DNA from: Christensenella timonensis
Lineage (GTDB): Bacteria > Bacillota > Clostridia > Christensenellales > Christensenellaceae
Assembly (NCBI RefSeq): GCF_900087015.1
Contig: NZ_FLKP01000001.1
Location: forward strand, 186,001 to 250,000
Length of the DNA stretch: 64,000 nt
Direction of reading: 5' to 3'
Position numbers and translations under genes: made by a program. Positions 1 through 64,000 of the stretch are shown here, in pieces (position 1 is the first letter of the stretch; the number at the start of each line of letters is the position of its first letter). The notes beneath the pieces are model-generated. The model was not told the DNA's origin and ran no database searches. It saw nothing but the letters and a program-made list of their open reading frames with translations.

Positions 1-292
1 TGGAATGGGTATGCGCCACACTGCGCACCTCTTTAAAGGACCGGTATATCTCAAGGTGTGTAAACAGGTCGGAAGACGGCGTATGCGCCCCTTCGATGAT
101 CTTTCCTTCCAGATCGCAGACGATCATGTCGTCCGGTTTGATCTTGGAGTACGGGATGCGGCTCGGTTTGATGACGATATACCCCGTATGCTCGTCCATC
201 GCCGAAATGTTGCCCCACCGCAGCATCACAAGGCCGTATTTTTCCAGCTCCATGTTCGCCTTGTATACCTCGATCTTGATCCCTTCAAGCAT
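1..292 (-). CDS. araD: L-ribulose-5-phosphate 4-epimerase family protein, N-terminal part (cut by window edge)
   Basis: Reading from ATG at 292 the first 97 residues match the class II aldolase/epimerase fold of AraD/UlaF. An early acidic-basic helix is followed by a WGNIS phosphate-binding motif, an SSD motif and a HTHS motif that supplies zinc-binding histidines. A GAGGTAGG ribosome site lies about 8 bases upstream. The family interconverts L-ribulose-5-phosphate and D-xylulose-5-phosphate, which suits the neighbouring sugar-phosphate genes. The C-terminal half is outside the window, so whether it is intact and its exact substrate (ribulose- or other sugar-phosphate epimerase or aldolase) cannot be decided. 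Confidence 0.8.
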   Translation of the reverse strand, partial: MLEGIKIEVYKANMELEKYGLVMLRWGNISAMDEHTGYIVIKPSRIPYSKIKPDDMIVCDLEGKIIEGAHTPSSDLFTHLEIYRSFKEVRSVAHTHS

Positions 293-394
293 AATTGCCC
301 TACCTCAACTTATGTTCATTTTCCGGGCCGGGGATTGCGCCCCGTCCTTCTTTCCCTATTTTACATCCTGCCCCTTGTTTTCTCAAGTATTGCG

Positions 395-423
395 TTGATT
401 TTTCCATAAAAATCATATATCAT
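395..423 (+). promoter_or_regulatory. Probable sigma-A promoter of the OFA-type MFS gene
   Basis: TTGATT (395-400) and TATCAT (418-423) are separated by exactly 17 bases. The predicted start of transcription falls about 430, inside the palindrome at 428-439, and the gene begins at 478. Confidence 0.55.
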
Positions 424-427
424 TACG

Positions 428-439
428 TTAGCATGCTAA
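428..439. promoter_or_regulatory. 12-bp perfect palindrome, candidate repressor operator
   Basis: TTAGCATGCTAA is its own reverse complement and sits directly on the predicted transcription start. A second GCATGC core follows at 443-448. This geometry is what a dimeric repressor site looks like; the regulator is unknown. Confidence 0.45.
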
Positions 440-477
440 AACGCATGCACAAATGATAATTTGGAGGTGGCCTTATT

Positions 478-1686
478 TTGAAATCACAGAACAAATTCCT
501 GCCGCTTTTTGCCGGCGCAATCATCCAGCTTTGTATCGGTATCATTTATATCTGGAGCATTTTCCAGCCGGCTGTCATGGAATATTATGCATGGAGCGCG
601 GCAGACGCTTCTGTTACATTCTCCATCATGCTTGCCACCTTTGTTTTAGGCATCGTTTTAGGCGGGCGCTTAAACGATAAAAAGGGGCCGCGCCCCGTCG
701 TCTTTTTAGGCGGTGCGATGTTTGTAGCGGGCATACTGCTGTCGTCGTTCGTGCCGCAAAACATGCCTTGGCTAATCTACGTCTTTTACGGCGGCATGGC
801 GGGTTTCGGCGTGGGCGCTGCCTATACGTCCACCATCTCGTGCGCGCAAAAATGGTTCCTCGACAAAAGAGGCTTCGCCACGGGCATCATCGTCTGCACG
901 TTCGGCGCATCCACCGTTGTATTCACACCCATCGTCAATACGCTTTTAAAGGCGGTCGGCGTATCGCAGACCTTCCTTATCCTTGCGGTCATTTTTGCCG
1001 TGGTCATCCTGGTCTTCGGCTGGTTTGTTAAAAACCCGTCCAGGGAATATATGGATGCGTTCCACGTGGCGCTGCCCGACCTTTCCCGGCAGAAACAATA
1101 TGCGCCGCTTGAAATGGTCAAAACGAAATATTACTATTTCATCTTCCTGTCCATGATGCTCTTGACGCCCGCATATTTTATCATCAATCCATTATTAAAG
1201 TCCCTGGGCGAGCTGCGCAACCTAAGCGAGGCCGCGGCGCTGGCAGGCGTCATGGTCACGGGCATCGCCTCGGCTGCGGGCCGCCTGGTCGCCCCGTGGC
1301 TGTCCGACAAGATCGGGCGCAGGAATGTGCTTTTTGTGCTCTACCTGGTCACGCTCGTGTGTATCCTGCTGCTGACGTTTGCACAAAGCTACCTGTTCAT
1401 CGTGCTCATCGCGCTGATCGCCTTCGCATTCGGCGGAAGCGCAGGCGTGTTCCCGGCGGTCACGGCGGATTACTTCGGCATCAAAAACAACGGCGTCAAC
1501 TATGGCCTCATCATGATCGCTTTTGCGGTCTCCGGCCTGTTGTTTCCCGCCATTGCCAAGGTGGTCACCATCGACGGCATCCCGACACCATGGACGTTCA
1601 TCATTCCGGCTGCGGCCTGTGTTGTGGGCATTATCGTGACAGCGCTGCTAAAAAATGATTCGGCAAAAAAGGCCGGCCAATCCTAA
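478..1686 (+). CDS. MFS transporter, OFA (oxalate/formate antiporter) family
   Basis: A 402-residue integral membrane protein with 12 predicted helices. The signature loop after helix 2, GGRLNDKKGPR, and the following VVFLGG are typical of the OFA branch of the major facilitator superfamily, whose members exchange or take up small carboxylates. Translation starts at a TTG at 478, chosen because GGAGGTGG lies just upstream and the protein then begins at the usual family N-terminus. It has its own promoter and a palindromic operator and ends at a bidirectional terminator, so it is monocistronic. The substrate is unknown; export of a small acid made by the radical enzymes nearby is possible but only inferred. 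Confidence 0.8.
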   Translation: MKSQNKFLPLFAGAIIQLCIGIIYIWSIFQPAVMEYYAWSAADASVTFSIMLATFVLGIVLGGRLNDKKGPRPVVFLGGAMFVAGILLSSFVPQNMPWLIYVFYGGMAGFGVGAAYTSTISCAQKWFLDKRGFATGIIVCTFGASTVVFTPIVNTLLKAVGVSQTFLILAVIFAVVILVFGWFVKNPSREYMDAFHVALPDLSRQKQYAPLEMVKTKYYYFIFLSMMLLTPAYFIINPLLKSLGELRNLSEAAALAGVMVTGIASAAGRLVAPWLSDKIGRRNVLFVLYLVTLVCILLLTFAQSYLFIVLIALIAFAFGGSAGVFPAVTADYFGIKNNGVNYGLIMIAFAVSGLLFPAIAKVVTIDGIPTPWTFIIPAAACVVGIIVTALLKNDSAKKAGQS

Positions 1687-1701
1687 ATAAAATGAAGCAA
1701 A

Positions 1702-1732
1702 GAAAACAGGCGCCTTTCAGGCGCCTGTTTTC
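1702..1732. terminator. Bidirectional intrinsic terminator between MFS gene and thioesterase gene
   Basis: A perfect 13-bp inverted repeat (GAAAACAGGCGCC and its complement) with a 5-base loop. It has A-rich and T-rich flanks on both sides, so it can serve the converging genes on either strand. Confidence 0.85.
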
Positions 1733-1765
1733 ATACAAACCATGGATGGCCCGACCCCGCCTGCT

Positions 1766-2170
1766 TTAAAGCCCGATGCTTCCTTCCTTGATGAAACCTG
1801 TGACCGTCACGTAGGCGACGTTCGTACCAAGCTCGTCACAAACCTCCACCTCGTACAGGCATGTCCTGCGCGTTGCCGATATCTCTTTTGCGCTTGCGAT
1901 CAGTTTCTTGCCTTTCGGCGGCCGGTTATAGGTGATGTTGTTTGACAGGGAAACCACGTTGCCATGCTTGCAGTTTGCCGCGACCGCAAATGTAAAATCC
2001 GCGATCGTAAAGATCATGCCTCCCTGCACCACATTGCCCGCATTCAGGTGCTTGTCCTCGATCAGCGCGCTGCAAACACATTCGCCTTCTCCCGCGCTGT
2101 CGATCACGATCCCCAGTCCTTTTACAAAGCGATCCATCTCAAAAAACTTTTTTACACGTTCAATATCCAA
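1766..2170 (-). CDS. PaaI-type hotdog-fold thioesterase
   Basis: A 134-residue single hotdog domain. The motif NAGNVVQGGMIFTIAD around residues 43-58 is the PaaI/thioesterase signature (HGG position as QGG, with the catalytic-helix D at the end). Members hydrolyse acyl-CoA thioesters, often aryl- or short-chain CoAs, in the cytoplasm. The start is a TTG with GGAGGG eight bases upstream; no ATG is available in frame. It stands alone, divergent from deoC, with a TATAAT-like box at 2200-2205. The physiological substrate cannot be read from the sequence. Confidence 0.75.
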   Translation of the reverse strand: MDIERVKKFFEMDRFVKGLGIVIDSAGEGECVCSALIEDKHLNAGNVVQGGMIFTIADFTFAVAANCKHGNVVSLSNNITYNRPPKGKKLIASAKEISATRRTCLYEVEVCDELGTNVAYVTVTGFIKEGSIGL

Positions 2171-2263
2171 TGCATTTCCCTCCTGCCCGAACTGTTCCCA
2201 TTATACTCCTTTTTCCTGATAGATAGTGCATGTTTTTTTGACATATTTTTTTATCACTTGCCA

Positions 2264-2292
2264 TTGACATTGCCTATTCTCTCGCTTATGAT
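2264..2292 (+). promoter_or_regulatory. Strong sigma-A promoter of deoC
   Basis: A perfect TTGACA (2264-2269), a 17-base spacer and TATGAT (2287-2292). deoC starts 38 bases downstream with GGAGG at 2316-2320. Confidence 0.8.
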
Positions 2293-2330
2293 AATACTGT
2301 TTTAAATGACTTTTCGGAGGCCTTTACCCT

Positions 2331-3035
2331 ATGTTTTCACTTGAAGATCTTCCCAGGATGATTGATATGACTTCTATTTACGCGGATTCGCAGCTGAAAG
2401 ATATCGACCGCGTGTGCGATATCGCCAAGGCATACCATTGCGCTTCGACGATCGCCTTTCCCTGCTATCTTTCCTATACGATCAAGAATACCATCGGTTA
2501 CGACGACGTCCTGCACGGAAGCGTCACCGGCTTTCCCTTTGGCGGCGAGCTTACGTCCGCAAAGGTATATGAAGCAAAGCAACTGGAGCTGATGGGCGCA
2601 CAGGAGATCGATATGGTCATGAACGTCGGCGCATTTTTGTCCGGCAACCAAAAATATACGAAACAGGATATGACGACCGTATGCGAGTCTGTTAAAGTCC
2701 CGGTCAAGGTCATCATCGAGACGTCGTTTTTAAATGATGCGCAGATCGCCACGGCCGCAGAGCTCGCGGTCGCCGCGGGTGCGGAATTTGTCAAGACGAG
2801 CACGGGGCTCCACGGCAGGCCCACGACCGTGCACATGATCAAAACCATCAAGGATGCGATCGGCGACAGCGCCCTGATCAAAGCGGCGGGCGGTATCCGC
2901 GATGTGGATACGATGCTTGAAATGATCGACGCGGGCGCCAGCCGTTTTGGCCTCGGCGTACGCAGTGCAGAGCCTATTCTCCGTGAAATCGATACGCGGC
3001 TTGCACGGGAAAGCCTGATGGATTATATCAAATAG
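2331..3035 (+). CDS. deoC: Deoxyribose-phosphate aldolase
   Basis: A 234-residue class I aldolase TIM barrel. Lys155 in VKTSTG is the Schiff-base lysine, Lys184 in IKAAGGIR the assisting lysine, and Asp94 in EIDMVMNVG the proton-relay residue. It cleaves 2-deoxy-D-ribose-5-phosphate to acetaldehyde and glyceraldehyde-3-phosphate. It is monocistronic, with a near-consensus promoter and its own terminator, rather than sitting in the usual deo nucleoside operon: no deoA, deoB, deoD or cdd is present. Its neighbours are an iron alcohol dehydrogenase, a PfkB kinase and another aldolase, so it may serve deoxysugar catabolism as well as nucleoside salvage. Confidence 0.92.
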   Translation: MFSLEDLPRMIDMTSIYADSQLKDIDRVCDIAKAYHCASTIAFPCYLSYTIKNTIGYDDVLHGSVTGFPFGGELTSAKVYEAKQLELMGAQEIDMVMNVGAFLSGNQKYTKQDMTTVCESVKVPVKVIIETSFLNDAQIATAAELAVAAGAEFVKTSTGLHGRPTTVHMIKTIKDAIGDSALIKAAGGIRDVDTMLEMIDAGASRFGLGVRSAEPILREIDTRLARESLMDYIK

Positions 3036-3050
3036 CAAGCGGTTTTGTAA

Positions 3051-3077
3051 GGAGCGCAGCCCGCGCTCCTTTTTTTG
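3051..3077 (+). terminator. Intrinsic terminator of deoC
   Basis: A GGAGCGC/GCGCTCC stem with a short loop is followed by eight T residues, 15 bases after the deoC stop. Confidence 0.85.
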
Positions 3078-3083
3078 ATACGC

Positions 3084-3111
3084 AAAAAAGCCGCATCCGG
3101 GGATGCGGCCT
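3084..3111 (-). terminator. Intrinsic terminator of the kinase-aldolase-alcohol dehydrogenase operon
   Basis: An 8-bp GCCGCATCC-type stem (3090-3109) is followed on the minus strand by six T residues, 18 bases past the stop of the alcohol dehydrogenase gene. Confidence 0.8.
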
Positions 3112-3128
3112 TCCTGCTGTTTGACAGT

Positions 3129-4301
3129 CTATCGGTAAGACTGTTTCAGGATATCGATGATGTCTTCCTTCGACAGCTCGTAAATATCCACGGAATCGAT
3201 GCCTACATCGTCCACAACGATATCTGCGATGCGTTCAAAATCTTCCGGCTTCATGCCGTATTCCGAAAGCGCCAGCTCGCGGGCGCCTGTTTTGTCGAGC
3301 ATCTTTACAAGGCCATTCACAAAATTCTGTCCTTTATCTCCCATGACAGGCGCTTCGCCCATGATGTCCCCAAGCTGCTCCAGCATATCCGGTACGAGAG
3401 CCTTGATCTTTGTATAATACGCCTCTGCAAGGACGATCAGGCTGGCGCCGTGCGGCAATTTGGGAAACAGGCCGCCCAGGCACTGCCCAATGATATGGTG
3501 GGACGTCGTATTGATGAGCGCCTGCGTATATCCGCTCAATACATCGGCTGCAAAAGCGATATTCGTCCGCGCCTCTTCGTTTTTCCCGTCCTCCGCGACA
3601 ACGGGCAGCCACTGCGTCACCAGCCGCACGGATTCCGCGCCGTACATATCGACCAGCTTGTTTTTATTCTGGTTGACGATATAACATTCCGCCGCATGGA
3701 AAAATGCGTCAAAGCCCTGGTAGATCGTCAGGTGCCGCGGCAGCGACATCGTGATCTGCGGATCAATAAACGATATCTGCGGGAAGATCGCATCCACCGC
3801 AAAATCGAGCTTCTCCCCTGTTTCTTCATTGGTGATCACGCAATACGGGTCTGTCTCTGTTCCCGTACCCGCTGTCGTAGAGATCGCCACCACCGGGGCC
3901 GCGCTGCGGATCTCCTTGCGCCCGCCCGATCCCGCGCTTGCGTAATCCCACAGGTCTCCGGGGTTTTCCAGCATGATTGCGATGGCCTTCGCCGTGTCGA
4001 TGGTGCTGCCTCCCCCAAGGCCGATACAAAAATCGCATCCTTCGTTCCGAGCGATATCGACGCCCTTCATCACGTCTTCGCGCGTCGGGTTGGGCATCAC
4101 GTGGTCGTTCACCACAACCTCTACGCCATTTTTCTTAAGCAGCGCGACCACCCGCCCAAGCAGCCCGGACGGTTCGATGAATCCATCCTGCAGTACGCAT
4201 AAAAGCGCTTTTTTGCCCGGCAGGGGCATGCTTTTTAATTCCTCCAGCCTTCCGTTCCCAAACACCACGCGCGTCGGGATAAAACTATCCGCACTAAACA
4301 T
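3129..4301 (-). CDS. Iron-containing (group III) alcohol dehydrogenase
   Basis: A 390-residue enzyme. The N-terminal nucleotide domain carries GGGSTIDTAK, and the C-terminal metal domain carries the ligand series FIDPQ (Asp), GFDAFFHAAE (His), TSHHIIG (His) and LPHGASL (His). Members reduce aldehydes such as acetaldehyde, lactaldehyde or 3-hydroxypropanal with NAD(P)H. The start at 4301 is preferred over an upstream ATG because AAGGTGAGG precedes it and the family N-terminus (FxxPTRVVFGNG) follows at once. It is the last gene of a three-gene operon with a class II aldolase and a PfkB kinase, where it could reduce the aldehyde released by the aldolase. The exact substrate is unknown. Confidence 0.88.
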   Translation of the reverse strand: MFSADSFIPTRVVFGNGRLEELKSMPLPGKKALLCVLQDGFIEPSGLLGRVVALLKKNGVEVVVNDHVMPNPTREDVMKGVDIARNEGCDFCIGLGGGSTIDTAKAIAIMLENPGDLWDYASAGSGGRKEIRSAAPVVAISTTAGTGTETDPYCVITNEETGEKLDFAVDAIFPQISFIDPQITMSLPRHLTIYQGFDAFFHAAECYIVNQNKNKLVDMYGAESVRLVTQWLPVVAEDGKNEEARTNIAFAADVLSGYTQALINTTSHHIIGQCLGGLFPKLPHGASLIVLAEAYYTKIKALVPDMLEQLGDIMGEAPVMGDKGQNFVNGLVKMLDKTGARELALSEYGMKPEDFERIADIVVDDVGIDSVDIYELSKEDIIDILKQSYR

Positions 4302-4320
4302 TTTCCTCACCTTTCCTTTT

Positions 4321-4938
4321 CTATAAACTAAGCAGAAATTCCACTTCATCCGCCGGCAGGTCGTTTTCCTTTCCGATCAGCCGCGAAATGACGCATATCT
4401 TTGCCGCGCTCTCCACCGATTCCAGCTTGTTAAGCGCGTCGTACGCTGTTTTTCCTACCGCCAGCACACCGTGGTTTGCCAGCAGCATGATGTCCTTTCC
4501 TTTTTTGAGGATATCGCCTGCCCCGGCATAAATGCTGTCCGATCCGGGACGGCCGTACGGGAGGACTTCCACCTCCTTGTGATCCCACAAAAGCTCCGCG
4601 TGCGCATGCGATACAAAGGGCATGTTGCACATGGCAAACGCCGTCAAAAACGGGGCATGCGAATGTACCACGCCGCCGATATCCTCGCGCAGCCCGTACA
4701 TCGCGGCATGCATTTTCAACTCGGACGACGGCGGGTATACCCCCGCAACCTGCTTTTCCTTTTCATCAAAAACAGCGATCATGTCGCCCGTCAGCCATTC
4801 CTTGTTTTTGCCGGACGGCGTGATATACAGGTATCCGTCCCGTTTGACGGATACGTTGCCTTCATAAGCATTTGCCAGCAGCTTATCGTCCATGCGCTTT
4901 GCAACGCGCAATACTTCCCTGATTGCTTCGCTTTCCAT
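4321..4938 (-). CDS. Class II aldolase/adducin family protein (L-fuculose-phosphate aldolase-like)
   Basis: A 205-residue zinc aldolase domain with YEGNVS (phosphate loop), a PSSE motif, HSHAPF (two zinc histidines) and a later ANHGVLAVG (third zinc histidine). The family cleaves ketose- or deoxyketose-1-phosphates to dihydroxyacetone phosphate plus an aldehyde. The start at 4938 is supported by AAAGGGACGGG upstream and by the conserved beginning of the fold; upstream in-frame codons are out of character. It lies 13 bases after the PfkB kinase gene and 19 before the alcohol dehydrogenase, suggesting the order kinase, aldolase, aldehyde reductase acting on one sugar. Confidence 0.82.
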   Translation of the reverse strand: MESEAIREVLRVAKRMDDKLLANAYEGNVSVKRDGYLYITPSGKNKEWLTGDMIAVFDEKEKQVAGVYPPSSELKMHAAMYGLREDIGGVVHSHAPFLTAFAMCNMPFVSHAHAELLWDHKEVEVLPYGRPGSDSIYAGAGDILKKGKDIMLLANHGVLAVGKTAYDALNKLESVESAAKICVISRLIGKENDLPADEVEFLLSL

Positions 4939-4951
4939 TCCCGTCCCTTTC

Positions 4952-5863
4952 CTACAGCGCAAATACCTGCGCAACTTCCTCGTATGTGGGGATCGAGCGG
5001 AACGATCCTTTTCTCTGTACGCTGACAGAGGACACCGCATTGGCGAACTTCGCCGCTGTAAACAGGTCTTTGTCCTTCCAGATCGCCACGGCAAGCCCCG
5101 CGTTAAACGAATCGCCCGCGCCCGTCGTATCGACGGCTTTTACCTTGTATGCTTCGACCATTTCGGTTCTTTGCCCGTCGGATACGAAAGCGCCGCGCCC
5201 TCCCAAGGTGATCACAACGTTTTTTACGCCTTTTCCATGGAAAAACGCACAGGCTTCAGCCGCGCTCTTTTCATCGTCCACTGCAAATCCGCAATATCCC
5301 GCCGCTTCGCTTTCGTTGGGTGTGATGATATCAATATATTGATAAAACCCATCCGGGATCTCCTTTACCGGCGCAGGGTTGACGATGGTCACCGCCCCGT
5401 ATTCCTTCGCCATCTTCATGGCATATTCGCATGTTTCCATCGGCGGCATGAATTCCGTCATCACGACCTTTGCATCCCGTATTACATCGCGGTTCTGCTC
5501 CACATATTCGGGCGTGACCGCCCTGTCCGCCGCATGTACGATACTGATCGCGTTGGCGCCGCTTTCTTCCACCATCACAAATGCCGACCCGCACAGCATA
5601 TCCTTTGCCATGCCGATCCTTTCGCAATTGACGCCCGCCCACGCAAGGTCGCTTTTCAAAAGCGGTAAATTGGGATCAAGCTCTCCCATCATGCTGATAA
5701 AACAGGTAGGGACACCGAGCCTCGCGACCGCGCCGATCTGGATCGCCCCTTTGCCGCCTATGGCCATGCTCAGGGAATCCCCAAATACCGTTTCCCCCGG
5801 CATGGGCAGCCGTTTGTTGTGTACGATATAATCTACATTGATGCTTCCGACATGCGTGATCAT
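4952..5863 (-). CDS. PfkB-family carbohydrate kinase (ribokinase-like)
   Basis: A 303-residue kinase with the N-terminal sugar-binding motif GSINVDYIVHNKRLPMPGET, a GGKGA turn and the C-terminal DTTGAGDSFNAG signature whose Asp251 is the catalytic base. It phosphorylates a sugar hydroxyl with ATP. The start at 5863 follows GGGGGTGG; earlier codons do not fit the family. It heads the kinase-aldolase-dehydrogenase operon. It is a close paralogue of the kinase at 29929-30849, sharing long identical stretches, but the usual GGKGANQ is GGKGAIQ here. That Asn normally contacts the sugar, so the substrate may differ from ribose. Confidence 0.85.
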   Translation of the reverse strand: MITHVGSINVDYIVHNKRLPMPGETVFGDSLSMAIGGKGAIQIGAVARLGVPTCFISMMGELDPNLPLLKSDLAWAGVNCERIGMAKDMLCGSAFVMVEESGANAISIVHAADRAVTPEYVEQNRDVIRDAKVVMTEFMPPMETCEYAMKMAKEYGAVTIVNPAPVKEIPDGFYQYIDIITPNESEAAGYCGFAVDDEKSAAEACAFFHGKGVKNVVITLGGRGAFVSDGQRTEMVEAYKVKAVDTTGAGDSFNAGLAVAIWKDKDLFTAAKFANAVSSVSVQRKGSFRSIPTYEEVAQVFAL

Positions 5864-5905
5864 TTTTTCCACCCCCATATTATGCAATAACATATGTGCT
5901 TATAG

Positions 5906-5935
5906 TTGACTTTTGTGCTTTCCTTTATGTATAAT
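5906..5935 (+). promoter_or_regulatory. Probable promoter of the AraC-family regulator
   Basis: TTGACT (5906-5911) and TATAAT (5930-5935) are 18 bases apart, reading toward the regulator at 6007. The 143-base divergent gap must also hold the kinase operon promoter, which I could not place with confidence. Confidence 0.6.
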
Positions 5936-6006
5936 TATATTGACGGCAGGCAAAAATGTACATCAATATATTGCCGAAAACTATCATTATCATAGCTAGG
6001 TGTTTT

Positions 6007-6912
6007 ATGCATATCACATACTTGTCCAGCGACCAGACGCTGCGCGAATTGAATCAGGATGCTTCTCTGGATATCTATCTGGACCAAATCGAACACTCCC
6101 GCCGCGGCAACATCCCGTGGCAGCGGGACAGTATTCCCTGGCATTGGCACGCGGAGATCGAATTCGTCATCGCCAACCGCGGTACGACGGAGATATCCGT
6201 CGCGGAGGATACCGTCCTGCTGCATGAGGGCGAAGGCATGTTCATCAACGGCAGCCAGTTGCACCGCATCCGTCCGCGGCGCGGGGACGATTCGTCCCTG
6301 TTTACCGTTGCGGTCAGTCCGCGCCTTTTGGGGAGCAGCGGATTTGACCTGCTGTCCACCAAATATATCCTTCCCTATATTGGCGATACAGCGGTCAAAT
6401 ACACAAAATTTTCCGGTGAAATCCCATGGCAGGCACAGGCGCTTTCTTATCTTGGGCACATCCGCCAGGTATCGTCCGCGCACGCTTTCGGCTTTGAATT
6501 CGATATGCGTAACGCGGTCTGCAGCCTGTGGCTGCTGCTGCTGGAACATGTGTTTACAGGCGCCCCCACCAGCCAGCGAACCTCCACCAACGATGAACTG
6601 CGCATCAAGCAGGCGCTCGCCTTTGTACACGAGCACTATGCCGAGGATATCTCCCTTGCAGATATCAGCAACGCTATCAATTTGAGCAAAAGCGAATGCT
6701 GCCGTTCGTTTAAACGCGTCCTGCGCGTCACGCCCATCGATTCGCTGATTGCTTACCGCCTGGAACGCGCGGCTGCCCTGCTTTTGGATACCGGCCTGCC
6801 GGTCAGTACGATCGCCACCATGACCGGCTTTAACAGCCTCAGCTATTTCAGCAAGCTTTTCCGCGAACGGATCGGCTGTACCCCAAGAAGGTATCGCTGC
6901 CGTCCCAAATGA
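6007..6912 (+). CDS. AraC-family transcriptional regulator with N-terminal cupin
   Basis: A 301-residue regulator. The N-terminal half has the cupin sensor pattern (IPWHWHAEIEF near residue 40 and EGEGMFINGSQLHRI), which usually binds a sugar. The C-terminal 100 residues form two helix-turn-helix units (DISLADISNAINLS and LPVSTIATMTGF followed by YFSKLFRERIGCTP). ATG at 6007 is chosen because the cupin domain begins right after it; the upstream in-frame residues are atypical. It is transcribed divergently from the kinase-aldolase-dehydrogenase operon and most likely activates it on binding the pathway sugar. Confidence 0.85.
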   Translation: MHITYLSSDQTLRELNQDASLDIYLDQIEHSRRGNIPWQRDSIPWHWHAEIEFVIANRGTTEISVAEDTVLLHEGEGMFINGSQLHRIRPRRGDDSSLFTVAVSPRLLGSSGFDLLSTKYILPYIGDTAVKYTKFSGEIPWQAQALSYLGHIRQVSSAHAFGFEFDMRNAVCSLWLLLLEHVFTGAPTSQRTSTNDELRIKQALAFVHEHYAEDISLADISNAINLSKSECCRSFKRVLRVTPIDSLIAYRLERAAALLLDTGLPVSTIATMTGFNSLSYFSKLFRERIGCTPRRYRCRPK

Positions 6913-6920
6913 CGATACAA

Positions 6921-6950
6921 AAAAAGGCTTTGCGCCCGCAAAGCCTTTTT
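6921..6950. terminator. Bidirectional terminator between AraC regulator and metY
   Basis: A perfect inverted repeat AAAAAGGCTTTGCG / CGCAAAGCCTTTTT with a 2-base centre (four-base effective loop), serving two converging genes. Confidence 0.88.
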
Positions 6951-6961
6951 ATTTTCCTGTG

Positions 6962-8221
6962 TCAGATATTGGCAAATCCCCGCTTTAAATCATCCAGGAT
7001 ATCCTCGATATTTTCGATCCCCACGGAAAGGCGGATCATGCCCGGCGTGATACCCGCCGCAACGAGCTGTTCATCCGTTAACTGTCGATGTGTCTCGCTC
7101 GCCGGATGCAGGACGCATGTTTTCACGGTCGCCACATGAACCACATTCGCCGCAAGCTCCAAGCTATCCATGAAGCGGATCGCCGCCTCGCGGCCGCCCT
7201 TCAGGGAAAAGGCGATCACTCCGCTTGCGCCGTCCGGCAGGTACTTGCGCCCCAGCTCATAATATCGATCGCCCACAAGCCCCGGATAGCTCACGCTCTC
7301 CACCTGCTCCTGGGACTTCAGGAACTTCGCGGCCGCAAGCGCATTTTCGCTGTGCCGCGCTATGCGCAGGGCAAGCGTTTCCAGCCCCATGTTGAGTAAA
7401 AACGCGCCATGCGCCGTAGGGCTCGCCCCAATGTCGCGCATCAGCTGCGTCCGTGCTTTTGTGATATACGCCAGCTTACCAAACGCCTCCGTATAGACGG
7501 TGCCGTGGTAGCTTTCATCCGGCTGCGTAAGGCCGGGGTAATCCTTCCAGTCAAAGTTTCCGCTGTCGACGATCACACCGCCCAATTGCACCGCGTGCCC
7601 GTCCATATATTTGGAAGTGGAATGTGTCACAATATCCGCGCCGAATTCAAACGGGCGGCAAAGGATCGGGGTTGCAAACGTATTGTCCACAATGAGCGGA
7701 ACGCCGTGCTTATGCGCGATCTTTGCAAAACGCTCGATATCAAAGACCGAAATCGCGGGGTTGGCAATCGTTTCCCCAAACACCAGCTTGGTATTCGGCC
7801 GGAACGCTTTCTCAATCTCCTCATCCGGCGCGTCCTGGTCGATGAACGTCGTTTCAATTCCCAGCTTTTCCAGCGTGACGCCAAACAGGTTGATCGTCCC
7901 GCCGTATATTTCGGAAGCACACACCATATGGTCTCCCGCGCCCATAATGTTGAGGATCGCGATCATGTTCGCACTCTGCCCGGAAGCGGTGCACATCGCG
8001 CCCACGCCGCCCTCCAAGGCCGCGATCTTTTCTTCCACATAACCGACCGTCGGGTTTGCGAGGCGCGTGTAAAAATACCCCGCCGCCTTCAGGTCAAATA
8101 AATCGCCGATATGCTCCGTCGAATCATAATCAAAGGTCGTGGACTGGTAGATCGGCAGCGCATGCGGCTCGCCGTTTTTGGGCTTCCATCCTTCATGCAG
8201 GCATTTTGTTTCGATTCTCAT
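6962..8221 (-). CDS. metY: O-acetylhomoserine sulfhydrylase
   Basis: A 419-residue pyridoxal-phosphate enzyme of the Cys/Met metabolism family. YQSTTFDYDS and YTRLANPTV near the N-terminus, ASGQSANM for cofactor stacking, and THSTSKYMDGH holding the Schiff-base lysine place it with MetY rather than with MetB/MetC. It makes homocysteine from O-acetylhomoserine and sulfide. GGAGGG precedes the ATG. It lies 34 bases behind a reductase gene and shares its transcript; no S-box or other riboswitch fits in that gap. The homoserine it needs upstream is supplied by hom at 46-47 kb. Confidence 0.9.
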   Translation of the reverse strand: MRIETKCLHEGWKPKNGEPHALPIYQSTTFDYDSTEHIGDLFDLKAAGYFYTRLANPTVGYVEEKIAALEGGVGAMCTASGQSANMIAILNIMGAGDHMVCASEIYGGTINLFGVTLEKLGIETTFIDQDAPDEEIEKAFRPNTKLVFGETIANPAISVFDIERFAKIAHKHGVPLIVDNTFATPILCRPFEFGADIVTHSTSKYMDGHAVQLGGVIVDSGNFDWKDYPGLTQPDESYHGTVYTEAFGKLAYITKARTQLMRDIGASPTAHGAFLLNMGLETLALRIARHSENALAAAKFLKSQEQVESVSYPGLVGDRYYELGRKYLPDGASGVIAFSLKGGREAAIRFMDSLELAANVVHVATVKTCVLHPASETHRQLTDEQLVAAGITPGMIRLSVGIENIEDILDDLKRGFANI

Positions 8222-8255
8222 ATGATGTTTCCCTCCATAATTATAAAATATATAT

Positions 8256-8990
8256 TTATATCACGATGCCGCCGTTGGGGCTTATCACCTGCCCCGTAAT
8301 GAATTTGCTTTTCTCCTCGGCCAGGAACAGGATCGCCTGCGCGATATCGTCCGGCTCGCCGATGCAGCCGAGCGGCGTTTCTTCCTTCAGCCCTTCCTTT
8401 GTATCCGTATCGAGCGCAGCGTTCATCTGCGTTTCCACAACGCCGGGCGCGACACAGTTGACCTGTATGCCCGATGGGCCGACTTCTTTTGCGAGCGCTT
8501 TGGTAAAGCCGATCACCGCCGCCTTGGACGCCGAATAATGCACCTCGCAGGAAGCCCCGGCGATGCCCCAGATGGACGATACATTGACGATCTTGCCGCG
8601 TTTTTCGCTGATCATCTGTCCTAAGGCCGCCTGCGCGCAGTGGAACATCCCTTTGATATTGATATCGAACATCCGATCCCAGTCGCTCTCTGTAATATCC
8701 GAAAACAGCTTTTGCTGGGCGACCCCCGCGTTGTTCACCAACACATCCACGCGGGAAAACGCCTCGCGTGCATAAGCGAACATCTCGTCCACTTCCTCGC
8801 GTTTCGAGACATCCGCATACACCATCTCCGCCGAAGCGTGCAGCGCCCTAAGCGCGTCGCGCAGCTCGCGTGCATCCTGTTCATGCGTACGGTAATTGAC
8901 CAGGACATTATATCCCTCTTTTGCAAATGCCAGCGCCGTCGCGCGGCCGATCCCCCGCGAAGCGCCCGTAATGAGCACCGTCCTGTTCAT
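8256..8990 (-). CDS. ymfI: SDR oxidoreductase, probable elongation factor P 5-aminopentanone reductase
   Basis: A 244-residue short-chain dehydrogenase with TGASRGIG cofactor loop, NNAGV, and a catalytic YSASK. The run SSIWGIAGASCEVHYSASK and the C-terminal ITGQVISPNGGIVI are the pattern I know from clostridial YmfI-type proteins, which reduce the 5-aminopentanone group on elongation factor P, rather than from FabG of fatty acid synthesis. The neighbours give no independent support, since no efp lies in the window. AAAGGAT precedes the ATG, and a TATAAT box at 9020-9025 suggests its own promoter. Confidence 0.72.
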   Translation of the reverse strand: MNRTVLITGASRGIGRATALAFAKEGYNVLVNYRTHEQDARELRDALRALHASAEMVYADVSKREEVDEMFAYAREAFSRVDVLVNNAGVAQQKLFSDITESDWDRMFDINIKGMFHCAQAALGQMISEKRGKIVNVSSIWGIAGASCEVHYSASKAAVIGFTKALAKEVGPSGIQVNCVAPGVVETQMNAALDTDTKEGLKEETPLGCIGEPDDIAQAILFLAEEKSKFITGQVISPNGGIVI

Positions 8991-9052
8991 AGCAGCATCC
9001 TTTCCAAAGCTTACGCCTTATTATACCGCATCCCACTTTGAAAGAAAACATC

Positions 9053-9089
9053 AAAAAACAGGCGCGTCCACAAGAAGGGGCACGCCTGC
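9053..9089 (-). terminator. Intrinsic terminator of the GRE1-ABC transporter operon
   Basis: On the minus strand AGGCGTG pairs with CGCGCCT around a 14-base loop and is followed by six T residues, 24 bases after the binding-protein stop codon. Confidence 0.7.
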
Positions 9090-9112
9090 TTTCTGGATGA
9101 GCCGTCCTGTCC

Positions 9113-10315
9113 TTACTTCATGAGGGAAGCAATGTCGTCCGGGAGCGGCTGGTTATAGATCGCCGTCCAGGATTCAGCCAATGTTTCCTGCGTTACATTG
9201 ACCGGGTCGATCAGCACCATCTTCGGTACGCTTTCGCCGACCGCGTCAAGCGCGCCTGCGATCATGCAGTTATAACCCACGCTGTACGGCTGCTGTGCGC
9301 CGATGCCTTTGACCATGCCGCCTTCCGCCATGATCCTTGCCACGTTGTATCCGAGGTCAACGCAGGTCACGACGAAATCGTCGCCAAGTCCCACACTCTT
9401 CGCAGAGGAGATCACGCCTTCCGCCGGGACGTCCCACTGGGCATACGCGCCGTCAAGGTCAGGATACTTCGCAAAGACACCGTCTGCAAGGGCTGCGCAG
9501 TCTGTCGCTTCCGTGAATCCCTCCTGTGTCACGATCTCGATATCCGGGAAGTTCTTTTCGATATAATCGCGGAAGCCCTGGTCGCGCGCTTTGTTGCCGA
9601 GGTTGGGTGCCGTCCAGCTGAACATCGCGATCTTTCCCTTGCCGCCAAGCTGCTGCGCCATGTCTTTGGCACATTCCATGCCCGCGCCGTAGGTGTTCGT
9701 TGTAACCAGGCTGGCATAATCGTCTTCACCGAGGTTGGAATTGATGTTATCAAAATAAACCATGGATACACCGCTTGCCGCCGCGTCCTTTTCCTGTTGT
9801 GTCATCGCTTCCACATCCACCTGCATGATAATGACGATATCAGGATTCAATGCCAGCACGCTCTCAAGGTCGGTCGCCTGCTGTTCTGCCTTCCAGTCGC
9901 AGTTGGTCTGCGCTACGATCTCGATACCCAGTTCCCCTGCCGCCTTCGTTGCGCCGTCGATCACTGCCGCAGAATAAGATTCGCCCGTCGTATGCATGAC
10001 AAGCGCCGCTGTCAGCTTGCCTTCTTTGATCTTTGCCGCCTGCTCGTCCGTCAGTTTGAAATCGTTTACGCTGACCGGCTCCACCCCGTCAAAACGCACC
10101 ACCCATTCGTTTGGCGTTTCCATATCCGGCAGGTCGATACTTGCCCCCTCTGCCGCCGGTGCGGATGCTTCCGTGGTTTTTGTGGCCGCTGCCGATGATT
10201 CCGCCGGGGCGGACGACTGCGCCGGTGCAGACGACTCTGCCGGTGTGGACGCACACCCTGCAAAGCATGTCACTGCGAGCAACACTGCCAAAATGAGTCC
10301 TACTGTCTTTTTCAT
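9113..10315 (-). CDS. Sugar ABC transporter substrate-binding lipoprotein (SBP1)
   Basis: A 400-residue protein with a lipoprotein signal ending in the lipobox FAGC, so it is anchored at the outer face of the membrane. A low-complexity Ser/Ala/Pro/Glu/Thr linker follows (about residues 25-60), then a type I periplasmic-binding fold of the RbsB/sugar-sensing kind (ALVMHTTG, NPDIVIIMQVD, YFDNINSN). GGAGGAAG lies upstream of the ATG. It is the last gene of the GRE1 operon, behind the permease, and should deliver the GRE1 substrate or its precursor. The ligand is unknown; pentoses, polyols and similar small sugars are typical for the family. Confidence 0.88.
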   Translation of the reverse strand: MKKTVGLILAVLLAVTCFAGCASTPAESSAPAQSSAPAESSAAATKTTEASAPAAEGASIDLPDMETPNEWVVRFDGVEPVSVNDFKLTDEQAAKIKEGKLTAALVMHTTGESYSAAVIDGATKAAGELGIEIVAQTNCDWKAEQQATDLESVLALNPDIVIIMQVDVEAMTQQEKDAAASGVSMVYFDNINSNLGEDDYASLVTTNTYGAGMECAKDMAQQLGGKGKIAMFSWTAPNLGNKARDQGFRDYIEKNFPDIEIVTQEGFTEATDCAALADGVFAKYPDLDGAYAQWDVPAEGVISSAKSVGLGDDFVVTCVDLGYNVARIMAEGGMVKGIGAQQPYSVGYNCMIAGALDAVGESVPKMVLIDPVNVTQETLAESWTAIYNQPLPDDIASLMK

Positions 10316-10385
10316 TTTCTTCCTCCTGTTTTTCCTTATTTATATCAACCCCCGGCCTTACGCAGCCGGATGGATCGATCCATGC

Positions 10386-11357
10386 TTATTCTTTGCCTTT
10401 GCGCAGTGAGCTGATCGTTCCCAGCGCGGTCGCCGCAATCACGACGATACCCCGGATGATCATTTGCTGCGAAGCGGACATGCCCGCAATGACCAGGCCG
10501 TTGTCGATCATCGCCATCATCCATGCGCCGACAAAGGTTCCCACGATCGTCGCCACGCCGCCGTTCATGCTTGTGCCGCCCAGCACCACCGCTGCGATGA
10601 CGTTCATTTCCGCGCCGTCGCCGTATACGTAGTTCGCCGCCTCCAGCCTTGCCGAGTAAAGGATACCTGCAAAGCTTGAAAAAAGTCCGCTTAGGAGCAT
10701 GACCTTCAGCTTAATGTCCTTGACGTTCACGCCCGAATACCGCGCCGCCTGTTCGTTTCCGCCCACGGCCAGTACCTTTGGCCCGAACGGTATTTTCTTC
10801 AATAATATGAATGCGATGATAAGGCAGACGATACACCAGATGATCATGACCGGGATGCCGAATACCGTGCCGTTCCCAAACACTTCCGAATAGGTTTTGT
10901 CATAAATGGGGATGGACTGCGAATTCGCCACCCACATGGAAAGGCCTTTTAAAATTGTCATCGTACCAATGGTGATCAAAAATGAAGGAAGCCCGGTCCC
11001 CACAAGGATCCCGCCGTTTATAAGGCCGATGAGCGCCCCTGTCCCCAATGCAGCCAGGACTGCCACAAACGCGTTTCCGCCGCTTTGCATCACGAGCGCC
11101 GCCACAATGCCCGACATAGCGACGTTCGCGCCCACTGTAAGGTCGATCTGCCCGCAACCGATCACGAACACCATGCCAAAGCACATGATACCGATCGTAC
11201 TCATCTGCCGGAGGATGTTCACCTGGTTGATCGGTTTTAAGAATCCCGTATCCCCGAGCAAGATCGTAAAGACCAGGAATGCCACCACGATCGCGATATA
11301 CACGATCCCTTTTTGTAAATCAAACTTCTTCCATAAACTTTTACTGCTGGACTGCAT
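10386..11357 (-). CDS. Sugar ABC transporter permease, RbsC family
   Basis: A 323-residue membrane protein with the BPD_transp_2 layout: about ten helices, the conserved GQIDLTVGANVAMSG loop and the late GGTSMNGG motif contacting the ATPase. It forms the membrane channel, presumably as a homodimer, since the operon has only one permease gene. Its start overlaps the ATPase stop by 17 bases, showing translational coupling. It lies between ATPase and binding protein, as in rbs operons. Confidence 0.9.
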   Translation of the reverse strand: MQSSSKSLWKKFDLQKGIVYIAIVVAFLVFTILLGDTGFLKPINQVNILRQMSTIGIMCFGMVFVIGCGQIDLTVGANVAMSGIVAALVMQSGGNAFVAVLAALGTGALIGLINGGILVGTGLPSFLITIGTMTILKGLSMWVANSQSIPIYDKTYSEVFGNGTVFGIPVMIIWCIVCLIIAFILLKKIPFGPKVLAVGGNEQAARYSGVNVKDIKLKVMLLSGLFSSFAGILYSARLEAANYVYGDGAEMNVIAAVVLGGTSMNGGVATIVGTFVGAWMMAMIDNGLVIAGMSASQQMIIRGIVVIAATALGTISSLRKGKE

Positions 11358-12837
11358 TTTGCAAAACCTCCTCTGTCCCTATTTCTTCATGCCTTAACTC
11401 ATTGATGATCCTGCCTTTTTTCAGGATATAGATCCTGTCGCATACCGCCATCAATTCCTGCAGTTCCGACGAAACAAAAATCGCCCCATTCCCCTCGTTG
11501 GTAAATTTGCGTATCGTTGCAATCAATTCTTTTTTGGAACTGATATCCACGCCTGCCGTCGGTTCATCCAAAAGCATGATCTTCATATCCGAGCGCAGCC
11601 ACTTGGAAACGACGATCTTCTGTTGGTTCCCGCCGGATAAAAGCCGTATCATCTGGTCGATCGAATCCGTTTTGACCGCAAGTTCGTCGATACTGTATTT
11701 GGTCGCCTGTTCCATCTTTTTCTGGTCCAGGAACGGTCCCTTTTTCATTTTTCCCAAAACGGGAAGCGTCAGGTTGTCCTTTACCGAGTGCATAAGCACC
11801 AGGCCCTGCGTACGCCTGTCCTCCGGTACGAGGCCGAACCCTGCCCGAATGGCGTCCTGCACGGACTTGACGGATGTTTGCGCCCCCTGTACGGTGACCT
11901 TTCCCCCCTGCGCCCTGCGGATGCCGAAAAGCGTTTCCAATATTTCCGTACGGCCGCTGCTCAAAAGCCCGGCAAAGCCGATCACCTCGCCCTTGTGCAG
12001 CCGGAATGAGATATCCCTGATCCAACCGTCTACCTGCAGGCCAGCTACCTCCAAAAGCGTTTCATCAAAGGTATCCTGAAGCGGCGGATGCCATTCAAAA
12101 GACGTACTGTTTTCTTCGCCCATCATGTGCGTGATCATTTTCTCGATGGATAATTCCCGGCCATTAAGCTCCGCTACGATCTGTCCGTCGCGCAAAATGG
12201 TCACGCTGTCTGCGATAGACATGATCTCGTTCATGCGGTGCGAGATATAGATGATGCCAATCCCTTGCTGCTTTAAGTTCTCAATGATACGGAACAGGTT
12301 TTCTACTTCCTTGGTGGAAAGCGAAGCGGTTGGCTCGTCCATGACGAGGATGCGTGCATCCCCGGAAAGCGCCTTTACGATCTCTACCATCTGCCGTTCC
12401 CCAACGGTCAGCTTCCCAAGCGTCGTATCCGGGTCGATATCCACACCCAGCAGCTCAAGGAGCTTAAGCGCACGTTTGCGCATGTCCGCTTTGTCGAGGA
12501 TACATTTGTGCTTCAACACCTCGTTGTTCAGGAAAATATTTTCTGTGACGGTCAGCGTCAGTACGCTGCTCATCTCCTGGAAAATCATGGCGATCCCATG
12601 TTTGAAGGCGTCTTTGTAACTTTTGAAATCCACTTCTTCCCCACAGAACGTCATGCTGCCATCGTCGCGTGTATATACGCCTGTGAGTATCTTCATCAGC
12701 GTACTCTTACCCGCGCCGTTCCCTCCGACCAATGCATGTACCTTGCCCGCATAAACATCAAAATTCACATTTTTCAAGACCTCATTCCCAAAAAAGCTTT
12801 TCGTGATGTTCTCAAGCTTCATAATGCATTTTTCCAT
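11341..12837 (-). CDS. Sugar ABC transporter ATP-binding protein, RbsA/MglA family
   Basis: A 498-residue double ATPase. The first nucleotide-binding domain has Walker A GGNGAGKST, signature LTVGERQM and Walker B ILVMDEPTA. The second, degenerate in Walker A as usual for this family, has LLSGGNQQK and MLLDEPTAGVD. It powers import by the adjacent permease. ATG at 12837 follows GGAGGG at the right spacing, so the alternative TTG at 12855 is rejected. A hairpin GGGACG/CGTCCC in the 110-base gap before it may stabilise or process the mRNA. Confidence 0.92.
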   Translation of the reverse strand: MEKCIMKLENITKSFFGNEVLKNVNFDVYAGKVHALVGGNGAGKSTLMKILTGVYTRDDGSMTFCGEEVDFKSYKDAFKHGIAMIFQEMSSVLTLTVTENIFLNNEVLKHKCILDKADMRKRALKLLELLGVDIDPDTTLGKLTVGERQMVEIVKALSGDARILVMDEPTASLSTKEVENLFRIIENLKQQGIGIIYISHRMNEIMSIADSVTILRDGQIVAELNGRELSIEKMITHMMGEENSTSFEWHPPLQDTFDETLLEVAGLQVDGWIRDISFRLHKGEVIGFAGLLSSGRTEILETLFGIRRAQGGKVTVQGAQTSVKSVQDAIRAGFGLVPEDRRTQGLVLMHSVKDNLTLPVLGKMKKGPFLDQKKMEQATKYSIDELAVKTDSIDQMIRLLSGGNQQKIVVSKWLRSDMKIMLLDEPTAGVDISSKKELIATIRKFTNEGNGAIFVSSELQELMAVCDRIYILKKGRIINELRHEEIGTEEVLQNAVQQ

Positions 12838-12947
12838 ATTTGCAGTTCCCTCCAATGCTCCAAAATTTTATAAAAACGGTACACAAACCCGGGGGACGTT
12901 TCCCGTCCCTCTTTTCCTGTATCCTGTTGTGCCGTAAAATGTATCGC

Positions 12948-13850
12948 TTATCCGCCCACCACGCACACAAGGCCCGCTTCCCGTACCTGCTGTGCGAGCG
13001 GCTCGACCTCCTTGCGGTCAAGCGTCCCGATATCTGCCAGCGCATATTCCATGTCGAGCGCCTGGTATTTATAACTGCCCAGTTGGTGGAAAGGCAGCAA
13101 GTCGATCCGCCCAATATCATTTTCCTGCGCCAGCGCGACCACCTGTCCGATGAATTCGCGCGACTGGTTGAAGCCCGGGATGACCGGGCAGCGCAGCCGG
13201 ACTTTTTTCCCTTTTTTCCGCAGCCTCTTCAAATTTTCCAATATATGTCCCAGCGGATAACCGGAGAACGTGCTGAATTGCATTTCATCCAGCGTCTTAA
13301 TATCGAACAATACCTCCCCTGCATATTCAAGAGCCCACCAGAACTGCTCCCACGGAGCCGCACCGCACGTTTCCACCGCAGTGTCGATGAACTCCGTGCC
13401 GCACCGCCTGATGCACTCCCGTACGAAATCCGGCTGCATCGTCGCTTCCCCGCCTGAGAAGGTGGCGCCGCCCTCGGAACGGACGTAATATTCGCTATCC
13501 TTTTGTATCTCGGCCATTACCTCGTCCACCGTCATATCCTGCCCGAACAGTGTCCGTGCATCGTAAAAACATTTGCTTACGCATGCCCCGCAGTTTATGC
13601 ACAAAGCCCTGTCCGTGACGACCTCGCCGCCCGCCGCAGATATCGCCCCCTGCGGGCAGGCCGGGATGCACCGTCCGCATTGCAGGCACTTGTGCTTGCT
13701 GAACGCCAGCTGGTTCTGCATCGATTGGGATTCCGGGTTGCAGCACCACGGACAGCTTAGGGGACAGCCCTTCAAAAAAATGATGGTGCGTATCCCCAGC
13801 CCGTCGTGCATGTGGTAGCGTTCTATATTGTAGATTTTTCCTTTTATCAT
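12948..13850 (-). CDS. Glycyl radical enzyme activating enzyme (AE1), partner of GRE1
   Basis: A 300-residue radical SAM protein. Cys29-x3-Cys33-x2-Cys36 binds the SAM cluster. Two ferredoxin-like motifs, CLQCGRCIPAC and CINCGACVSKC, bind two more [4Fe-4S] clusters, as in eliminase activases but not in the short PFL activase. It uses SAM and an electron to abstract hydrogen from the active glycine of its partner. It begins 14 bases after GRE1, which identifies its target. GGGGAGCAGG precedes the ATG. Confidence 0.92.
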   Translation of the reverse strand: MIKGKIYNIERYHMHDGLGIRTIIFLKGCPLSCPWCCNPESQSMQNQLAFSKHKCLQCGRCIPACPQGAISAAGGEVVTDRALCINCGACVSKCFYDARTLFGQDMTVDEVMAEIQKDSEYYVRSEGGATFSGGEATMQPDFVRECIRRCGTEFIDTAVETCGAAPWEQFWWALEYAGEVLFDIKTLDEMQFSTFSGYPLGHILENLKRLRKKGKKVRLRCPVIPGFNQSREFIGQVVALAQENDIGRIDLLPFHQLGSYKYQALDMEYALADIGTLDRKEVEPLAQQVREAGLVCVVGG

Positions 13851-13864
13851 CCTGCTCCCCGCCT

Positions 13865-16339
13865 TCAGATCGTGTGGACGGTCCGCGCGATGATGTCGTC
13901 CTGCAATGCTTCGTCAATGGCCGTAAACAGGGCGCTGTATCCCGCAACGCGCACCATCAGGTCTTTGTACTTTTCCGGATTTTCCTTGGCTTCTTTGAGT
14001 ACCTTCGTGTCGATCATATTGAACTGGATGTGCTGCCCTTTGAAATCACCTAAATAGGTGCGCAGCATGGCGATGAACCGTTCCCGCGCTTCCGGCGTTT
14101 CGATCGTCTTGGGGTCGACGCGCATGTTGTAAAGCGTCCCGCCGGAAAGCAGCAGGTTGGGTATCTTACCCACCGACTTTAAGGCCGCCGTGGGCCCGTT
14201 GATATCTGTCCCGTGCATGGGGGAGGTCGTGTCCGCAAGCGGTTCCCCGCTCTTCCGCCCGTCGGGCGTCGCACCGACGATCTCTCCTAAGGGCACGTTG
14301 GAGGAAACCGTGTTCGCCGAAGGCACCCATACGCCGCCAATGGGGCCGCGCCCATAGCGCGTGGTATGGTATTTGACTTCCTCTTCAAATACGAAGTTTA
14401 AATAGTCGCTCATGATGCCGTCCACATAATCGTCGTCATTTCCATATTTGGGCGCTTTCAGCAGCATCTGCCGGATCTCTTCGCCGCTGGGCGTGGTGGC
14501 CATATCCCCAAAGTTCGTCTTGAGCGCATGCATCAGTTCTTTTCCGCTGACCACCCGGTCGTCAAACACCAGCTTTTTGACTGCCGCAAGGGAATTGCCC
14601 GTATTTGCAACGCCCATGTAGAGCGGGCCGCAGAAATCATAGACCGCGCCGCCCTCCTTGACCGTCTTGCCCCGCTCGATGCAGTCGTCGATCAGCATGG
14701 ACATCAGCGGATCGGCAATTCCAAACTCCGTCGCCAAGTCGAGCGTATTGTCATAGATCACGTGCTGGCGGATATAGTAGCGCATTTGCTCCTTGAACGC
14801 TTCATACAGCTCGTCATAGCTTTTGAAGGTCGTAAGGTCGCCGCTTCCCTTGTGCGGGCACTTGCCTGTCCGCGGGTCTGTCCCGCCGTTCATCGCCAGC
14901 TCCAGCGCTTTTGTCATGTTGACGAATGCCGCTCCGTCCGGGCGGTTGCTCTGCTTGCCCTCGATAAGCGGTTCGCCGCAGCCCACGCACGAATAGTCGT
15001 ATGCATCCTGTAGGGATACCCCGCGGTTCACCAGCGCTAAGATATAGTTCTCATCGCTGTAATAGGCTGGTTGTCCGCCGCCCAGTTTATTGACGTCCAG
15101 TATAGCGTTCATGTAACGGTTTGAAGCCCGGTCGTGGTACCTTGCCGACATCGGGTTATTGAGCTGCATGATGGCCTGGCATTCCAAAATCAGGTAGGTC
15201 ATCTCATTGGTCGCGTCGCGCCCAAAACGGTCCTGCCCGCCGATCGTCATGTTCTGCGCCACTACATAGCCGCGGAACGACGCCGTACTCTGCCAATCGA
15301 GCACACGCGTGATCTGGAACATCTTGAGCATCATATTGGAAAACAGCTCCTTGATCCCGTCCTCGCCCACGCCGTCTTTTATTGCCTTTTGGTAGTAGGG
15401 GTAAAGCTTCTGATCCACCCGCCCGAATGAAAATGCGCTGCCGTTCCCTTCGATATTAAGCACAAGGTTGGTAAAAAACATCGACTGGATCGCTTCGTGG
15501 ATATCACGCGCCGGCTCCATCGGTACATGGGCGCAGACGTCTGCGATCTTAAGCAGCTCCTGTTTGCGCTGCCCATCCGTTTCTTTGTCCGCCAGTTCCC
15601 GTGCCAGCGCAGCATAGCGCCCCGCAAACAGCTCGATGCTGTCGCAGTTTAATAGCACCGACTGCAAAAACGGCAGTTTGTTTAGGTCGTCTACGACAGA
15701 AAGGTCAAGCGCCCCGATCGCCTTTTCCGCCCGCTTGCGGAAATTTTTGATCCCTTCCCGCAGCACCCTTTCCAAATTGACCGTGACATGCCCTTCCGCA
15801 CAGATGATCAGGTAGTCCGTATCGATCATGCCGATCTCATACGCTTCCCACGCCTCTGCCGGTATCCTTGCAAGCACATGGTCTTTGTGCGTCTTGCCCT
15901 TCCAGTAGGGCGCGATCTCGCGGATCACCTTTTCGTCTTCCGGTTTGATGATAAATTTATCCCCCGGGCGTTTCTCAAAGCGGTATGGTTTGCCGTCAAG
16001 CTCCTCGATGAACCAATCGATCGCATAATCGGGGTAGACCTGTGCACAGCGGTCGCGCGTGCCGATCTCTCCCACGATCAGCTCCCCGTCCAGGATACGG
16101 ATATCCAGGTTTTCCAGTACATTCCTAAGCGCCTTTGCCCTCCGTAATACGACAGGTTCGCCCTCCGTCTGCATATAGCTTTGCGTAACGAGCCGCGCGC
16201 GCGACGATTCAATCTGTGGTACCGCTTCAAAGATCCTGCTGCGCAGCTTGTCGAGCCGTGCGCTGCGATAAACGGTACGCCCTTCAAATACCGCTCCCGT
16301 ATCCACCGGTTTTGTTCCTTTAACATCGTTATACTGCAT
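13865..16339 (-). CDS. Glycyl radical enzyme GRE1 (PFL-like C-O/C-X lyase family, substrate unknown)
   Basis: An 824-residue enzyme with the PFL domain, thiyl Cys454 in YSCVGCGEP with partner Glu456, and the glycyl radical motif RVAGYSA with Gly800 near the C-terminus. The Cys-x-Glu-Pro arrangement marks the eliminase/dehydratase branch and excludes true pyruvate formate-lyase, which uses two adjacent cysteines. Glycerol dehydratase has His-Ser in the loop before FGR(F)D; here the loop reads GNGSAFSFGR, so that His-Ser pair is lost. The Asp after the catalytic loop appears as PDGAA. GGAGGG precedes the ATG. It is the first gene of an operon with its activase and a sugar ABC importer. The substrate is probably a small polyol or sugar, but it cannot be named. 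Confidence 0.9.
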   Translation of the reverse strand: MQYNDVKGTKPVDTGAVFEGRTVYRSARLDKLRSRIFEAVPQIESSRARLVTQSYMQTEGEPVVLRRAKALRNVLENLDIRILDGELIVGEIGTRDRCAQVYPDYAIDWFIEELDGKPYRFEKRPGDKFIIKPEDEKVIREIAPYWKGKTHKDHVLARIPAEAWEAYEIGMIDTDYLIICAEGHVTVNLERVLREGIKNFRKRAEKAIGALDLSVVDDLNKLPFLQSVLLNCDSIELFAGRYAALARELADKETDGQRKQELLKIADVCAHVPMEPARDIHEAIQSMFFTNLVLNIEGNGSAFSFGRVDQKLYPYYQKAIKDGVGEDGIKELFSNMMLKMFQITRVLDWQSTASFRGYVVAQNMTIGGQDRFGRDATNEMTYLILECQAIMQLNNPMSARYHDRASNRYMNAILDVNKLGGGQPAYYSDENYILALVNRGVSLQDAYDYSCVGCGEPLIEGKQSNRPDGAAFVNMTKALELAMNGGTDPRTGKCPHKGSGDLTTFKSYDELYEAFKEQMRYYIRQHVIYDNTLDLATEFGIADPLMSMLIDDCIERGKTVKEGGAVYDFCGPLYMGVANTGNSLAAVKKLVFDDRVVSGKELMHALKTNFGDMATTPSGEEIRQMLLKAPKYGNDDDYVDGIMSDYLNFVFEEEVKYHTTRYGRGPIGGVWVPSANTVSSNVPLGEIVGATPDGRKSGEPLADTTSPMHGTDINGPTAALKSVGKIPNLLLSGGTLYNMRVDPKTIETPEARERFIAMLRTYLGDFKGQHIQFNMIDTKVLKEAKENPEKYKDLMVRVAGYSALFTAIDEALQDDIIARTVHTI

Positions 16340-16493
16340 ATGTGCTCCCTCCGTTCTCTCGCCGTTCCCCCATCCATGCGGGGTTTCCTGTTCCCATCAA
16401 ACGAATTGTTCTGTTATCAATGCCTGAATATTACGTTTGTATGATATGCTTTGAACGAAAAAGATTACATTTTCGGTCATCACAAAAACGCAT

Positions 16494-16516
16494 AAAAAAA
16501 ACGCCTGGCAGGCGCT
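16494..16516 (-). promoter_or_regulatory. Terminator-like hairpin in the GRE1 leader (possible attenuator)
   Basis: On the minus strand GCGCC TGCCA GGCGT is followed by seven T residues, about 60 bases downstream of the predicted transcription start and 155 bases before the GRE1 start codon. The stem is only five pairs, so read-through is expected. Confidence 0.4.
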
Positions 16517-16575
16517 GAATAGTCAAGATATCGATTGAACGGGAAATTAAACTATATGATGCAAGCTTTATAAAA

Positions 16576-16604
16576 ATAATAGTCCCTTTTTAAAAAATTG
16601 TCAA
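16576..16604 (-). promoter_or_regulatory. Sigma-A promoter of the GRE1 operon
   Basis: On the minus strand a perfect TTGACA (16604-16599), a 17-base spacer and TATTAT (16581-16576). It opens a 230-base leader before GRE1. Apart from this promoter, the leader hairpin and a terminator, the gap 16340-16696 shows no gene. Confidence 0.75.
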
Positions 16605-16652
16605 TCTTGTATATATTTATTTCACATATGTGTAATTCGTTGACCCGGCCAT

Positions 16653-16681
16653 AAAAAAAGGCTTCCCCCACCGGAAAGCCC
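16653..16681 (-). terminator. Intrinsic terminator after the kinase/ECF S component genes
   Basis: On the minus strand GGCTTTCC pairs imperfectly with GGGGAAGCC around a short loop, then seven T residues follow, 16 bases beyond the ECF S component stop. Confidence 0.75.
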
Positions 16682-16696
16682 TTTGCACTTCTTTGT

Positions 16697-17236
16697 TTAT
16701 GCCGTTTTTGCCTTGAGTTCCCTGTCAAACTGCCACCCCGTCTTTTTCAGCAGCAGAACCAAAACCGGAATCACGACGATCTGGATGATAATACCCGGCA
16801 GCGCGACCACAAACGAATTGGTCAGGAATATTTCAAAGCTGTATGGCGTGCCCGCCATACCAAGCAGGATCGTGTTCAATATCCCCGATACGACCCGTCC
16901 CGCGAGCATTGCGCCAATGAGCGCCAGATACACGTTCACCCTGCGGTACAAAAGCCCGCTGACGATGCCGTATACGCACAGCTCGAACATCATGACCAGC
17001 CCCACCGGGTAAAGCGGCGGCATCCCCGTCGCAAAGGACGATAAGAGCGGCAGTATAAAACCGCAGATCCCGCCGTATTTCCAGCCGCAGATCAGCCCGC
17101 ACACCAGCACCGGGATGTGCATGGGCAGGAATACCTGTCCCGCTGCCGCCCCAAACGCGTGGAACACCATGGGCAGCAAAAGCCCTGCCGCAAGGCACAG
17201 CGCCGCCGCTACCAACTTCTTTGTTTCATTCTTCAT
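16697..17236 (-). CDS. ECF transporter S component (substrate-binding membrane subunit)
   Basis: A 179-residue protein with about five or six membrane helices and the layout of S components: basic N-terminus, AALCLAAGLLLPMVFHAFG first helix, MHIPVLVCGLICG in helix 2, and a short positive tail. S components capture a vitamin or nucleobase-like solute and dock on a shared EcfAA'T energising module, which is not in this window. It is 28 bases behind a P-loop kinase gene and ends the transcript. A kinase that traps the imported compound is a common arrangement, but the solute is unknown. Confidence 0.75.
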   Translation of the reverse strand: MKNETKKLVAAALCLAAGLLLPMVFHAFGAAAGQVFLPMHIPVLVCGLICGWKYGGICGFILPLLSSFATGMPPLYPVGLVMMFELCVYGIVSGLLYRRVNVYLALIGAMLAGRVVSGILNTILLGMAGTPYSFEIFLTNSFVVALPGIIIQIVVIPVLVLLLKKTGWQFDRELKAKTA

Positions 17237-17264
17237 TTCTTCTCCCTCTCTTTTCCAATTTATT

Positions 17265-18353
17265 TCAATTTTTTGAAAGCTTCGTTACCCTGCCGTCTGC
17301 GCCGCTTTCAAACACGGCTCCGGCCTTGGCGTATATCTCGTATTCTTCAAAATACCGTTCCTCCAGCGGCATCCACTGCTCAAAAAACGCCCGCGCGCCC
17401 AAATTCCCTTCCCGCGCGATGATCCGTTCCCGCTGCACCTCCCGGTGGACATGCAACGCCATGCTGTCCGTGTAATACGGCCGCAGCCGCGGGTGCAGCG
17501 CATACGAGCCTTCTATGATATAGCAATCCCTTTCCGGGATCTCCTGCAGCTCTGCCAAAACGCCGCGCGCACAATCGTACGGGCGGTAGCGCACGTTCCC
17601 GCCCTTTTGAAGCGGTTCCAGGACTTCGCCCTCGATCCGCTCATAATGGACGTTTCCCCCCGGCTCCAACAGCCGCTGTCTTGTCCGCAGCTCCTGCGGC
17701 AGGAAAAAATCATCCATATGCACCACGCCGCAGTCGAAAATTTCGCGTATCCGGTGTGCAAGCATCGTTTTTCCGCTTCCGCAGCGGCCGTCGATGGCAA
17801 TCACGCACTTTCCCTTTTCGCTGCATTGGGCGATCCAGCGAAGCGCCGGGTAGCAATCCGCATATTTCTGCGCCACCACGCGGTAATGCGGGTGGTATGC
17901 TTCCCTGAATTCGTTGCTGTGCCGGATGCTCGGCACCCCAGTCCTCACATAGTCCGCCAGCTTTGTCTCTGTATCCGACCGTTTATGCGTCCCGTAAAAG
18001 CGGAACAATCCCAGCCTCTTTAATTTGCGCAAGAGCTCTGTGCGGCTTCCCCGCTTGGTATCCGCCGTACGCAAAAACATTTTTTCCAGCAAAAACAGGT
18101 CTGTTTCATCAAACCCTTCTGCGTTCATGTGCATCCTGCACAAGCCCCCGCCAATGGGTTCAAACATCGTTTCCCGCCTGCTTCCGCCCATTTCGCCATA
18201 TTCGCGCACAAGCATATCGTGTGCCGCCCCCTCGTCCGGAACCAGGTGCTCCACGCCGAATTCGTTCTGGTAAAGCAGCTTCACCGCATCCTGCAGCGTC
18301 ATTTTCTCATAGGTACTTCTGTGCCTGCCTACAATTTCTTCCCATTCTTCCAT
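17265..18353 (-). CDS. Two-domain P-loop kinase (uridine kinase-like domain with conserved N-terminal domain)
   Basis: A 362-residue protein. The C-terminal half is a uridine kinase-type P-loop domain with Walker A GRCGSGKT, the HMDDFF motif after it and YIIEGSYAL. The N-terminal 160 residues (KLLYQNEFGVEHL, EPIGGGLCRMH, SNEFREAYHPHYRVV) form a domain I recognise as conserved in Firmicutes but cannot assign. ATG at 18353 is taken because TTGGAGC lies nine bases upstream; an earlier in-frame ATG has none. It sits between DUF3842 and an ECF S component, and an intrinsic terminator hairpin immediately precedes its ribosome site. It probably phosphorylates a nucleoside- or vitamin-like compound brought in by the S component. 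Confidence 0.65.
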   Translation of the reverse strand: MEEWEEIVGRHRSTYEKMTLQDAVKLLYQNEFGVEHLVPDEGAAHDMLVREYGEMGGSRRETMFEPIGGGLCRMHMNAEGFDETDLFLLEKMFLRTADTKRGSRTELLRKLKRLGLFRFYGTHKRSDTETKLADYVRTGVPSIRHSNEFREAYHPHYRVVAQKYADCYPALRWIAQCSEKGKCVIAIDGRCGSGKTMLAHRIREIFDCGVVHMDDFFLPQELRTRQRLLEPGGNVHYERIEGEVLEPLQKGGNVRYRPYDCARGVLAELQEIPERDCYIIEGSYALHPRLRPYYTDSMALHVHREVQRERIIAREGNLGARAFFEQWMPLEERYFEEYEIYAKAGAVFESGADGRVTKLSKN

Positions 18354-18369
18354 TTGTCTTTGCTCCAAC

Positions 18370-18421
18370 AAAAAAGCCATGAATCGTTTGTTTTCTTTCC
18401 AGAAAACGCTAACTCTTCATG
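18370..18421 (-). terminator. Attenuator-type terminator directly before the kinase gene
   Basis: On the minus strand CATGAA ... GTTTTC ... GAAAAC ... TTCATG forms a long interrupted hairpin followed by CTTTTTT. The T-run ends only a few bases before the kinase ribosome site, so it lies inside the transcription unit and would control entry into the kinase and ECF genes. Confidence 0.6.
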
Positions 18422-18456
18422 ACTTAGTTTCCGATATCCCGTCCTGCTTTTCCGCC

Positions 18457-18512
18457 GGGCTTTTCATGGACGCATTCCCGCGTCACGGCTTTCTTCCTGA
18501 AAGCCGCTGCCC
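18457..18512 (-). ncRNA. Three-way-junction leader RNA, candidate riboswitch of unrecognised class
   Basis: On the minus strand GGGC (18512-18509) closes with GCCC (18460-18457) around two hairpins: CGGCTTTC/GAAAGCCG (8 bp, 5-base loop) and GACGC/GCGTC (5 bp, 6-base loop). The 3' junction strand is CATGAAAA. It lies between DUF3842 and the attenuator of the kinase gene. I compared it by eye with the conserved cores of TPP, FMN, cobalamin, THF, preQ1, purine, SAM and guanidine riboswitches and saw no match. Confidence 0.4.
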
Positions 18513-18517
18513 TTTGC

Positions 18518-18931
18518 TCAAGACCTGTTATTCAATTGCTTGATCGTTTCCACCGCCTCGGCGATGTGTGCCGAAAGCGCGTGATCCTTAAGCCCCATAA
18601 TATTGATATGGCACCGTGAAACGGGAATGGCGATTTTTTCCGCCCCGCATGTCGCCAGCGCTTCCGCCATCCGCGGCGTGACCTCGCCGAGCATCGCGTT
18701 TGCAAAAAACACGCCGATCGGCCCGATCACTACATCGGCACGCGCACAATTGTAGAGCACAGCGTTCTCGCCTGTCGCCCCCTGCGCCTGCCCGCCCTTT
18801 AGCATATTCGCGGTCGCTGTGGCGTTCGTCCCCACCACGACCAGCTCAACCTCGGGCAGCTCTGCGCGCAGCCGTTCGACGATACTTCTTCCCATACCGC
18901 CGCCCTGCCCGTCTATTACCACTACCAGCAT
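18518..18931 (-). CDS. DUF3842 family protein
   Basis: A 137-residue soluble protein opening with VVVIDGQGGGMGRSIVERL, a Rossmann-like glycine-rich loop, followed by VVGTNATATANMLKGG and GATGENAVLYN. Together these identify DUF3842, which has no known function. A nucleotide-binding role is inferred only from the loop. The ATG at 18931 has AGGAT six bases upstream and is preferred to the in-frame TTG at 18937. A TATAAT box at 18961-18966 on the minus strand may start this transcript. It precedes the structured leader, kinase and ECF S component and probably belongs with them. Confidence 0.8.
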   Translation of the reverse strand: MLVVVIDGQGGGMGRSIVERLRAELPEVELVVVGTNATATANMLKGGQAQGATGENAVLYNCARADVVIGPIGVFFANAMLGEVTPRMAEALATCGAEKIAIPVSRCHINIMGLKDHALSAHIAEAVETIKQLNNRS

Positions 18932-18995
18932 AAGCAAATCCTGTCTTTCATTATGTTGGTATTATACCATAAAGCTATCCGCGCCGCCAGCTTTT

Positions 18996-19979
18996 TTACA
19001 GCGAATCCCATCCTTTTCCCTTGAGGAATGCTTCCACCGTCTCGCGCTTCGGCATATTGCGCGCGCCGATGTTAAGCGCCTTCAGATATCCGCATGCGTT
19101 CCCCAGCTGCGCTGCCTTTTCCATCGGATACCCGTTCAAATATCCATATAAAAAGCCGCCTGCAAAGGCATCGCCAGAGCCTGTCGTATCCACGACGGGC
19201 GTATCGGTAAACCCGCTCACAAGAGCGCTGCGCACCATATCGCCGTCGCGCCACGCGATGACGCAGCCCTTGTCGCCGTCCGTGATGATCAGTACCTTGT
19301 TCCCAAATTTCTGCGCAATGTCCACCGCCGCCTTTAAAAGATCCGTTTCCTCCGTCAAGTCTTGTACGGCGTCCTTACACAGCTTGATGATATCCACGCA
19401 TGCGAACGTCTTTTTCAAAAGTTCCGGGTCGGAATATTTATATTCATATAAGAACCGCGGCGCGATATCGATGTCCATGGAGGTGACCACCCCATTTTCA
19501 CGGCACAGCTCCGCCGCTTCATAAAGCGGCCCCATCGGCATCTGCAGCATTTCCATGTGCACCGCTTTTGCCCCTTTGATATATTCGCTCGCCGCTTTGA
19601 TATCCTCGCTGCCGATCATCCCTTCCGCGCACATCGGATGCATGATGTGGCAGCGTTCGCCGTCTTTTTTGTTGACCATCACCCATGCAAGCGAGCTGCG
19701 GGCTCCCTTCACTACGCTGCTGTACGAGAAATCGATCCCGCTTTCCTTCATGTCGCGCTGTGCGCACTGGGCATATTCGTCCTCGCCCATCTTTCCGATG
19801 TGCCCGCACGAAAGTCCTAAATTATTGATCATCGTCAAGCAATCGAGCGCCACGCCCGACGCCTTTGGCTCCACGAGCTCTGTCGAATTGATCTTTTGCT
19901 CCGCTTCCGGGAATTTTGAAACAAATGCGATGATATCGCAGTTGATCGCCCCGATTGAAATCACATCCACCTTTTTCAT
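18996..19979 (-). CDS. PfkB-family carbohydrate kinase
   Basis: A 327-residue kinase of the ribokinase fold: SIGAINCDIIAFVSKFPEAE at the N-terminus, GKMGEDEYAQ, and the signature DTTGSGDAFAGGFLYGY near residue 268 with the catalytic Asp. It differs clearly from the two paralogues at 5 kb and 30 kb, so it probably phosphorylates another sugar. It starts 17 bases downstream of the activase of GRE2 and is the last gene in the long SorC-linked run. Confidence 0.85.
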   Translation of the reverse strand: MKKVDVISIGAINCDIIAFVSKFPEAEQKINSTELVEPKASGVALDCLTMINNLGLSCGHIGKMGEDEYAQCAQRDMKESGIDFSYSSVVKGARSSLAWVMVNKKDGERCHIMHPMCAEGMIGSEDIKAASEYIKGAKAVHMEMLQMPMGPLYEAAELCRENGVVTSMDIDIAPRFLYEYKYSDPELLKKTFACVDIIKLCKDAVQDLTEETDLLKAAVDIAQKFGNKVLIITDGDKGCVIAWRDGDMVRSALVSGFTDTPVVDTTGSGDAFAGGFLYGYLNGYPMEKAAQLGNACGYLKALNIGARNMPKRETVEAFLKGKGWDSL

Positions 19980-19996
19980 TGCCGCATCCTTTCTGG

Positions 19997-20914
19997 TTAG
20001 ACCTCTACGTGTACATTGTTGAAATATTTCTTCGCTTCCCGCTCAAGCTCTGCGATCTGTTTCTGGCTGAGCGGCTGTGCGTCCGCCATCGGATAAACGC
20101 TCCCCAGCGCGTTGTGTTTGGAGATCGCCAGCTTATGGAAGGGCAGCAGGTCGATCCGCTTCACACCCTTAAGGCCCGCAGCGAAAGAAACGATACCCCC
20201 GATCTCCTCTTTTGTATCGTTGAAATCCGGGATCACCGGGATACGCACCGTGACCGCGGCGCCCGCTTCGCTCAAACGCCTGATGTTTTCCATGATCCTG
20301 TCCGGCTCCGTCCCCGTATATTCCCTGTGCTTTTTCCTGTCCGTGTGCTTCAAATCGAACAGGAACATATCCACCAGCCCGCTTGCTTCTTCGAGCGTTT
20401 CCCACGAAACCGCGCCGCACGTTTCCACCGCCGTATGCATGCCTGCGCGTTTTGCGCCGCTCAGCAGGGCAAACGCGAATTCCTTCTGGAAAAACGGTTC
20501 CCCGCCGGAGATGGTGAGGCCCCCTCCGCTCGTGATGTAAAAAGGCATATCCTTTTTTACGATATCGAGCACCTGCCCCGCGCTCATCCTTTTCCCGGTT
20601 ATCTCGCGTGCGCCCTGCGGGCAGTACTGCGTACATTCCCCGCACAGATTGCATTTTTCACGCAGCGTCGTGACCCTGCCGTTTTCAAAAACGATGGCGT
20701 GCTCCGGGCAGTGCGCAATGCATGCGCCGCAGTGCGTGCACTGGTTGTCCCAGACATAAAGCGACTGCTCCCGCATACATTCCGGGTTGGAACACCACTT
20801 GCAGCGCAGCGGGCATCCGGATAGGAACACCAACGTCCGGATACCCGGGCCATCGTGCAGTGCGTGCCGCTCTATGTTGAAAACATTGCCCTCCGTTTGT
20901 AAGTCAAACTCCAT
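19997..20914 (-). CDS. Glycyl radical enzyme activating enzyme (AE2), partner of GRE2
   Basis: A 305-residue radical SAM activase with Cys34-x3-Cys38-x2-Cys41 for the SAM cluster and two ferredoxin motifs, CTHCGACIAHC and CNLCGECTQYC. The conserved GGLTISGGEPF and DLLPFHKLA segments are present. It is 20 bases behind GRE2, its evident target. GGGGG lies four bases before the chosen ATG. Confidence 0.92.
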   Translation of the reverse strand: MEFDLQTEGNVFNIERHALHDGPGIRTLVFLSGCPLRCKWCSNPECMREQSLYVWDNQCTHCGACIAHCPEHAIVFENGRVTTLREKCNLCGECTQYCPQGAREITGKRMSAGQVLDIVKKDMPFYITSGGGLTISGGEPFFQKEFAFALLSGAKRAGMHTAVETCGAVSWETLEEASGLVDMFLFDLKHTDRKKHREYTGTEPDRIMENIRRLSEAGAAVTVRIPVIPDFNDTKEEIGGIVSFAAGLKGVKRIDLLPFHKLAISKHNALGSVYPMADAQPLSQKQIAELEREAKKYFNNVHVEV

Positions 20915-20934
20915 ACATCCCCCAATGTTGCTGT

Positions 20935-23343
20935 TTAAATTTGGTGCTCGGTACGCGCGATGATCTGATCCTGCAAATGCGGATCCAGGTTCACAAACAA
21001 TGCGCTGTACCCCGCGACCTTGACGACAAGCCCTTTATACTCGTCCGGTTCTTCCTGTGCCGCACGCAGCGTTTCCGCCGCTACGATGTTGAACTGCACC
21101 TGGAATCCCTGCAGGTTGAAATACGTCTGGATCAGCGACACAAACTTCTGCAGCCGTTCTTCCCCGCTCACCGCGGTCGGATGCAGCTTAATATTGAGGA
21201 TCGTACCGTCCGTCGCTAAGATATGGTCCACCTTCGCCACGGATTTGAGCGCCGCTGTCGCGCCCGATAGGTCTGTTCCCGCTTCGGGCGACACATTATC
21301 CGCCATCACGCTGCCCGCATAGCGGCCGTCCGGCGTCGCGCCTATCTCCTCGCCTTTATATGCGTTCGCGCTCAGCGTCTGCGGCGAGGGACAATAGGTA
21401 CCGCCCCGTGCGGGCGTATACGAACGTATCTCGTTGAAATACCAGTCGAGCGACTGGCGTACGACGAGGTCTACGCTGTCCTCATCGTTGCCGTATTTCT
21501 CAGCGTCCAGCATCTTCCTGCGGAGCAGCGCGTTTTTCTCGCCCTCCCAGTTTGCCCTAAGCGCCTCGTACATTTCCCCCGGCGTACATACCTTTTCCTC
21601 AAACACCTTTTCCTTCAGGGCATAAAGCGCGTTTCCTACGTTGATCGCCCCGTGGCAGATGCTCAGTGTATTGTTATAGTTCGGCCCGCCGCCTTCTTCG
21701 ACGTCTTTCCCGATCTCCAGCCGGTAATCCAGCACGGAAGACAGGAACGGGCAGGGCGTCAGCTCCGCATGCGCGCGCGATGTCACCTCGTCGAACATGG
21801 GGATCATCGACACATAAAATTCAAGCTGCCTGCGGTACGCCTTTTCCACTTCTTCATAACTCGTCATTTCGGCAAGCGTCTTTTCCTCCGGCAGCACACA
21901 AGTTCCCGTATGCCTGTTCCTGCCGCCGTCAAGCGCCATTTCCAGCACTTTGAGCAAATTGATGTGGCAGCAACCGCCGTTGATCGTATTGTGCTTGCCG
22001 GGTACGATCGGCTCACAGCAGCCGTCCACCGCCCAGTCGCGCGCGTCTTCCAAGGTCACGCCCGTGCTCATCAGCATGGGGATAGTGACCTGGTCGTTGA
22101 ACAACCCCGGCTGTCCGCCGCCGTGCGTGACTACAGTTTTACAGCACTGCATTGCAAACTCGTTGGGCGTACCCGGATGCAGCCGCGCGATGGTCGTTGG
22201 CTCCTGCATTTTCACGGTACCGGTCGCCTCCAGCACCAGGTAACTCATATCGTTTACCGCGTCGCTTCCGTCGCGCTTTTGCCCGCCGATGGTCAGTGTC
22301 TGGAACATCGGATACCCGTGCATGGTGCGCGTATGGCTCATCGCACGGATCTTTTTGATCTGGTTACACTTCAAAAAGAAGCACTGCAGCATGCTGAGCG
22401 CCTGCTCCCGCGTCAGCCTGCCCGCCTGCACGTCCTTTTCATAGTACGGCTGCATGTACTGGTCAAAACGCCCGAACGACATGGAATGTCCATTGGATTC
22501 GATCTGCAGGATCAGGTGGATCATCCAGTAGCTTTGCAGGGCTTCGTGGAACGTTTCCGCGCCAAATTCCGGTACCTTCCGGCAGATCCGCGCGATCTCA
22601 AGCAGCTCCTGCTTTTCCACCGCGTCCATGATCCCTTCGTCCGCCATGCGCTGCGCTTCGTCTGCGTAGCGGTTTGCAAACGTGACCGCCGCTTCCATGG
22701 AAATGACCGCGCTCTTCAAAAAGATTTTCTTCTTGACGTTTTCGCTCTTTCCCCTGTCCTCGTCACATTTTGCGATATATCCCTTCGCCTCGTCGATCAC
22801 CGATCTAAGGCCCCTGCGGATCGTATCTTCAAAATTGGCGATCACGTGTCCGTCGCCCGTCGTCATCCTACCTGAGTTCGTGACCGTACCGTTAAAATTC
22901 CCGTGCGCCGCGTCCCATACCTCCTGGTATTGTTCCGGCATCACCAGGGACAATTCTTCCTTGCATTTGTCGAAATGCGTCTTTCCTTTCCAGTAAGGCG
23001 CCAGCTCGGAAAGCTCCTGCGCCGCTTCCTCCGATACTTCAAATTTATCCAGCAAACGGTCGTTCATACGCGGAAGCTCTTCTAACAGCCACTCCATTCC
23101 GTATTCCGGAAAGATGGGCGCCGCGTTGGGGATTCCTGCCTGGTTTCCCACGATGAGCTCGCCTTTTTCAATGAATACATGCTGGTTTTCCAGTATTTCC
23201 TTTAAGGCAAGCGCCCTGCGGATCGCTACCGGTTTTCCCTCGGTCTGCTGCCACGAACGCGTATAATAGCGCGCACGCTCACTGCATAAAGCAGGTTTTT
23301 GCTGCATGACCAGTTCTCTTAAGCCCTGAACCCTTGTGTCCAT
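20935..23343 (-). CDS. Glycyl radical enzyme GRE2 (eliminase-type, substrate unknown)
   Basis: An 802-residue PFL-like enzyme with thiyl Cys442 and Glu444 in DGCCEPIVPGK and glycyl radical Gly778 in KVAGYSA. SNGHSMSFGRFD carries the His-Ser pair seen in glycerol and propanediol dehydratases, and GDGH near residue 165 keeps the conserved His. However, the dehydratase Asp after the catalytic loop is missing: the sequence is INGGCC, with three cysteines close to the active site in all. The substrate pocket is therefore related to, but not the same as, diol dehydratase. GGAGG precedes the ATG. It is preceded by LarC-like and DUF1893 genes and followed by its activase. Confidence 0.9.
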   Translation of the reverse strand: MDTRVQGLRELVMQQKPALCSERARYYTRSWQQTEGKPVAIRRALALKEILENQHVFIEKGELIVGNQAGIPNAAPIFPEYGMEWLLEELPRMNDRLLDKFEVSEEAAQELSELAPYWKGKTHFDKCKEELSLVMPEQYQEVWDAAHGNFNGTVTNSGRMTTGDGHVIANFEDTIRRGLRSVIDEAKGYIAKCDEDRGKSENVKKKIFLKSAVISMEAAVTFANRYADEAQRMADEGIMDAVEKQELLEIARICRKVPEFGAETFHEALQSYWMIHLILQIESNGHSMSFGRFDQYMQPYYEKDVQAGRLTREQALSMLQCFFLKCNQIKKIRAMSHTRTMHGYPMFQTLTIGGQKRDGSDAVNDMSYLVLEATGTVKMQEPTTIARLHPGTPNEFAMQCCKTVVTHGGGQPGLFNDQVTIPMLMSTGVTLEDARDWAVDGCCEPIVPGKHNTINGGCCHINLLKVLEMALDGGRNRHTGTCVLPEEKTLAEMTSYEEVEKAYRRQLEFYVSMIPMFDEVTSRAHAELTPCPFLSSVLDYRLEIGKDVEEGGGPNYNNTLSICHGAINVGNALYALKEKVFEEKVCTPGEMYEALRANWEGEKNALLRRKMLDAEKYGNDEDSVDLVVRQSLDWYFNEIRSYTPARGGTYCPSPQTLSANAYKGEEIGATPDGRYAGSVMADNVSPEAGTDLSGATAALKSVAKVDHILATDGTILNIKLHPTAVSGEERLQKFVSLIQTYFNLQGFQVQFNIVAAETLRAAQEEPDEYKGLVVKVAGYSALFVNLDPHLQDQIIARTEHQI

Positions 23344-23371
23344 AAAAAGCCTCCTTCAAAAAATTCAATAT

Positions 23372-24112
23372 TTATCCCAGCGCGTGGCATTGCAAAAAAC
23401 CGCCTTTGCCGTATTCCCGCTTGCCTGCGCCTTTTCCACTCCTCAAAATGCTGTACCCCTTTTCCTCAAGCTGCTGCTTAGGAAAGAAATCCTCAAAGAG
23501 CGCTGCTGCGATCGCCGCGCCCGTCGGGGTGATCAGCTCCTGTTTCACATCCGTCACGCCATATGGGATGCCATGGTCCGTAAGCGTGTTCTTCGTTGCC
23601 GGCACCGGTACCGGAAGCCTCCCGTACCGATACTTGATCGTTCCCGTCCCCTCTGTGAGCGGGGAGGAAAAAATATGTCCCGCATGCAGGTCTTCTAAGC
23701 ATATCGCCGTTCCTACAATGTCGACGATCGAATCGATCGCGCCCGTTTCATGGAAATACACGCCGCTTTTTGCAACGCCGTGCGCCTTTGCCTGCGAACA
23801 GGCGGCAATCCCAAGAACAGCGCATGCCCGCTCTTTGATTTTCCTGCTAAGCGGGCTTTCCGTGATCAGCTTCCTGACGTCATAATAATTCCTTTGCACA
23901 TGGTTGTCGTATGCATCCGGGTCGATGAGTACGTCAAAGTCACTCATGATGGCGCCGTCTTTTTCCGTTTTGGTATAGCGCAGCGCATATCCGGTAAGCG
24001 ATAACTTCCGCAGCTCCCTGCTTAACCGTTCAAAGCTTGCCCCGCTGTCCAAAAGCGCTGCGATCGTCATATCCCCGCTGATGCCCCACGCACAATCAAA
24101 ATACAGATCCAT
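23372..24112 (-). CDS. larC: LarC N-terminal half (nickel-pincer cofactor protein family), without LarC2
   Basis: A 246-residue protein aligning along its whole length with LarC1: YFDCAWGISGDMTIAALLD at the start, YFHETGAIDSIVDIVGTAICL, SSPLTEGTG, PVPVPAT and ELITPTGAAI, ending at the KGAGKREY region where LarC1 ends. LarC inserts nickel into the pyridinium dithiocarboxylate cofactor of lactate racemase. Two things are missing: the His-rich loop near residue 70 and the LarC2 half, which elsewhere follows by frameshift. Only 28 non-coding bases separate its stop from GRE2. Start and stop of it and DUF1893 overlap as TAATG. No larB, larE or canonical larA is in the window. Confidence 0.78.
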   Translation of the reverse strand: MDLYFDCAWGISGDMTIAALLDSGASFERLSRELRKLSLTGYALRYTKTEKDGAIMSDFDVLIDPDAYDNHVQRNYYDVRKLITESPLSRKIKERACAVLGIAACSQAKAHGVAKSGVYFHETGAIDSIVDIVGTAICLEDLHAGHIFSSPLTEGTGTIKYRYGRLPVPVPATKNTLTDHGIPYGVTDVKQELITPTGAAIAAALFEDFFPKQQLEEKGYSILRSGKGAGKREYGKGGFLQCHALG

Positions 24113-24555
24113 TACGCACCCTTTTCCCGCTTCCGGCCCTGCAGCCGTATCATTTCTTCTTTTAAAAGCGCAATGCCCGTTTCCGGATCCTGTATCCCTT
24201 CCACACATTGCTCCATCGGACACATTCCCGTGCCCATCCTGCTGGTGATATTGTCCGTAACACTGCCAGCTTCCCACTCGATCCCGTACTGCACGAGCAC
24301 AGGGATTGCCCTGGCGCTCAATACATGCGCGTACAACCGTTTCACGCCCGCGCGTGCCAAAATGAGGGCGGCAGCCTTGCCGATGATCTTATCAAAGACC
24401 GTGCTCCCCGCCATATGCTGCGGAAAGTTTTCATACGCTTCAAGCAGTACGCCGATCCCCCTCCCGGAAAACCGGCGTACCACTTTTTTGTTACAAATGA
24501 TACACGAGCATTTTTCGTCTTCTATTTCCCTTTTGTAAATATCCGAAATGGCCAT
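24112..24555 (-). CDS. DUF1893 family protein
   Basis: A 147-residue soluble protein. SGRGIGVLLEAYEN, DKIIGKAAALILARAGVKRLYAHVLS and the near-C-terminal RMGTGMCPMEQ are the DUF1893 signature. Two N-terminal cysteines (SCIICNKK) add a possible metal or redox site. The fold resembles deaminase-like sheets, but no activity is established. It is translationally coupled to the LarC-like gene and five bases behind the aldolase gene, so the two domains of unknown role probably work together within the GRE2 module. Confidence 0.78.
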   Translation of the reverse strand: MAISDIYKREIEDEKCSCIICNKKVVRRFSGRGIGVLLEAYENFPQHMAGSTVFDKIIGKAAALILARAGVKRLYAHVLSARAIPVLVQYGIEWEAGSVTDNITSRMGTGMCPMEQCVEGIQDPETGIALLKEEMIRLQGRKREKGA

Positions 24556-24560
24556 ACGCC

Positions 24561-25424
24561 TTAGGCCTTTCCATCAGCCATGCATGTCTTGATCCATTCC
24601 ATGACCGCCTGCTTGCAGCGCTCCACGCCGACAGGCATGACTTCCAGCGTGAACTGGTTTTCGCCGTCAGCCATCAGCTTGTCGCGGACGCCGTTCATAT
24701 ACGCGGTATAAACCGCTGTCCCTACGTTCACCTTGTTGATGCCGCCCTTGATCGCGCGGCGGATATCCTCGCGCGGGATGCCCGTGCCGCCGTGCAGCAC
24801 CAAAAAGACGTCCAGCGCGTCGTTGGCTTCCTTCAGCTTGTCAAAATTCAGCTCCGGCTTTCCCACATAAAAACCGTGCGCATTGCCGATGCCGATCGCA
24901 AGCGCATCCGGCTTTGCTTCCCTGACCAGCTTGACGGCTTCGTCCAAAATGAAGAGGTAATCGTCCCCGGTATACGAGGTTTCATACGAAGATTCCCCGC
25001 GGATCCGGCCGATCTCCGCCTCCACATACGCGCCTTTTTCCCGTGCATAATCGGTTACCGCACGTACGTCGGCGATATTTTCATCGATTGGTTTATGCGA
25101 GGCGTCCATCATGACCGAGAATACGCCCAGGTCGATCGCTTCCTTGCACTGCTTTACACAAGATGAATGATCCAGATGATGGATAATGGGCACGGACGCT
25201 TCTTTTGTGGCCACATCCACCATAGCGGCGCACATCTCGTATCCGATGTCCTCGAATACCGGCGGGTCTACCCCTACCATAACGGGCGCGCGAAGTTCTT
25301 CCGCTGCCGCGACGATCGCTTTTAAGTCCCAAAGATCCGAATAATTGAACATGGGGACTGCGAATCCCTCGCTGTCAGCGTATGCAAAGAGCTCCCTGAT
25401 TTCTTCTCCCGTGTACTTTTTCAT
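24561..25424 (-). CDS. Class II ketose-bisphosphate aldolase (Fba/GatY/KbaY family)
   Basis: A 287-residue zinc TIM-barrel aldolase. HHLDHS (catalytic Asp and zinc His), MMDASHKP, YVEAEIGR, IGNAHG (zinc His), VLHGGTGIP (zinc His) and NKVNVGT (phosphate loop) are all present. It cleaves a ketose bisphosphate such as fructose- or tagatose-1,6-bisphosphate into dihydroxyacetone phosphate and an aldehyde phosphate. The second of two close ATGs (25424) has the proper spacing from AAAGGA. Embedded between a Gfo/Idh oxidoreductase and DUF1893 in the multi-GRE run, it is more likely a pathway-specific aldolase than the glycolytic one. Confidence 0.85.
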   Translation of the reverse strand: MKKYTGEEIRELFAYADSEGFAVPMFNYSDLWDLKAIVAAAEELRAPVMVGVDPPVFEDIGYEMCAAMVDVATKEASVPIIHHLDHSSCVKQCKEAIDLGVFSVMMDASHKPIDENIADVRAVTDYAREKGAYVEAEIGRIRGESSYETSYTGDDYLFILDEAVKLVREAKPDALAIGIGNAHGFYVGKPELNFDKLKEANDALDVFLVLHGGTGIPREDIRRAIKGGINKVNVGTAVYTAYMNGVRDKLMADGENQFTLEVMPVGVERCKQAVMEWIKTCMADGKA

Positions 25425-25462
25425 ATCCATATCCTTTCGTTTATGCCGGCGTGTGTTCCGGT

Positions 25463-26539
25463 TTATTTGCTTTCAAATTTCGTGTAAACATCCTTTAAGC
25501 CCGCACTGGAAAAAGAACGGATGGGCAGGCTTACCGGTTGTTTTGTCTGTTCCGATACATAAGAGCCGTCAATGAGGCTCATATTGGTAAATTCATTGCC
25601 CAGGTCGTTGACGATCGGTTTTCCTGAACATATCTCATCAACAAATATCCCGATCTCCGTCCGGAACGAGTCCATATGCCCGGGATAGATCCTGTCGATG
25701 GCTTCCGGCAGCACTACCTCTATTTTCTGCGCCGGCCCGTCCTCCACATACAGCGTGACATGGCGCACGTCCGTATCATAAGAGCTCAGTTCAAAATCAA
25801 TCTGCCCGCGCGTGCCATAGACGCTCCCGCGGTATGTGTTCGCCGTATGGTCGAAATAGTGGCTGACAAGGTTTACCACCGCCCCGCTCTCATAGGTGAT
25901 CAGGTCAAGCGTCACATCCTCTACCTCGCGTCCCGGCATTACGACCATATTGCGTCCATACACCGTCTGCGGCTGTCCCAGCCAGATGGTCGCCACATCG
26001 AGAAGGTGCTGCCCCAATTCGCGCAATATCCCGCCGCCCGACTGGTACAGGTGCTTCCATTTGATTTCCGTACGGTACATGGAATAATGGAAGTCGATAT
26101 AAAACAACGTCCCGATCTGCGGCAGCAGCTCCGTTACCTTGCGGATCACCGGATGGTACTTCAGTTCGGAAGCCACGCAGAATTTTTTATCGTATCCTTC
26201 GAGCAGTTTGGCAAGGGTATTCAGCTCGTCCATATCCATACAGACCGGCTTTTCACAGATCACATGCTTGTGGTTTTTGACCGCGCATTCCATCTGTGCC
26301 ATCCGCTCGTTGGTGGGGCTGCAAATGCCGATGATATCCAACCCGCCGTTCTCGATCATCTCGCGCCAATCTTCATAGAACACCGCGCCCGGATGCTCCG
26401 CCGCCGCTTCGCTTTTGCGCTTTGCGGAATGGTTGTATACCGCGCACACCTCGCAGTTTTCATTTTCAGAAAACCAGTCCGCATATACCTTTCCCATCTT
26501 GCCGTACCCGACCACGCCGACCTTCAGTTTTTCCGCCAT
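25463..26539 (-). CDS. Gfo/Idh/MocA family oxidoreductase
   Basis: A 358-residue NAD(P)-dependent sugar or polyol dehydrogenase. The Rossmann loop VGVVGYGKMGKVYA opens the protein, the catalytic lysine is in VICEKPVCM, and the C-terminal substrate domain carries GGGILRELGQHLLDVATIW, where the GxHxxD-type pattern reads GQHLLD. Members oxidise or reduce sugars, inositols and sugar acids. ATG at 26539 fits AAGGG upstream better than the GTG three bases earlier. It lies between the GRE3 activase and the aldolase and probably handles a product of GRE3. Confidence 0.87.
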   Translation of the reverse strand: MAEKLKVGVVGYGKMGKVYADWFSENENCEVCAVYNHSAKRKSEAAAEHPGAVFYEDWREMIENGGLDIIGICSPTNERMAQMECAVKNHKHVICEKPVCMDMDELNTLAKLLEGYDKKFCVASELKYHPVIRKVTELLPQIGTLFYIDFHYSMYRTEIKWKHLYQSGGGILRELGQHLLDVATIWLGQPQTVYGRNMVVMPGREVEDVTLDLITYESGAVVNLVSHYFDHTANTYRGSVYGTRGQIDFELSSYDTDVRHVTLYVEDGPAQKIEVVLPEAIDRIYPGHMDSFRTEIGIFVDEICSGKPIVNDLGNEFTNMSLIDGSYVSEQTKQPVSLPIRSFSSAGLKDVYTKFESK

Positions 26540-26552
26540 CACGTTTCCCTTT

Positions 26553-27470
26553 CTATTTCCCGCCGATCCCTACTATAAATCCTTCCTTTTCAAGCATAGC
26601 CTTGAGCTCTTCCATCCGCTGCGCGGAGGGCGGCTCTATATCCGGCAGTGCATATCCCATGCGCAGGCGTTCGTATTTCGATACTCCCAGCCTGTGGTAA
26701 GGCAACAGGTCGATCTTGCACCCCGAACTGCACTTCTTTAAAAATTCCGCCATCCTGCGGAAATTGTCGTCCCCGGCGTTGATGCCCGGGATCACCGGAA
26801 CCCTGACGACCACATTGGCGCCTGTTTCCAGCAACCGGACATAGTTTTCCAATATCAGCTTGTTGGAAACGCCCGTGACCCGTTTATGCACCTCGTCGTC
26901 CATACATTTAAAGTCATATAAAAAGATATCAATGTACTCTGCAACGGCCTTCAGCTTTTCCCAGTCAGTATATCCCGTGGTCTCGATACAGGTATGATAT
27001 CTTCTTTTCTTCGCCGCTTTGCAAAGTTCCAGTAAAAAAGGATATTGCGCAAAGGCTTCCCCTCCGGAGAAGGTAACGCCCCCTCCGGAGTTCTCATAAA
27101 AGCCCTCGTCCTTTTCGATTTCCTTCATCACGTCCTCAACGGACATGATTTTTCCTACCATTGTAAGCGCTTCTGCATTGCACCCCTGCGCGCATAAGCC
27201 GCAATAGGTGCATTTTTCACCGTCGATCGTAATGCCGCCCGGCCCCGCGCTGACCGCTCCATGCGGACATACCGCAACGCACCCCAGGCATCCCAGGCAC
27301 CGTGTTTTCCACCACATGATCTGCGGCCCGCTGATTTGCGATTCCGGGTTAGAGCACCACTCGCACCGGAGCGGGCATCCCTTCAGGAATACCAGTGTCC
27401 GTATGCCCGGCCCGTCGTTGATCGCAAAGCGCTCGATCTCAAAGACCGTCCCCGTTTTTTGTGTTTCCAT
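26553..27470 (-). CDS. Glycyl radical enzyme activating enzyme (AE3), partner of GRE3
   Basis: A 305-residue radical SAM activase with Cys32-x3-Cys36-x2-Cys39, followed by ferredoxin motifs CLGCLGCVAVC and CTYCGLCAQGC and the SAM-binding GGGVTFSGGEAF. ATG at 27470 is chosen because the family N-terminus (GTVFEIERFAINDGPG) follows at once; a TTG seven codons upstream is possible. It starts 23 bases after GRE3, its evident target. Confidence 0.92.
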   Translation of the reverse strand: METQKTGTVFEIERFAINDGPGIRTLVFLKGCPLRCEWCSNPESQISGPQIMWWKTRCLGCLGCVAVCPHGAVSAGPGGITIDGEKCTYCGLCAQGCNAEALTMVGKIMSVEDVMKEIEKDEGFYENSGGGVTFSGGEAFAQYPFLLELCKAAKKRRYHTCIETTGYTDWEKLKAVAEYIDIFLYDFKCMDDEVHKRVTGVSNKLILENYVRLLETGANVVVRVPVIPGINAGDDNFRRMAEFLKKCSSGCKIDLLPYHRLGVSKYERLRMGYALPDIEPPSAQRMEELKAMLEKEGFIVGIGGK

Positions 27471-27493
27471 CCCCAAACCTACATTCCCCAATC

Positions 27494-29878
27494 CTACAGA
27501 TTGTGTTCCGTCCTTTCAATGATGTCGTCCTGCGTCTTTGGCTCTAAGTCATTGAACAGTGCGCTGTACCCAGCCACACGCACGACCAGGCTCTTGTATT
27601 CCTCCGGATTTTTCTGTGCGTCCTTGAGCGTGTCCGAAGAAACGATGTTAAACTGTACATGCCAGCCTTTCAGGTCAAAGAACGTTTTCAAAAGCCCCAT
27701 CATTTTTGAAATGCCTTCTTCGCTCGCAAGCGCGTCCGGCGCGAATTTCAGGTTCAGCAGGTTTCCTCCGGTGATCAGGAAGTTGGGCATTTTCGCGACC
27801 GATTTCAAAACCGCCGTCGGCCCAATCTTATCCGTCCCGTGATAGGGGGAGCAGCCTTCCGTAAGGGGCTCTCCGGCAAACCTTCCTTCCGCGCTTGCCA
27901 TCACGTTGACGCCGCTCGGTACGTTGCCCGAGATCGTCGCCGTACACGGATAGCTGATGCAGCCAATCGGGCCGCGCCCGTAGCGCGTGGTCTTGTATTT
28001 GGCCTGTTCGTCGATGAATATCTGGTAAAGCTCGTTTGCCAGCTCGTCCACATCGTCCGCATCATTGCCGAATTTATCCGCCTTGTTGAGCAGCATCTGG
28101 CGGATGTTCTCGCCCTGCGCGCCCGCAAAGTTGCTCTTCAATACTTTTTGCAGCTCTTCCCCGCTGATCTTCTTTTCTTCAAAGACCAGCTTGTCGATCG
28201 CTTCTAAGCTGTTTGCCGCATTCACGATGCCCGTTTCCGGCCCCGTGACCATATCGTAGATACTGCCGCCCTCTTTCGCCGTTTTCCCACGGCCGATACA
28301 ATCCTGTACCAGTCCCGAGCAAAACGCCTCCGGCACAAGCTCTTCCACCGCATAATCGATGACATGCTCGCCCGTCACGCGCAGCTTCACGAAATATTCC
28401 ATCTGCCGCCTGAACTCCGCCAATATCTCGTCCGTACTGCCGTACGTCGTAAGGTCTTTTGACGCCGCCAGCGGTACGATGCCCGTCACTTCGTCCTTCC
28501 CTTTATTGAGCGCAAGCTCCAGGATCTTCGAGAAATTCGTAAAGCTCATACCCGCCGAGCGGTAACCGAATTTCCCCGGGATGATCGGCTCGATGCAGCC
28601 TACGATCGCGTAATTATTCGCATCGCTGCGCGTAACGCCGCGGCTCATAAGCGATTCGATCATCAGTTCGTCCGAATGCATCGCCGGCATACCGAAACCC
28701 AGCTTGATGATCTCGATACATTTTTTAAGGTACGCATCCGGATTCAGCTTGTTGTACCGTGCCGATACGTTCGGCTGCGGAAGCTGCGTCTTGCCTACGC
28801 TGTCTAAACAGAGCATGGTAAGTTCGTTGACCGCATTTTTCCCGTCCGGCGTAATCCCGCCGAGCGTCAGGTTCTGGTATGTCGGGCCGCCGCCGGAAAA
28901 ACGCGTGTGCGACCACGGCCTGATCTTGATGACGCCAAACGCCTTGATCCACAGGCACGACAGGAGCTCTACCACTTCCTCCGGCGTGATCTTCCCCTGC
29001 GCGATATCTTCCTTAAAATAGGGGAACAGGTACTGGTCCAGACGCCCAAACGACATCGAATGCCCGTTCGATTCGATCTGTGAGATCAGGTGTACGAACC
29101 ACACCGACTGCAGTCCCTCGTAAAAAGTCCGGGCCGGATGCTCGGGTACCCATGCGCAAACCTCAGATATCTTCAAAAGCTCCTGTTTGCGTTTTTCGTC
29201 CGTCTCTTTTTCCGCCAGTTCTTTTGCAAGCGCGGAATAGCGCCGCGCAAAGTCGATCACGCCCTCGTAAGCAACGATGACCGATTCATAGAAAATACGT
29301 TTATGATGGCTTTGCGGATCGGCCAGGTCAAGCGCGTCCAGTTTTTCCTTTGCCTGCGCGATAATGCCTGCCGCGCCACATTCCAGTATTTTTTCAAAGT
29401 CGAGCATGATATGTCCGTCGCCCGAAGTCATGTTGCCGTTGGCGGAAAGCACGCTTGCTTTATATGCGTCCTTCACATCCTGGGGCAGCGTTGCCTGGCA
29501 CCTGTCTTCCAGGGTCTTGCCCTTCCACCATTCCGCGATCTCCAGCAGTTCTGTTTTCGCCTCCGGCGCAACCTTGAACCGGTCGCCCGGGCGTTTTTCC
29601 AGCTCGTCGATCTCCTCGAAGATCCAGTTGACGCAATACTCCGGGAAGATAGCCGCCGCCCGCAGCTTACCTGCCTGGTTTCCCGCCAGAAGCTGCCCAT
29701 CCTCAATAAACAGCGTCATCTTGTTTAATACGTTTTTGAGCGCCTTGGCCCGCCGCAGGATCATCGGATCCGCTTCATTCTCACGGTACGCCTCGGTCAG
29801 GTACCGCGCACGCTGTACGCAGACCTCCTGCTCCACACCGACAGATTCCTGTTTTAATTTTTCAATACGCATTTCCAT
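27494..29878 (-). CDS. Glycyl radical enzyme GRE3 (eliminase-type, substrate unknown)
   Basis: A 794-residue PFL-like enzyme with thiyl Cys428 and Glu430 in AIVGCIEPIIPGK and glycyl radical Gly770 in RVAGYSA. It has the dehydratase His-Ser pair (SNGHSMSFGRLD) and GDGH near residue 155. The Asp of glycerol dehydratase is replaced in the loop YRSAGMSF. GRE3 and GRE2 are the most alike of the four here. ATG at 29878 is fixed by GGAGG six bases upstream; ten earlier in-frame codons are rejected. It lies between a PfkB kinase and its activase. Confidence 0.9.
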   Translation of the reverse strand: MEMRIEKLKQESVGVEQEVCVQRARYLTEAYRENEADPMILRRAKALKNVLNKMTLFIEDGQLLAGNQAGKLRAAAIFPEYCVNWIFEEIDELEKRPGDRFKVAPEAKTELLEIAEWWKGKTLEDRCQATLPQDVKDAYKASVLSANGNMTSGDGHIMLDFEKILECGAAGIIAQAKEKLDALDLADPQSHHKRIFYESVIVAYEGVIDFARRYSALAKELAEKETDEKRKQELLKISEVCAWVPEHPARTFYEGLQSVWFVHLISQIESNGHSMSFGRLDQYLFPYFKEDIAQGKITPEEVVELLSCLWIKAFGVIKIRPWSHTRFSGGGPTYQNLTLGGITPDGKNAVNELTMLCLDSVGKTQLPQPNVSARYNKLNPDAYLKKCIEIIKLGFGMPAMHSDELMIESLMSRGVTRSDANNYAIVGCIEPIIPGKFGYRSAGMSFTNFSKILELALNKGKDEVTGIVPLAASKDLTTYGSTDEILAEFRRQMEYFVKLRVTGEHVIDYAVEELVPEAFCSGLVQDCIGRGKTAKEGGSIYDMVTGPETGIVNAANSLEAIDKLVFEEKKISGEELQKVLKSNFAGAQGENIRQMLLNKADKFGNDADDVDELANELYQIFIDEQAKYKTTRYGRGPIGCISYPCTATISGNVPSGVNVMASAEGRFAGEPLTEGCSPYHGTDKIGPTAVLKSVAKMPNFLITGGNLLNLKFAPDALASEEGISKMMGLLKTFFDLKGWHVQFNIVSSDTLKDAQKNPEEYKSLVVRVAGYSALFNDLEPKTQDDIIERTEHNL

Positions 29879-29928
29879 TTCTATCCTCCGGTAATTCGAT
29901 TTCCCCACCGATTACCACATGTTCCTGA

Positions 29929-30849
29929 TTAAAGTGCCGGAAGCTTCATGACCTGTTCGGTCTCCGCAAGCGTGGGCATTGATTTCATCGTTCCCAGCCT
30001 TTGCACGGAAAGCGAGGCCACAGCATTCCCAAAATGTGCCGCCGTAAAGAGGTCGTGGCCTTTCCAGTACGCGTATGCAAAGCCGCCGTTGAAAGAATCG
30101 CCTGCGCCGCTGGTATCGAGCGCGTCGACCTTATAGCTTTCGACCATCATGCGCTTTTTGCCGTCCGATACGAACGCGCCCCGGCTGCCCATCGTGATGA
30201 TCACGTTTTTCACGCCCTTGTTGTGGAAGAAGCTGCACGCTTCCGACGCGCTCTGCTCGTCGTCGATCGCAAAGCCGCAGAAGTCCGCCGCTTCGATCTC
30301 ATTGGGTGTGATGATATCGATATACGGATAGAAGCTGTCGTCGATCGGACTATACGGCGCCGGGTTCACCAGCGTCACAATGCCCTGCTTCTTTGCCGTT
30401 TTGATCGCGTGCTCGCATGTCTCCATGGGGATCATGAACTCCACCATACAGATTTTAGCCTTATCGAGGCATGCCTTGTTCTTATCCACATAGTCCGGCG
30501 TGATCTCCCCGTTCGCACCCATGATGATGATGATGGAATTTTGTCCCGTTTCATTTACCAGTACATAGCCGGAGCCGCTGTAAACGTCGGGAACCGTTTC
30601 CACGAGTTCCGTGTTGACGTTCGCCCATTTTAAATCGTCCATGACGATATCGTTATAATGGTCAAGGCCGCCGATCTTGCTCAAAAAGACCGTTTCCGCT
30701 CCCAGGCGGGCCGCCGCCGCGATCTGGTTCGCGCCTTTTCCCCCGCCCATGATGGTCACGCCTTTTCCATAGATCGTTTCCCCCGGCACGGGAAGCCTCC
30801 TGTTGTGGATGATATAATCTACATTGATGCTTCCAATCTCTACAATCAT
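29929..30849 (-). CDS. PfkB-family carbohydrate kinase (ribokinase-like)
   Basis: A 306-residue sugar kinase: EIGSINVDYIIHNRRLPVPG, the intact GGGKGANQ sugar/phosphate loop, ITPNEIEAADFCG and DTSGAGDSFNGGFAY with the catalytic Asp about residue 250. It is a close paralogue of the kinase at 4952-5863. Its ATG overlaps the DUF362 stop as ATGA, a sign of coupled translation, so the two proteins are made together. Phosphorylation of a deoxysugar, pentose or similar product of GRE3/GRE4 is inferred. Confidence 0.87.
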   Translation of the reverse strand: MIVEIGSINVDYIIHNRRLPVPGETIYGKGVTIMGGGKGANQIAAAARLGAETVFLSKIGGLDHYNDIVMDDLKWANVNTELVETVPDVYSGSGYVLVNETGQNSIIIIMGANGEITPDYVDKNKACLDKAKICMVEFMIPMETCEHAIKTAKKQGIVTLVNPAPYSPIDDSFYPYIDIITPNEIEAADFCGFAIDDEQSASEACSFFHNKGVKNVIITMGSRGAFVSDGKKRMMVESYKVDALDTSGAGDSFNGGFAYAYWKGHDLFTAAHFGNAVASLSVQRLGTMKSMPTLAETEQVMKLPAL

Positions 30850-32069
30850 TTTTTCTTCTCCTGCTCTGCTCTTAATTTATCCAGCTCGCGGTGTACGGAT
30901 GCGATCGGCGGGCAACCATCCACGCAGATCGCGCGGTCGCCCAGCGCATAACGCAGGTTTGCCGCCGTGCTGATCGCACAATCCCCAATAAACAACGCTT
31001 TGCCTTTGATCTGTTCCACCGGTATCTGTTTGGGATTAATCCCAACAAATACGTTCGTTACGCCCGCATTGTCCGGGAAGTTTTCCGCCAGCAGGTCGTC
31101 CAGCATGATCTTTGTGCGTCCATAGCAATGCACGCACGGCCCTCCCTTGATGATCTTGAAATCCGGATAGATTCCGTCGATGGAAACGTCCGGGCGGTCA
31201 AATTTTACCTTGACGTCATCTAATTTTTCGCCAACGATATCAATATTATCCATAAATCCGTTGCCGAGACCCTGCATTCGTGCGATACGGATGGATTCCA
31301 CTTCGTCAGCACCGATCTCCATCAGCTCGCTCGCCACTGCGTCAAGCGACACCATGTCGGCCGAAGCCAGGATCACGTCCATCTGTACGTTTGTCCCGCA
31401 GCGCGGCCCCAATCCCTGCATCCCCACAAGGCCGTCAAGAATCGTCAAATCCGTTTTCACCACCTTGTGCAGGTCAATGATCTTCTGCATGATCTCGTCT
31501 TTATGCCACTGTACCTTGTAATGGTCGGGCAGAATACCGTGGTAATTTTTGAGCCCAAGCGTAACAAGCGTTTCAAAATGTGTTTTTAAGGCAGGGATGT
31601 TGATGACGACATCCGTGTCCAGCATCTTTTTGGCAATAGGCGCTTCCTGCAAAATCACGCCGTCCGGGATCTGCGTCATCACGAATTCATCTTCGTCGAA
31701 ATCCACGATCTGTGCGCCCGTTTCCTCCGCGACCTTTGCCATACCCGTTCTTTCAATGACGTCTTGGTTTGTCCATCGTCCCACGCCCAGTATGCTTTTG
31801 CACGAATATGCCGCGCTGTCCCCAATGTACACTTTGGAGGCTCCCGCCTCAAAGCACAGCTGCGCCACGGCTTTTACGACCCTCGGATCCGTCGTTGCCG
31901 GCGGCGGATAAGGATATGCCAGGTTCGGCTTTAAGGTCACCCGATCCCCTTCTTTTACATAACTCTGCATCCCCCCGACCAGGTCAACAGCGGTTTTGAC
32001 CGCTTCATAGATCTGTTCGTCCCGGACCTTTGCAATCGATACAGTAGTCCTTTCATACTCGTGCTTCAT
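30846..32069 (-). CDS. DUF362 domain protein
   Basis: A 407-residue soluble protein. The DUF362 signatures are VTLKPNLAY near residue 45, DTDVVINIPALKTH and GLKNYHGILP (residues 151-181). The C-terminal part has a CVHC pair, a GDCA and a GCPP cysteine that could bind a metal or Fe-S cluster. His164, Lys174 and His189 show spacing close to the cofactor-binding His174-Lys184-His200 of the nickel-pincer racemase LarA, although the LarA base His108 has no equivalent. Function is unknown. GAGGAAGG supports ATG at 32069. It lies between GRE4 and a coupled kinase. Confidence 0.8.
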   Translation of the reverse strand: MKHEYERTTVSIAKVRDEQIYEAVKTAVDLVGGMQSYVKEGDRVTLKPNLAYPYPPPATTDPRVVKAVAQLCFEAGASKVYIGDSAAYSCKSILGVGRWTNQDVIERTGMAKVAEETGAQIVDFDEDEFVMTQIPDGVILQEAPIAKKMLDTDVVINIPALKTHFETLVTLGLKNYHGILPDHYKVQWHKDEIMQKIIDLHKVVKTDLTILDGLVGMQGLGPRCGTNVQMDVILASADMVSLDAVASELMEIGADEVESIRIARMQGLGNGFMDNIDIVGEKLDDVKVKFDRPDVSIDGIYPDFKIIKGGPCVHCYGRTKIMLDDLLAENFPDNAGVTNVFVGINPKQIPVEQIKGKALFIGDCAISTAANLRYALGDRAICVDGCPPIASVHRELDKLRAEQEKKK

Positions 32070-32156
32070 CAATACCTTCCTCGCTTTCTTGCCCGCCTGG
32101 GTCTTCCGGGCCGGATCCCGGCCCGGAAAGTCCATTGCTGCTATATCATATATTTT

Positions 32157-34592
32157 TTATACTTCGTCATACACCGTGCGCTCAATGAGGTCGTCCTGTA
32201 CTTCCTTGCTCAGCTCGGTGAAGTATGCGCTGTAGCCTGCCACGCGGATCAACAGGTTTTTATATTTTTCCGGCGTTTTCTGCGCCTTTTTCAAAAGATC
32301 ACTGCTTACCACATTGAACTGGATATGGTAACCGCCCGCCAGGCAGTACGCACGCAGGAAGTTCGCAAATTTTGCAATATCCCTGTCTTCCTTAAGCACG
32401 GAAGGCGAGAACCTCATGTTGAGGAGCGTGCCGTTGCACGCGCTCACGCTGTCGACCTTGGCTGCCGATTTGATCAGCGATGTCGGCCCGTTGACGTCCG
32501 AACCGTTCGTCGCAGATATCCCGCCGTTCGCAAGCGGTTCTCCCAACTTCCTTCCGGACGGCAACGCGCCTGTCGCGAGACCATGTGGTACATTGGAGGA
32601 CACAGTAAATTCACCCGGCCAATATTTTTCGCCGTGCGGCCCTTCGTGCTTTTCAACTTCTTTGCACCATATCCGGCCGGCTTTCTTCACGTAATTGTCT
32701 ACAAAATCAATATCGTTCCCATATTTGGGCACACTGTACAAAAGCTGGTGACGCAAATCGTCGTAGCCTTCAAAGTCCTTGCGCAGCGCATCGATCAGCT
32801 GCGGCATCGTACAATACTTATCCCGGAACACCGCCTGGTCGATCGCCGCCAGCGAGTCGCCCGTATCCGGGACAGCTACGCCGTTCACGCCGATCGCTTT
32901 ATACTTGCAGCCGCCGCGCGCCATATCCAGCCCGCTTTCCATGCAGCCGTCAAGCAGCGACGATGTGAAGGTATTGGGCGCCAGTTTTCCATGATATTTG
33001 ATGTATGTACTGATTGCCTTCGTCGCCTGATCCACAAAATATGCAAGCTGCTGCCGGAACGCCTCCAAAACCTGATCCATGCTCTCAAACGTTTCCGGAT
33101 CCTGTGTTTTGGGGCCGATCTGTTCTCCCGTCACCAGGCAAACGCCGCCGTTTAAGGCAAGCTCTAAACACTTCGCAACATTAAACTGTACCGCGTTCGT
33201 CCACCCGCAGCAGTTACCTGAGGTGGAAGGCTCCACGCAGCCCACGATGCAGAAATCACGCGCCTCTTCCAAGGTCGCGCCACGCTTTAACATGGCCGGG
33301 ATGGCCACTTCGTCCATGAACATCTTCGGCTTGCCGTGTCCTAATTTGCTGACCTCCGCAAGCTTCTTCAAATATTCAAAGGGTGCGTTCTTATGGATAC
33401 GCGCTGCAAATTCCGGCTGGAAAAGCGGAACCTGCGCCTCGGCCTCCAGGAACATATAGGTAAGCTCGTTTGTCGCATCAATGCCATCCTCGTCCACACC
33501 GCCGACCATAATCGTCTGTGTCAGAGAGAAACCGGCATAATAGCGTGCCGTCGTATAATCCCAAAGCACGCTCATGTGCGAGAATTTAATAAACAGCAGC
33601 TCGATCAGCTCCTGCACATCTTCGTCTGTCATGCGGCCCGCTTCTTTGTCCGCCTTATAATAAGGATAAAAATACTGATCTACACGCCCCGGGGATACCG
33701 CCGTGTCATCCTGCTCGATCCCAAAGAGTACGATCTGTGCGAACCAGAAGGACTGCATCGCTTCACGCAGCGTTTCCGCCGGATATTCCGGTACACGGTT
33801 ACAAATCCGCGCGATCTCCAAAAGTTCTTCCTTGCGCGCAGCATCGTTTGTCTGTTCCGCCTGCTCCCGCGCAAGCTTCACATACCGGTGTGCAAAGTCG
33901 ATCACCGCTTCATAAATGATCACGACCGCTTCATAAAAGCTTTTCTTTTCCTGTTCCTCCGGTTTGAGCGCCGCCATGCGCTCCTTTGCTTCGTCAATGA
34001 TCGAACGCGCACCGCGCGCAATAAATTTTTTATAGTCAACGTTCAAATGCCCCGCACCGTGGCGAAGATGGATCTCCGTTCCCGGGGGGATGGTATGTAC
34101 CTTGGCTTCCGAGGGGATCGCCGCGTTGATACATTCTTCCGGCAGCTCCCGCATCACGTGATATTCGATGGTTTTATCCGCCCAATAAGGGAAGATATCC
34201 TCCATCAATTCTTTCCTGACCGCATCAGACATCTCGTGCCTGTCATACGGCCGGTCAACCGGATTTTTTTCCGGGTCTTGAAACTCTTTATTTAAAATAG
34301 TGGTCGAATATTCCGGATCCACGACCGATGCCCTCGGTTTCGTGGCCACATTACCAACTATCAGCTCTCCGTCTAAAATATAGATAGACATTTTGGAAAG
34401 GACGTTCGCAATCGCCTTTGCGCGGCGTATCTCCACCGGCTGGCCTTCCGTTTCTTTCCAGCTTTCTGTAAAATAGCGTGCACGTTCTACGCAAACGGAC
34501 GCGGTCGCGTCGATTGCATTCTGATATAATTTCTCCACCCTGGGAGTAATATTCTTCTTAAAATTTAACTGATAACTTCCTACGTCCGCCAT
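32157..34592 (-). CDS. Glycyl radical enzyme GRE4 (eliminase-type, substrate unknown)
   Basis: An 811-residue PFL-like enzyme with thiyl Cys452 and Glu454 in CIVGCVEPSTSGN and glycyl radical Gly786 in RVAGYSA. The catalytic loop continues GWTNAVQF, where dehydratases have Gly-Trp-x-Asp, so the Asp is an Asn. The loop before GRVD reads EQDDTAVSPGR and lacks the His-Ser pair. It carries extra sequence around residues 95-175 (rich in His, Asp and Pro) absent from the other three. GGAG precedes ATG 34592. It follows directly behind a sugar-binding protein gene, while its activase (39525-40442) is separated by the ABC transporter. Confidence 0.9.
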   Translation of the reverse strand: MADVGSYQLNFKKNITPRVEKLYQNAIDATASVCVERARYFTESWKETEGQPVEIRRAKAIANVLSKMSIYILDGELIVGNVATKPRASVVDPEYSTTILNKEFQDPEKNPVDRPYDRHEMSDAVRKELMEDIFPYWADKTIEYHVMRELPEECINAAIPSEAKVHTIPPGTEIHLRHGAGHLNVDYKKFIARGARSIIDEAKERMAALKPEEQEKKSFYEAVVIIYEAVIDFAHRYVKLAREQAEQTNDAARKEELLEIARICNRVPEYPAETLREAMQSFWFAQIVLFGIEQDDTAVSPGRVDQYFYPYYKADKEAGRMTDEDVQELIELLFIKFSHMSVLWDYTTARYYAGFSLTQTIMVGGVDEDGIDATNELTYMFLEAEAQVPLFQPEFAARIHKNAPFEYLKKLAEVSKLGHGKPKMFMDEVAIPAMLKRGATLEEARDFCIVGCVEPSTSGNCCGWTNAVQFNVAKCLELALNGGVCLVTGEQIGPKTQDPETFESMDQVLEAFRQQLAYFVDQATKAISTYIKYHGKLAPNTFTSSLLDGCMESGLDMARGGCKYKAIGVNGVAVPDTGDSLAAIDQAVFRDKYCTMPQLIDALRKDFEGYDDLRHQLLYSVPKYGNDIDFVDNYVKKAGRIWCKEVEKHEGPHGEKYWPGEFTVSSNVPHGLATGALPSGRKLGEPLANGGISATNGSDVNGPTSLIKSAAKVDSVSACNGTLLNMRFSPSVLKEDRDIAKFANFLRAYCLAGGYHIQFNVVSSDLLKKAQKTPEKYKNLLIRVAGYSAYFTELSKEVQDDLIERTVYDEV

Positions 34593-34640
34593 GATAAAGT
34601 CTCCTTTTTTGTAGAAATCCCATCCTACACAGAGAGTTTT

Positions 34641-34689
34641 AGGGGATTGCTGCGGCTGCAGCACATAAGCACTGCAGCCGCTCACCCCT
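34641..34689 (-). other. Strong hairpin between binding-protein gene and GRE4
   Basis: A perfect 10-bp stem GCGGCTGCAG/CTGCAGCCGC (34652-34661 with 34672-34681), with an outer AGGGG/CCCCT pairing. There is no T-run on the minus strand, so it is more likely an mRNA processing or stabilising element behind the highly expressed binding-protein gene than a full terminator. Confidence 0.6.
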
Positions 34690-34722
34690 TAGGTCAGGTT
34701 CGTTAGTCCCTGTTGTTGGTTC

Positions 34723-35862
34723 TTAATACATTGCCGTACGTGTGTCAACGTTCTCCGCTGTCGCCTGTTCCGTGCCGAGGTTGATCTTCTGCGGGATATC
34801 CTTGCCCATCAGGCTTGCGATTGCTGCCTGGCAAGCATAGTCGCCGTTGTTCATGTAGATCTGTGTCAGCTCCATTTTACCAGCTTTGATCGCGTCAAAC
34901 GCTGTCTGCTGGTAGTCGCCTGCGGAGTATACGAGGATGTCTTCGCCAGGTACTTTACCTGCTTTTTCGATCGCTTCGATCGCGCCCAGTGCCATCTCGT
35001 CGTTGTGCGCATAAACCGCTTTTACGTCAGGATTTGCCTGCAGTGCGTTCGTTACTGTATCGATCGCGTTGTTCCTCAGCCAGTTACAATCCTGGTCAGC
35101 AACGATCTCGATGCCCGGGTTTGCTGCAAATACTTCTTCAGCGCCGCCTTTTCTGCCTGTCGTGCAGGAAGAACCGGACGTACCTTCAAGCTGGATGATT
35201 TTGCCTTCGCCGCCAATATCTTCTACGATCTTTTCAGCAGCCATTGTCCCTAACTGCCAGTCGTCTGTGGACATCCATGTGAGATAGGTCCAATCGTCGA
35301 ACGGCTTGCCGCCATCGATCAGGACTACCGGGATACCAGCGTCAGCAGCCTGCTGCAGAGCGGGCGAGATCGCGATGCCACCGTGGGAGCTGATGACGAT
35401 CGCATCGACCTTCTGCGCGATCAGGCTTTCGATGTTGGACACTTCTTTGGAAGGCTCGCCTTCCCCGTCCATCATAACCATCTTAACGCCGTTTTCGTCG
35501 CACCATTTCTGTGCCCTGTCAACCATGTCCAGTCTGTACGGATGGTCCATGACGCACTGTGCGAAACCGATCGTGTAGTTGCCAGCCTTGACTTCGTCTG
35601 CATTCAGGCCAAAATCGATGGGTGTCGTGTCAGCCGGCAGTCCCGACCATTCGCTTGAAACGTCGCCGGAAGCAGCCGCAGCCGATGCCGACTCAGACGG
35701 AGCCTGCGAAGCCTCCTGTGTTTCCGCGGGAGCCTGTGAAGCTTCCTGCGTAGCAGCAGCTGATGCTGATTCAGAAGCGGCCGGCTCCGCCGGCGCGCTG
35801 CAACCCACTGCCATAGCAGCGACGAGCAATACAGCTACCAAGATCATAATCCCTTTTTTCAT
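34723..35862 (-). CDS. Sugar ABC transporter substrate-binding lipoprotein (SBP2)
   Basis: A 379-residue protein with a lipoprotein signal and lipobox VGCS, a Ser/Ala/Glu/Gln/Pro-rich linker to about residue 70, then a RbsB-type fold (IGFAQCVMDHPYRLDMVDRA, DAIVISSHGG, VVLIDGG, HNDEMALGAIEAIE). AGGAGGG lies before the ATG. It captures the sugar or polyol for the two-permease transporter just upstream and is placed directly before GRE4, suggesting that GRE4 acts on the imported compound or its derivative. Confidence 0.88.
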   Translation of the reverse strand: MKKGIMILVAVLLVAAMAVGCSAPAEPAASESASAAATQEASQAPAETQEASQAPSESASAAAASGDVSSEWSGLPADTTPIDFGLNADEVKAGNYTIGFAQCVMDHPYRLDMVDRAQKWCDENGVKMVMMDGEGEPSKEVSNIESLIAQKVDAIVISSHGGIAISPALQQAADAGIPVVLIDGGKPFDDWTYLTWMSTDDWQLGTMAAEKIVEDIGGEGKIIQLEGTSGSSCTTGRKGGAEEVFAANPGIEIVADQDCNWLRNNAIDTVTNALQANPDVKAVYAHNDEMALGAIEAIEKAGKVPGEDILVYSAGDYQQTAFDAIKAGKMELTQIYMNNGDYACQAAIASLMGKDIPQKINLGTEQATAENVDTRTAMY

Positions 35863-35921
35863 TGTTTTCCCTCCTGTTTTTTCTTCTTTATTCAGGCTTT
35901 CGCCTGTAGAAAACCTAATTT

Positions 35922-36896
35922 TTAAAGTCTTTCCATGGCGTGCTTTCTCGCCGCCTTTTCGTTGACGTACTGCGTGATCACCGGTACCAGTACCGATACG
36001 AACACGATCAGTCCTTCCACGACCTTTTGCAGGTACATGTTGACGTTCGCAACATTGAGCAGGTTGCTGATGACGCCGAGCGCCAATACGCCGAACATTG
36101 TTCCCAGTGCGCTCCCGCGTCCGCCGTCCATGGACGTACCGCCCATAACGACTGCCGCGATTGCCAGCATTTCATATCCTTCGCCCGATCTCGGTTCGCC
36201 GATCTTCAGCTTGCTGCACAGCAGCGCGCCGCAGATGCCTGCAAGTGCACCGGTGATCGTATATGCTATGAAACGTACTTTCTTTACGTTGATCCCTGTA
36301 TATTTGGCCGCTTCTTCATTTCCGCCCGCCGCGATCAGGTCGCGTCCATATTTTGTCCGCGTCAGCAGGATATGGATGAGGATGATCGCGATGATCCATA
36401 TGAACATGGGCAGGAAGAACGGCCCGATCTTCGTATTGCTGATCACGCTGAACGATTCCGGGATGCCCGAACTGACGGGACGTCCGCTGTTGATGAGAAG
36501 TGCCGCTGCGCGGCCGCCCATCATCGTTACCAGCGTTGCAACGAAGGGCTGTAAATGCCCTTTGGTAACGAGCAGGCCGTTGCCTGCGCCAAGGGCGGCG
36601 CATACTGCCACTGCGAGCAATACGGAACCCATGGTCGGGAAGCCTGCATATGCCTGCGTCATGGCCGCTACCATGCAGCCGAGTGCGACGTTGGAACCGA
36701 CCGAAAGGTCTACGCCGCCGCCGCCGCCGATGATGACCAGCGTCATACCTGCGGCAAGCAATCCGTTCTGTGCTGTCTGTTGCAGGATGTCCGCAACGTT
36801 GTTCAGCGTAAAGAACGATGGGGAAACGAATATTCCAAGCACGAACACGAAGATGAACACGATCATGCCGGGATAGTTTTTCACTAAGCTCTTCAT
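35922..36896 (-). CDS. Sugar ABC transporter permease A, RbsC family
   Basis: A 324-residue permease of the BPD_transp_2 family with GGVDLSVGSNVALG and GGTSMDGGRGS. It pairs with the other permease at 38403-39443 to form a heterodimeric channel. ATG at 36896 is set by GGAGG and starts one base after the ATPase stop. An upstream in-frame ATG would overlap the ATPase without its own ribosome site. Confidence 0.9.
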   Translation of the reverse strand: MKSLVKNYPGMIVFIFVFVLGIFVSPSFFTLNNVADILQQTAQNGLLAAGMTLVIIGGGGGVDLSVGSNVALGCMVAAMTQAYAGFPTMGSVLLAVAVCAALGAGNGLLVTKGHLQPFVATLVTMMGGRAAALLINSGRPVSSGIPESFSVISNTKIGPFFLPMFIWIIAIILIHILLTRTKYGRDLIAAGGNEEAAKYTGINVKKVRFIAYTITGALAGICGALLCSKLKIGEPRSGEGYEMLAIAAVVMGGTSMDGGRGSALGTMFGVLALGVISNLLNVANVNMYLQKVVEGLIVFVSVLVPVITQYVNEKAARKHAMERL

Positions 36897-36897
36897 G

Positions 36898-38400
36898 TTA
36901 AACCTCCACTCCTGCAGCGTTCGCAAGGATACGTTCTTCATCAAATTCATCGCGGTTGATTTCCGCTAAGAAACGTCCCTTGCGCATGATGTAAAGCCTG
37001 TCGCTCATTCCGAGCACTTCTGTCAGCTCGGAAGATACGATGATGATCGAATCCCCGCCCCTGCGGAGTTCTTCCAGCGCCTCATACACCTGCATCTTTG
37101 CTTCTACGTCGATGCCGCGTGTCGGTTCAAAACAGATGAAGATATTGGATTCGCGTCCCAGCCATTTTGCAATAACGACTTTCTGCTGGTTACCGCCCGA
37201 TAAGTTGTTGACGAGGACGTTCTGCGACGGCGTCTTGATACTCAGTTTATCGATCAGTGCCTTGACCGTCTTCTTTTCCTTTTTCCCGTCGACCAATTTG
37301 ATCGGACTTGAAAGCCTGTCGATAAACGGAATGGAAACATTTTCTTTTACGCTTAAGCGCAGCATCAGTCCGTCGTGCTTTCTTTCTTCCGGGATATATG
37401 CAAGCCCGTGGTTGACTGCGTCCACCGGGGTATTGATCTTGACCGGCTTCCCATTGATCTCATAACCTTCGATTTGCATATCCTTGGTGTCCACGCCGAA
37501 AAGCGCTTCCGCGAATTCCCGCTGTCCGCTGCCCACTACGCCGTAGATGCCCAGCATCTCGCCCTTGCGGAGCTTAAAGGAGATATCCTTTAACCTGTAG
37601 TTGTTCAGCTTGTCGACCTTCATGACGATCTCGTCCGTCTTTTTGTACTGCAGCTCTGGGAACATGTTATCCATGCTGCGCCCGATCATCATACGGATCA
37701 GCTCTGCCGAATCGAGACCTTCCATCGTCCGTGTCGCGATGTGTACGCCGTCCTTTAAGACCGTGACTGTGTCCGCGATCTCGAATACTTCCTCCAACCT
37801 GTGGGAAATATAGACGACGGTGATTCCGCTTGCCTTGATGGAACGGATGATCTCGAACAAGCTCTTGATTTCCGTCTGCGTCAAAACCGCGGACGGCTCA
37901 TCTAAAAGCAATACCTTCGTATCGATGGAAAGCGCCTTTGCGATCTCGACCATCTGCTTTTCTGCTACCGTCAGGTTTTCCACCGTTTCCGTCGGGTCGA
38001 TATCCAGATTGAGACTGTCCAATAATTCCTTTGCCAGCCTTTTGGCTTCCTTGTAGCTGATCAGCTTGTTCTTCAGCGGCATATGCCCCATGAAGATATT
38101 TTCTGCCACCGTCAGTCCCGGAACCAGCGAAAGCTCTTGGAACACCATGCTGATGCCCGCGTGCCTGCTCTCTAAAACCGTATCAAAGTGCATTTCCTGG
38201 CCGTCGACGAACACCTGGCCCGCATCCGCCTTGTATACGCCCGTAATGATTTTCAGGAGTGTGCTTTTGCCCGACCCGTTCATGCCGAGAAGCGCGTGTA
38301 CCTCTCCTTTTTTCAGCGACATACTTACGTCGTCAAGGGCTTTTACGCCGGGAAATTCTTTTGTAATGTTTTTGACTTCCAATACAATGTTGTTTTCCAT
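36898..38400 (-). CDS. Sugar ABC transporter ATP-binding protein, RbsA/MglA family
   Basis: A 500-residue double ATPase: Walker A GMNGSGKST, LTVAEKQM signature and VLLLDEPSAVL in the first domain; NNLSGGNQQK and ICFEPTRGID in the second, where the Walker B Asp-Glu pair reads Phe-Glu, as is tolerated in the inactive site of this family. ATG at 38400 is chosen over GTG 38406 because GAGGG is spaced for the ATG. It lies between the two permease genes, two bases after the first. Confidence 0.92.
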   Translation of the reverse strand: MENNIVLEVKNITKEFPGVKALDDVSMSLKKGEVHALLGMNGSGKSTLLKIITGVYKADAGQVFVDGQEMHFDTVLESRHAGISMVFQELSLVPGLTVAENIFMGHMPLKNKLISYKEAKRLAKELLDSLNLDIDPTETVENLTVAEKQMVEIAKALSIDTKVLLLDEPSAVLTQTEIKSLFEIIRSIKASGITVVYISHRLEEVFEIADTVTVLKDGVHIATRTMEGLDSAELIRMMIGRSMDNMFPELQYKKTDEIVMKVDKLNNYRLKDISFKLRKGEMLGIYGVVGSGQREFAEALFGVDTKDMQIEGYEINGKPVKINTPVDAVNHGLAYIPEERKHDGLMLRLSVKENVSIPFIDRLSSPIKLVDGKKEKKTVKALIDKLSIKTPSQNVLVNNLSGGNQQKVVIAKWLGRESNIFICFEPTRGIDVEAKMQVYEALEELRRGGDSIIIVSSELTEVLGMSDRLYIMRKGRFLAEINRDEFDEERILANAAGVEV

Positions 38401-38402
38401 GC

Positions 38403-39443
38403 TCACACCCTCTTTTCCATATTCGCCAGCTGACGCTGCTGGATCAATACGACTACCATGATGAGCAGTGCGGTAATGACCTGCTGGATATAAGAGTTGA
38501 TATTCAGCTGTGTCAACAGGTTTTTGATCAATGTAATGAACAACAGCCCCATGACTGTCCCAATGACCGTTCCCTGTCCGCCTGCCATCGGCGTACCGCC
38601 GATCAGCACCGCGCTGATTGCGTCGAGCTCATACCCGTTGCCTGCATATGGGTCTGCAGACATCGTGAAAGATGTGAACAGCATCCCTGCCACCGCTGCG
38701 CAAACGCCGGAGATGATATATGTGGAAATCTGTATTTTCTTTGTTTTGACGCCTGATATAGACGCGGCATTGATGTTTGCGCCCACCGCGAACAGCTTAC
38801 GTCCATAGGCGCTCCTGTGCAGTACGAAGTAGGATACCACAACCACGGCTGCAAAAATAATGATGGTATAGGGCAGTATGTCGCCGATAAATCCGCTCGC
38901 TACATTTTTGAAATCCTCGCGAACCCCTACGAACTGGAACCCGTTGCTGTAAACGAGCACGATCCCGCGCCCGATATTGAGCATTGCGAGCGTCATGATG
39001 AACGGCGACAGCTTTAACTGTGCCACGCCAAGCCCGTTGATCAGCCCCATGATCACGCCGGCTGCCGCGCATGCCAGCAAGATCAGGATTACCGGTGCTT
39101 CTACGCCCGGGTACGGTGCTCCGCCCGTATTCTGTACTTCCGTATATTGCATACTGATGGATATCATTGCCGCGATCCCGAAGGTGGAACCGATCGATAA
39201 GTCGATCCCTCCGTTGCCGCCGATGATGACGTATGTCATGCCGACTGCCATCAACCCCATGATGCCCATCTGCCGCATCAACCTGGATAAGTTAAACGCA
39301 TCCACAAAGCTGTCTGTCACAATCGCGCCGATGATCAAGATGGCGATCACGGCGAGAACCAGGAAAAATGTATTTCCCTTGAGCACACTTGATTTGGATG
39401 TTTTATCCGCCAGCGGCACTCTCTCCACTTTACTTGTATTCAT
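38403..39443 (-). CDS. Sugar ABC transporter permease B, RbsC family
   Basis: A 346-residue permease with a basic N-terminal tail and the GGNGGIDLSIGSTFG and GGTPMAGGQG motifs. It is similar to, but not a copy of, the permease at 35922-36896; two-permease systems of this family are known for autoinducer-2, rhamnose and ribose-like solutes. ATG at 39443 follows AGGAAGG. It is the first transporter gene after the GRE4 activase. Confidence 0.9.
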   Translation of the reverse strand: MNTSKVERVPLADKTSKSSVLKGNTFFLVLAVIAILIIGAIVTDSFVDAFNLSRLMRQMGIMGLMAVGMTYVIIGGNGGIDLSIGSTFGIAAMISISMQYTEVQNTGGAPYPGVEAPVILILLACAAAGVIMGLINGLGVAQLKLSPFIMTLAMLNIGRGIVLVYSNGFQFVGVREDFKNVASGFIGDILPYTIIIFAAVVVVSYFVLHRSAYGRKLFAVGANINAASISGVKTKKIQISTYIISGVCAAVAGMLFTSFTMSADPYAGNGYELDAISAVLIGGTPMAGGQGTVIGTVMGLLFITLIKNLLTQLNINSYIQQVITALLIMVVVLIQQRQLANMEKRV

Positions 39444-39524
39444 AAATCCAACCTTCCTGTCAAACAATTATTTGTCTGAGACTAACGATCAAACAATTCT
39501 TCACTTTTCTGGTCCGCCCCGGGC

Positions 39525-40442
39525 CTATCCGCCGATCTGAACGCTTTCCACATATTGCATGGCAGCCGCCCTGAGCGCTTGCATTGCGTCATCTTCCGGT
39601 TTTTTTACGTCATGCATGCTGTATTCCATCCCAAGCGCAATATATTTGCTCTCTCCTAAGTTATGGTATGGCAGCAAGTGCATTTCCCGTATCCCGATGC
39701 CGGAGATAAATTTTGCAATGTCTTTGATCTCTTTTTCTGTGTCATTAAAACCGGGAATCACAGGTATCCTGCAAATAATATGCTTTTTGTTCTTCGCCGC
39801 CCATTCCCAGTTTTTTAAAATCGCCTCGTTGGATCCTCCCGTCCATTCCTTGTGCTTTTCATTGTCCGTGTGTTTCAGATCCATCAGAAGCAAGTCTACA
39901 TACTTCAACACTTCCCGAAATACCTCCGGCGCACAGACGCCGCAGGTCTCTATCGCTGTATGAATCCCCCTTTCCTGTGCAGATTTTAAGAGCTTGAGCA
40001 AAAATTCATGTTGACTAAGCGGTTCCCCACCGCTGACTGTTAGCCCTCCTCCTGAAGTAATATAGAAAATTTCATCTTTTGTAATTTCATCAATGATCTC
40101 CTGCACGCTCATTTCGCGTCCCGCGATCTTTAACCCCTGCGCCCTGCAGTTTGCGATGCACGCGCCGCAGTAATCGCATTTTTCCTTGCGGTACGCAATG
40201 CCGTCCGCTCCTACGCTGATCGCGTCCTTATCACATACCGCCTGGCAGGTTCCGCAGGCGATACATTTTTTATGGGATATCATCATTTCCCGTTCTTTTT
40301 TCTGGGATTCCGGATTGGCGCACCACCGGCACCGCAGCGGGCATCCCTTCAAAAAAACGATTGTGCGTATCCCGCTCCCATCGTGAATCGAATACCGCTG
40401 CAGGTCGAATACTGTTCCTTTGATTTCTTCGCTTTGATACAA
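39525..40442 (-). CDS. Glycyl radical enzyme activating enzyme (AE4), probable partner of GRE4
   Basis: A 305-residue radical SAM activase with Cys34-x3-Cys38-x2-Cys41 and ferredoxin motifs CIACGTCQAVC and CDYCGACIANC, then GGGLTVSGGEPL. It starts at a TTG with GGAGG eight bases upstream. It is the only activase not adjacent to a GRE. The other three GREs each have their own, so GRE4, five kilobases downstream in the same run, is its likely target. Confidence 0.9.
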   Translation of the reverse strand: MYQSEEIKGTVFDLQRYSIHDGSGIRTIVFLKGCPLRCRWCANPESQKKEREMMISHKKCIACGTCQAVCDKDAISVGADGIAYRKEKCDYCGACIANCRAQGLKIAGREMSVQEIIDEITKDEIFYITSGGGLTVSGGEPLSQHEFLLKLLKSAQERGIHTAIETCGVCAPEVFREVLKYVDLLLMDLKHTDNEKHKEWTGGSNEAILKNWEWAAKNKKHIICRIPVIPGFNDTEKEIKDIAKFISGIGIREMHLLPYHNLGESKYIALGMEYSMHDVKKPEDDAMQALRAAAMQYVESVQIGG

Positions 40443-40475
40443 TGGCCTGTCCTCCGCAATATTTTTTCGTCCATA

Positions 40476-41669
40476 TCAGGTCGTATTTGCAATTTTCCCT
40501 GGTTCTTTTCCGCTTTCCTTCTTGCGCGGCCTGTAAAATACCGCTTGTATCAAAACAATGCTTCCCAGTAGTACAGCCGGCAAAAGCAGTGAAAGTCGTG
40601 AGCCTGCCGCTTCCCCGATCACCCCCATCAGGTAGGGAGCAACGGACATTCCCACGCCGCCTGATGCAAAGGCGATCGCAAATACCGTTCCTGTGGAGTC
40701 CTTTATGTCCTCCGTCCCGTGTGCCAGGATCATGGGGTACTGCGCCGAATAGAAGATTCCGATCAGGATGATCGATATCCATACCATCGGTTCGCTTGTC
40801 GCCATAGCTACCATAAGAGTCGCCGGGATGGAAAGGGCCGCCAGTACGATCGCGATCTTGCGCGCGCTCCATTTGGAGGCTGCAAAGGATAATACCGTAC
40901 GCGAGAGGATCATCATCCCCCAGAAAAGCCCCACCGTCAGGTTGGACTGTAAAACATCAAAATGCATAGTCTCCTTGGTGAAGGTCGACATCCATCCCCA
41001 TACGCCTACTTCCGCGCCCGTATAACAGAACAGGCAGATACACGTCATCAGGAAGTATTTGTTTTTAAGCAGGCTTTTGACGCTCTTCAGGGAAATCGAG
41101 TCGCTTTTTTCCGCCTGCGGCATTTTTACCAGTAAAAAAAGTATTGCGACCGCCGCGTAAAGGGCGCCTGTTCCAATATAGATGCTTCTCCACGAAACGC
41201 CGTTTGAAAGCGCATATCCTGTAATCAGCGGCATCGCCAGGGCCCCCACCCCGAAAATAACCTGGATAAAATTGATGTGGAACGTCCTCTTTGCCGGATT
41301 CAGATCTGCCGCCATAGAGGTCGACATGCTTTCCATGATGCCCGTGCCCCCGCCAATAAAGAACAGGAGCGCCAGTACGCCTTCAAAGCTTTGCACTGCG
41401 GCGAACAGGAAAAGCAAAACGCAATTTGCGCATACCGCGACGCTAAGCACCGCTTTTTTGCTCACCTTGTCGGCAATGATTCCTCCCATGATCGTGAAAA
41501 TCGTGAAGCCGATGAACTGAAACGCCATCAGCATTCCCATTTGTATGGTTGTAAGCGAGAATTCCTTTCCGATCTCGTCTAGCATTGGGCTAATGATAAC
41601 AAGCACAGCCGCGCAGGCAAACATCAAAGAATATACCGATACGATCGTTACCTTTTTGTTGTCAATCAC
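40476..41669 (-). CDS. MFS transporter, sugar-type
   Basis: A 397-residue, 12-helix major facilitator protein. NFIQVIFGVGALAMPLITGY and FCYTGAEVGVWGW resemble FucP-like sugar porters, and GGIIADKVSKK is the loop after helix 2. GTG at 41669 is chosen because GAGGGG lies five bases before it; the upstream TTG lacks a site. It is the first gene of the 22-kb run. It probably brings in a second substrate or exports a product; the solute cannot be named. Confidence 0.78.
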   Translation of the reverse strand: MIDNKKVTIVSVYSLMFACAAVLVIISPMLDEIGKEFSLTTIQMGMLMAFQFIGFTIFTIMGGIIADKVSKKAVLSVAVCANCVLLFLFAAVQSFEGVLALLFFIGGGTGIMESMSTSMAADLNPAKRTFHINFIQVIFGVGALAMPLITGYALSNGVSWRSIYIGTGALYAAVAILFLLVKMPQAEKSDSISLKSVKSLLKNKYFLMTCICLFCYTGAEVGVWGWMSTFTKETMHFDVLQSNLTVGLFWGMMILSRTVLSFAASKWSARKIAIVLAALSIPATLMVAMATSEPMVWISIILIGIFYSAQYPMILAHGTEDIKDSTGTVFAIAFASGGVGMSVAPYLMGVIGEAAGSRLSLLLPAVLLGSIVLIQAVFYRPRKKESGKEPGKIANTT

Positions 41670-41756
41670 TTTTTCCCCTCGATACAAACCAAGACCTTTG
41701 CTAAATGTTCCATTATTGTTGAATCATGCGCTTGCCAATCTTGATTTTTCAAAACT

Positions 41757-41775
41757 GTGCGGCAGCACGCCGCAC
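41757..41775. repeat. Hairpin in the leader of the multi-GRE run
   Basis: A perfect GTGCGGC/GCCGCAC stem with a five-base loop, about 90 bases before the MFS start codon on the minus strand. It is not followed by T residues. The rest of the gap 41670-42151 is AT-rich and holds no gene. Confidence 0.5.
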
Positions 41776-41991
41776 GTTATCGCTGTTTGTAAGACTTGTT
41801 ACATATGTGCCCTTTGGTTACTTAATTGCTTATCTTTAGTATATATTTTTTCAAAAGGAATACAATACCTAAATTCGATTTTAATATATTAAAATTTGAC
41901 TTTATAACAAAATATCATCTTTTATATCTCTTTTTCTTAATATTGCTCTCTATTACTGTAATAGTTTCAAAATAGTGCTTTTCTTCATTTG

Positions 41992-42022
41992 TTACTTATG
42001 TTATTATATAGCACATAAGTAA
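41992..42022. promoter_or_regulatory. 31-bp inverted repeat flanking a minus-strand -10 box: candidate SorC operator
   Basis: TTACTTATG (41992-42000) and CATAAGTAA (42014-42022) are perfect 9-bp arms around 13 bases. Within the spacer the minus strand reads TATAAT (42008-42003), with no recognisable -35 box. A bound regulator would cover the core promoter of the multi-GRE run, whose transcript would then have a leader of about 325 bases. Confidence 0.55.
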
Positions 42023-42074
42023 TTATTTTTGCTACGCTATATCCTTGCTTTTCCGCATGGTACGGCAGAGAATA

Positions 42075-42127
42075 GCATTTGTGGCATTTGTGAAAATATG
42101 TTATAATGAAAAAAATTTTACAAATGC
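42075..42127 (+). promoter_or_regulatory. Promoter of the SorC-family regulator with GCATTTGT repeats
   Basis: TTGTGG (42079-42084), 17 bases, then TATAAT (42102-42107) with an extended TGT before it. Two head-to-tail GCATTTGTG copies (42075-42083, 42084-42092) cover the -35 region, and an inverted copy ACAAATGC (42120-42127) lies downstream, suggesting autoregulation. Confidence 0.55.
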
Positions 42128-42151
42128 AATTTTTAAAAATCGAGGTAAGTT

Positions 42152-43123
42152 ATGAGCGACGTGACGTCTTCCAACAAAATTGAATTTTCAGGCGCGGATA
42201 TCATGGAAAAGGTGACGTTGGCTGCCGAACTGTATTATGTCTATCACCTGCATCAGAAAGACGTTGCCGCACGGTTGGGCGTTTCCCGCCCGTGGGTCTC
42301 CAAGCTTTTGAAGCGTGCGGAGGAATCCGGCATCGTCAAGATCGACGTCGCGACCTCCTCGGCCGGTATTGCCGAGGTCGAACAAAAGCTGATCGATAAA
42401 TTCCATTTGAAAAACGCCAAGGTGATCCGCAGCGCCGACCGCTCGCAGACGCTTACACAGTGCGCGCGTGCTGCGGCGCATTATCTGATTTCCGTACTGC
42501 GGCCCAACGATTATATCGGCATTGCCTGGGGTTCGACGCTGGCCGCCATGTTCAGCCAGAATTTCCCCGTCAACTTTCCTGACGTCACCGTGATCCCCCT
42601 TGTAGGCGGGATCGGCACAGACGCAGATATCTTAAGCAACCGCTTGGCCGCCAACCTTGCCACCGCTTTAAGCGGTCAATACCGCCTGCTCCATACGCCG
42701 GCGCTTGTCGTAGGTAAACGGGAACGCGAGCTCATCATGAACGACCCGTCTACGCGCGACATCATCGCCAGAACGGAAAATGTCGATATTGCGATCGTTG
42801 CCATGGGTTCCTTAAAACATTCCAAGGTGTTGCGTGACGGCGAGTATATCACCAAAAACGAACTGCGCGAATTGGAAGATATGGGCGTCGTAGGAGACCT
42901 TGCCCTGCATTTCCTCAATACGGACGGGGAGCTTGTCCAGCATATCACGCATGAAAAGCTGATCGCCGGCGATATCCGCAAGACGCGGAAAAACGCGCGT
43001 GAAATGATCGGCTTTGCCATGGGGGAACAAAAGGTTCCCATCATACATGCCGCCCTGATCGGGCAATGGGTCAATGTATTGATTACGGATCTTGATACTG
43101 CGAATGCACTTCTAGCCTACTAG
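42152..43123 (+). CDS. SorC/DeoR-type sugar-binding transcriptional regulator
   Basis: A 323-residue regulator. Residues 25-60 hold a helix-turn-helix (YHLHQKDVAARLGVSRPWVSKLL). The C-terminal 250 residues are the SorC sugar-phosphate-binding domain, including GIAWGSTLAAM, VIPLVGGIG and GVVGDLALHFL. Members sense phosphorylated sugars or polyols. It is transcribed divergently from the multi-GRE run across a 482-base gap with two kinds of repeat, so it is the likely controller of that run and of itself. Confidence 0.9.
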   Translation: MSDVTSSNKIEFSGADIMEKVTLAAELYYVYHLHQKDVAARLGVSRPWVSKLLKRAEESGIVKIDVATSSAGIAEVEQKLIDKFHLKNAKVIRSADRSQTLTQCARAAAHYLISVLRPNDYIGIAWGSTLAAMFSQNFPVNFPDVTVIPLVGGIGTDADILSNRLAANLATALSGQYRLLHTPALVVGKRERELIMNDPSTRDIIARTENVDIAIVAMGSLKHSKVLRDGEYITKNELRELEDMGVVGDLALHFLNTDGELVQHITHEKLIAGDIRKTRKNAREMIGFAMGEQKVPIIHAALIGQWVNVLITDLDTANALLAY

Positions 43124-43148
43124 ATTTAATGGTTTTTGTCCACAAAAA

Positions 43149-43179
43149 AACCCATTGTTTAATCAATGGGTTCTTTTTT
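43149..43179. terminator. Bidirectional terminator between the SorC gene and DUF2207 gene
   Basis: AACCCATTG/CAATGGGTT with a six-base loop, T-run on the plus strand and A-run (T on the minus strand) on the other side. Confidence 0.85.
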
Positions 43180-43187
43180 AATCTTTT

Positions 43188-45086
43188 TTACCAGGAACCG
43201 CCGCCACCGCCGCCGATCCCGCCGCCGGAAAATCCGCCGCCGCCGAAGCCGCCGCCACCGCCAATTCCGCCGCCGAAACCACTGCCGGAATTTTGGGTCA
43301 TGACCATCCTCTGCTGCGTATAATAAAGCGAATTGTTCAGCATGCTGGCAAACCAGATCGTTGTAAAGACGGAACCGTTATAGCCATAATACCAGCTTGG
43401 CGGTTCGATCGCGATGCTCTCAAACTGTTTTGCCCATTTGTCCGTTACGCCTAAAACATATGCGTACGGCAGGATATGGTAAAAATACTGCGGGTCGCTT
43501 TCCACCAGCATTTTCAGCTTGTCTGCCTCCACCGTCTCGATAAAGTGCTTGAGTCCCAGAATACGGCCCGCCCACTGCGCCCCCCGGTCTGTCCGCCGCC
43601 GAAGCGTCGGGGCAAGGATCGCGCTTATAAGCGTACAGGCCGCCGGGATCAGGAACCAAAGGCCAAAAGCCTCCCAGCTGAACAGCCAGGCTATGGCAAG
43701 GTAAATCGCAAACCCGATCGACCAGCCGATCATCGCCCCTGTCTTTGTCAGCAGCTTCTCCGACTTCATCTTATATACGTTGCTGCACAGTGCGGAGGTG
43801 ATGACCCAGCCGAACAGCCAGGCGATCACGCCGGCAAACACAGCTGGAAAGGTTTCAAAGCTGTTTGCATAGATCGCGGTGCCGACCATCAGCGCCACCG
43901 GTACTGCTGCCAGCGCTGCCACCAGCTTTGCGACGCCCTGCGAGCGTTTGGTAAATACCCGGTTCTCCGGGATTTCGTATTTATCCTTGATGCGGGATTT
44001 CACCGCGCTGATCGTGGATGAGAATTTATACTGCATATCTGTGATGCTGATCCGGTTGCCCGCGGCAAACATCTTGTCAAACAGGATATGCTCATAATCG
44101 TTGGCCGTGGCGGGCAATTCTGCCAATTTCTCGAACGCCAGCTTCTTTTCGTCTTCCTGTATGATCGAAATATTGCCCTGGTCCGCCCAGTAGATCAGCA
44201 GGGACACCGCGTCCTTGTCTTCAACGCTTCCATCGATAATGAAGCCCACGTCCGCAGAATTCATTCCTTCCGGCGGATTGAATTCGACTGTCCTGATTTC
44301 TTTCTTCCGTTTTCCGGAAGTCAGGGCCAAAACCAACACGGCGGCAAAGACCGCAAGGGCGATGTAGATACACGGCATGATGCCGTCCGCGGCTGTCCGT
44401 ACGCCTACATAATAACCCTGCGGCAGTTCCACACGGATCGTGAAGCTCTCGTACGGCGCTACCGTCTGGGTGATCTCCCCGGTGATCGTCGTCCCGTCCA
44501 CCTGATAGCTCACCGCGTCCTGGTTATACCCGGCATTGCCCTTCTGGCCAGTCGTAAAGCCTACCTTTGAGGCGTCAAATTCCTTCGGCATATGGATCGT
44601 AAATGAAAAATGGTCGATGGGCGCCGCCCACTGCGAATCGATCAGGTTCAGGTAAAACTCGTCAAAAGCGCTCGTCCCGTCGTCCCCCGCATCCATCGTA
44701 TACCCATATTTATAGGTCTGTTCCCCCGACACCGTTACATCCGGATCGCCGAGATAGAGCGAAAGCATATCGCCGTCTTTTTCCGTGTCGATCTGCCCGT
44801 CCGCATAGATATCCGTGATCTTCAGGTTATAGGTATTGGTATACTTTTGTCCGTTTGAAACGCGCACCACTTCCGAGCGGGTCGGGATATCTACCCTAAG
44901 TCCGTGCTGCCCGGGCGCAATAAAATTTGCCCGGATCGTGTCCCGGATCTCATAGGTGTTATTTTCATGGACGGTGATCTCCCTGTTGTAATCCAGTATT
45001 TCGAATTTCGTATCCGCAGCGGATGCAAACGACGGAAACAGCATCGCCAGCACGACCGCGAACAGGACAATCCACTTCTTTATCAT
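43188..45086 (-). CDS. DUF2207 domain membrane protein
   Basis: A 632-residue protein: cleavable-looking signal peptide ending about residue 24 (SFASAA), an extracellular beta-rich DUF2207 domain to about residue 235, one membrane helix, a cytoplasmic winged-helix-like segment, three or four further helices, and a C-terminal tail of almost pure Gly ending GGSW. This is the usual partner of LemA in Firmicutes. The Gly-rich tail (43191-43290) is common in the family. Function is unknown; membrane or envelope homeostasis is suspected. ATG at 45086 follows GGAGAG. It ends the panT-coaX-hom-cupin-lemA transcript. Confidence 0.85.
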   Translation of the reverse strand: MIKKWIVLFAVVLAMLFPSFASAADTKFEILDYNREITVHENNTYEIRDTIRANFIAPGQHGLRVDIPTRSEVVRVSNGQKYTNTYNLKITDIYADGQIDTEKDGDMLSLYLGDPDVTVSGEQTYKYGYTMDAGDDGTSAFDEFYLNLIDSQWAAPIDHFSFTIHMPKEFDASKVGFTTGQKGNAGYNQDAVSYQVDGTTITGEITQTVAPYESFTIRVELPQGYYVGVRTAADGIMPCIYIALAVFAAVLVLALTSGKRKKEIRTVEFNPPEGMNSADVGFIIDGSVEDKDAVSLLIYWADQGNISIIQEDEKKLAFEKLAELPATANDYEHILFDKMFAAGNRISITDMQYKFSSTISAVKSRIKDKYEIPENRVFTKRSQGVAKLVAALAAVPVALMVGTAIYANSFETFPAVFAGVIAWLFGWVITSALCSNVYKMKSEKLLTKTGAMIGWSIGFAIYLAIAWLFSWEAFGLWFLIPAACTLISAILAPTLRRRTDRGAQWAGRILGLKHFIETVEADKLKMLVESDPQYFYHILPYAYVLGVTDKWAKQFESIAIEPPSWYYGYNGSVFTTIWFASMLNNSLYYTQQRMVMTQNSGSGFGGGIGGGGGFGGGGFSGGGIGGGGGGSW

Positions 45087-45152
45087 ATTTCTCTCCATCT
45101 TTCCTGCAAAGGAAAACGGGGACGGTTGTTTTGTCCCCGTTTCCTCTGCCGT

Positions 45153-45719
45153 CTAGAACTGTACTTTCACATTTTCACGTTCTTGCTGGTTTTCCACTTC
45201 AAACATCGGCTGTTTGGTGAACTTAAATTTGCGCGCGATCAGGTTGGTGGGGAATGTTTCCAGCTTGGTGTTAAACATCCTCACATTGGCATTGTAGTAT
45301 TTCCGCGCGTTCGCGATATCCGTTTCCACCATATTAAGCTGGTTCTGCAAATCAAGGAAATTCGTATTCGCCTTCAGGTCCGGATAGGCTTCCGCAACCG
45401 CAAACAGGCTCCGCAGCGTACCCGTGAGGATATTCTCGTTTTGCAGCCTTTCTTCGGTCGTGGTGGAATTTGCAACGTTTGTGCGCGCCGCCGTTACCTG
45501 CTCCAGCGTACCCTTTTCATGCGCCGCGTACCCTTTGACCGTTTCCACCAGGTTGGGAATCAGGTCAAACCTCTTTTTCAGGTATACATCGATGGTGGCG
45601 AACGCCTCCTCGATGCTGTTTTTCATTTTGATGAAATTGTTGTAGGCGACGATGTACCAGATCACGATGATCACGACAATCGCCACAACAACTGCAATCA
45701 ATATCCATAACCACGTCAT
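45153..45719 (-). CDS. lemA: LemA family protein
   Basis: A 188-residue protein with one N-terminal membrane helix followed by the motif YIVAYNNFIKMKNSIEEAFATIDV, RFDLIPNLVETVKGYA, and the late FNTKLETFPTNLIARKF. The cytosolic part is a long helical bundle. AAAGGAG precedes the ATG. It is paired with the DUF2207 gene 66 bases on; the pair is widespread but its exact role is unsettled. Confidence 0.92.
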   Translation of the reverse strand: MTWLWILIAVVVAIVVIIVIWYIVAYNNFIKMKNSIEEAFATIDVYLKKRFDLIPNLVETVKGYAAHEKGTLEQVTAARTNVANSTTTEERLQNENILTGTLRSLFAVAEAYPDLKANTNFLDLQNQLNMVETDIANARKYYNANVRMFNTKLETFPTNLIARKFKFTKQPMFEVENQQERENVKVQF

Positions 45720-45731
45720 AAATGTTCTCCT

Positions 45732-46073
45732 TTAGCTTGCAACGATGACCGCATGGAACACGAGGTCTTCGTTTCCTGTGCTGATGATCCCGTGGGAATC
45801 CCCATCATAACAGATCACTACGTCGCCCGGCACCACGGTATAGCTCTTGCCGTTGTCGTGGTACTCGCCTTCACCCTTCTGGATATAATAAAGCTCCGCT
45901 TCCCCGGTGTGCGTATGGTCGCCCACCGAATCGCCCGGCGCGATCGTGAGCGTCGCCACCATGTTCATGTTGGGACTGTTTTCTTCATCGGAGAGCCAGT
46001 AAGAGACATGCGCGACGCCATTGCCGTCACAGCACTTCACCAAATCCTTTTTAATCAATTCTTTGCGTACCAT
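45732..46073 (-). CDS. Small cupin-domain protein
   Basis: A 113-residue single cupin. GDHTHTGEAELYYIQKGEG is motif 1 with metal-binding His, His and Glu, and GDSHGIISTGNEDL is motif 2 with the last His. GGAGG sets the start at 46073; an upstream in-frame extension is unlike the family. Such proteins may bind or isomerise a sugar or act as sensors. It lies 25 bases after hom and 12 before lemA, with no clear metabolic link to either. Confidence 0.8.
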   Translation of the reverse strand: MVRKELIKKDLVKCCDGNGVAHVSYWLSDEENSPNMNMVATLTIAPGDSVGDHTHTGEAELYYIQKGEGEYHDNGKSYTVVPGDVVICYDGDSHGIISTGNEDLVFHAVIVAS

Positions 46074-46098
46074 TTTCTTTACCTCCGTTTGTTTTCGA

Positions 46099-47370
46099 TT
46101 ATTTTTCCACCCGGATACAGCTTGGCACATCTACCACGGCATCCAGTTGTTTGATCTCCTCGATCGCTTTGTTCAGGTCTTTCTCGTGCGCCTTATGCGT
46201 CACCAAAATGAGCGGCGCGTCTGTCTCTCCCTTTTTCGCGCCCTTTTGGATCACGCTTTCGATGCTCACATCGTGTTTTCCCAATATTCCCGCGATTTTT
46301 GCAAGCACGCCCGGCTTATCCTGTACCGTCGTACGGATAAAGTACTCCGTGATCCAGTCGTCGTTGAACTGCACCTGATCCGCTTCGTACGTATTTTCAA
46401 ACGTCGCATATTTGGGCTCGTGATGTACGGCATAGACCATATCCGATACGAGCGCGCTGGCCGTCGGAAAGTCTCCCGCGCCCTTGCCATACCACATCAT
46501 CTCCCCCACGGCGCTCCCGTTGATAAAGATCGCGTTGAAAGACCCTTTGATATTGGCGAGCGCATGATCCTTTAAGATCATCGTCGGGTGTACGCGCACT
46601 TCGATCGTGCCGTCCGCCGCCTTTTTGCCGATCGCCAGCAGCTTGACGACATATCCAAGCTCCCGTCCGATCTCGATGTCGAGCTTCGTGATCTTCGTGA
46701 TTCCTTCGCAATAGATTCTGTCCACAGGCACGCGCGCATGGAACGCCATCGACGCCAGGATAGAAAGCTTGTAGCGTGCGTCATACCCCTCCACGTCGCT
46801 CGTGGGGTTTGCCTCCGCATAGCCAAGCGCCTGCGCCTCCTTTAAGACGTCTTCAAAATCACGTCCCTCGTCGTCCATTTTTGTCAGGATGTAATTCGTC
46901 GTACCGTTGACGATGCCGTAGATCCGGTCTATGCTGTTTGCCTGCATCGAATCCTGCAACGCACGCAGGATGGGGATGCCCCCGCCGACCGCCGCCTCAA
47001 AATAAAAACCGGCCTTTCCCCTTTTGGCCGCCGCTTCCAAATCCGGCCAGTTTTGCGAGATCATGTCCTTGTTCGCCGAAACGACCGTCTTGCCGCTTTC
47101 AAGAGCCGCAATGATAAATTCCTTGGCCGGGTGCTGCCCGCCCATGACCTCCGCGACCACCGTGATCTCCGGATCGTTTATGATCTCCCCGATATCCTTA
47201 GCCTTTTTTTCCTCCGGCACATCCACCGCATAATTTAAGGCAAGTGTCTTTTTGACCTCTAAACGGATCCCTTCTTTATGCTCAATATTCTTTTGCTCTT
47301 TTTCGATCAGCTGGTAGATCCCGCCGCCGACCGTCCCCATTCCGAGGATCGCAACCTTTACCTCTTTCAT
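46099..47370 (-). CDS. hom: Homoserine dehydrogenase
   Basis: A 423-residue enzyme with NAD(P)-binding GMGTVGGGIYQL, SANKDMIS, the family signature around AEANPTSDVEGYDARYKLSILA with catalytic Asp and Lys, and a C-terminal ACT domain (from about residue 345) for allosteric control by threonine or methionine. It reduces aspartate semialdehyde to homoserine. GAAGGAG lies before the ATG. It sits 13 bases behind coaX and supplies the homoserine used through MetY. Confidence 0.95.
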   Translation of the reverse strand: MKEVKVAILGMGTVGGGIYQLIEKEQKNIEHKEGIRLEVKKTLALNYAVDVPEEKKAKDIGEIINDPEITVVAEVMGGQHPAKEFIIAALESGKTVVSANKDMISQNWPDLEAAAKRGKAGFYFEAAVGGGIPILRALQDSMQANSIDRIYGIVNGTTNYILTKMDDEGRDFEDVLKEAQALGYAEANPTSDVEGYDARYKLSILASMAFHARVPVDRIYCEGITKITKLDIEIGRELGYVVKLLAIGKKAADGTIEVRVHPTMILKDHALANIKGSFNAIFINGSAVGEMMWYGKGAGDFPTASALVSDMVYAVHHEPKYATFENTYEADQVQFNDDWITEYFIRTTVQDKPGVLAKIAGILGKHDVSIESVIQKGAKKGETDAPLILVTHKAHEKDLNKAIEEIKQLDAVVDVPSCIRVEK

Positions 47371-47383
47371 CGCCTTTACTCCT

Positions 47384-48145
47384 TCAGCAATTCTTCATAT
47401 AAATCTTATTCAGACCAATCAGCGTTAGCGTTGGTATGATTTCGTCGATACAATCCGTTTCCTGCGCGATCAGCTCTGAAAAGCCTCCCGTCGCCACGAC
47501 CTTCGCGCCGCCCATCTCGGATTTCATCTTTCCTACAATATATTGTACCTGTCCCACATATCCATAAATGATTCCCGCCTGCATGGCGGTGACAGTGGAC
47601 TTGTTGATGGTCTTTTCCGGACGCATCAACTCGATACGCGGCAGCCTTGCCGTATTGACGGTGAGCGCTTCCGACGTGATCTTGATGCCGGGACAGATCG
47701 CCCCGCCGAGGAAATCCCCGTTCTTTGAGATCGCGCCAAAACTGGTCGCTGTGCCAAAATCGATGGTGATCACCGGGCCGCCGAAAAGCTCGTACGCAGC
47801 GACCGCGTTTACGATCCTGTCCGTCCCCAGTTCCTTGGGGTTATCGTATTTGATATTGATACCCGTTTTGATGCCCGGCCCCACAAACATTGGCTTTTTC
47901 TTAAAATACTCGCGCACCATATGGTCGAGCGTATAGTTGATGGACGGGATGACGGAGGAAATGATCACGCCGTCAATGTCCCGCGGCACATGCCCCAGGT
48001 AACGGAAAAAATCGATCATGCGTATCCCAAACTGGTCGGATGTCGCCTCGATATCCGTCGCCATGCGGAACGAATGGATGAGCACCCCATCCTCAAACAT
48101 GCCGCATTTTATATTCGTATTGCCTACATCCAGTACAAAGATCAT
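47384..48145 (-). CDS. coaX: Type III pantothenate kinase
   Basis: A 253-residue ASKHA-fold kinase. DVGNTNIKCGMF is the phosphate loop, GTDRIVNAVAAYELFG and TIDFGTATSFGAIS contain the pantothenate and catalytic Asp motifs, and GGAICPGI follows. It catalyses the first step of coenzyme A synthesis. Its start abuts the stop of the ECF S component gene, so uptake and phosphorylation of pantothenate are coupled. Confidence 0.95.
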   Translation of the reverse strand: MIFVLDVGNTNIKCGMFEDGVLIHSFRMATDIEATSDQFGIRMIDFFRYLGHVPRDIDGVIISSVIPSINYTLDHMVREYFKKKPMFVGPGIKTGINIKYDNPKELGTDRIVNAVAAYELFGGPVITIDFGTATSFGAISKNGDFLGGAICPGIKITSEALTVNTARLPRIELMRPEKTINKSTVTAMQAGIIYGYVGQVQYIVGKMKSEMGGAKVVATGGFSELIAQETDCIDEIIPTLTLIGLNKIYMKNC

Positions 48146-48775
48146 TTATCCGGTTATCTCCTTTGGTTTTGCTGCGCCGATCCGCGGCACGACCTTTTTG
48201 AGCGCCCGTATAATGGGCGGACAGATCAGCGTTGCCGCGATCGCTTCCGGAAGGCCGTTTGTGAGGACGATCGTCCAGATCACGATGACTGCGCCGGCGG
48301 GGTCTACCCCATAAAGAGAGCAGACAAGCGGCGTAAGTGCGAGCCCTACCAAAAGCAGGTACCCCGCCGTATTGGTAAGCGACCCCAAAAGTGACGCGGC
48401 CCCTAAATTCACATATTCTTTTTTCGTGCGTATCGCCCTGCCCACGCCCCATGTCACGAGCGGGATCAGAAGGCGGGGCACAACCAGGCTGATGATATAT
48501 AAAAAACCGTATTTTCCAAAATCATCCACGACCAGCGCGGAAAACGCGTCCGGCATGGTAAACATCTTTACAACGCTGATGAGTGCGAACAGCGCGCCCA
48601 TACCAAGCCCTGTCCTAAGCCCGAGCACCATCGTCGCCACGATCACCGGGATACACATCAAGGTGATGGAAACCGGGCCGATCATGATGAAGCCAAGGTT
48701 GGGCACAAATCCCATCAGCAGCATGATGGCTATCAGGATCGCCATCAAAGTCAATGTCCGTGTCTTTGTTTTCAT
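48146..48775 (-). CDS. panT: ECF transporter S component, probably for pantothenate
   Basis: A 209-residue membrane protein with six predicted helices, a basic N-terminus (MKTKTRTL) and the VSITLMCIPVIVATMVLG segment found in S components. The assignment to pantothenate rests on its direct fusion-like adjacency to coaX, the arrangement known for PanT. GGAGG precedes the ATG. A structured leader and a TTGCCA-18-TATAAT promoter lie upstream. The energising EcfAA'T genes are elsewhere. Confidence 0.75.
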   Translation of the reverse strand: MKTKTRTLTLMAILIAIMLLMGFVPNLGFIMIGPVSITLMCIPVIVATMVLGLRTGLGMGALFALISVVKMFTMPDAFSALVVDDFGKYGFLYIISLVVPRLLIPLVTWGVGRAIRTKKEYVNLGAASLLGSLTNTAGYLLLVGLALTPLVCSLYGVDPAGAVIVIWTIVLTNGLPEAIAATLICPPIIRALKKVVPRIGAAKPKEITG

Positions 48776-48832
48776 AACTACCTCCGCTTGCGTTTCGCTT
48801 GCGCGAATACCCTACTCAGTAAAAATTTAATG

Positions 48833-48890
48833 AAGCGCGGTGTTTGCCCGTACGGCTTTTGGTGTATCAAAATGCCGTCGGAATCCGCTT
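48833..48890 (-). promoter_or_regulatory. Long interrupted hairpin in the panT leader
   Basis: On the minus strand AAGCGG, CCG and CGGC/TTTTG arms pair successively with CAAAA, GCCG, CGG and CCGCGCTT across small internal loops. A further small hairpin TTCGC-GCAA-GCGAA (48796-48809) sits just before the ribosome site. This may control translation of panT-coaX; I do not recognise the class. Confidence 0.35.
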
Positions 48891-48904
48891 TTCATCATGA
48901 AGTT

Positions 48905-48934
48905 ATTATATCAGTATTCCGCGTCTTTTGGCAA
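48905..48934 (-). promoter_or_regulatory. Promoter of the panT-coaX-hom operon
   Basis: On the minus strand TTGCCA (48934-48929), an 18-base spacer and a perfect TATAAT (48910-48905). It reads into a leader of about 120 bases. Confidence 0.6.
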
Positions 48935-48968
48935 GGAATTCGCAAAATTATAAAAAGGAGGGATACAG

Positions 48969-49463
48969 GTGCTGCACAATCCGATCACAGGGGAAGCAAT
49001 GGACAAGAAAAAAATATGGCAAGTCATCGTCGCTATTTTTGCCACAGGCGAAGGCTCCGGCCTCGCGCTGATGTCATTAAAGACCGATTCGGCGTGGTTC
49101 CAAGGCCTTGTTTTGTCTCCCGTCCATCCGCCTTACGTCGTTTTCGGCATTGTCTGGACGGCGCTTTATGTCCTCATGGGTTCCTCCTTTGTTCTGGCTA
49201 TCTTAAATCCCAAAATGACGAAGGGCGTCCATATCGGCTATATCCTGAATATCTTTTTAGGCGCCATGTGGTCTCCGGCATTTTTCCTTTTGCAAAGCCC
49301 GCTTGCCGGGCTGCTGGTCGCCGCCGCGACCCTTGTGAATGCCGCGATCCTTCTGCGGAACGTACGGAAAATCAGTCGTGAGGCGTCTTACATGATCATC
49401 CCGTATCTCGTATGGATCGCTTTTGCAACTTACCTGAACGCAGCAATCATCGCGCTCAACTAA
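48969..49463 (+). CDS. tspO: TspO/MBR family protein (first of a tandem pair)
   Basis: A 164-residue, five-helix membrane protein. SAWFQGLVLSPVHPPYVVFGIVWTALYVLMG holds the family W-x-P-P-x-x-V-F-x-x-V-W-T pattern, and GAMWSPAFF and PYLVWIAFATYLN complete it. GTG at 48969 has GGAGGG at the right distance. Bacterial TspO proteins bind tetrapyrroles and relate to stress or porphyrin handling. A second copy follows 28 bases on. Confidence 0.85.
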   Translation: MLHNPITGEAMDKKKIWQVIVAIFATGEGSGLALMSLKTDSAWFQGLVLSPVHPPYVVFGIVWTALYVLMGSSFVLAILNPKMTKGVHIGYILNIFLGAMWSPAFFLLQSPLAGLLVAAATLVNAAILLRNVRKISREASYMIIPYLVWIAFATYLNAAIIALN

Positions 49464-49491
49464 TTTTTTTTGAAAAGGGTGGATAATACTA

Positions 49492-49995
49492 ATGTTTATC
49501 ATGACTTACCAAATGGAAGAACGAAAACGCGAAAAAAACGCCAACCGTCTCAAAGCGTTTTTTGCCGTGCTTTTAACCGCTGCCGGTGCAGTGATCGCCG
49601 GGCTCTCGACCCAGACGGATACCCCGTGGTATCAGTCGCTGGCCCTCTCCCCGCTGCAGCCCCCGCCTCCTGTTTTCGGCATTGTATGGACAGTGCTCTA
49701 TATCCTGCTCGCGGTTTCCTTTGCCTTCGCCGTCACGCAGCGCAGGCCCTCCGCCAGCGTCATTGCAGGTTATGTGGTCAATATCGTGCTCAACGCGTTG
49801 TGGTCACCCGTATTTTTTATCATGCAGGAACCGTTGCCCGCACTGTTTGTCATGGCCGCCCTCATTGTGAATCTCATTATCCTGATGCGCAACGTCCGCT
49901 TTTCCTGCCGGATCAGTATGTATTTGCTGATCCCTTACCTGGTATGGCTGTGTATCGCGACGGTGCTCAATGTTTCCGTGATCGTGCTCAATTAG
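49492..49995 (+). CDS. tspO: TspO/MBR family protein (second of a tandem pair)
   Basis: A 167-residue TspO paralogue with the same five-helix layout: TPWYQSLALSPLQPPPPVFG, VWTVLYILLA, NALWSPVFF and IPYLVWLCIATVLN. The first 18 residues are more charged than in the first copy. Its stop overlaps the stop of the converging recombinase gene by four bases, leaving no room for a terminator between them. The pair looks like an old duplication rather than a fresh one. Confidence 0.85.
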   Translation: MFIMTYQMEERKREKNANRLKAFFAVLLTAAGAVIAGLSTQTDTPWYQSLALSPLQPPPPVFGIVWTVLYILLAVSFAFAVTQRRPSASVIAGYVVNIVLNALWSPVFFIMQEPLPALFVMAALIVNLIILMRNVRFSCRISMYLLIPYLVWLCIATVLNVSVIVLN

Positions 49996-50627
49996 CATTC
50001 GCCCGCCGCCAGTCCGCCTGTCCCTTCAGCTTCCGGCTTGATACGCACCCAGCGCAGGAAGGTATCCTGTGCGACACCGATCGACGACGCCGCTTTCCTG
50101 GACGAGATCTCCCGGTCGAGCCATTGCCTGCGCAGTTCGTAAAAGGCCGGCGGCACGGGCTTGGGCGGGCGTCCGAATTTTACCCCGCGCAATTTTGCGG
50201 CGGCGATGCCTTCCGCCTGCCGCTGCCTGATGTTCTCGCGCTCCGTCTGTGCGACATAAGACAGCAGCTGGAGCACAATATCCGCGATCAGCGTACCCGT
50301 CAGGTCCCTGCCCTGCCGGGTATCGAGCAGCGGCATATCCAGCACCACGACTTCCACCTTTTTTTCCTTGGTAATGACGCGCCACTGCTCCAATATCTCG
50401 TCATAGTTGCGCCCCAGGCGGTCTATGCTTTTGATGACGAGCAAATGCCCTTCCTTCATCCGCTTCAGCAGCTTGCGGTAGGCCGGCCGCTTAAAATCTT
50501 TGCCGCTCATCTTATCCATATAAATATGATCCTTCGGCACGTCGAATTCGCTCATCGCGATCATCTGCCTGTCTTCGTTCTGATCCCTTGTCGATACACG
50601 TACATAACCCCAAATGACCTGTTCCAT
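49992..50627 (-). CDS. Serine site-specific recombinase, resolvase/invertase type
   Basis: A 211-residue protein. WGYVRVSTRDQNEDRQ contains the nucleophilic Ser12, SIDRLGRNYDEI is the conserved arginine segment, and the long E-helix and a C-terminal helix-turn-helix (SSRKAASSIGVAQDTFLRWV) follow. GGAGG precedes the ATG. It stands alone with no transposase or visible res/hix sites next to it. Such solitary resolvases are frequent in Clostridia; the substrate site is unknown. It may be a relic of a plasmid or phage insertion. Confidence 0.88.
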   Translation of the reverse strand: MEQVIWGYVRVSTRDQNEDRQMIAMSEFDVPKDHIYMDKMSGKDFKRPAYRKLLKRMKEGHLLVIKSIDRLGRNYDEILEQWRVITKEKKVEVVVLDMPLLDTRQGRDLTGTLIADIVLQLLSYVAQTERENIRQRQAEGIAAAKLRGVKFGRPPKPVPPAFYELRRQWLDREISSRKAASSIGVAQDTFLRWVRIKPEAEGTGGLAAGEC

Positions 50628-50803
50628 CTTGCTTATTTCCTCCTGCTAAACGACTTAAAATGAAATGGTATAAATTGTTAAAATAATACTGATTTTTCAT
50701 GCTTTGAAAAAAGCTGGAAAGTTTTTGTTCAGTCGGAACGATTTATCATAGCACAGAGAGGAAGAATCGGCAATATCAATCATTTTTCGTGTGCTTTTCC
50801 CAT

Positions 50804-50835
50804 AAAAAAAGCCGCTGTACATGCAGCGGCTTTTT
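50804..50835. terminator. Intrinsic terminator after the small zinc-ribbon protein
   Basis: AAAAAAAGCCGCTG/CAGCGGCTTTTT with a six-base loop, seven bases past the stop codon on the minus strand. Confidence 0.85.
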
Positions 50836-50841
50836 CGCATA

Positions 50842-51162
50842 CTATTCTTCTTCCTGTTCCCGATCCCCTGTTTGCCCGCCTTCTCCCGTTTGCTGTGTCC
50901 GCTTTTCGTTTTCCAGCTCCTTGCGGTAATCTTCATCGTGAATATTTTCCATATATATGCTTATGCCGCAGTGCGGACAGGTCAGCATCCTGTCCGTCCC
51001 CTGTCTTGAGACAAAAAAAGATTTCAGCCCCGATACCTTAAAGCGCGTGCCGCAGCGCGGACAGAGAAAATGACGTTTTCTTTGTATGACACAATACGCG
51101 ATTACGCAGGCAATTATAATGACGACGGTCGCCCCCAGCGTAATGATTCCGTAAAGCCGCAT
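50842..51162 (-). CDS. Small membrane-anchored zinc-ribbon protein
   Basis: A 106-residue protein of unknown function: one N-terminal membrane helix (residues 5-26), then CPRCGTRF and CPHCGISIY, a zinc ribbon with two CxxC knuckles 28 residues apart, and an acidic, Gln/Glu-rich tail ending in four Glu. AAGGGAG lies before the ATG. It is monocistronic and divergent from glyS. The ribbon would face the cytoplasm if the helix acts as a signal anchor with the C-terminus inside. Confidence 0.65.
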   Translation of the reverse strand: MRLYGIITLGATVVIIIACVIAYCVIQRKRHFLCPRCGTRFKVSGLKSFFVSRQGTDRMLTCPHCGISIYMENIHDEDYRKELENEKRTQQTGEGGQTGDREQEEE

Positions 51163-51237
51163 TCGTTTCTCCCTTCGGTTCCTGTATATATTTGATGTAC
51201 CGTTTCTTACAGTATAGCATATCTGGTAAAAAAACAG

Positions 51238-51266
51238 TTGAACTTTTCCCTGAAAATTGCTATGAT
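51238..51266 (+). promoter_or_regulatory. Promoter of the T-box-glyS transcript
   Basis: TTGAAC (51238-51243), 17 bases and TATGAT (51261-51266). Transcription should begin near 51273. Confidence 0.7.
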
Positions 51267-51273
51267 AATGCTT

Positions 51274-51421
51274 ACAGAAATGAATATTTTGCGTTTTTCG
51301 GGGTTGGCATCCCGGTTTTTTGGACGCAGGCTGAATGAAGGAGGGCTTTTATAAGCCAACCAGGGTGGAACCGCGGAAGTATCTTTCGTCCCTGCACTTG
51401 AGGGATCGAAAGTTTTTTTTT
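51274..51421 (+). promoter_or_regulatory. Compact glycine T-box leader with terminator
   Basis: The T-box sequence AGGGTGGAACCGCGG is at 51362-51376 and is followed by a terminator hairpin CTTTCG(T)CCCT/AGGG(AT)CGAAAG and nine T residues (51382-51421). Upstream is only one short stem, TGCGT...ACGCA with inner CGGG/CCCG, whose loop holds GGCA, fitting a Gly GGC specifier followed by A. Uncharged tRNA-Gly would stabilise the antiterminator and allow glyS expression. Confidence 0.85.
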
Positions 51422-51444
51422 ACCGAAATTTGGGAGGGATCACA

Positions 51445-52827
51445 ATGGAAAAAACAATGGATAAGATCGTAGCGCTCGCCAAAGGGCGCGGCTTCGTATT
51501 CCCCGGCTCGGAAATTTACGGCGGGCTGGCGAACTCGTGGGATTACGGCCCGCTGGGCGTTGAATTCAAGAACAACGTCAAGCGCGCATGGTGGCAGAAA
51601 TTCGTACAGGAGTGTCCATATAACGTGGGCCTTGACGCAGCGATTTTGATGAACCCGGAAACATGGGTCGCATCCGGCCACGTCGGCGGCTTCAACGATC
51701 CGCTGATGGACTGCAAGAGCTGTAAGGAACGCTTTCGCGCCGACAAACTGATCGAGGATTATGTCGCGGAAAACGGCCTCAACATCGGCCCCGTGGAGGC
51801 GATGGACAAGGAAGAGATGGAAGCCTTTATCGCAGAGCACATTGTGTGCCCGTCGTGCGGCAAAAAAGACTTTACGCCCATCCGCCAGTTCAACCTGATG
51901 TTCAAGACATTCCAGGGCGTAAACGAGGATACGGCCGCGCAGATCTACCTGCGCCCCGAGACCGCACAGGGCATCTTCGTCAACTTTAAAAACGTACTGC
52001 GTACGACGCGCCGCAAAATGCCCATGGGTATCGGGCAGGTCGGCAAGTCGTTCCGCAATGAGATTACGCCCGGGAATTTTATATTCCGTATCCGCGAATT
52101 TGAACAAATGGAATTGGAGTTCTTCTGCGATCCGAAGGAAGAGTTCCAATGGTTCAATTACTGGAAGGATTATTGCCATAATTGGCTGCTGAATTTGGGC
52201 ATAAGCGACGATAACCTGAAGCTGCGCGACCATGCCCCCGAAGAATTGTCGCACTATTCAAATGCCACGACGGACATCGAATACCGCTTCCCCTTCGGCT
52301 GGGGCGAGCTGTGGGGTATTGCCGACCGTACGGATTTTGACTTGAAAGCGCACATGAACCATTCGGGCGAAAGCCTCGAATACCTCGATCCGGTCACCAA
52401 TGAAAAATATGTACCGTACTGTATCGAGCCGTCGCTGGGTGCGGACCGCGTTGCACTTGCGTTCCTGTGCGAGGCATATGATGAGGAAACTTTGGAAAAC
52501 GGCGATACGCGTATCGTGATGCACCTGCACCCGGCGCTCGCGCCCTTTAAGGCAGCCGTGCTGCCCCTGCAGAAAAAATTATCGGAAACGTCGGACAAAC
52601 TGTTTGCCGACCTTTCCAAACACCTGAACGTGGACTACGACCTTGCGGGTTCCATCGGCAAGCGTTACCGCCGCGAAGATGAGATCGGTACGCCGTATTG
52701 CGTCACTGTGGACTTCGAGTCTTTAGATGACAATTGCGTCACCGTACGCGACCGCGACACGATGGAGCAGCAGCGCATTCCTATGGAGGGCGTGCTCAAA
52801 TTCCTGCAGGATAAAATGGAGTTCTAG
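51445..52827 (+). CDS. glyS: Glycyl-tRNA synthetase, alpha2 (eukaryotic-like) type
   Basis: A 460-residue class II synthetase, single-chain type. Motif 1 region [17 protein letters not shown], a zinc-type CKSCKERF, a second [18 protein letters not shown], motif 2 [24 protein letters not shown], and motif 3 [14 protein letters not shown] are present, with a C-terminal anticodon-binding domain after residue 360. It charges tRNA-Gly in the cytoplasm. ATG at 51445 follows GGGAGGG. It is controlled by the T-box ahead of it. Confidence 0.96.
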
Positions 52828-52830
52828 CCT

Positions 52831-53880
52831 ATGGATTATTCTGACGTATTGCCGCTTAACGAAGATGCGATGATCGCCGCCCGCGAGCGGATCGATTCTT
52901 TATCCAAACCTTTGGGCAGCCTGGGTAAGCTGGAGGAATACGCCGTACAACTGGCGGGGATCCGTGGGTATATGGGCGGCTCCCTTACCAAGCGGTGCGT
53001 GCTTGTATTCGCCGCGGACAACGGGATATACGAGGAAGGCATCACCCCTGTCCCGCAGGAGGTGACCCCTATGCAGACGGTCAACATCGTGAACGGTACA
53101 GCCGGCGTCAACGCACTTGCTTCCCTCGCAGGCGCGGAAGTATTTGTCTACAATGTCGGTATCGCGCAGCCGATAAGGCGCAAAGGCCTCATCGACGCAC
53201 TTGTGATGCACGGTACGAACAACATAACGCAGGAACCCGCAATGACGTTCTCGCAGTGCAAAAAAGCCATCAAAGCCGGATATGACGCGGTATACGCACA
53301 TACGGATTACGACGTGATCGGCCTTGGGGAGATGGGCATCTGTAATACGTCCACCACTGCCGCCGTTGCGGCCGTACTGCTAAAAAAACCGGTGGATAAG
53401 CTCGCCGGCAAGGGCGCGGGCATCACCGATGAACACTATGCACGGAAAATCGCGGCAATCGAACGTGCGATCGAAACCAACAATCCCGACCCGCACGATG
53501 TGGTCGACGTACTCTCCAAGGTGGGCGGGCTCGATATCGCCGCCATGACGGGCGCGTACCTTGCATGTGCGCATTATAAGATCCCCGTCGTGATCGACGG
53601 TTTTATCTCCGCCTGTGCGGCGCTGTGCGCACAGCGGCTCGCAGCGTTGAGCGCAAGCTATATGTTCGCTTCCCACCAAAGCGAAGAGCAGGGCTATCTG
53701 CCGATCGTAAAAGCGCTCGGCCTGTCGCCCGCCCTCATGCTGAATATGCGGCTCGGCGAAGGAAGCGGCTGCCCCCTGATGTTTATGATCCTGGAGGCTT
53801 CGCTGCGTATTCTGGAAGACATGGGGACGTTCGAGGAGGGAAGTATCGACGCTTCCGGGTTTGTCGATTTACGGAAATAA
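52831..53880 (+). CDS. cobT: Nicotinate-nucleotide-dimethylbenzimidazole phosphoribosyltransferase
   Basis: A 349-residue enzyme with SKPLGSLGKLEEYA at the N-terminus, FAADNGIYEEGITPVPQEVT, GLGEMGICNTSTTAA and a C-terminal MRLGEGSGC holding the catalytic Glu. It transfers phosphoribose from nicotinate mononucleotide to the lower-ligand base of cobalamin. It is the only cobalamin gene in the window and starts three bases after glyS, sharing its transcript. The weak GGAG nine bases upstream suggests coupling to glyS translation. Confidence 0.93.
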   Translation: MDYSDVLPLNEDAMIAARERIDSLSKPLGSLGKLEEYAVQLAGIRGYMGGSLTKRCVLVFAADNGIYEEGITPVPQEVTPMQTVNIVNGTAGVNALASLAGAEVFVYNVGIAQPIRRKGLIDALVMHGTNNITQEPAMTFSQCKKAIKAGYDAVYAHTDYDVIGLGEMGICNTSTTAAVAAVLLKKPVDKLAGKGAGITDEHYARKIAAIERAIETNNPDPHDVVDVLSKVGGLDIAAMTGAYLACAHYKIPVVIDGFISACAALCAQRLAALSASYMFASHQSEEQGYLPIVKALGLSPALMLNMRLGEGSGCPLMFMILEASLRILEDMGTFEEGSIDASGFVDLRK

Positions 53881-53889
53881 GGGAATAGC

Positions 53890-54381
53890 ATGAAGATCAG
53901 GAATATACAAACGCTGCGTATCTGGCGGTATATACTCGAATGGTTTACCTTTGCGGGTATCATTTGCCTGATCGTTTTTTTCTCGCTGACGGCAGCGATC
54001 CTGCCCTCGCCGCCGCCCGTCCCTTCAGAGACGGGCGGGCTGGTCACGGCGTTTGGTATGAAATTTACTCTGTTTCTGCTTTTTTTGCTGGGCAGTGGTA
54101 TGTGCGGAGGGCTGTTCCTGCTCTCGCGGTTTCCGCGGCTGTTCCGTTATCCCGTCAAAATCACCGCCGACAATATCGAATCCCAATACCATCTTGCAAA
54201 AATTGCCCTTTGTATGGGCCAGATCATTGTCACCGCGTTTTTTTGTACGCTGATGGCCCGCGTCTATATGCAGAACATCACCTTTGCTTCATTTGAATTT
54301 CGGCAGATCGTGGCGACTGCGCTGATTTGCAGCGGCGCGACCTGCGTCGTCTATTATATTGCCGCGCGGCATTTCCGCTGA
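53890..54381 (+). CDS. Hypothetical four-helix membrane protein
   Basis: A 163-residue protein with about four membrane helices (residues 15-37, 55-78, 105-125, 138-158) and a cytoplasmic-looking loop YPVKITADNIESQYHLAKI that resembles the loop of SdpI/DUF1648 proteins, though the match is short. The function is unknown. It follows cobT by nine bases and ends the glyS transcript before a strong terminator. Confidence 0.55.
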   Translation: MKIRNIQTLRIWRYILEWFTFAGIICLIVFFSLTAAILPSPPPVPSETGGLVTAFGMKFTLFLLFLLGSGMCGGLFLLSRFPRLFRYPVKITADNIESQYHLAKIALCMGQIIVTAFFCTLMARVYMQNITFASFEFRQIVATALICSGATCVVYYIAARHFR

Positions 54382-54386
54382 TCAAA

Positions 54387-54420
54387 CAAAAAGGAACCGC
54401 CTTCTAGCGGTTCCTTTTTT
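54387..54420. terminator. Bidirectional terminator between the glyS operon and the P-type ATPase
   Basis: A perfect AAAAAGGAACCGC/GCGGTTCCTTTTT stem with a six-base loop. The genes converge on it from both sides. Confidence 0.88.
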
Positions 54421-54429
54421 GTTTGCCTT

Positions 54430-56394
54430 TTATTTCATTGCCCGCAGCGCATTTAAAACCGCGATCAGCGTCACGCCTACGTCGGCGAACACCGCCCACC
54501 ACATGTCCGCAATGCCTGTTACGCCGAGCACCATAAACGCCGCCTTGACGGCAAGCGCAAATATGATGTTCTGCCATACGATGCGCCGTGTCTTGCGCGA
54601 CAGGCGGATGGAATCCGCTACTTTTGACGGCTCGTCCGTCATCAGCACTACGTCCGCCGCCTCGATTGCCGCGTCACTTCCCGCGCCGCCCATCGCGATC
54701 CCTACGTCCGAGCGTGCAAGGACGGGCGCATCATTGATGCCGTCGCCCACAAATGCGGTGCTCCCCTTTGCCTGCCTGATTGTTTCCAGCGCCTCCACCT
54801 TATCCTGTGGAAGCAGCTCCGTATAGACCTCGTCGATTCCAATATCCGCTGCGACCGCTTCGCCGATCCGTTTTGCGTCTCCCGTCAGCATTGCCGTGCC
54901 TACCCCCATGCCGTGCAGTGCCTGGGCTGTCGCCCGTGCATCCTGCTTCACCTGGTCGGCGATCAGGATACTGCCTAAAAACTTTTTGCCCCGCGCCACA
55001 TACAGCACCGTGCCCGGCTCGCTCACCTCCGCAAAGCCGATACCCGCGCGCCGCATCAGTTTTGCATTGCCGGCGAGGATCTCTTGTCCATTTTCGTCGG
55101 CCGCACGCACGCCATACCCTGCTTCCTCGCGGTAATCCTTTAATTCCTGCGCCTCTTTTCCATAAGCTGCCAGTACTGATTTTGCAATCGGATGTGAGGA
55201 ATTCAGCTCTGCGCCCGCCGCGCTTTCCAGCACTTCCTCTTCCGATACGCCATCAGCCGCAAACACTTTTTTGACAGCGAACTCACCCTTGGTGAGCGTT
55301 CCCGTCTTATCGAAAACCACTTCCCTGACTCCTGTCAACGCTTCCAGGTAATTCGCTCCCTTGATCAGGATGCCTTTTTTGGAAGCCCCGCCGATGCCGC
55401 TGAAATAGGTAAGCGGTACGGAGACCACCAGCGCGCACGGGCACGAGATCACCAGAAACAGCAGCGCACGGTATATCCATGTTGCCCAGTCCCCCGTTGC
55501 CAAAGACGGGATCACCGCTACAACGAGCGCGCCTGCACATACGATGGGCGTATAGTAACGCGCAAACTTCGTGATGAATTTTTCCGTGTGGGCCTTCTTG
55601 CTTCCCGCATTCTCCACCAGGTCGAGTATCTTTGCGACCGTGGATTCGCCAAATTCTTTCTCCACGCGCAATGACAGGAGGCCGCCGCCGTTGACGCTGC
55701 CCGCAAGCGCGCTGTCCCCAGCCGCAACCTCGCGCGGCATGCTTTCGCCTGTGAGCGCGCTTGTGTCAAGCGCGGACGTACCTTCCAGTACCACGCCGTC
55801 CAGCGGTATCTTTTCAAACGGCTTTACTACGATCGTATCGCCGATCTTCACATCCTGCGGACTTACGCGCATTACCGTTTCCCCCTGCTTCAGGTTCGCA
55901 TAATCCGGCCGGATATCCATCAATTTAGTGATGGACTTTTTGCTCCGCTCGACCGCAAGGTCGGAAAGCGTTTCACCAACCAGGTAGAAAAGCATGACCG
56001 CCGTACCCTCGGCGTAATCCATCAATAGAAACGCGCCGATCGTTGCCACTGTCATCAGGAAATTCTCATCGAATATTTTCCCCTTGGCAATGTTTTTCCC
56101 GGCGGTGATCAATACGCCCATGCCCAATACCAGATATGCGGCAAAAAAGATCGCAAAACGCATCCATTCGGGCAGGTCTACCGTGTTTTGCAGGATGATC
56201 CCCAGCGCAAAGACCGCCGCCCCTATGATGATCCTTGTCAGGTAAGTTTTAGATTCTTCCTGGTTATGCGCATGCTCATGCCCGCAAGCGCAGCCGTTCC
56301 CATGGTCGTGCTTCCCATGCGCGGAATCGTGCTGCATACCCGCTTCGCATGCACATTCCATATGCTCTGCGTGCCCATGATGCCCATGTTTCAT
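54430..56394 (-). CDS. Heavy-metal P1B-type ATPase, Zn/Cd exporter type
   Basis: A 654-residue ion pump: actuator TGES, SCPCALV metal-binding CPC in the membrane, phosphorylation site DKTGTLTKGE, the HP motif SSHPIAK, GDGINDAPVLA, and a last helix pair ending NALRAMK as in ZntA/CadA. Instead of a ferredoxin-like heavy-metal domain, the first 48 residues are a His/Cys-rich stretch (14 His, 4 Cys). ATG at 56394 starts exactly at that stretch, and GGAGG lies upstream. It has its own promoter with an ArsR-type operator and follows the ArsR gene. Confidence 0.92.
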   Translation of the reverse strand: MKHGHHGHAEHMECACEAGMQHDSAHGKHDHGNGCACGHEHAHNQEESKTYLTRIIIGAAVFALGIILQNTVDLPEWMRFAIFFAAYLVLGMGVLITAGKNIAKGKIFDENFLMTVATIGAFLLMDYAEGTAVMLFYLVGETLSDLAVERSKKSITKLMDIRPDYANLKQGETVMRVSPQDVKIGDTIVVKPFEKIPLDGVVLEGTSALDTSALTGESMPREVAAGDSALAGSVNGGGLLSLRVEKEFGESTVAKILDLVENAGSKKAHTEKFITKFARYYTPIVCAGALVVAVIPSLATGDWATWIYRALLFLVISCPCALVVSVPLTYFSGIGGASKKGILIKGANYLEALTGVREVVFDKTGTLTKGEFAVKKVFAADGVSEEEVLESAAGAELNSSHPIAKSVLAAYGKEAQELKDYREEAGYGVRAADENGQEILAGNAKLMRRAGIGFAEVSEPGTVLYVARGKKFLGSILIADQVKQDARATAQALHGMGVGTAMLTGDAKRIGEAVAADIGIDEVYTELLPQDKVEALETIRQAKGSTAFVGDGINDAPVLARSDVGIAMGGAGSDAAIEAADVVLMTDEPSKVADSIRLSRKTRRIVWQNIIFALAVKAAFMVLGVTGIADMWWAVFADVGVTLIAVLNALRAMK

Positions 56395-56411
56395 GTCCTC
56401 TGTCCTCCAAT

Positions 56412-56441
56412 CATATGAATATATGTTCATTTGTTCATATG
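56412..56441. promoter_or_regulatory. ArsR/SmtB-type operator of the P-type ATPase gene
   Basis: CATATGAA (56412-56419) and TTCATATG (56434-56441) are perfect inverted arms. Inside lie ATGTTCAT and TTGTTCAT, giving the TGAACA-type half-sites known for SmtB/CzrA regulators. It sits immediately downstream of the -10 box, where binding would block transcription. Confidence 0.65.
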
Positions 56442-56442
56442 T

Positions 56443-56470
56443 ATTATACCATATCCGCACTCGCTGTAAA
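56443..56470 (-). promoter_or_regulatory. Promoter of the P-type ATPase gene
   Basis: On the minus strand TTTACA (56470-56465), a 16-base spacer and a perfect TATAAT (56448-56443), directly before the ArsR-type operator. Confidence 0.65.
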
Positions 56471-56490
56471 CTGTTTTTTGAAAAAAAGTA

Positions 56491-56514
56491 AAAAAAGACA
56501 GCCTTTTTAGGCTG
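56491..56514 (-). terminator. Terminator after the ArsR gene
   Basis: On the minus strand CAGCC/GGCTG with a six-base A-rich loop is followed by GTCTTTTTT. It separates the Nudix-ArsR transcript from the independently promoted ATPase gene. Confidence 0.65.
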
Positions 56515-56538
56515 CCCGAATGATTCATGTTGCTGGTT

Positions 56539-56829
56539 TTAGTGCCGGATATGCTCCAGCACCTGGTCTATGATGTGCAGCACATGTGCGTCATCCAAAC
56601 TATAAAACACATTTTTGCCTTCTTTGCGGCTTTTCACGAGGCGGGCCGCTTTCAGGTTCTTCAACTGGTGGGACACTGCGGACTGCTCCATATCGAGCTG
56701 TTCACAAAGACAGGCTACGCACACCTCCGTACCATGCAAGGCAAAAATGATCCGCAGCCTGTTTTGGTCGCTCAGCATCTTAAAAATCTGGCTCATTTTG
56801 TCCAGTTCTTCCCTGCTCTGCTTCATCAT
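56539..56829 (-). CDS. ArsR/SmtB-family metal-sensing repressor
   Basis: A 96-residue winged-helix repressor. VCVACLCEQL is the alpha3 region, MEQSAVSHQLKNLKAARLV the DNA-reading helix, and the C-terminal helix DDAHVLHIIDQVLEHIRH has the Asp-x-His-x10-His-x2-His pattern of the alpha5 zinc site of SmtB. It should release the operator at 56412-56441 when zinc or a similar ion is in excess. Its ATG overlaps the Nudix stop as ATGA; a second ATG follows directly. Confidence 0.9.
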   Translation of the reverse strand: MMKQSREELDKMSQIFKMLSDQNRLRIIFALHGTEVCVACLCEQLDMEQSAVSHQLKNLKAARLVKSRKEGKNVFYSLDDAHVLHIIDQVLEHIRH

Positions 56830-57407
56830 ACCTGCGCCTGCTCCTCATACTGCTGCTGCAGCTGATCCAAAATAATATATGCCTTTAAAAGGGAGGCAAC
56901 GGTCTTTGCATCCGTGATCTCTCCGCGTATCACCATCTGTACGGCCGTGGCGATCGGCATTTTTTCCACTTTGACGAATTCCCCCTCATCGAGGCATTGC
57001 TCCTGCTGCTCAATATTGACTGCCATATACATGTGGATCACTTCGTCGCAGAACCCGACGCTGGAATAGATTTGCCCCAGGGAAACCAAGTCGCTTGCCA
57101 CCAGTCCCGTTTCCTCTTTTAGTTCGCGCATTGCCGCGTCATAAGGATTTTCACCGTCCTTATCGATTTTGCCGGCCGGCAGCTCCAGAAGGACTTCCCC
57201 AAACGGGTAGCGGAACTGGCGGACAAAATATACATTCAGGTCGTGATCGATCGCGCATACGCTCACCCCGCCGGGATGCCGCACCACTTCGCGGATGGAG
57301 GTGTTCCCATCCGGCAAGCGTACCGTATCTTTTTCCACCTTGATGATGCTTCCGTCATAAATCGTTTCCGACGAGAGCGCCGTCTCTCTCATTTCATCCA
57401 AATCCAT
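56826..57407 (-). CDS. Nudix hydrolase, ADP-ribose pyrophosphatase type
   Basis: A 193-residue enzyme. The Nudix box runs from AGKIDKDGENPYDAAM to RELKEETG, extended by four residues as in ADP-ribose pyrophosphatases. REVVRHPGGVSV and the RQFRYPFGEVLLELPAG segment before the box support that subfamily. It hydrolyses ADP-ribose to AMP and ribose-5-phosphate. Start is uncertain: AAGGAG is ten bases from ATG 57407 but only one base from ATG 57416. It is co-transcribed with the ArsR gene by an overlapping start. Confidence 0.87.
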   Translation of the reverse strand: MDLDEMRETALSSETIYDGSIIKVEKDTVRLPDGNTSIREVVRHPGGVSVCAIDHDLNVYFVRQFRYPFGEVLLELPAGKIDKDGENPYDAAMRELKEETGLVASDLVSLGQIYSSVGFCDEVIHMYMAVNIEQQEQCLDEGEFVKVEKMPIATAVQMVIRGEITDAKTVASLLKAYIILDQLQQQYEEQAQV

Positions 57408-57520
57408 ACAGTCCATACTCCTTTTCCCGTCGCCCCGCACCCTTTTTATGGGCATGCCTGTAAGCGACCTTTCTTTATTTTATCACGCTCCTCCCAGGAA
57501 ATCTATCCCCGCTGTTCCAA

Positions 57521-57549
57521 TTGCACACGATACGGATATTTGTTATAAT
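57521..57549 (+). promoter_or_regulatory. Promoter of the 5'-nucleotidase-like gene
   Basis: TTGCAC (57521-57526), 17 bases and TATAAT (57544-57549) with an extended TGT element. Confidence 0.65.
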
Positions 57550-57575
57550 GTGAAGGAATCTCAATGGAGGCTTTT

Positions 57576-59795
57576 ATGCGGAATAAAAAAGCGCCGGCCA
57601 TGCTGCTGGCTGTACTGTTATCGATAGCGATTTTTCCGGCAGGCGCGTTTGCCGCGCCGGCAGGTGAAATACAGGCGCCCGCCCCTCCGGAGCCTGCTTC
57701 CACCGTCAAGATATACCATACGAACGATGTGCAAGGCAATGCCGATGTAACGCCCGAATCTGTCGGATATGCGCGGCTTGCGACCTATATCAAGCAAGAC
57801 GAGGCGGACGGTAAACTCCTCTTCGATGCGGGAGACGCGTTCCACGGCAATACCTTTGCCACATTGAGCAAGGGGCAAAGCATTGCTGAAATCATGAAAT
57901 CGCTGGATTACAATGCTTTCGTACCCGGCAACCATGACCTAAGCTATGGGCTGCCCACGCTGGAAAAGCTGGCCGAGGCTTCGGGCGCGGATGCCCTGTC
58001 CGTCAATATCATGCAGGATGGGCTGCCTGTTTTTGATTCCTACCATATCTATAAAACCGGCGGCGTGGCCATCGGCGTACTGGGGATCTCTTCCCCGACT
58101 GCGATGGACGGTGCGGATGCGGACAACTTAAAGGGCGTGGATATTTTGAACGGCGAGCTCCTATACCAAAAGACGCAGCAGGCCGTCAATGAAATGCGGC
58201 AGGAAGGCGTGAACGCGGTGATCGCGCTCACCCACCTCGGCACGGGCCAGAATTCCGACCCATCCAGTGTGGATATCGCTACGCATGTAACGGGGATCGA
58301 CCTTGTCATTGACGGATATTCGCATGCCCTATACCCCAACGGCTATACCGATTATCCTGGGTACATCGCGGGGCAGACCCCTATTATCGTACAGGCGGGC
58401 AGCGCGCTTGAGGCGTTTGGCGTCGTCGAAATGAATTTTGACGAGAATGGCAATATCATGGGTATCCTTACCTTTACTGTGGACGCGGAAAGCGTGGCCA
58501 ATGTGACTGCCGACAAAAAGATCGGTTCCGTCATCAGCACCTATGCGCAGGAACAGCAAACTTTCCTGCAGCGCCCGGTTTCTTATACCCCTGTGTTCCT
58601 CAACGGGGAGAGTGAATTTGTCTATACCGGCCCCACCAACTTCACGACCATGGTAGGAGACGCCATGCTTCTTGAAACGGGCGCGGATATTGCGCTGTTT
58701 GCAGGCAGGGCAGTGCGCACCTCCATCCCTTCCGGTGATATCACGGCTGCGGAGCTCAACAATGCTTTGCCTTCCGGGAGTTATGTTGTCACCACCACCG
58801 TTTCCGGGGCCGAACTGAAGGGCATCTTGAATGCGCACATGGTTTTGGGCCTCGAGGATTTTGTACAGTTTTCGGGGATCCATGTCGTTGCTGAAAAATA
58901 CCTGGCGGCGGACGGCAGTTATGCGGGGCGCGTTAAATCCATTACCAGGGACGGCGTGGAAATCTCAGACGACGACCAGTTCACCGTCGCCACAACGGAT
59001 GACCTTTACAACGGCGACCTCGGCTATCGCTTTACATCGCCCCTGATCCGTGAATACCATACGCTGTATGAAACGGTGGGCAATTATTTCAAAAATTCTT
59101 CCGAAGAAATGTTTGAGGATACTGCGCAGGGCGCACAGTTCGTTTTGCTGGAACAGATCCTCGATGCGGACGATGTCCTTTCCAAGCTGCTGGTCGCGGT
59201 TCCCGTAGACATTCATGTCGCCCTTACCCGGCCCGCCATGGTGCCGGAAAATATCCTCTATGCGTTGATCGGGCAGGACCGTAACCTCGTGTTCACAGTG
59301 GACGGCGCTTACCCTTACGGCTTTATCTTTGACGGCTCCACCTTAAACTCTCCCAGCAACGTAAGCCTTGAAGCGGATGTATCCCAAAAAACGCCGCCCA
59401 ACAAAAAGCGGGCTTCTACGGCCGACAAGGACGCTTTCTTTGTTGATTTAAGCGACAACCAAACCATCCCTTCCTCCGTTTATATGCAGGTATATGTAGG
59501 CAGCGCGTACGAGCCGGGCAGCACCGTTTATATTTATTATTATGACGTCAACAATGACATCTTGCCCTATGACGAGGAGGGCGTTACCGTCATGGCTGAC
59601 GGTTCCATCGTCTTTCCCGCACAGGCGGGGGCTACTTACCTGATCAATTCCAAGCTCCTCAATGCGGCGACCAGCTACGAACTGCCCTCACCGGAACAGC
59701 CTTATTCTTTGGGCATTTTCGTTATTTTTGCCGTCTTCATTGCATGGGTGATCTTTTTCCTGATCACCAAGAAAGGAAGCCAGGCTAAGAAATGA
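57576..59795 (+). CDS. Surface-anchored 5'-nucleotidase/2',3'-cyclic phosphodiesterase family protein
   Basis: A 739-residue exported protein: signal peptide (residues 1-28, ending FAAPA), metallophosphatase domain (about 45-310), 5'-nucleotidase C-terminal domain (about 330-530), a linker domain and a single C-terminal membrane helix with a KKGSQAKK tail. Motifs are HTNDVQG, DAGDAFHGN, GNHD, THLG and DGYSHA. Two metal positions deviate from the family: the His of NDxHG is Gln and the first His of GHSH/GHSQ is Tyr. It should act on extracellular nucleotides if active. GGAGG five bases upstream sets ATG 57576. Confidence 0.85.
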   Translation: MRNKKAPAMLLAVLLSIAIFPAGAFAAPAGEIQAPAPPEPASTVKIYHTNDVQGNADVTPESVGYARLATYIKQDEADGKLLFDAGDAFHGNTFATLSKGQSIAEIMKSLDYNAFVPGNHDLSYGLPTLEKLAEASGADALSVNIMQDGLPVFDSYHIYKTGGVAIGVLGISSPTAMDGADADNLKGVDILNGELLYQKTQQAVNEMRQEGVNAVIALTHLGTGQNSDPSSVDIATHVTGIDLVIDGYSHALYPNGYTDYPGYIAGQTPIIVQAGSALEAFGVVEMNFDENGNIMGILTFTVDAESVANVTADKKIGSVISTYAQEQQTFLQRPVSYTPVFLNGESEFVYTGPTNFTTMVGDAMLLETGADIALFAGRAVRTSIPSGDITAAELNNALPSGSYVVTTTVSGAELKGILNAHMVLGLEDFVQFSGIHVVAEKYLAADGSYAGRVKSITRDGVEISDDDQFTVATTDDLYNGDLGYRFTSPLIREYHTLYETVGNYFKNSSEEMFEDTAQGAQFVLLEQILDADDVLSKLLVAVPVDIHVALTRPAMVPENILYALIGQDRNLVFTVDGAYPYGFIFDGSTLNSPSNVSLEADVSQKTPPNKKRASTADKDAFFVDLSDNQTIPSSVYMQVYVGSAYEPGSTVYIYYYDVNNDILPYDEEGVTVMADGSIVFPAQAGATYLINSKLLNAATSYELPSPEQPYSLGIFVIFAVFIAWVIFFLITKKGSQAKK

Positions 59796-59906
59796 AAAGC
59801 GGACGTAACGATGCGTTGATCCTCATCACGATATCGGTTTCAAAACTCTTTTACGCACTGCGCTTTAGGGTATCATAAATATATCAAATCAATAGGGGGT
59901 ACTGAA

Positions 59907-60422
59907 ATGATCAGTAAAAAATTGGAATCCATGCTCAATGAGCAAATGAAGAACGAGTTCTTTTCGGCTTATTTCTATCTTTCTATGGCTGCCTGGTTTA
60001 CATCCAAGAACTTGAACGGCTTTGCCAACTGGTATACCGTCCAGGCACAGGAAGAGCGCGACCATGCCAAGATGATCATGGACTATGTCCTGCGCGTAGG
60101 CGGTAATGCGGAATTCCTGGCGATCGAAGCGCCGGACACGAATTTCACTTCTCCGATGGACATCTTTGAAAAAACGTTGGCACATGAACAAAAGGTGACG
60201 GGCATGATCAACGACCTGATGGGCGCCGCCATGGACGAACGCGACTTCAAAACGCAGCATTTCCTGCAGTGGTATGTAAACGAACAGGTAGAGGAAGAGG
60301 AGAATGCTTCCGGCCTGATCGAGAAGCTGCGGATTTCAAACAACAGCGAAGCCGGTATCCTGTACATGGACGCCGAAGCAGCCGCGCGCGTTTATACGCC
60401 CGCCGTACAAGCGACAACCTGA
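59907..60422 (+). CDS. Ferritin
   Basis: A 171-residue four-helix ferritin of the bacterial non-heme type. The ferroxidase residues are visible as NEFFSAYFYLSMA (Glu17), QEERDHAKMIMDY (Glu50 and His53), AHEQKVTGMI (Glu94) and QWYVNEQVEEEENA (Gln127, Glu130). It oxidises and stores iron in a 24-subunit shell, useful in a cell with many Fe-S enzymes. AATAGGGGG precedes the ATG. It is monocistronic; no clear Fur box was seen. Confidence 0.93.
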   Translation: MISKKLESMLNEQMKNEFFSAYFYLSMAAWFTSKNLNGFANWYTVQAQEERDHAKMIMDYVLRVGGNAEFLAIEAPDTNFTSPMDIFEKTLAHEQKVTGMINDLMGAAMDERDFKTQHFLQWYVNEQVEEEENASGLIEKLRISNNSEAGILYMDAEAAARVYTPAVQATT

Positions 60423-60487
60423 AAACAGGCAAATACAAAAAGAGCAGGCCCTTTAGTGGCGGCTGCATAAGACAGTATGAGTATTTG

Positions 60488-60519
60488 AAACGGTATAGCG
60501 GTTTTCCGCTATGCCGTTT
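60488..60519. repeat. Long inverted repeat at the end of the truncated recombinase gene
   Basis: AAACGGTATAGCGG and CCGCTATGCCGTTT pair over 14 positions with one G-T wobble around a TTTT loop. It overlaps the recombinase stop codon (60509-60511). It may act as a terminator for ferritin or be an end feature of the mobile segment. Confidence 0.5.
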
Positions 60520-62065
60520 CTTCGTTTTGGGTGAATGTAGTCGGCGGCAAAATCCCCACAAAGTTATACGCGATCTCAATGTCCTGCGTTCGTTTTCCGC
60601 CATTTTTAACAGGTGCATGGACAAATACCTTGTCCACCAGTTCATTGAGGATTGTTGGGGTGAGTTCTTTCAATCGAACATACTTCCTGCACTTCGTCAC
60701 AAAACGTTGAATGTCCGTCACCTGTTGTTCCTGTTCGTTCAGTTCTGCTTGCAAGGCAACAGTCTTTTCCCGCAACTCTTTTTGCTCTTTCTCATAATCC
60801 TGCGAAAGAGTGAAGAACCGTTCATCTGCGAGTTTGCCTGTTACGTTATCCTCATACATTCTCTTGAATAACACGTCCAGTTCATGGGTACGCCTTTGAG
60901 ATTTTGCGAGTTCCTTTTGTTTCAATGCCGTCGCTTTTTTGTACTCTTTTGCCTGTGAAATGCCCATACACCGTACAAACTGTTGCTCGTAACGCGCAAC
61001 ATAATCCAATACATATTGCAGGTGAAGCAAAACCATTTCTTCCAGAACAACCGCACGGATATAATGTGCCTCGCATTTGTCCATTGCTTTACGGGAAGCG
61101 GAACAGACAAAGAAATCTTGCCGCTTTTCAAACTGGTTCGTTGTGCAGTAGTACATCTTGGAACCGCAGTCCGCGCACACCGCTATCCCCGCGAACATAT
61201 TACTTTTTCCTGTCTTGGTCGGGCGGCGTTTGTGGCGGCGTAATTCCTGTACCTTTTCCCATGTTTCGCGCTCAATGATCGCTTCGTGTGTACCCTCGAA
61301 TACAAGCTGCTTTTCCTCTGGATTGAATAAAGTCTTTTTACTCTTGTATGACTTTTTGTAAGTCTTAAAGTTCACCATACAGCCTGTATACTCTTTGCGT
61401 TCGAGAATGTATGCTACTGTATCGGCCACCCACGCGCAGCGCCCGTTTTCTACTATGACCGGATAACTTCTTCCTTGACTTTGGAAGTATGCGGCGGGAG
61501 TTAAAATTTTGCGTTCTGTGAGTATTCGCGCAATCTGTGTCGGGCCGTTTCCGTCCATGCAAAGGCGGTAGATTTTTTTAACCACATTTGCCGCTTCCTC
61601 GTCCACAATCCACTTCTTTTTGTCGTTGGGGTCTTTGAAGTAACCGTAGGGCGGATTGGTGCAAAGGTATTCTCCCGCCTGTCCTTTGGATTTCATGACC
61701 GCGCGGATTTTCTTGCTTGTGTCTTTGGCGTACCATTCGTTGATGATATTGCGGAACGGTGTAAAATCATTGTCGCCTTTCTCGCTGTCTACGCCGTCGT
61801 TGATCGCAATAAACCGCACATTCTTTTCTGGAAAAAGAACCTCCGTATACAGCCCCACTTGCAGATAGTCCCGTCCAAACCGCGACATATCCTTGATGAT
61901 AACAGTGGACACATTTTCCGCCTTGACCTGTTCCAGCATAGCATTGAAGCCGGGGCGGTCAAATAATGAGGTGTGATAGCGATAGCGGCAAAAAGCTAAT
62001 AAAATCAATGGTTTTGCGGACAGCGGATAGACAGGGAATGTGTTAAAAACTGAATACGCACACAA
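60509..62065 (-). pseudogene. Large serine recombinase (TnpX/Tn4451-like), catalytic N-terminus missing
   Basis: The open frame encodes 518 residues. From FDRPGFNAML (about residue 35) onward it is a normal large serine recombinase: VIIKDMSRFGRDYLQVG, VRFIAINDGVD, the recombinase domain with NPPYGYFKDP, a zinc-ribbon CADCG...C, a coiled coil (EQKELREKTVALQAELNEQE) and a C-terminal VDKVFVHAP. The first 60-70 family residues, including the Y-x-R-x-S nucleophile, are absent and replaced by unrelated hydrophobic codons (FPVYPLSAKPLILLAF). No catalytic serine was found in the other frames just upstream. It is therefore probably inactive, broken at the junction with the adjoining element. Confidence 0.8.
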
Positions 62066-62113
62066 ACGGCGTTACCTTAACCCCTTTGGGGGAGAAAGTA
62101 ACGCCGTTTTTTT
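62064..62113 (+). terminator. Leader hairpin with T-run ahead of the conjugative element genes (possible attenuator)
   Basis: AAACGGCGTTAC (62064-62075) and GTAACGCCGTTT (62098-62109) are perfect 12-bp arms. Inside, CCCC/GGGG can also pair, and seven T residues follow. It lies 30 bases before the first gene of the element, as transcription attenuators do in Tn916-like elements. Confidence 0.6.
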
Positions 62114-62142
62114 ATGCCCGCAGGAAAGGAGGTGCAGCCGGA

Positions 62143-62361
62143 ATGTATTTCACAAAGGGCAAGCAGCGGGCGTTTGAATTGCTCATGCAGCAGAAGCCGG
62201 GATTTGACCGCTATCAATCCGGTTGTGCCGGAGATGATGAAGATTGCGGCACTTGCCGTTTCTACCGCCCCGGGTGGAAATATGAGTTTTGCGTTTTCAA
62301 AGAGTGTCCCTATTGCCCCGGCAAAAGGACGCGGAAAACGCACGCCAGCATGGACAAATAG
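62143..62361 (+). CDS. Small Cys-rich conjugative-element protein
   Basis: A 72-residue protein with five cysteines before a basic tail (GCAGDDEDCGTCRFYRPGW, FKECPYCPG), suggesting a zinc-binding knuckle. I recall similar short proteins at the left end of Tn1549-like elements, but their function is unknown. ATG at 62143 has GGAGG ten bases upstream; an earlier in-frame ATG overlaps the attenuator hairpin and is less likely. Confidence 0.6.
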   Translation: MYFTKGKQRAFELLMQQKPGFDRYQSGCAGDDEDCGTCRFYRPGWKYEFCVFKECPYCPGKRTRKTHASMDK

Positions 62362-62489
62362 ACGGGCAAAAGCCCTTGTGCCATGCGGCTTTGCAGACGC
62401 GAAAACGGCAAAGGGCATATTGCAATACCAAAACAGCCGAAAACGGCTTTCTAATTGTCCACGCATACCAAGAGAGGAAGTGAGGAAAT

Positions 62490-63434
62490 ATGGCAGTTTT
62501 CAGAGTGGAGCGAAATACGGGATATACCGTTATGAGCAACCACCACTTGCGAAACAAGGAATTGTCCTTAAAGGCAAAGGGCTTGTTGTCGCAAATGCTT
62601 TCGCTGCCCGAAGATTGGGATTATACCCTTGCGGGCTTATCCCATATCAACCGGGAGAAGATCGACGCAATCCGCGAAGCGGTAAAGGAACTCGAAAAAG
62701 CCGGATATATCGTGCGCAGCCGGGAGCGCGACGAAAAGGGACGCTTGCGGGGCGCAGATTACGTCATATACGAGCAGCCGCAGCCGCGAGAGCCGGAAGC
62801 AGCTACCAGCGGCGGACAGCCGCCTATATTGGATTTACCTACATTGGAAAATCCAACATTGGATAATCCAACGTTGGAAAAACCTACGCAGGAAAAACCT
62901 ACGTTGGAAAATCCAACGCAATTAAATAAAGATATATTAAGTAAAGAACAATCAATTACTGATTTATCAAGTACCGATTCCATTCCTTTCCATTCCCTAA
63001 ACCCCTTGCCCTTTGCGCATGGCGAAGCGGCTACGCCGCCGGAAAGGAAAAGAACGGAAGCGAAAAGCAATAGCGCAGTAGAGATTTACAGGGAGATTAT
63101 CAAGGACAATATCGAATACGACCATCTCATTCAAAACTGCAAAATTGACAAAGACCGTTTGGACGAGATTGTTGACCTTATGCTGGAAACCGTCTGCACA
63201 GCCCGAAAGACAATCCGTATTGCCGGGGACGACTACCCCGCCGAATTGGTGAAATCCAAGTTTTTGAAGCTGAACAGCAGCCATATTGAGTTTGTTTTGG
63301 ATTGCATGAGGGAGAACACAACCAAAGTGCGCAACATCAAGCAGTATCTAAAAGCGGTGCTGTTCAACGCGCCGAGTACCATTGACAGCTACTATACCGC
63401 CCTTGTCAATCACGACTTATACGGCGGCGAATGA
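62490..63434 (+). CDS. DUF6017/helix-turn-helix replication-type protein of the conjugative element
   Basis: A 314-residue protein. The N-terminal 95 residues form a winged helix (LRNKELSLKAKGLLSQMLSL, INREKIDAIREAVKELEKAGYI) typical of the RepA-like proteins in Tn1549-type elements. A linker of six pentapeptides of the kind PTLEN follows, then a low-complexity Ser-rich segment and the C-terminal DUF6017 domain (residues 195-310). It is thought to act in element replication or maintenance. GAGG lies before the ATG. Confidence 0.82.
   Translation: MAVFRVERNTGYTVMSNHHLRNKELSLKAKGLLSQMLSLPEDWDYTLAGLSHINREKIDAIREAVKELEKAGYIVRSRERDEKGRLRGADYVIYEQPQPREPEAATSGGQPPILDLPTLENPTLDNPTLEKPTQEKPTLENPTQLNKDILSKEQSITDLSSTDSIPFHSLNPLPFAHGEAATPPERKRTEAKSNSAVEIYREIIKDNIEYDHLIQNCKIDKDRLDEIVDLMLETVCTARKTIRIAGDDYPAELVKSKFLKLNSSHIEFVLDCMRENTTKVRNIKQYLKAVLFNAPSTIDSYYTALVNHDLYGGE
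62838..62927 (+). repeat. Six 15-bp tandem repeats encoding a PTLEN-type linker
   Basis: Units begin at 62838, 62853, 62868, 62883, 62898 and 62913, each CC(T/A)AC(A/G)TTGGAAAAT-like, giving PTLEN, PTLDN, PTLEK, PTQEK, PTLEN and PTQLN. Unit number could vary by slippage. Confidence 0.85.
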
Positions 63435-63470
63435 GCATAGCCGCACTTTACCGGGAAAGGAGTTGATACC

Positions 63471-63944
63471 TTGCAGGAGGAAGTAACCCAAAAAACGATT
63501 GCCCTATACGTCAAAGTGGGAAAAGGCGCGGCGCGGCTTACCGAACAGGCGTTACAGAAAGCAATCCAAAAGTTTTTGGAGCAGAAAAGCAAACCCGCGC
63601 ATGGGAAACAGACCATGCGGCAGCTTATGAAGCAGAACGCGGGTGTTTCCAACATCGAGATCACCGACAGCAATATTAAAGCCTTTGAGAGTACGGCGAA
63701 GAAATACAACATAGATTTTTCGCTAAAAAAGGTTAAGGGCGAGCAGACCCGTTACCTTGTGTTTTTCAAAGGCCGGGACGCGGACGTTATGACCGCAGCG
63801 TTTCAAGAGTTTTCCGCAAAGAAGCTGAACCGGGAGAAAAAGCCCTCTATCCGCAAAGCCCTTGCCGCTGCAAAGGACAAGGCGAAGCAGCTTAACGCCG
63901 CCCGCGACAAGGTAAAGAAAATGGACAGGGGGCGCGAGATATGA
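63471..63944 (+). CDS. DUF3801 (PcfB-like) conjugation protein
   Basis: A 157-residue soluble, basic protein. TIALYVKVGKGAARLTEQAL at the N-terminus and the central ITDSNIKAFESTAKKYNIDFSLKK are the DUF3801 signature; the tail is Lys-rich and helical. It works with the coupling protein during conjugative transfer. It starts at TTG with AAAGGAG eight bases upstream, and its stop overlaps the next start as ATGA. Confidence 0.82.
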   Translation: MQEEVTQKTIALYVKVGKGAARLTEQALQKAIQKFLEQKSKPAHGKQTMRQLMKQNAGVSNIEITDSNIKAFESTAKKYNIDFSLKKVKGEQTRYLVFFKGRDADVMTAAFQEFSAKKLNREKKPSIRKALAAAKDKAKQLNAARDKVKKMDRGREI

Positions 63945-64000
63945 AGCAGATCAACTACAAAAAGCTGATACTTCCGAATATCCCCTATGTGTTCTTTGTC
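63941..64000 (+). CDS. VirD4/TraG-type coupling protein, first 20 residues (cut by window edge)
   Basis: An ATG overlapping the DUF3801 stop opens a frame reading MKQINYKKLILPNIPYVFFV to the window end. The basic start followed by a membrane helix, and the position after DUF3801, fit the type IV coupling ATPase of Tn1549-like elements. The diagnostic Walker motifs lie outside the window. Confidence 0.6.
   Translation, partial: MKQINYKKLILPNIPYVFFV

Follow-up and report, generated by a model that had tools for sequence, protein, structure and literature searches.

Here we describe a block of genes for glycyl radical enzymes (GREs), which are oxygen-sensitive, in the genome (2.65 Mb) of Christensenella timonensis, an anaerobe of a human gut genus. 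The genome encodes 16 GREs, a count exceeding that of the relatives sampled. The block lies in a window of 64,000 nucleotides (the whole stretch analysed; contig NZ_FLKP01000001.1, 186,001 to 250,000; positions below are those of the window) and comprises two units: an 18-gene run from 41687 to 18996, which carries GRE2, GRE3 and GRE4 and from which a SorC regulator diverges, and GRE1 with its own importer. The genes are listed here; those marked 'core' belong to a nine-gene set shared with UBA5399 (G016), a genome of another genus.

9113–10315, minus: SBP1, periplasmic sugar-binding protein of the GRE1 unit (PF13407)
10386–11357, minus: RbsC-type permease 1 (PF02653)
11341–12855, minus: RbsA-type ATPase 1 (PF00005, two stretches)
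12948–13850, minus: activase 1, radical SAM (TIGR02494 above cut-off; motifs)
13865–16339, minus: GRE1, YbiW superclade, YGRGPI insert (Pfam/NCBIfam)
16697–17236, minus: S component of an ECF transporter, lying between the units, at most a candidate link to the GREs (PF12822)
17265–18380, minus: 371-residue protein with kinase-like C-terminal half, without Pfam match (profile searches)
18518–18937, minus: DUF3842 (PF12953)
18996–19979, minus: PfkB1 sugar kinase, core, 67% in UBA5399 (PF00294)
19997–20914, minus: activase 2, core (NCBIfam; UBA5399 comparison)
20935–23343, minus: GRE2, core, 79% in UBA5399, Cys loop CCEP (Pfam, NCBIfam, alignment)
23372–24106, minus: LarC1-like, N-terminal part only of the nickel insertion protein (PF01969, 1–223 of 375, and TIGR00299, both matched on the longer frame 23372–24277)
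24112–24555, minus: DUF1893 (PF08973)
24561–25430, minus: class II fructose/tagatose-bisphosphate-type aldolase (PF01116; TIGR00167 above cut-off)
25463–26542, minus: Gfo/Idh/MocA oxidoreductase, core, 51–63% in three pieces in UBA5399 (PF01408)
26553–27491, minus: activase 3, core, 62% in UBA5399 (NCBIfam; UBA5399 comparison)
27494–29908, minus: GRE3, core, 78 and 85% in two pieces in UBA5399, inner group with YbiW (Pfam, NCBIfam, PDB, trees)
29929–30849, minus: PfkB2, ribokinase-type kinase, core, 59% in UBA5399 (TIGR02152, 310.6 versus cut-off 299.65)
30846–32135, minus: DUF362 protein, four conserved Cys, core, 78% in UBA5399, clan of LarA (PF04015)
32157–34685, minus: GRE4, of a small separate lineage (Pfam, trees)
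34723–35862, minus: SBP2, RbsB/YtfQ-like binding protein (Pfam, NCBIfam)
35922–36950, minus: RbsC-type permease 2a (profile searches)
36898–38406, minus: RbsA-type ATPase 2 (profile searches)
38403–39467, minus: RbsC-type permease 2b (profile searches)
39525–40442, minus: activase 4, probable partner of GRE4 (NCBIfam; adjacent orthologues in UBA5399)
40476–41687, minus: MFS transporter, at the head of the 18-gene run (PF07690; gaps)
42152–43123, plus: SorC/DeoR-type regulator, divergent, core, 62% in UBA5399 (PF04198)

Intergenic gaps are 59 bp or less across all 18 genes of the run, and the two units are presumably operons. The DUF3842 gene lies 58 bp past PfkB1 and is possibly the 19th gene of the run. 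An Rfam scan of the window returned zero matches, so no riboswitch was found ahead of GRE1. Promoter and terminator scans gave counts close to those for shuffled sequence and were set aside as evidence.

Most of the gene inventory given in a preliminary description of the locus was borne out. The four GREs are complete open frames at the positions given there, each with PFL-like and Gly_radical domains. All four carry the reported Cys-x-Glu-Pro and RVAGYSA-type motifs, that is, the CxE Cys loop and glycyl loop of GRE eliminases: the Cys loops align as CGEP, CCEP, CIEP and CVEP in GRE1, GRE2, GRE3 and GRE4 in turn, and the glycyl loop reads exactly RVAGYSA in GRE1, GRE3 and GRE4 and KVAGYSA in GRE2. 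The conserved histidine of GRE eliminases is kept throughout, and CXE is named as the eliminase motif of GREs in passages of PMC7077986. Each of the four cluster-binding activases (12948, 19997, 26553 and 39525) has an intact CxxxCxxC radical-SAM motif and two CxxCxxCxxxC ferredoxin motifs. The claim of one activase per GRE fits this number, with activase 4 not adjacent to GRE4 in the window; the two probably pair, because their orthologues adjoin in UBA5399. Two RbsABC-type importers (9113–12855 and 34723–39467) and two PfkB kinases (18996 and 29929) are also present as described, and zero microcompartment genes were found in a Pfam scan of the 27 block proteins. The plural 'aldolases' reduces to a single gene within the range described, the class II FBP-type enzyme at 24561. 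A second, FucA-type class II aldolase is encoded outside that range, at 4321–5094. No TAL/FSA domain was found by Pfam among the 27 block proteins, and the lone TAL/FSA gene of C. timonensis sits elsewhere (C2:346896). The Gfo/Idh protein had only distant matches in the PDB (top, 83 bits); a role as 1,5-anhydrofructose reductase is at most a candidate one, no entry of that name being among its 12 PDB hits.

All four GREs exceed the curated cut-off (678.2) of TIGR01774, the broad PFL2/glycerol dehydratase GRE subfamily (GRE1, 748 bits; GRE2, 723; GRE3, 877; GRE4, 752). At the level of substrate, all four stay below the cut-off of every NCBIfam family, including the equivalogs CutC, HypD, sulfopropanediol dehydratase and indoleacetate or 4-hydroxyphenylacetate decarboxylase. 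In phmmer searches of the PDB, glycerol dehydratase (GD; 1r8w) was the top match for GRE1, GRE2 and GRE4, and its identity to the window GREs is 40–42%. GRE3 matched 6xs4 at 740 bits (deposited as formate C-acetyltransferase and closely resembling YbiW in printed alignments), YbiW at 728 and GD at 626. Isethionate sulfite-lyase (7kq3), compared by PDB scores only and absent from the trees, gave 370–455 bits versus 604–740 for the best chain.

Two trees place the enzymes relative to YbiW. The 57-row tree combines 52 of 84 collected GRE-like rows with five references, omitting 28 genome-scan rows (L075 onward save L076 and L083), L071–L073 and a single partial frame of L052. The 63-row tree has as references GD, two propanediol dehydratases (PD), CutC, HypD, PflD, 9rco and one row labelled HpfG-like from its neighbours; it omits nine more rows for long branches or near-identity (host L015 and L016, L023, L028, L042, L064, L070, L076 and PflB) and keeps 14 of the 16 host GREs. 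The two omitted host rows sit on long branches in the 57-row tree, where their placement is unsure. In the 63-row tree, GRE1, GRE2, GRE3, three other host GREs and YbiW form one group (SH-aLRT 99), in which GRE3 and YbiW share an inner 12-row group (99) with an unsettled branching order around GRE3. The 57-row tree recovers the YbiW-containing group at 97/99 and GRE3 as sister to the YbiW orthologues at 97/81; with row L075 added, the YbiW-containing group is still at 99. GRE3 adjoins the YbiW orthologue clade from outside, and GRE1 and GRE2 lie farther out. The expectation that the GREs fall outside clusters of known substrate held for the glycerol, propanediol, choline and hydroxyproline references, with which none of the four groups; in the 63-row tree this places GRE1, GRE2 and GRE3 outside all four of these enzyme groups. 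Forcing the GRE2 group or the GRE4 group, both named after the trees were seen, together with GD/PD was rejected (p-AU 0.0014 and 0.012, respectively). GRE4 represents a small separate lineage; it is not called alone, since L075, from Dethiosulfatibacter aminovorans and 35% identical to it, joins it at 98 on a long branch.

A six-residue insert, YGRGP(I/V), a marker found in this analysis and without published definition, is common to YbiW, GRE1 and GRE3 and is not in GD, PD, 9rco, PflD, GRE2 or GRE4. GRE2 and GRE3 share with YbiW the GNQA...FPEY, GDxH and KIR..SH loops. GRE3 is 44% identical to YbiW, from which it differs in the alignment in one strand (GCISYPCTATIS against GGNYYAGTSSIS) that we take to line the pocket.

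Comparison with relatives divides the block. In UBA5399 the core runs in the order SorC, DUF362, PfkB, GRE3, activase, Gfo/Idh, GRE2, activase, PfkB, and the GRE4 orthologue and its adjacent activase lie away from it. The block is therefore composite. GRE1, a separate unit here, has its closest relative in a further genome (G005), where the 19.9-kb stretch read contains no RbsABC-type importer gene. Conservation of the block thus stands for nine genes in the same order, and the single conserved four-GRE island of the preliminary description was rejected, the GRE4 and GRE1 orthologues being apart from the core in relatives. In G005 the neighbours of GRE3 include its activase, SorC and further partners; both there and in UBA5399, genes of the ribulose-phosphate 3-epimerase family are found close to GRE3. 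We considered, and dropped, the idea that GRE clusters passed recently between C. timonensis and G005: these clusters are 88–91% identical in DNA, but other stretches of both genomes are 80–92% alike, and one 97%.

We favour, at about an even chance, the reading that the two units serve anaerobic radical breakdown of unusual sugars, putatively anhydro-sugars or polyols closely related to them, with no microcompartment involved. The preliminary description had proposed radical-based sugar or polyol degradation; the grouping of GRE3 with YbiW, a sugar-phosphate C–O lyase, fits the breakdown of sugars or anhydrosugars, and the dedicated single island falls away. Intact enzymes, gene order, a core common to another genus and family placement are direct observations, from which we infer a chemistry of the following kind. 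The SorC protein would sense a sugar phosphate, and the sugar would enter free through the RbsABC importer. It would be phosphorylated by one of the PfkB kinases, probably PfkB2, which is of ribokinase type, in place of the PTS of the E. coli YbiW/PflD routes. Activase 3 would activate GRE3 by installing a radical, and the enzyme's Cys thiyl radical would abstract a hydrogen adjacent to the C–O bond; with the CxE glutamate and the conserved histidine, this bond would be cleaved to give a deoxy-ketose phosphate, on the model of the ring opening by YbiW (1,5-anhydroglucitol-6-phosphate, 1,5-AG6P, to 1-deoxyfructose-6-phosphate). GRE2 may act, together with PfkB1 and the Gfo/Idh oxidoreductase, either on a second epimer or as the second step. 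A ribulose-phosphate-type epimerase like those near GRE3 in the two relatives, or the window aldolase, would lead the product to triose phosphates, and GRE1 and GRE4 may act on further substrates, each with its own importer.

Passages of PMC12441222 describe E. coli YbiW as the 1,5-AG6P lyase, at the head of whose route stands a PTS, and PflD as the lyase of 1,5-anhydromannitol-6-phosphate (1,5-AM6P). A literature search returned nothing on GREs with anhydroglucitol or on 'anhydroglycolysis', and did not find the primary YbiW/PflD paper. The block resembles the system of YbiW and its activase YbiY in the superclade of GRE1, GRE2 and GRE3 and in the adjacency of GRE and activase; it differs in that GRE3 is near, not among, the YbiW orthologues, with a change in the likely pocket strand, in that an ABC importer and PfkB kinases stand in place of the PTS start, and in that E. 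coli fsaA adjoins ybiY, whereas the block has no neighbouring FSA. PflD/PflC, a second E. coli GRE system for an epimer, recalls the two-GRE logic of GRE2 and GRE3, but PflD belongs to another clade and pflD lies near frw PTS genes, fsaB and gldA. GD and PD share the GRE eliminase fold, the CxE loop and the conserved His, yet form a clade separate from the window GREs (37–42% identity), and the propanediol-type locus of Citrobacter is a microcompartment operon, whereas no BMC shell genes occur among the 27 block proteins. Against the anhydro-sugar reading stand the position of GRE3 outside the YbiW orthologue group, the missing insert in GRE2, the first PDB match of GRE1, GRE2 and GRE4 to GD, the distance of the Gfo/Idh protein from its PDB matches and the lack of an FSA aldolase in the operon. 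Class II FBP-type aldolases require a C1 phosphate, so the block's enzyme would not cut a 1-deoxyketose.

The kinases could, however, act after the GREs, not before. It is possible, if doubtful, that the GREs dehydrate linear polyols or deoxysugars (pentitols, hexitols) in their unphosphorylated form, each compound being imported, stripped of water by a GRE to a deoxy-ketose or deoxy-aldehyde, phosphorylated by PfkB and cut by the aldolase. Such a kinase could supply the C1-phosphorylated ketose needed by the aldolase at 24561, and both the free sugars brought in by RbsABC importers and the CxE motif and eliminase His of all four GREs are consistent with this route. Two host paralogues of GRE1 (L009 and L013), beside FGGY kinases and ribulose-phosphate 3-epimerase family genes, also argue for it; one of these FGGY kinases scores highest against models of ribulokinase and pentulose kinase, though under their cut-offs. 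The grouping of GRE1–GRE3 with YbiW, whose substrate is a phosphorylated cyclic anhydrohexitol, points the other way.

We consider it rather unlikely that GRE3 and GRE2 act successively on the same carbon skeleton, as two radical steps of one route joined by Gfo/Idh and the two kinases. The pair keeps the same seven partners, in order, across two genera, and, across 44 loci and 341 class genomes, GRE2 relatives above 43% identity were confined to C. timonensis and UBA5399, both of which possess GRE3. However, no GRE2 orthologue was found among 8 fetched of the 9 GREs of G005 (41% at best), which indicates that GRE3 can work without GRE2, and E. coli, according to the passages of PMC12441222, runs two GREs in parallel for two epimers.

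A more speculative proposal, which we regard as improbable, is that the core operon encodes a new sugar route in which two glycyl radical steps are combined with a DUF362 enzyme of the LarA clan that uses a nickel-pincer-like cofactor, served by an operon-borne LarC1. DUF362 belongs to the Pfam clan of the lactate racemase LarA, a nickel-pincer enzyme, according to part of PMC11770544. Its H186, K196 and H211 are invariant in 31 of 31 aligned rows, and H186 and K196 (the H-x9-K pair) fall in the alignment at the positions of the His and the cofactor-binding Lys of LarA. The clan, this pair and the LarC1-like gene are the points of likeness to LarA and its nickel-pincer cofactor genes; DUF362 differs from LarA in its C-terminal four-Cys region. 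It did not match PF09861 (Lar_N) up to an E value of 10, leaving kinship at clan level only, and had no meaningful match among solved structures (four at E 0.5–0.8). C. timonensis gave no LarA match and neither LarB nor LarE above cut-off. UBA5399 (91% complete) encodes LarB, LarC and LarE and gave no LarA match, which makes DUF362 a candidate user of the cofactor.

That all four GREs are divergent ordinary members of known families (glycerol or propanediol dehydratase, choline lyase, hydroxyproline dehydratase, sulfonate lyases or formate lyase) is highly improbable, and we rejected it on the NCBIfam cut-offs and the trees, notwithstanding the TIGR01774 scores and the first PDB match of GRE1, GRE2 and GRE4 to GD.

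With importers and kinases attached, the four GREs of the block narrow the assays that would carry GRE chemistry past YbiW and PflD. Importers of the RbsABC type bring in free sugars, and an RbsA-type gene lies within 8.1 kb of 14 of the 16 host GREs, versus 3 of 20 control stretches outside GRE loci. Passages of PMC7064737 report an unexplained expansion of RbsABC-type transporters in Christensenella and propose a role in quorum sensing; the proximity to GREs suggests, as a testable alternative, that some of these transporters in C. timonensis feed radical sugar catabolism.

The block encodes four glycyl radical enzymes (GREs), GRE1 (13865-16339), GRE2 (20935-23343), GRE3 (27494-29908) and GRE4 (32157-34685), each with its own activase. 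All are complete and lie where the preliminary description had placed them, with the Cys-x-Glu eliminase and glycyl loops intact in all four GREs, and a radical-SAM motif and two ferredoxin motifs in all four activases. In GRE2, the loop reads Cys-Cys-Glu-Pro and has a second Cys pair nearby (GGCCH), both retained in its orthologue from the UBA5399 genome. A Pfam scan of 27 proteins (9113 to 43123) identified two RbsABC-type importers, two PfkB kinases, a class II aldolase, a Gfo/Idh oxidoreductase, and one each of a DUF362 protein, a DUF1893 protein, a LarC1-like protein, an MFS carrier and a SorC regulator; none of the 27 is a microcompartment protein, in line with the preliminary proposal.

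The block is most likely a variant of YbiW-type GRE sugar catabolism, which bears out the preliminary interpretation in part. None of the four GREs reached a substrate-level NCBIfam cut-off. A 63-row tree included glycerol and propanediol dehydratase (GD and PD), the PDB reference 9rco, choline and hydroxyproline enzymes (CutC and HypD), Escherichia coli PflD and YbiW, and an HpfG-like row labelled from its neighbours. This tree unites YbiW with GRE1, GRE2, GRE3 and three other GREs of the host in one group (SH-aLRT 99). GRE3 belongs to an inner 12-row group with YbiW (99), outside the YbiW orthologues, the branching order within that group not being settled; in a 57-row tree, the YbiW group has support of 97/99 and GRE3 is sister to the YbiW orthologues (97/81). 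A six-residue insert, YGRGP(I/V), is present in GRE1, GRE3 and YbiW and absent from GRE2, GRE4, GD, PD, 9rco and PflD. Two observations count against the YbiW reading: glycerol dehydratase is the top phmmer match for GRE1, GRE2 and GRE4, and GRE3 differs from YbiW in the sequence of one strand, which we take to line the pocket. Placing the GRE2 or the GRE4 group with GD/PD was rejected (p-AU 0.0014 and 0.012, respectively; lenient values, as both groups were named after scores and trees had been seen). GRE4 groups with its UBA5399 orthologue, and a Dethiosulfatibacter aminovorans protein (35% identical) joins this lineage on a long branch when added (SH-aLRT 98).

A core of the block is conserved in order in UBA5399 (Christensenella sp. 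UBA5399, G016; contig DHOD01000059.1).

Genes of the core locus in UBA5399 order, with window coordinates where given (minus strand except SorC) and identity of the orthologue
SorC regulator, 42152, divergent: 62%
DUF362 protein: 78%
PfkB2 kinase, 29929: 59%
GRE3, 27494-29908: 78 and 85%, two pieces either side of a stretch of Ns
Activase 3: 62%
Ribulose-phosphate 3-epimerase family: missing from the window
Gfo/Idh oxidoreductase: 51-63%, three pieces
GRE2, 20935-23343: 79%
Activase 2: 57 and 75%, two pieces
PfkB1 kinase, 18996: 67%

In the window, by contrast, SorC is separated from DUF362 by genes for the MFS carrier, activase 4, an importer and GRE4, and Gfo/Idh and GRE2 have the aldolase, DUF1893 and LarC1 genes between them. 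Conservation of the block as a single unit did not hold beyond this core: orthologues of GRE4 (~71-72%) and activase 4 (65%) are adjacent on a different UBA5399 contig, and those of GRE1 (77%) and activase 1 (61%) lie with an AraC regulator in another relative, G005, where the surrounding 19.9 kb contains no RbsABC-type importer gene. The G005 GRE3 (70%) neighbours SorC, its activase, ABC ATPases, an epimerase, a SIS gene and a cupin gene, and no GRE2 orthologue occurs among the eight of nine G005 GREs retrieved. Relatives of GRE2 above 43% were found only in UBA5399 (44 loci of a genome-contig scan with two short peptide patterns; 341 genomes of the class), and GRE4 relatives beyond UBA5399 reach 42% at best (248 genomes of the order). 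The block is thus composite in origin.

Eighteen minus-strand genes, from MFS (41687) to PfkB1 (18996), are separated by gaps of at most 59 bp and diverge from SorC; we read this run, which includes GRE4, GRE3 and GRE2, as a single operon. A DUF3842 gene 58 bp beyond PfkB1 could be its 19th gene. Beyond a further 137 bp lie genes for a kinase-like protein of 371 aa and an ECF S component, which a 357-bp gap separates from the GRE1 unit (GRE1, activase 1, ATPase, permease and binding protein). Because promoter and terminator scans of the window gave sites no commoner than chance, these limits rest on spacing and comparison. A promoter-like site (11/12) and then a terminator-like hairpin precede GRE1 at 16500-16604, possibly as its leader; Rfam matched nothing in the segment, and shuffled sequence yields sites of this kind at least as often. 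Beside an AraC regulator, a run at 3129-5893 encodes a ribokinase-like PfkB (50% to UBA5399 PfkB2), a class II FucA-type aldolase and an Fe-type alcohol dehydrogenase, and is a possible partner route.

As described in PMC12441222, YbiW opens 1,5-anhydroglucitol-6-phosphate and PflD 1,5-anhydromannitol-6-phosphate to 1-deoxyfructose-6-phosphate, after PTS phosphorylation. The block may do without the PTS, using ABC import and PfkB kinases in its stead, and an analogous radical C-O cut would fall to GRE3; the epimerase that lies close to GRE3 in two relatives suits a ketose-phosphate product. Together with Gfo/Idh and PfkB1, GRE2 might act on a second epimer, the task of PflD in E. coli, or carry out a further step. 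A rival order, to which we give weight, is that the kinases act after the GRE, not before: the class II aldolase argues for a C1-phosphate product, and hence against a plain 1-deoxyketose. Outside the window, the host carries a single TAL/FSA gene. A gene annotated as fructose-6-phosphate aldolase adjoins a YbiW-like GRE and its activase on a plasmid of Vibrio europaeus, a neighbourhood that fits the E. coli YbiW pathway.

The DUF362 protein may be compared with lactate racemase (LarA), a nickel-pincer enzyme whose N-terminal domain shares a Pfam clan with DUF362, according to PMC11770544, from which the roles of the LarA His and Lys are also taken. DUF362 is matched weakly (E 2e-4, just under the cut-off) by the LarA of one sampled genome, G001, and by a G005 protein resembling LarA. 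In an hhalign comparison with LarA (31 DUF362 rows; E 8e-4, probability 24), the invariant H186 and K196 fall on the His and Lys of LarA that are ten residues apart. H211, also invariant, lies 15 residues past the Lys, versus 16 in LarA. LarC1 (23372-24106), within the GRE operon, is the host's sole PF01969 gene; in the host genome LarA gave no match, and LarB and LarE none above cut-off. LarB, LarC and LarE occur, without a LarA match, in UBA5399 (91% complete) and G017 (72%), clustered in each (L115, G016:C3:11984-14964; L114, G017:C33). With DUF362 present in 180 of 299 genomes of the phylum, there is no need for most of its members to depend on the nickel-pincer cofactor.

The host genome (Christensenella timonensis; 2,650,850 bp; two contigs, the larger of 2,314,156 bp) contains 16 PF02901 genes, with 15 activases in its nine GRE loci. 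A family search of 18 genomes gave 13 match rows in UBA5399 (~10 genes after joining split rows) and 9, 7, 3, 4 and 9 in the five remaining genomes of the genus. Among 398 genomes sampled from the phylum, with the three best candidates scored in each and no match in 160, the host had 17 first-look candidates, and no other genome listed had more than 11 (G610). Sixteen GREs are exceptional within this sample, a statement that does not extend to all bacteria.

An RbsA-type ATPase gene lies within 8.1 kb of 14 of the 16 GREs, versus 3/20 control centres (20-kb stretches hand-picked across the host genome outside GRE loci; Fisher p 2.5e-5 per GRE). As GREs are clustered, the per-locus count is fairer: 7/9 loci versus 3/20. 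According to PMC7064737, RbsA/B/C homologues have multiplied in Christensenella for reasons not yet explained, with 127 of them in C. minuta and, in its D-ribose column, 91 genes for C. timonensis; quorum sensing was proposed as their role. The GRE-importer link offers an alternative role for part of them; it is not the whole story, since C. massiliensis has three GREs in the family search yet 77 such genes in PMC7064737.

A protein of ~180 aa, starting like MTREEARLRALEYFDKAHIYLKEEE, is repeated beside four host GRE loci (L029, L030, L034 and L038). For the L034 copy, neither Pfam (E 1e-5) nor NCBIfam (E 1e-15) gave a match; the protein presumably resembles D-lyxose isomerase.
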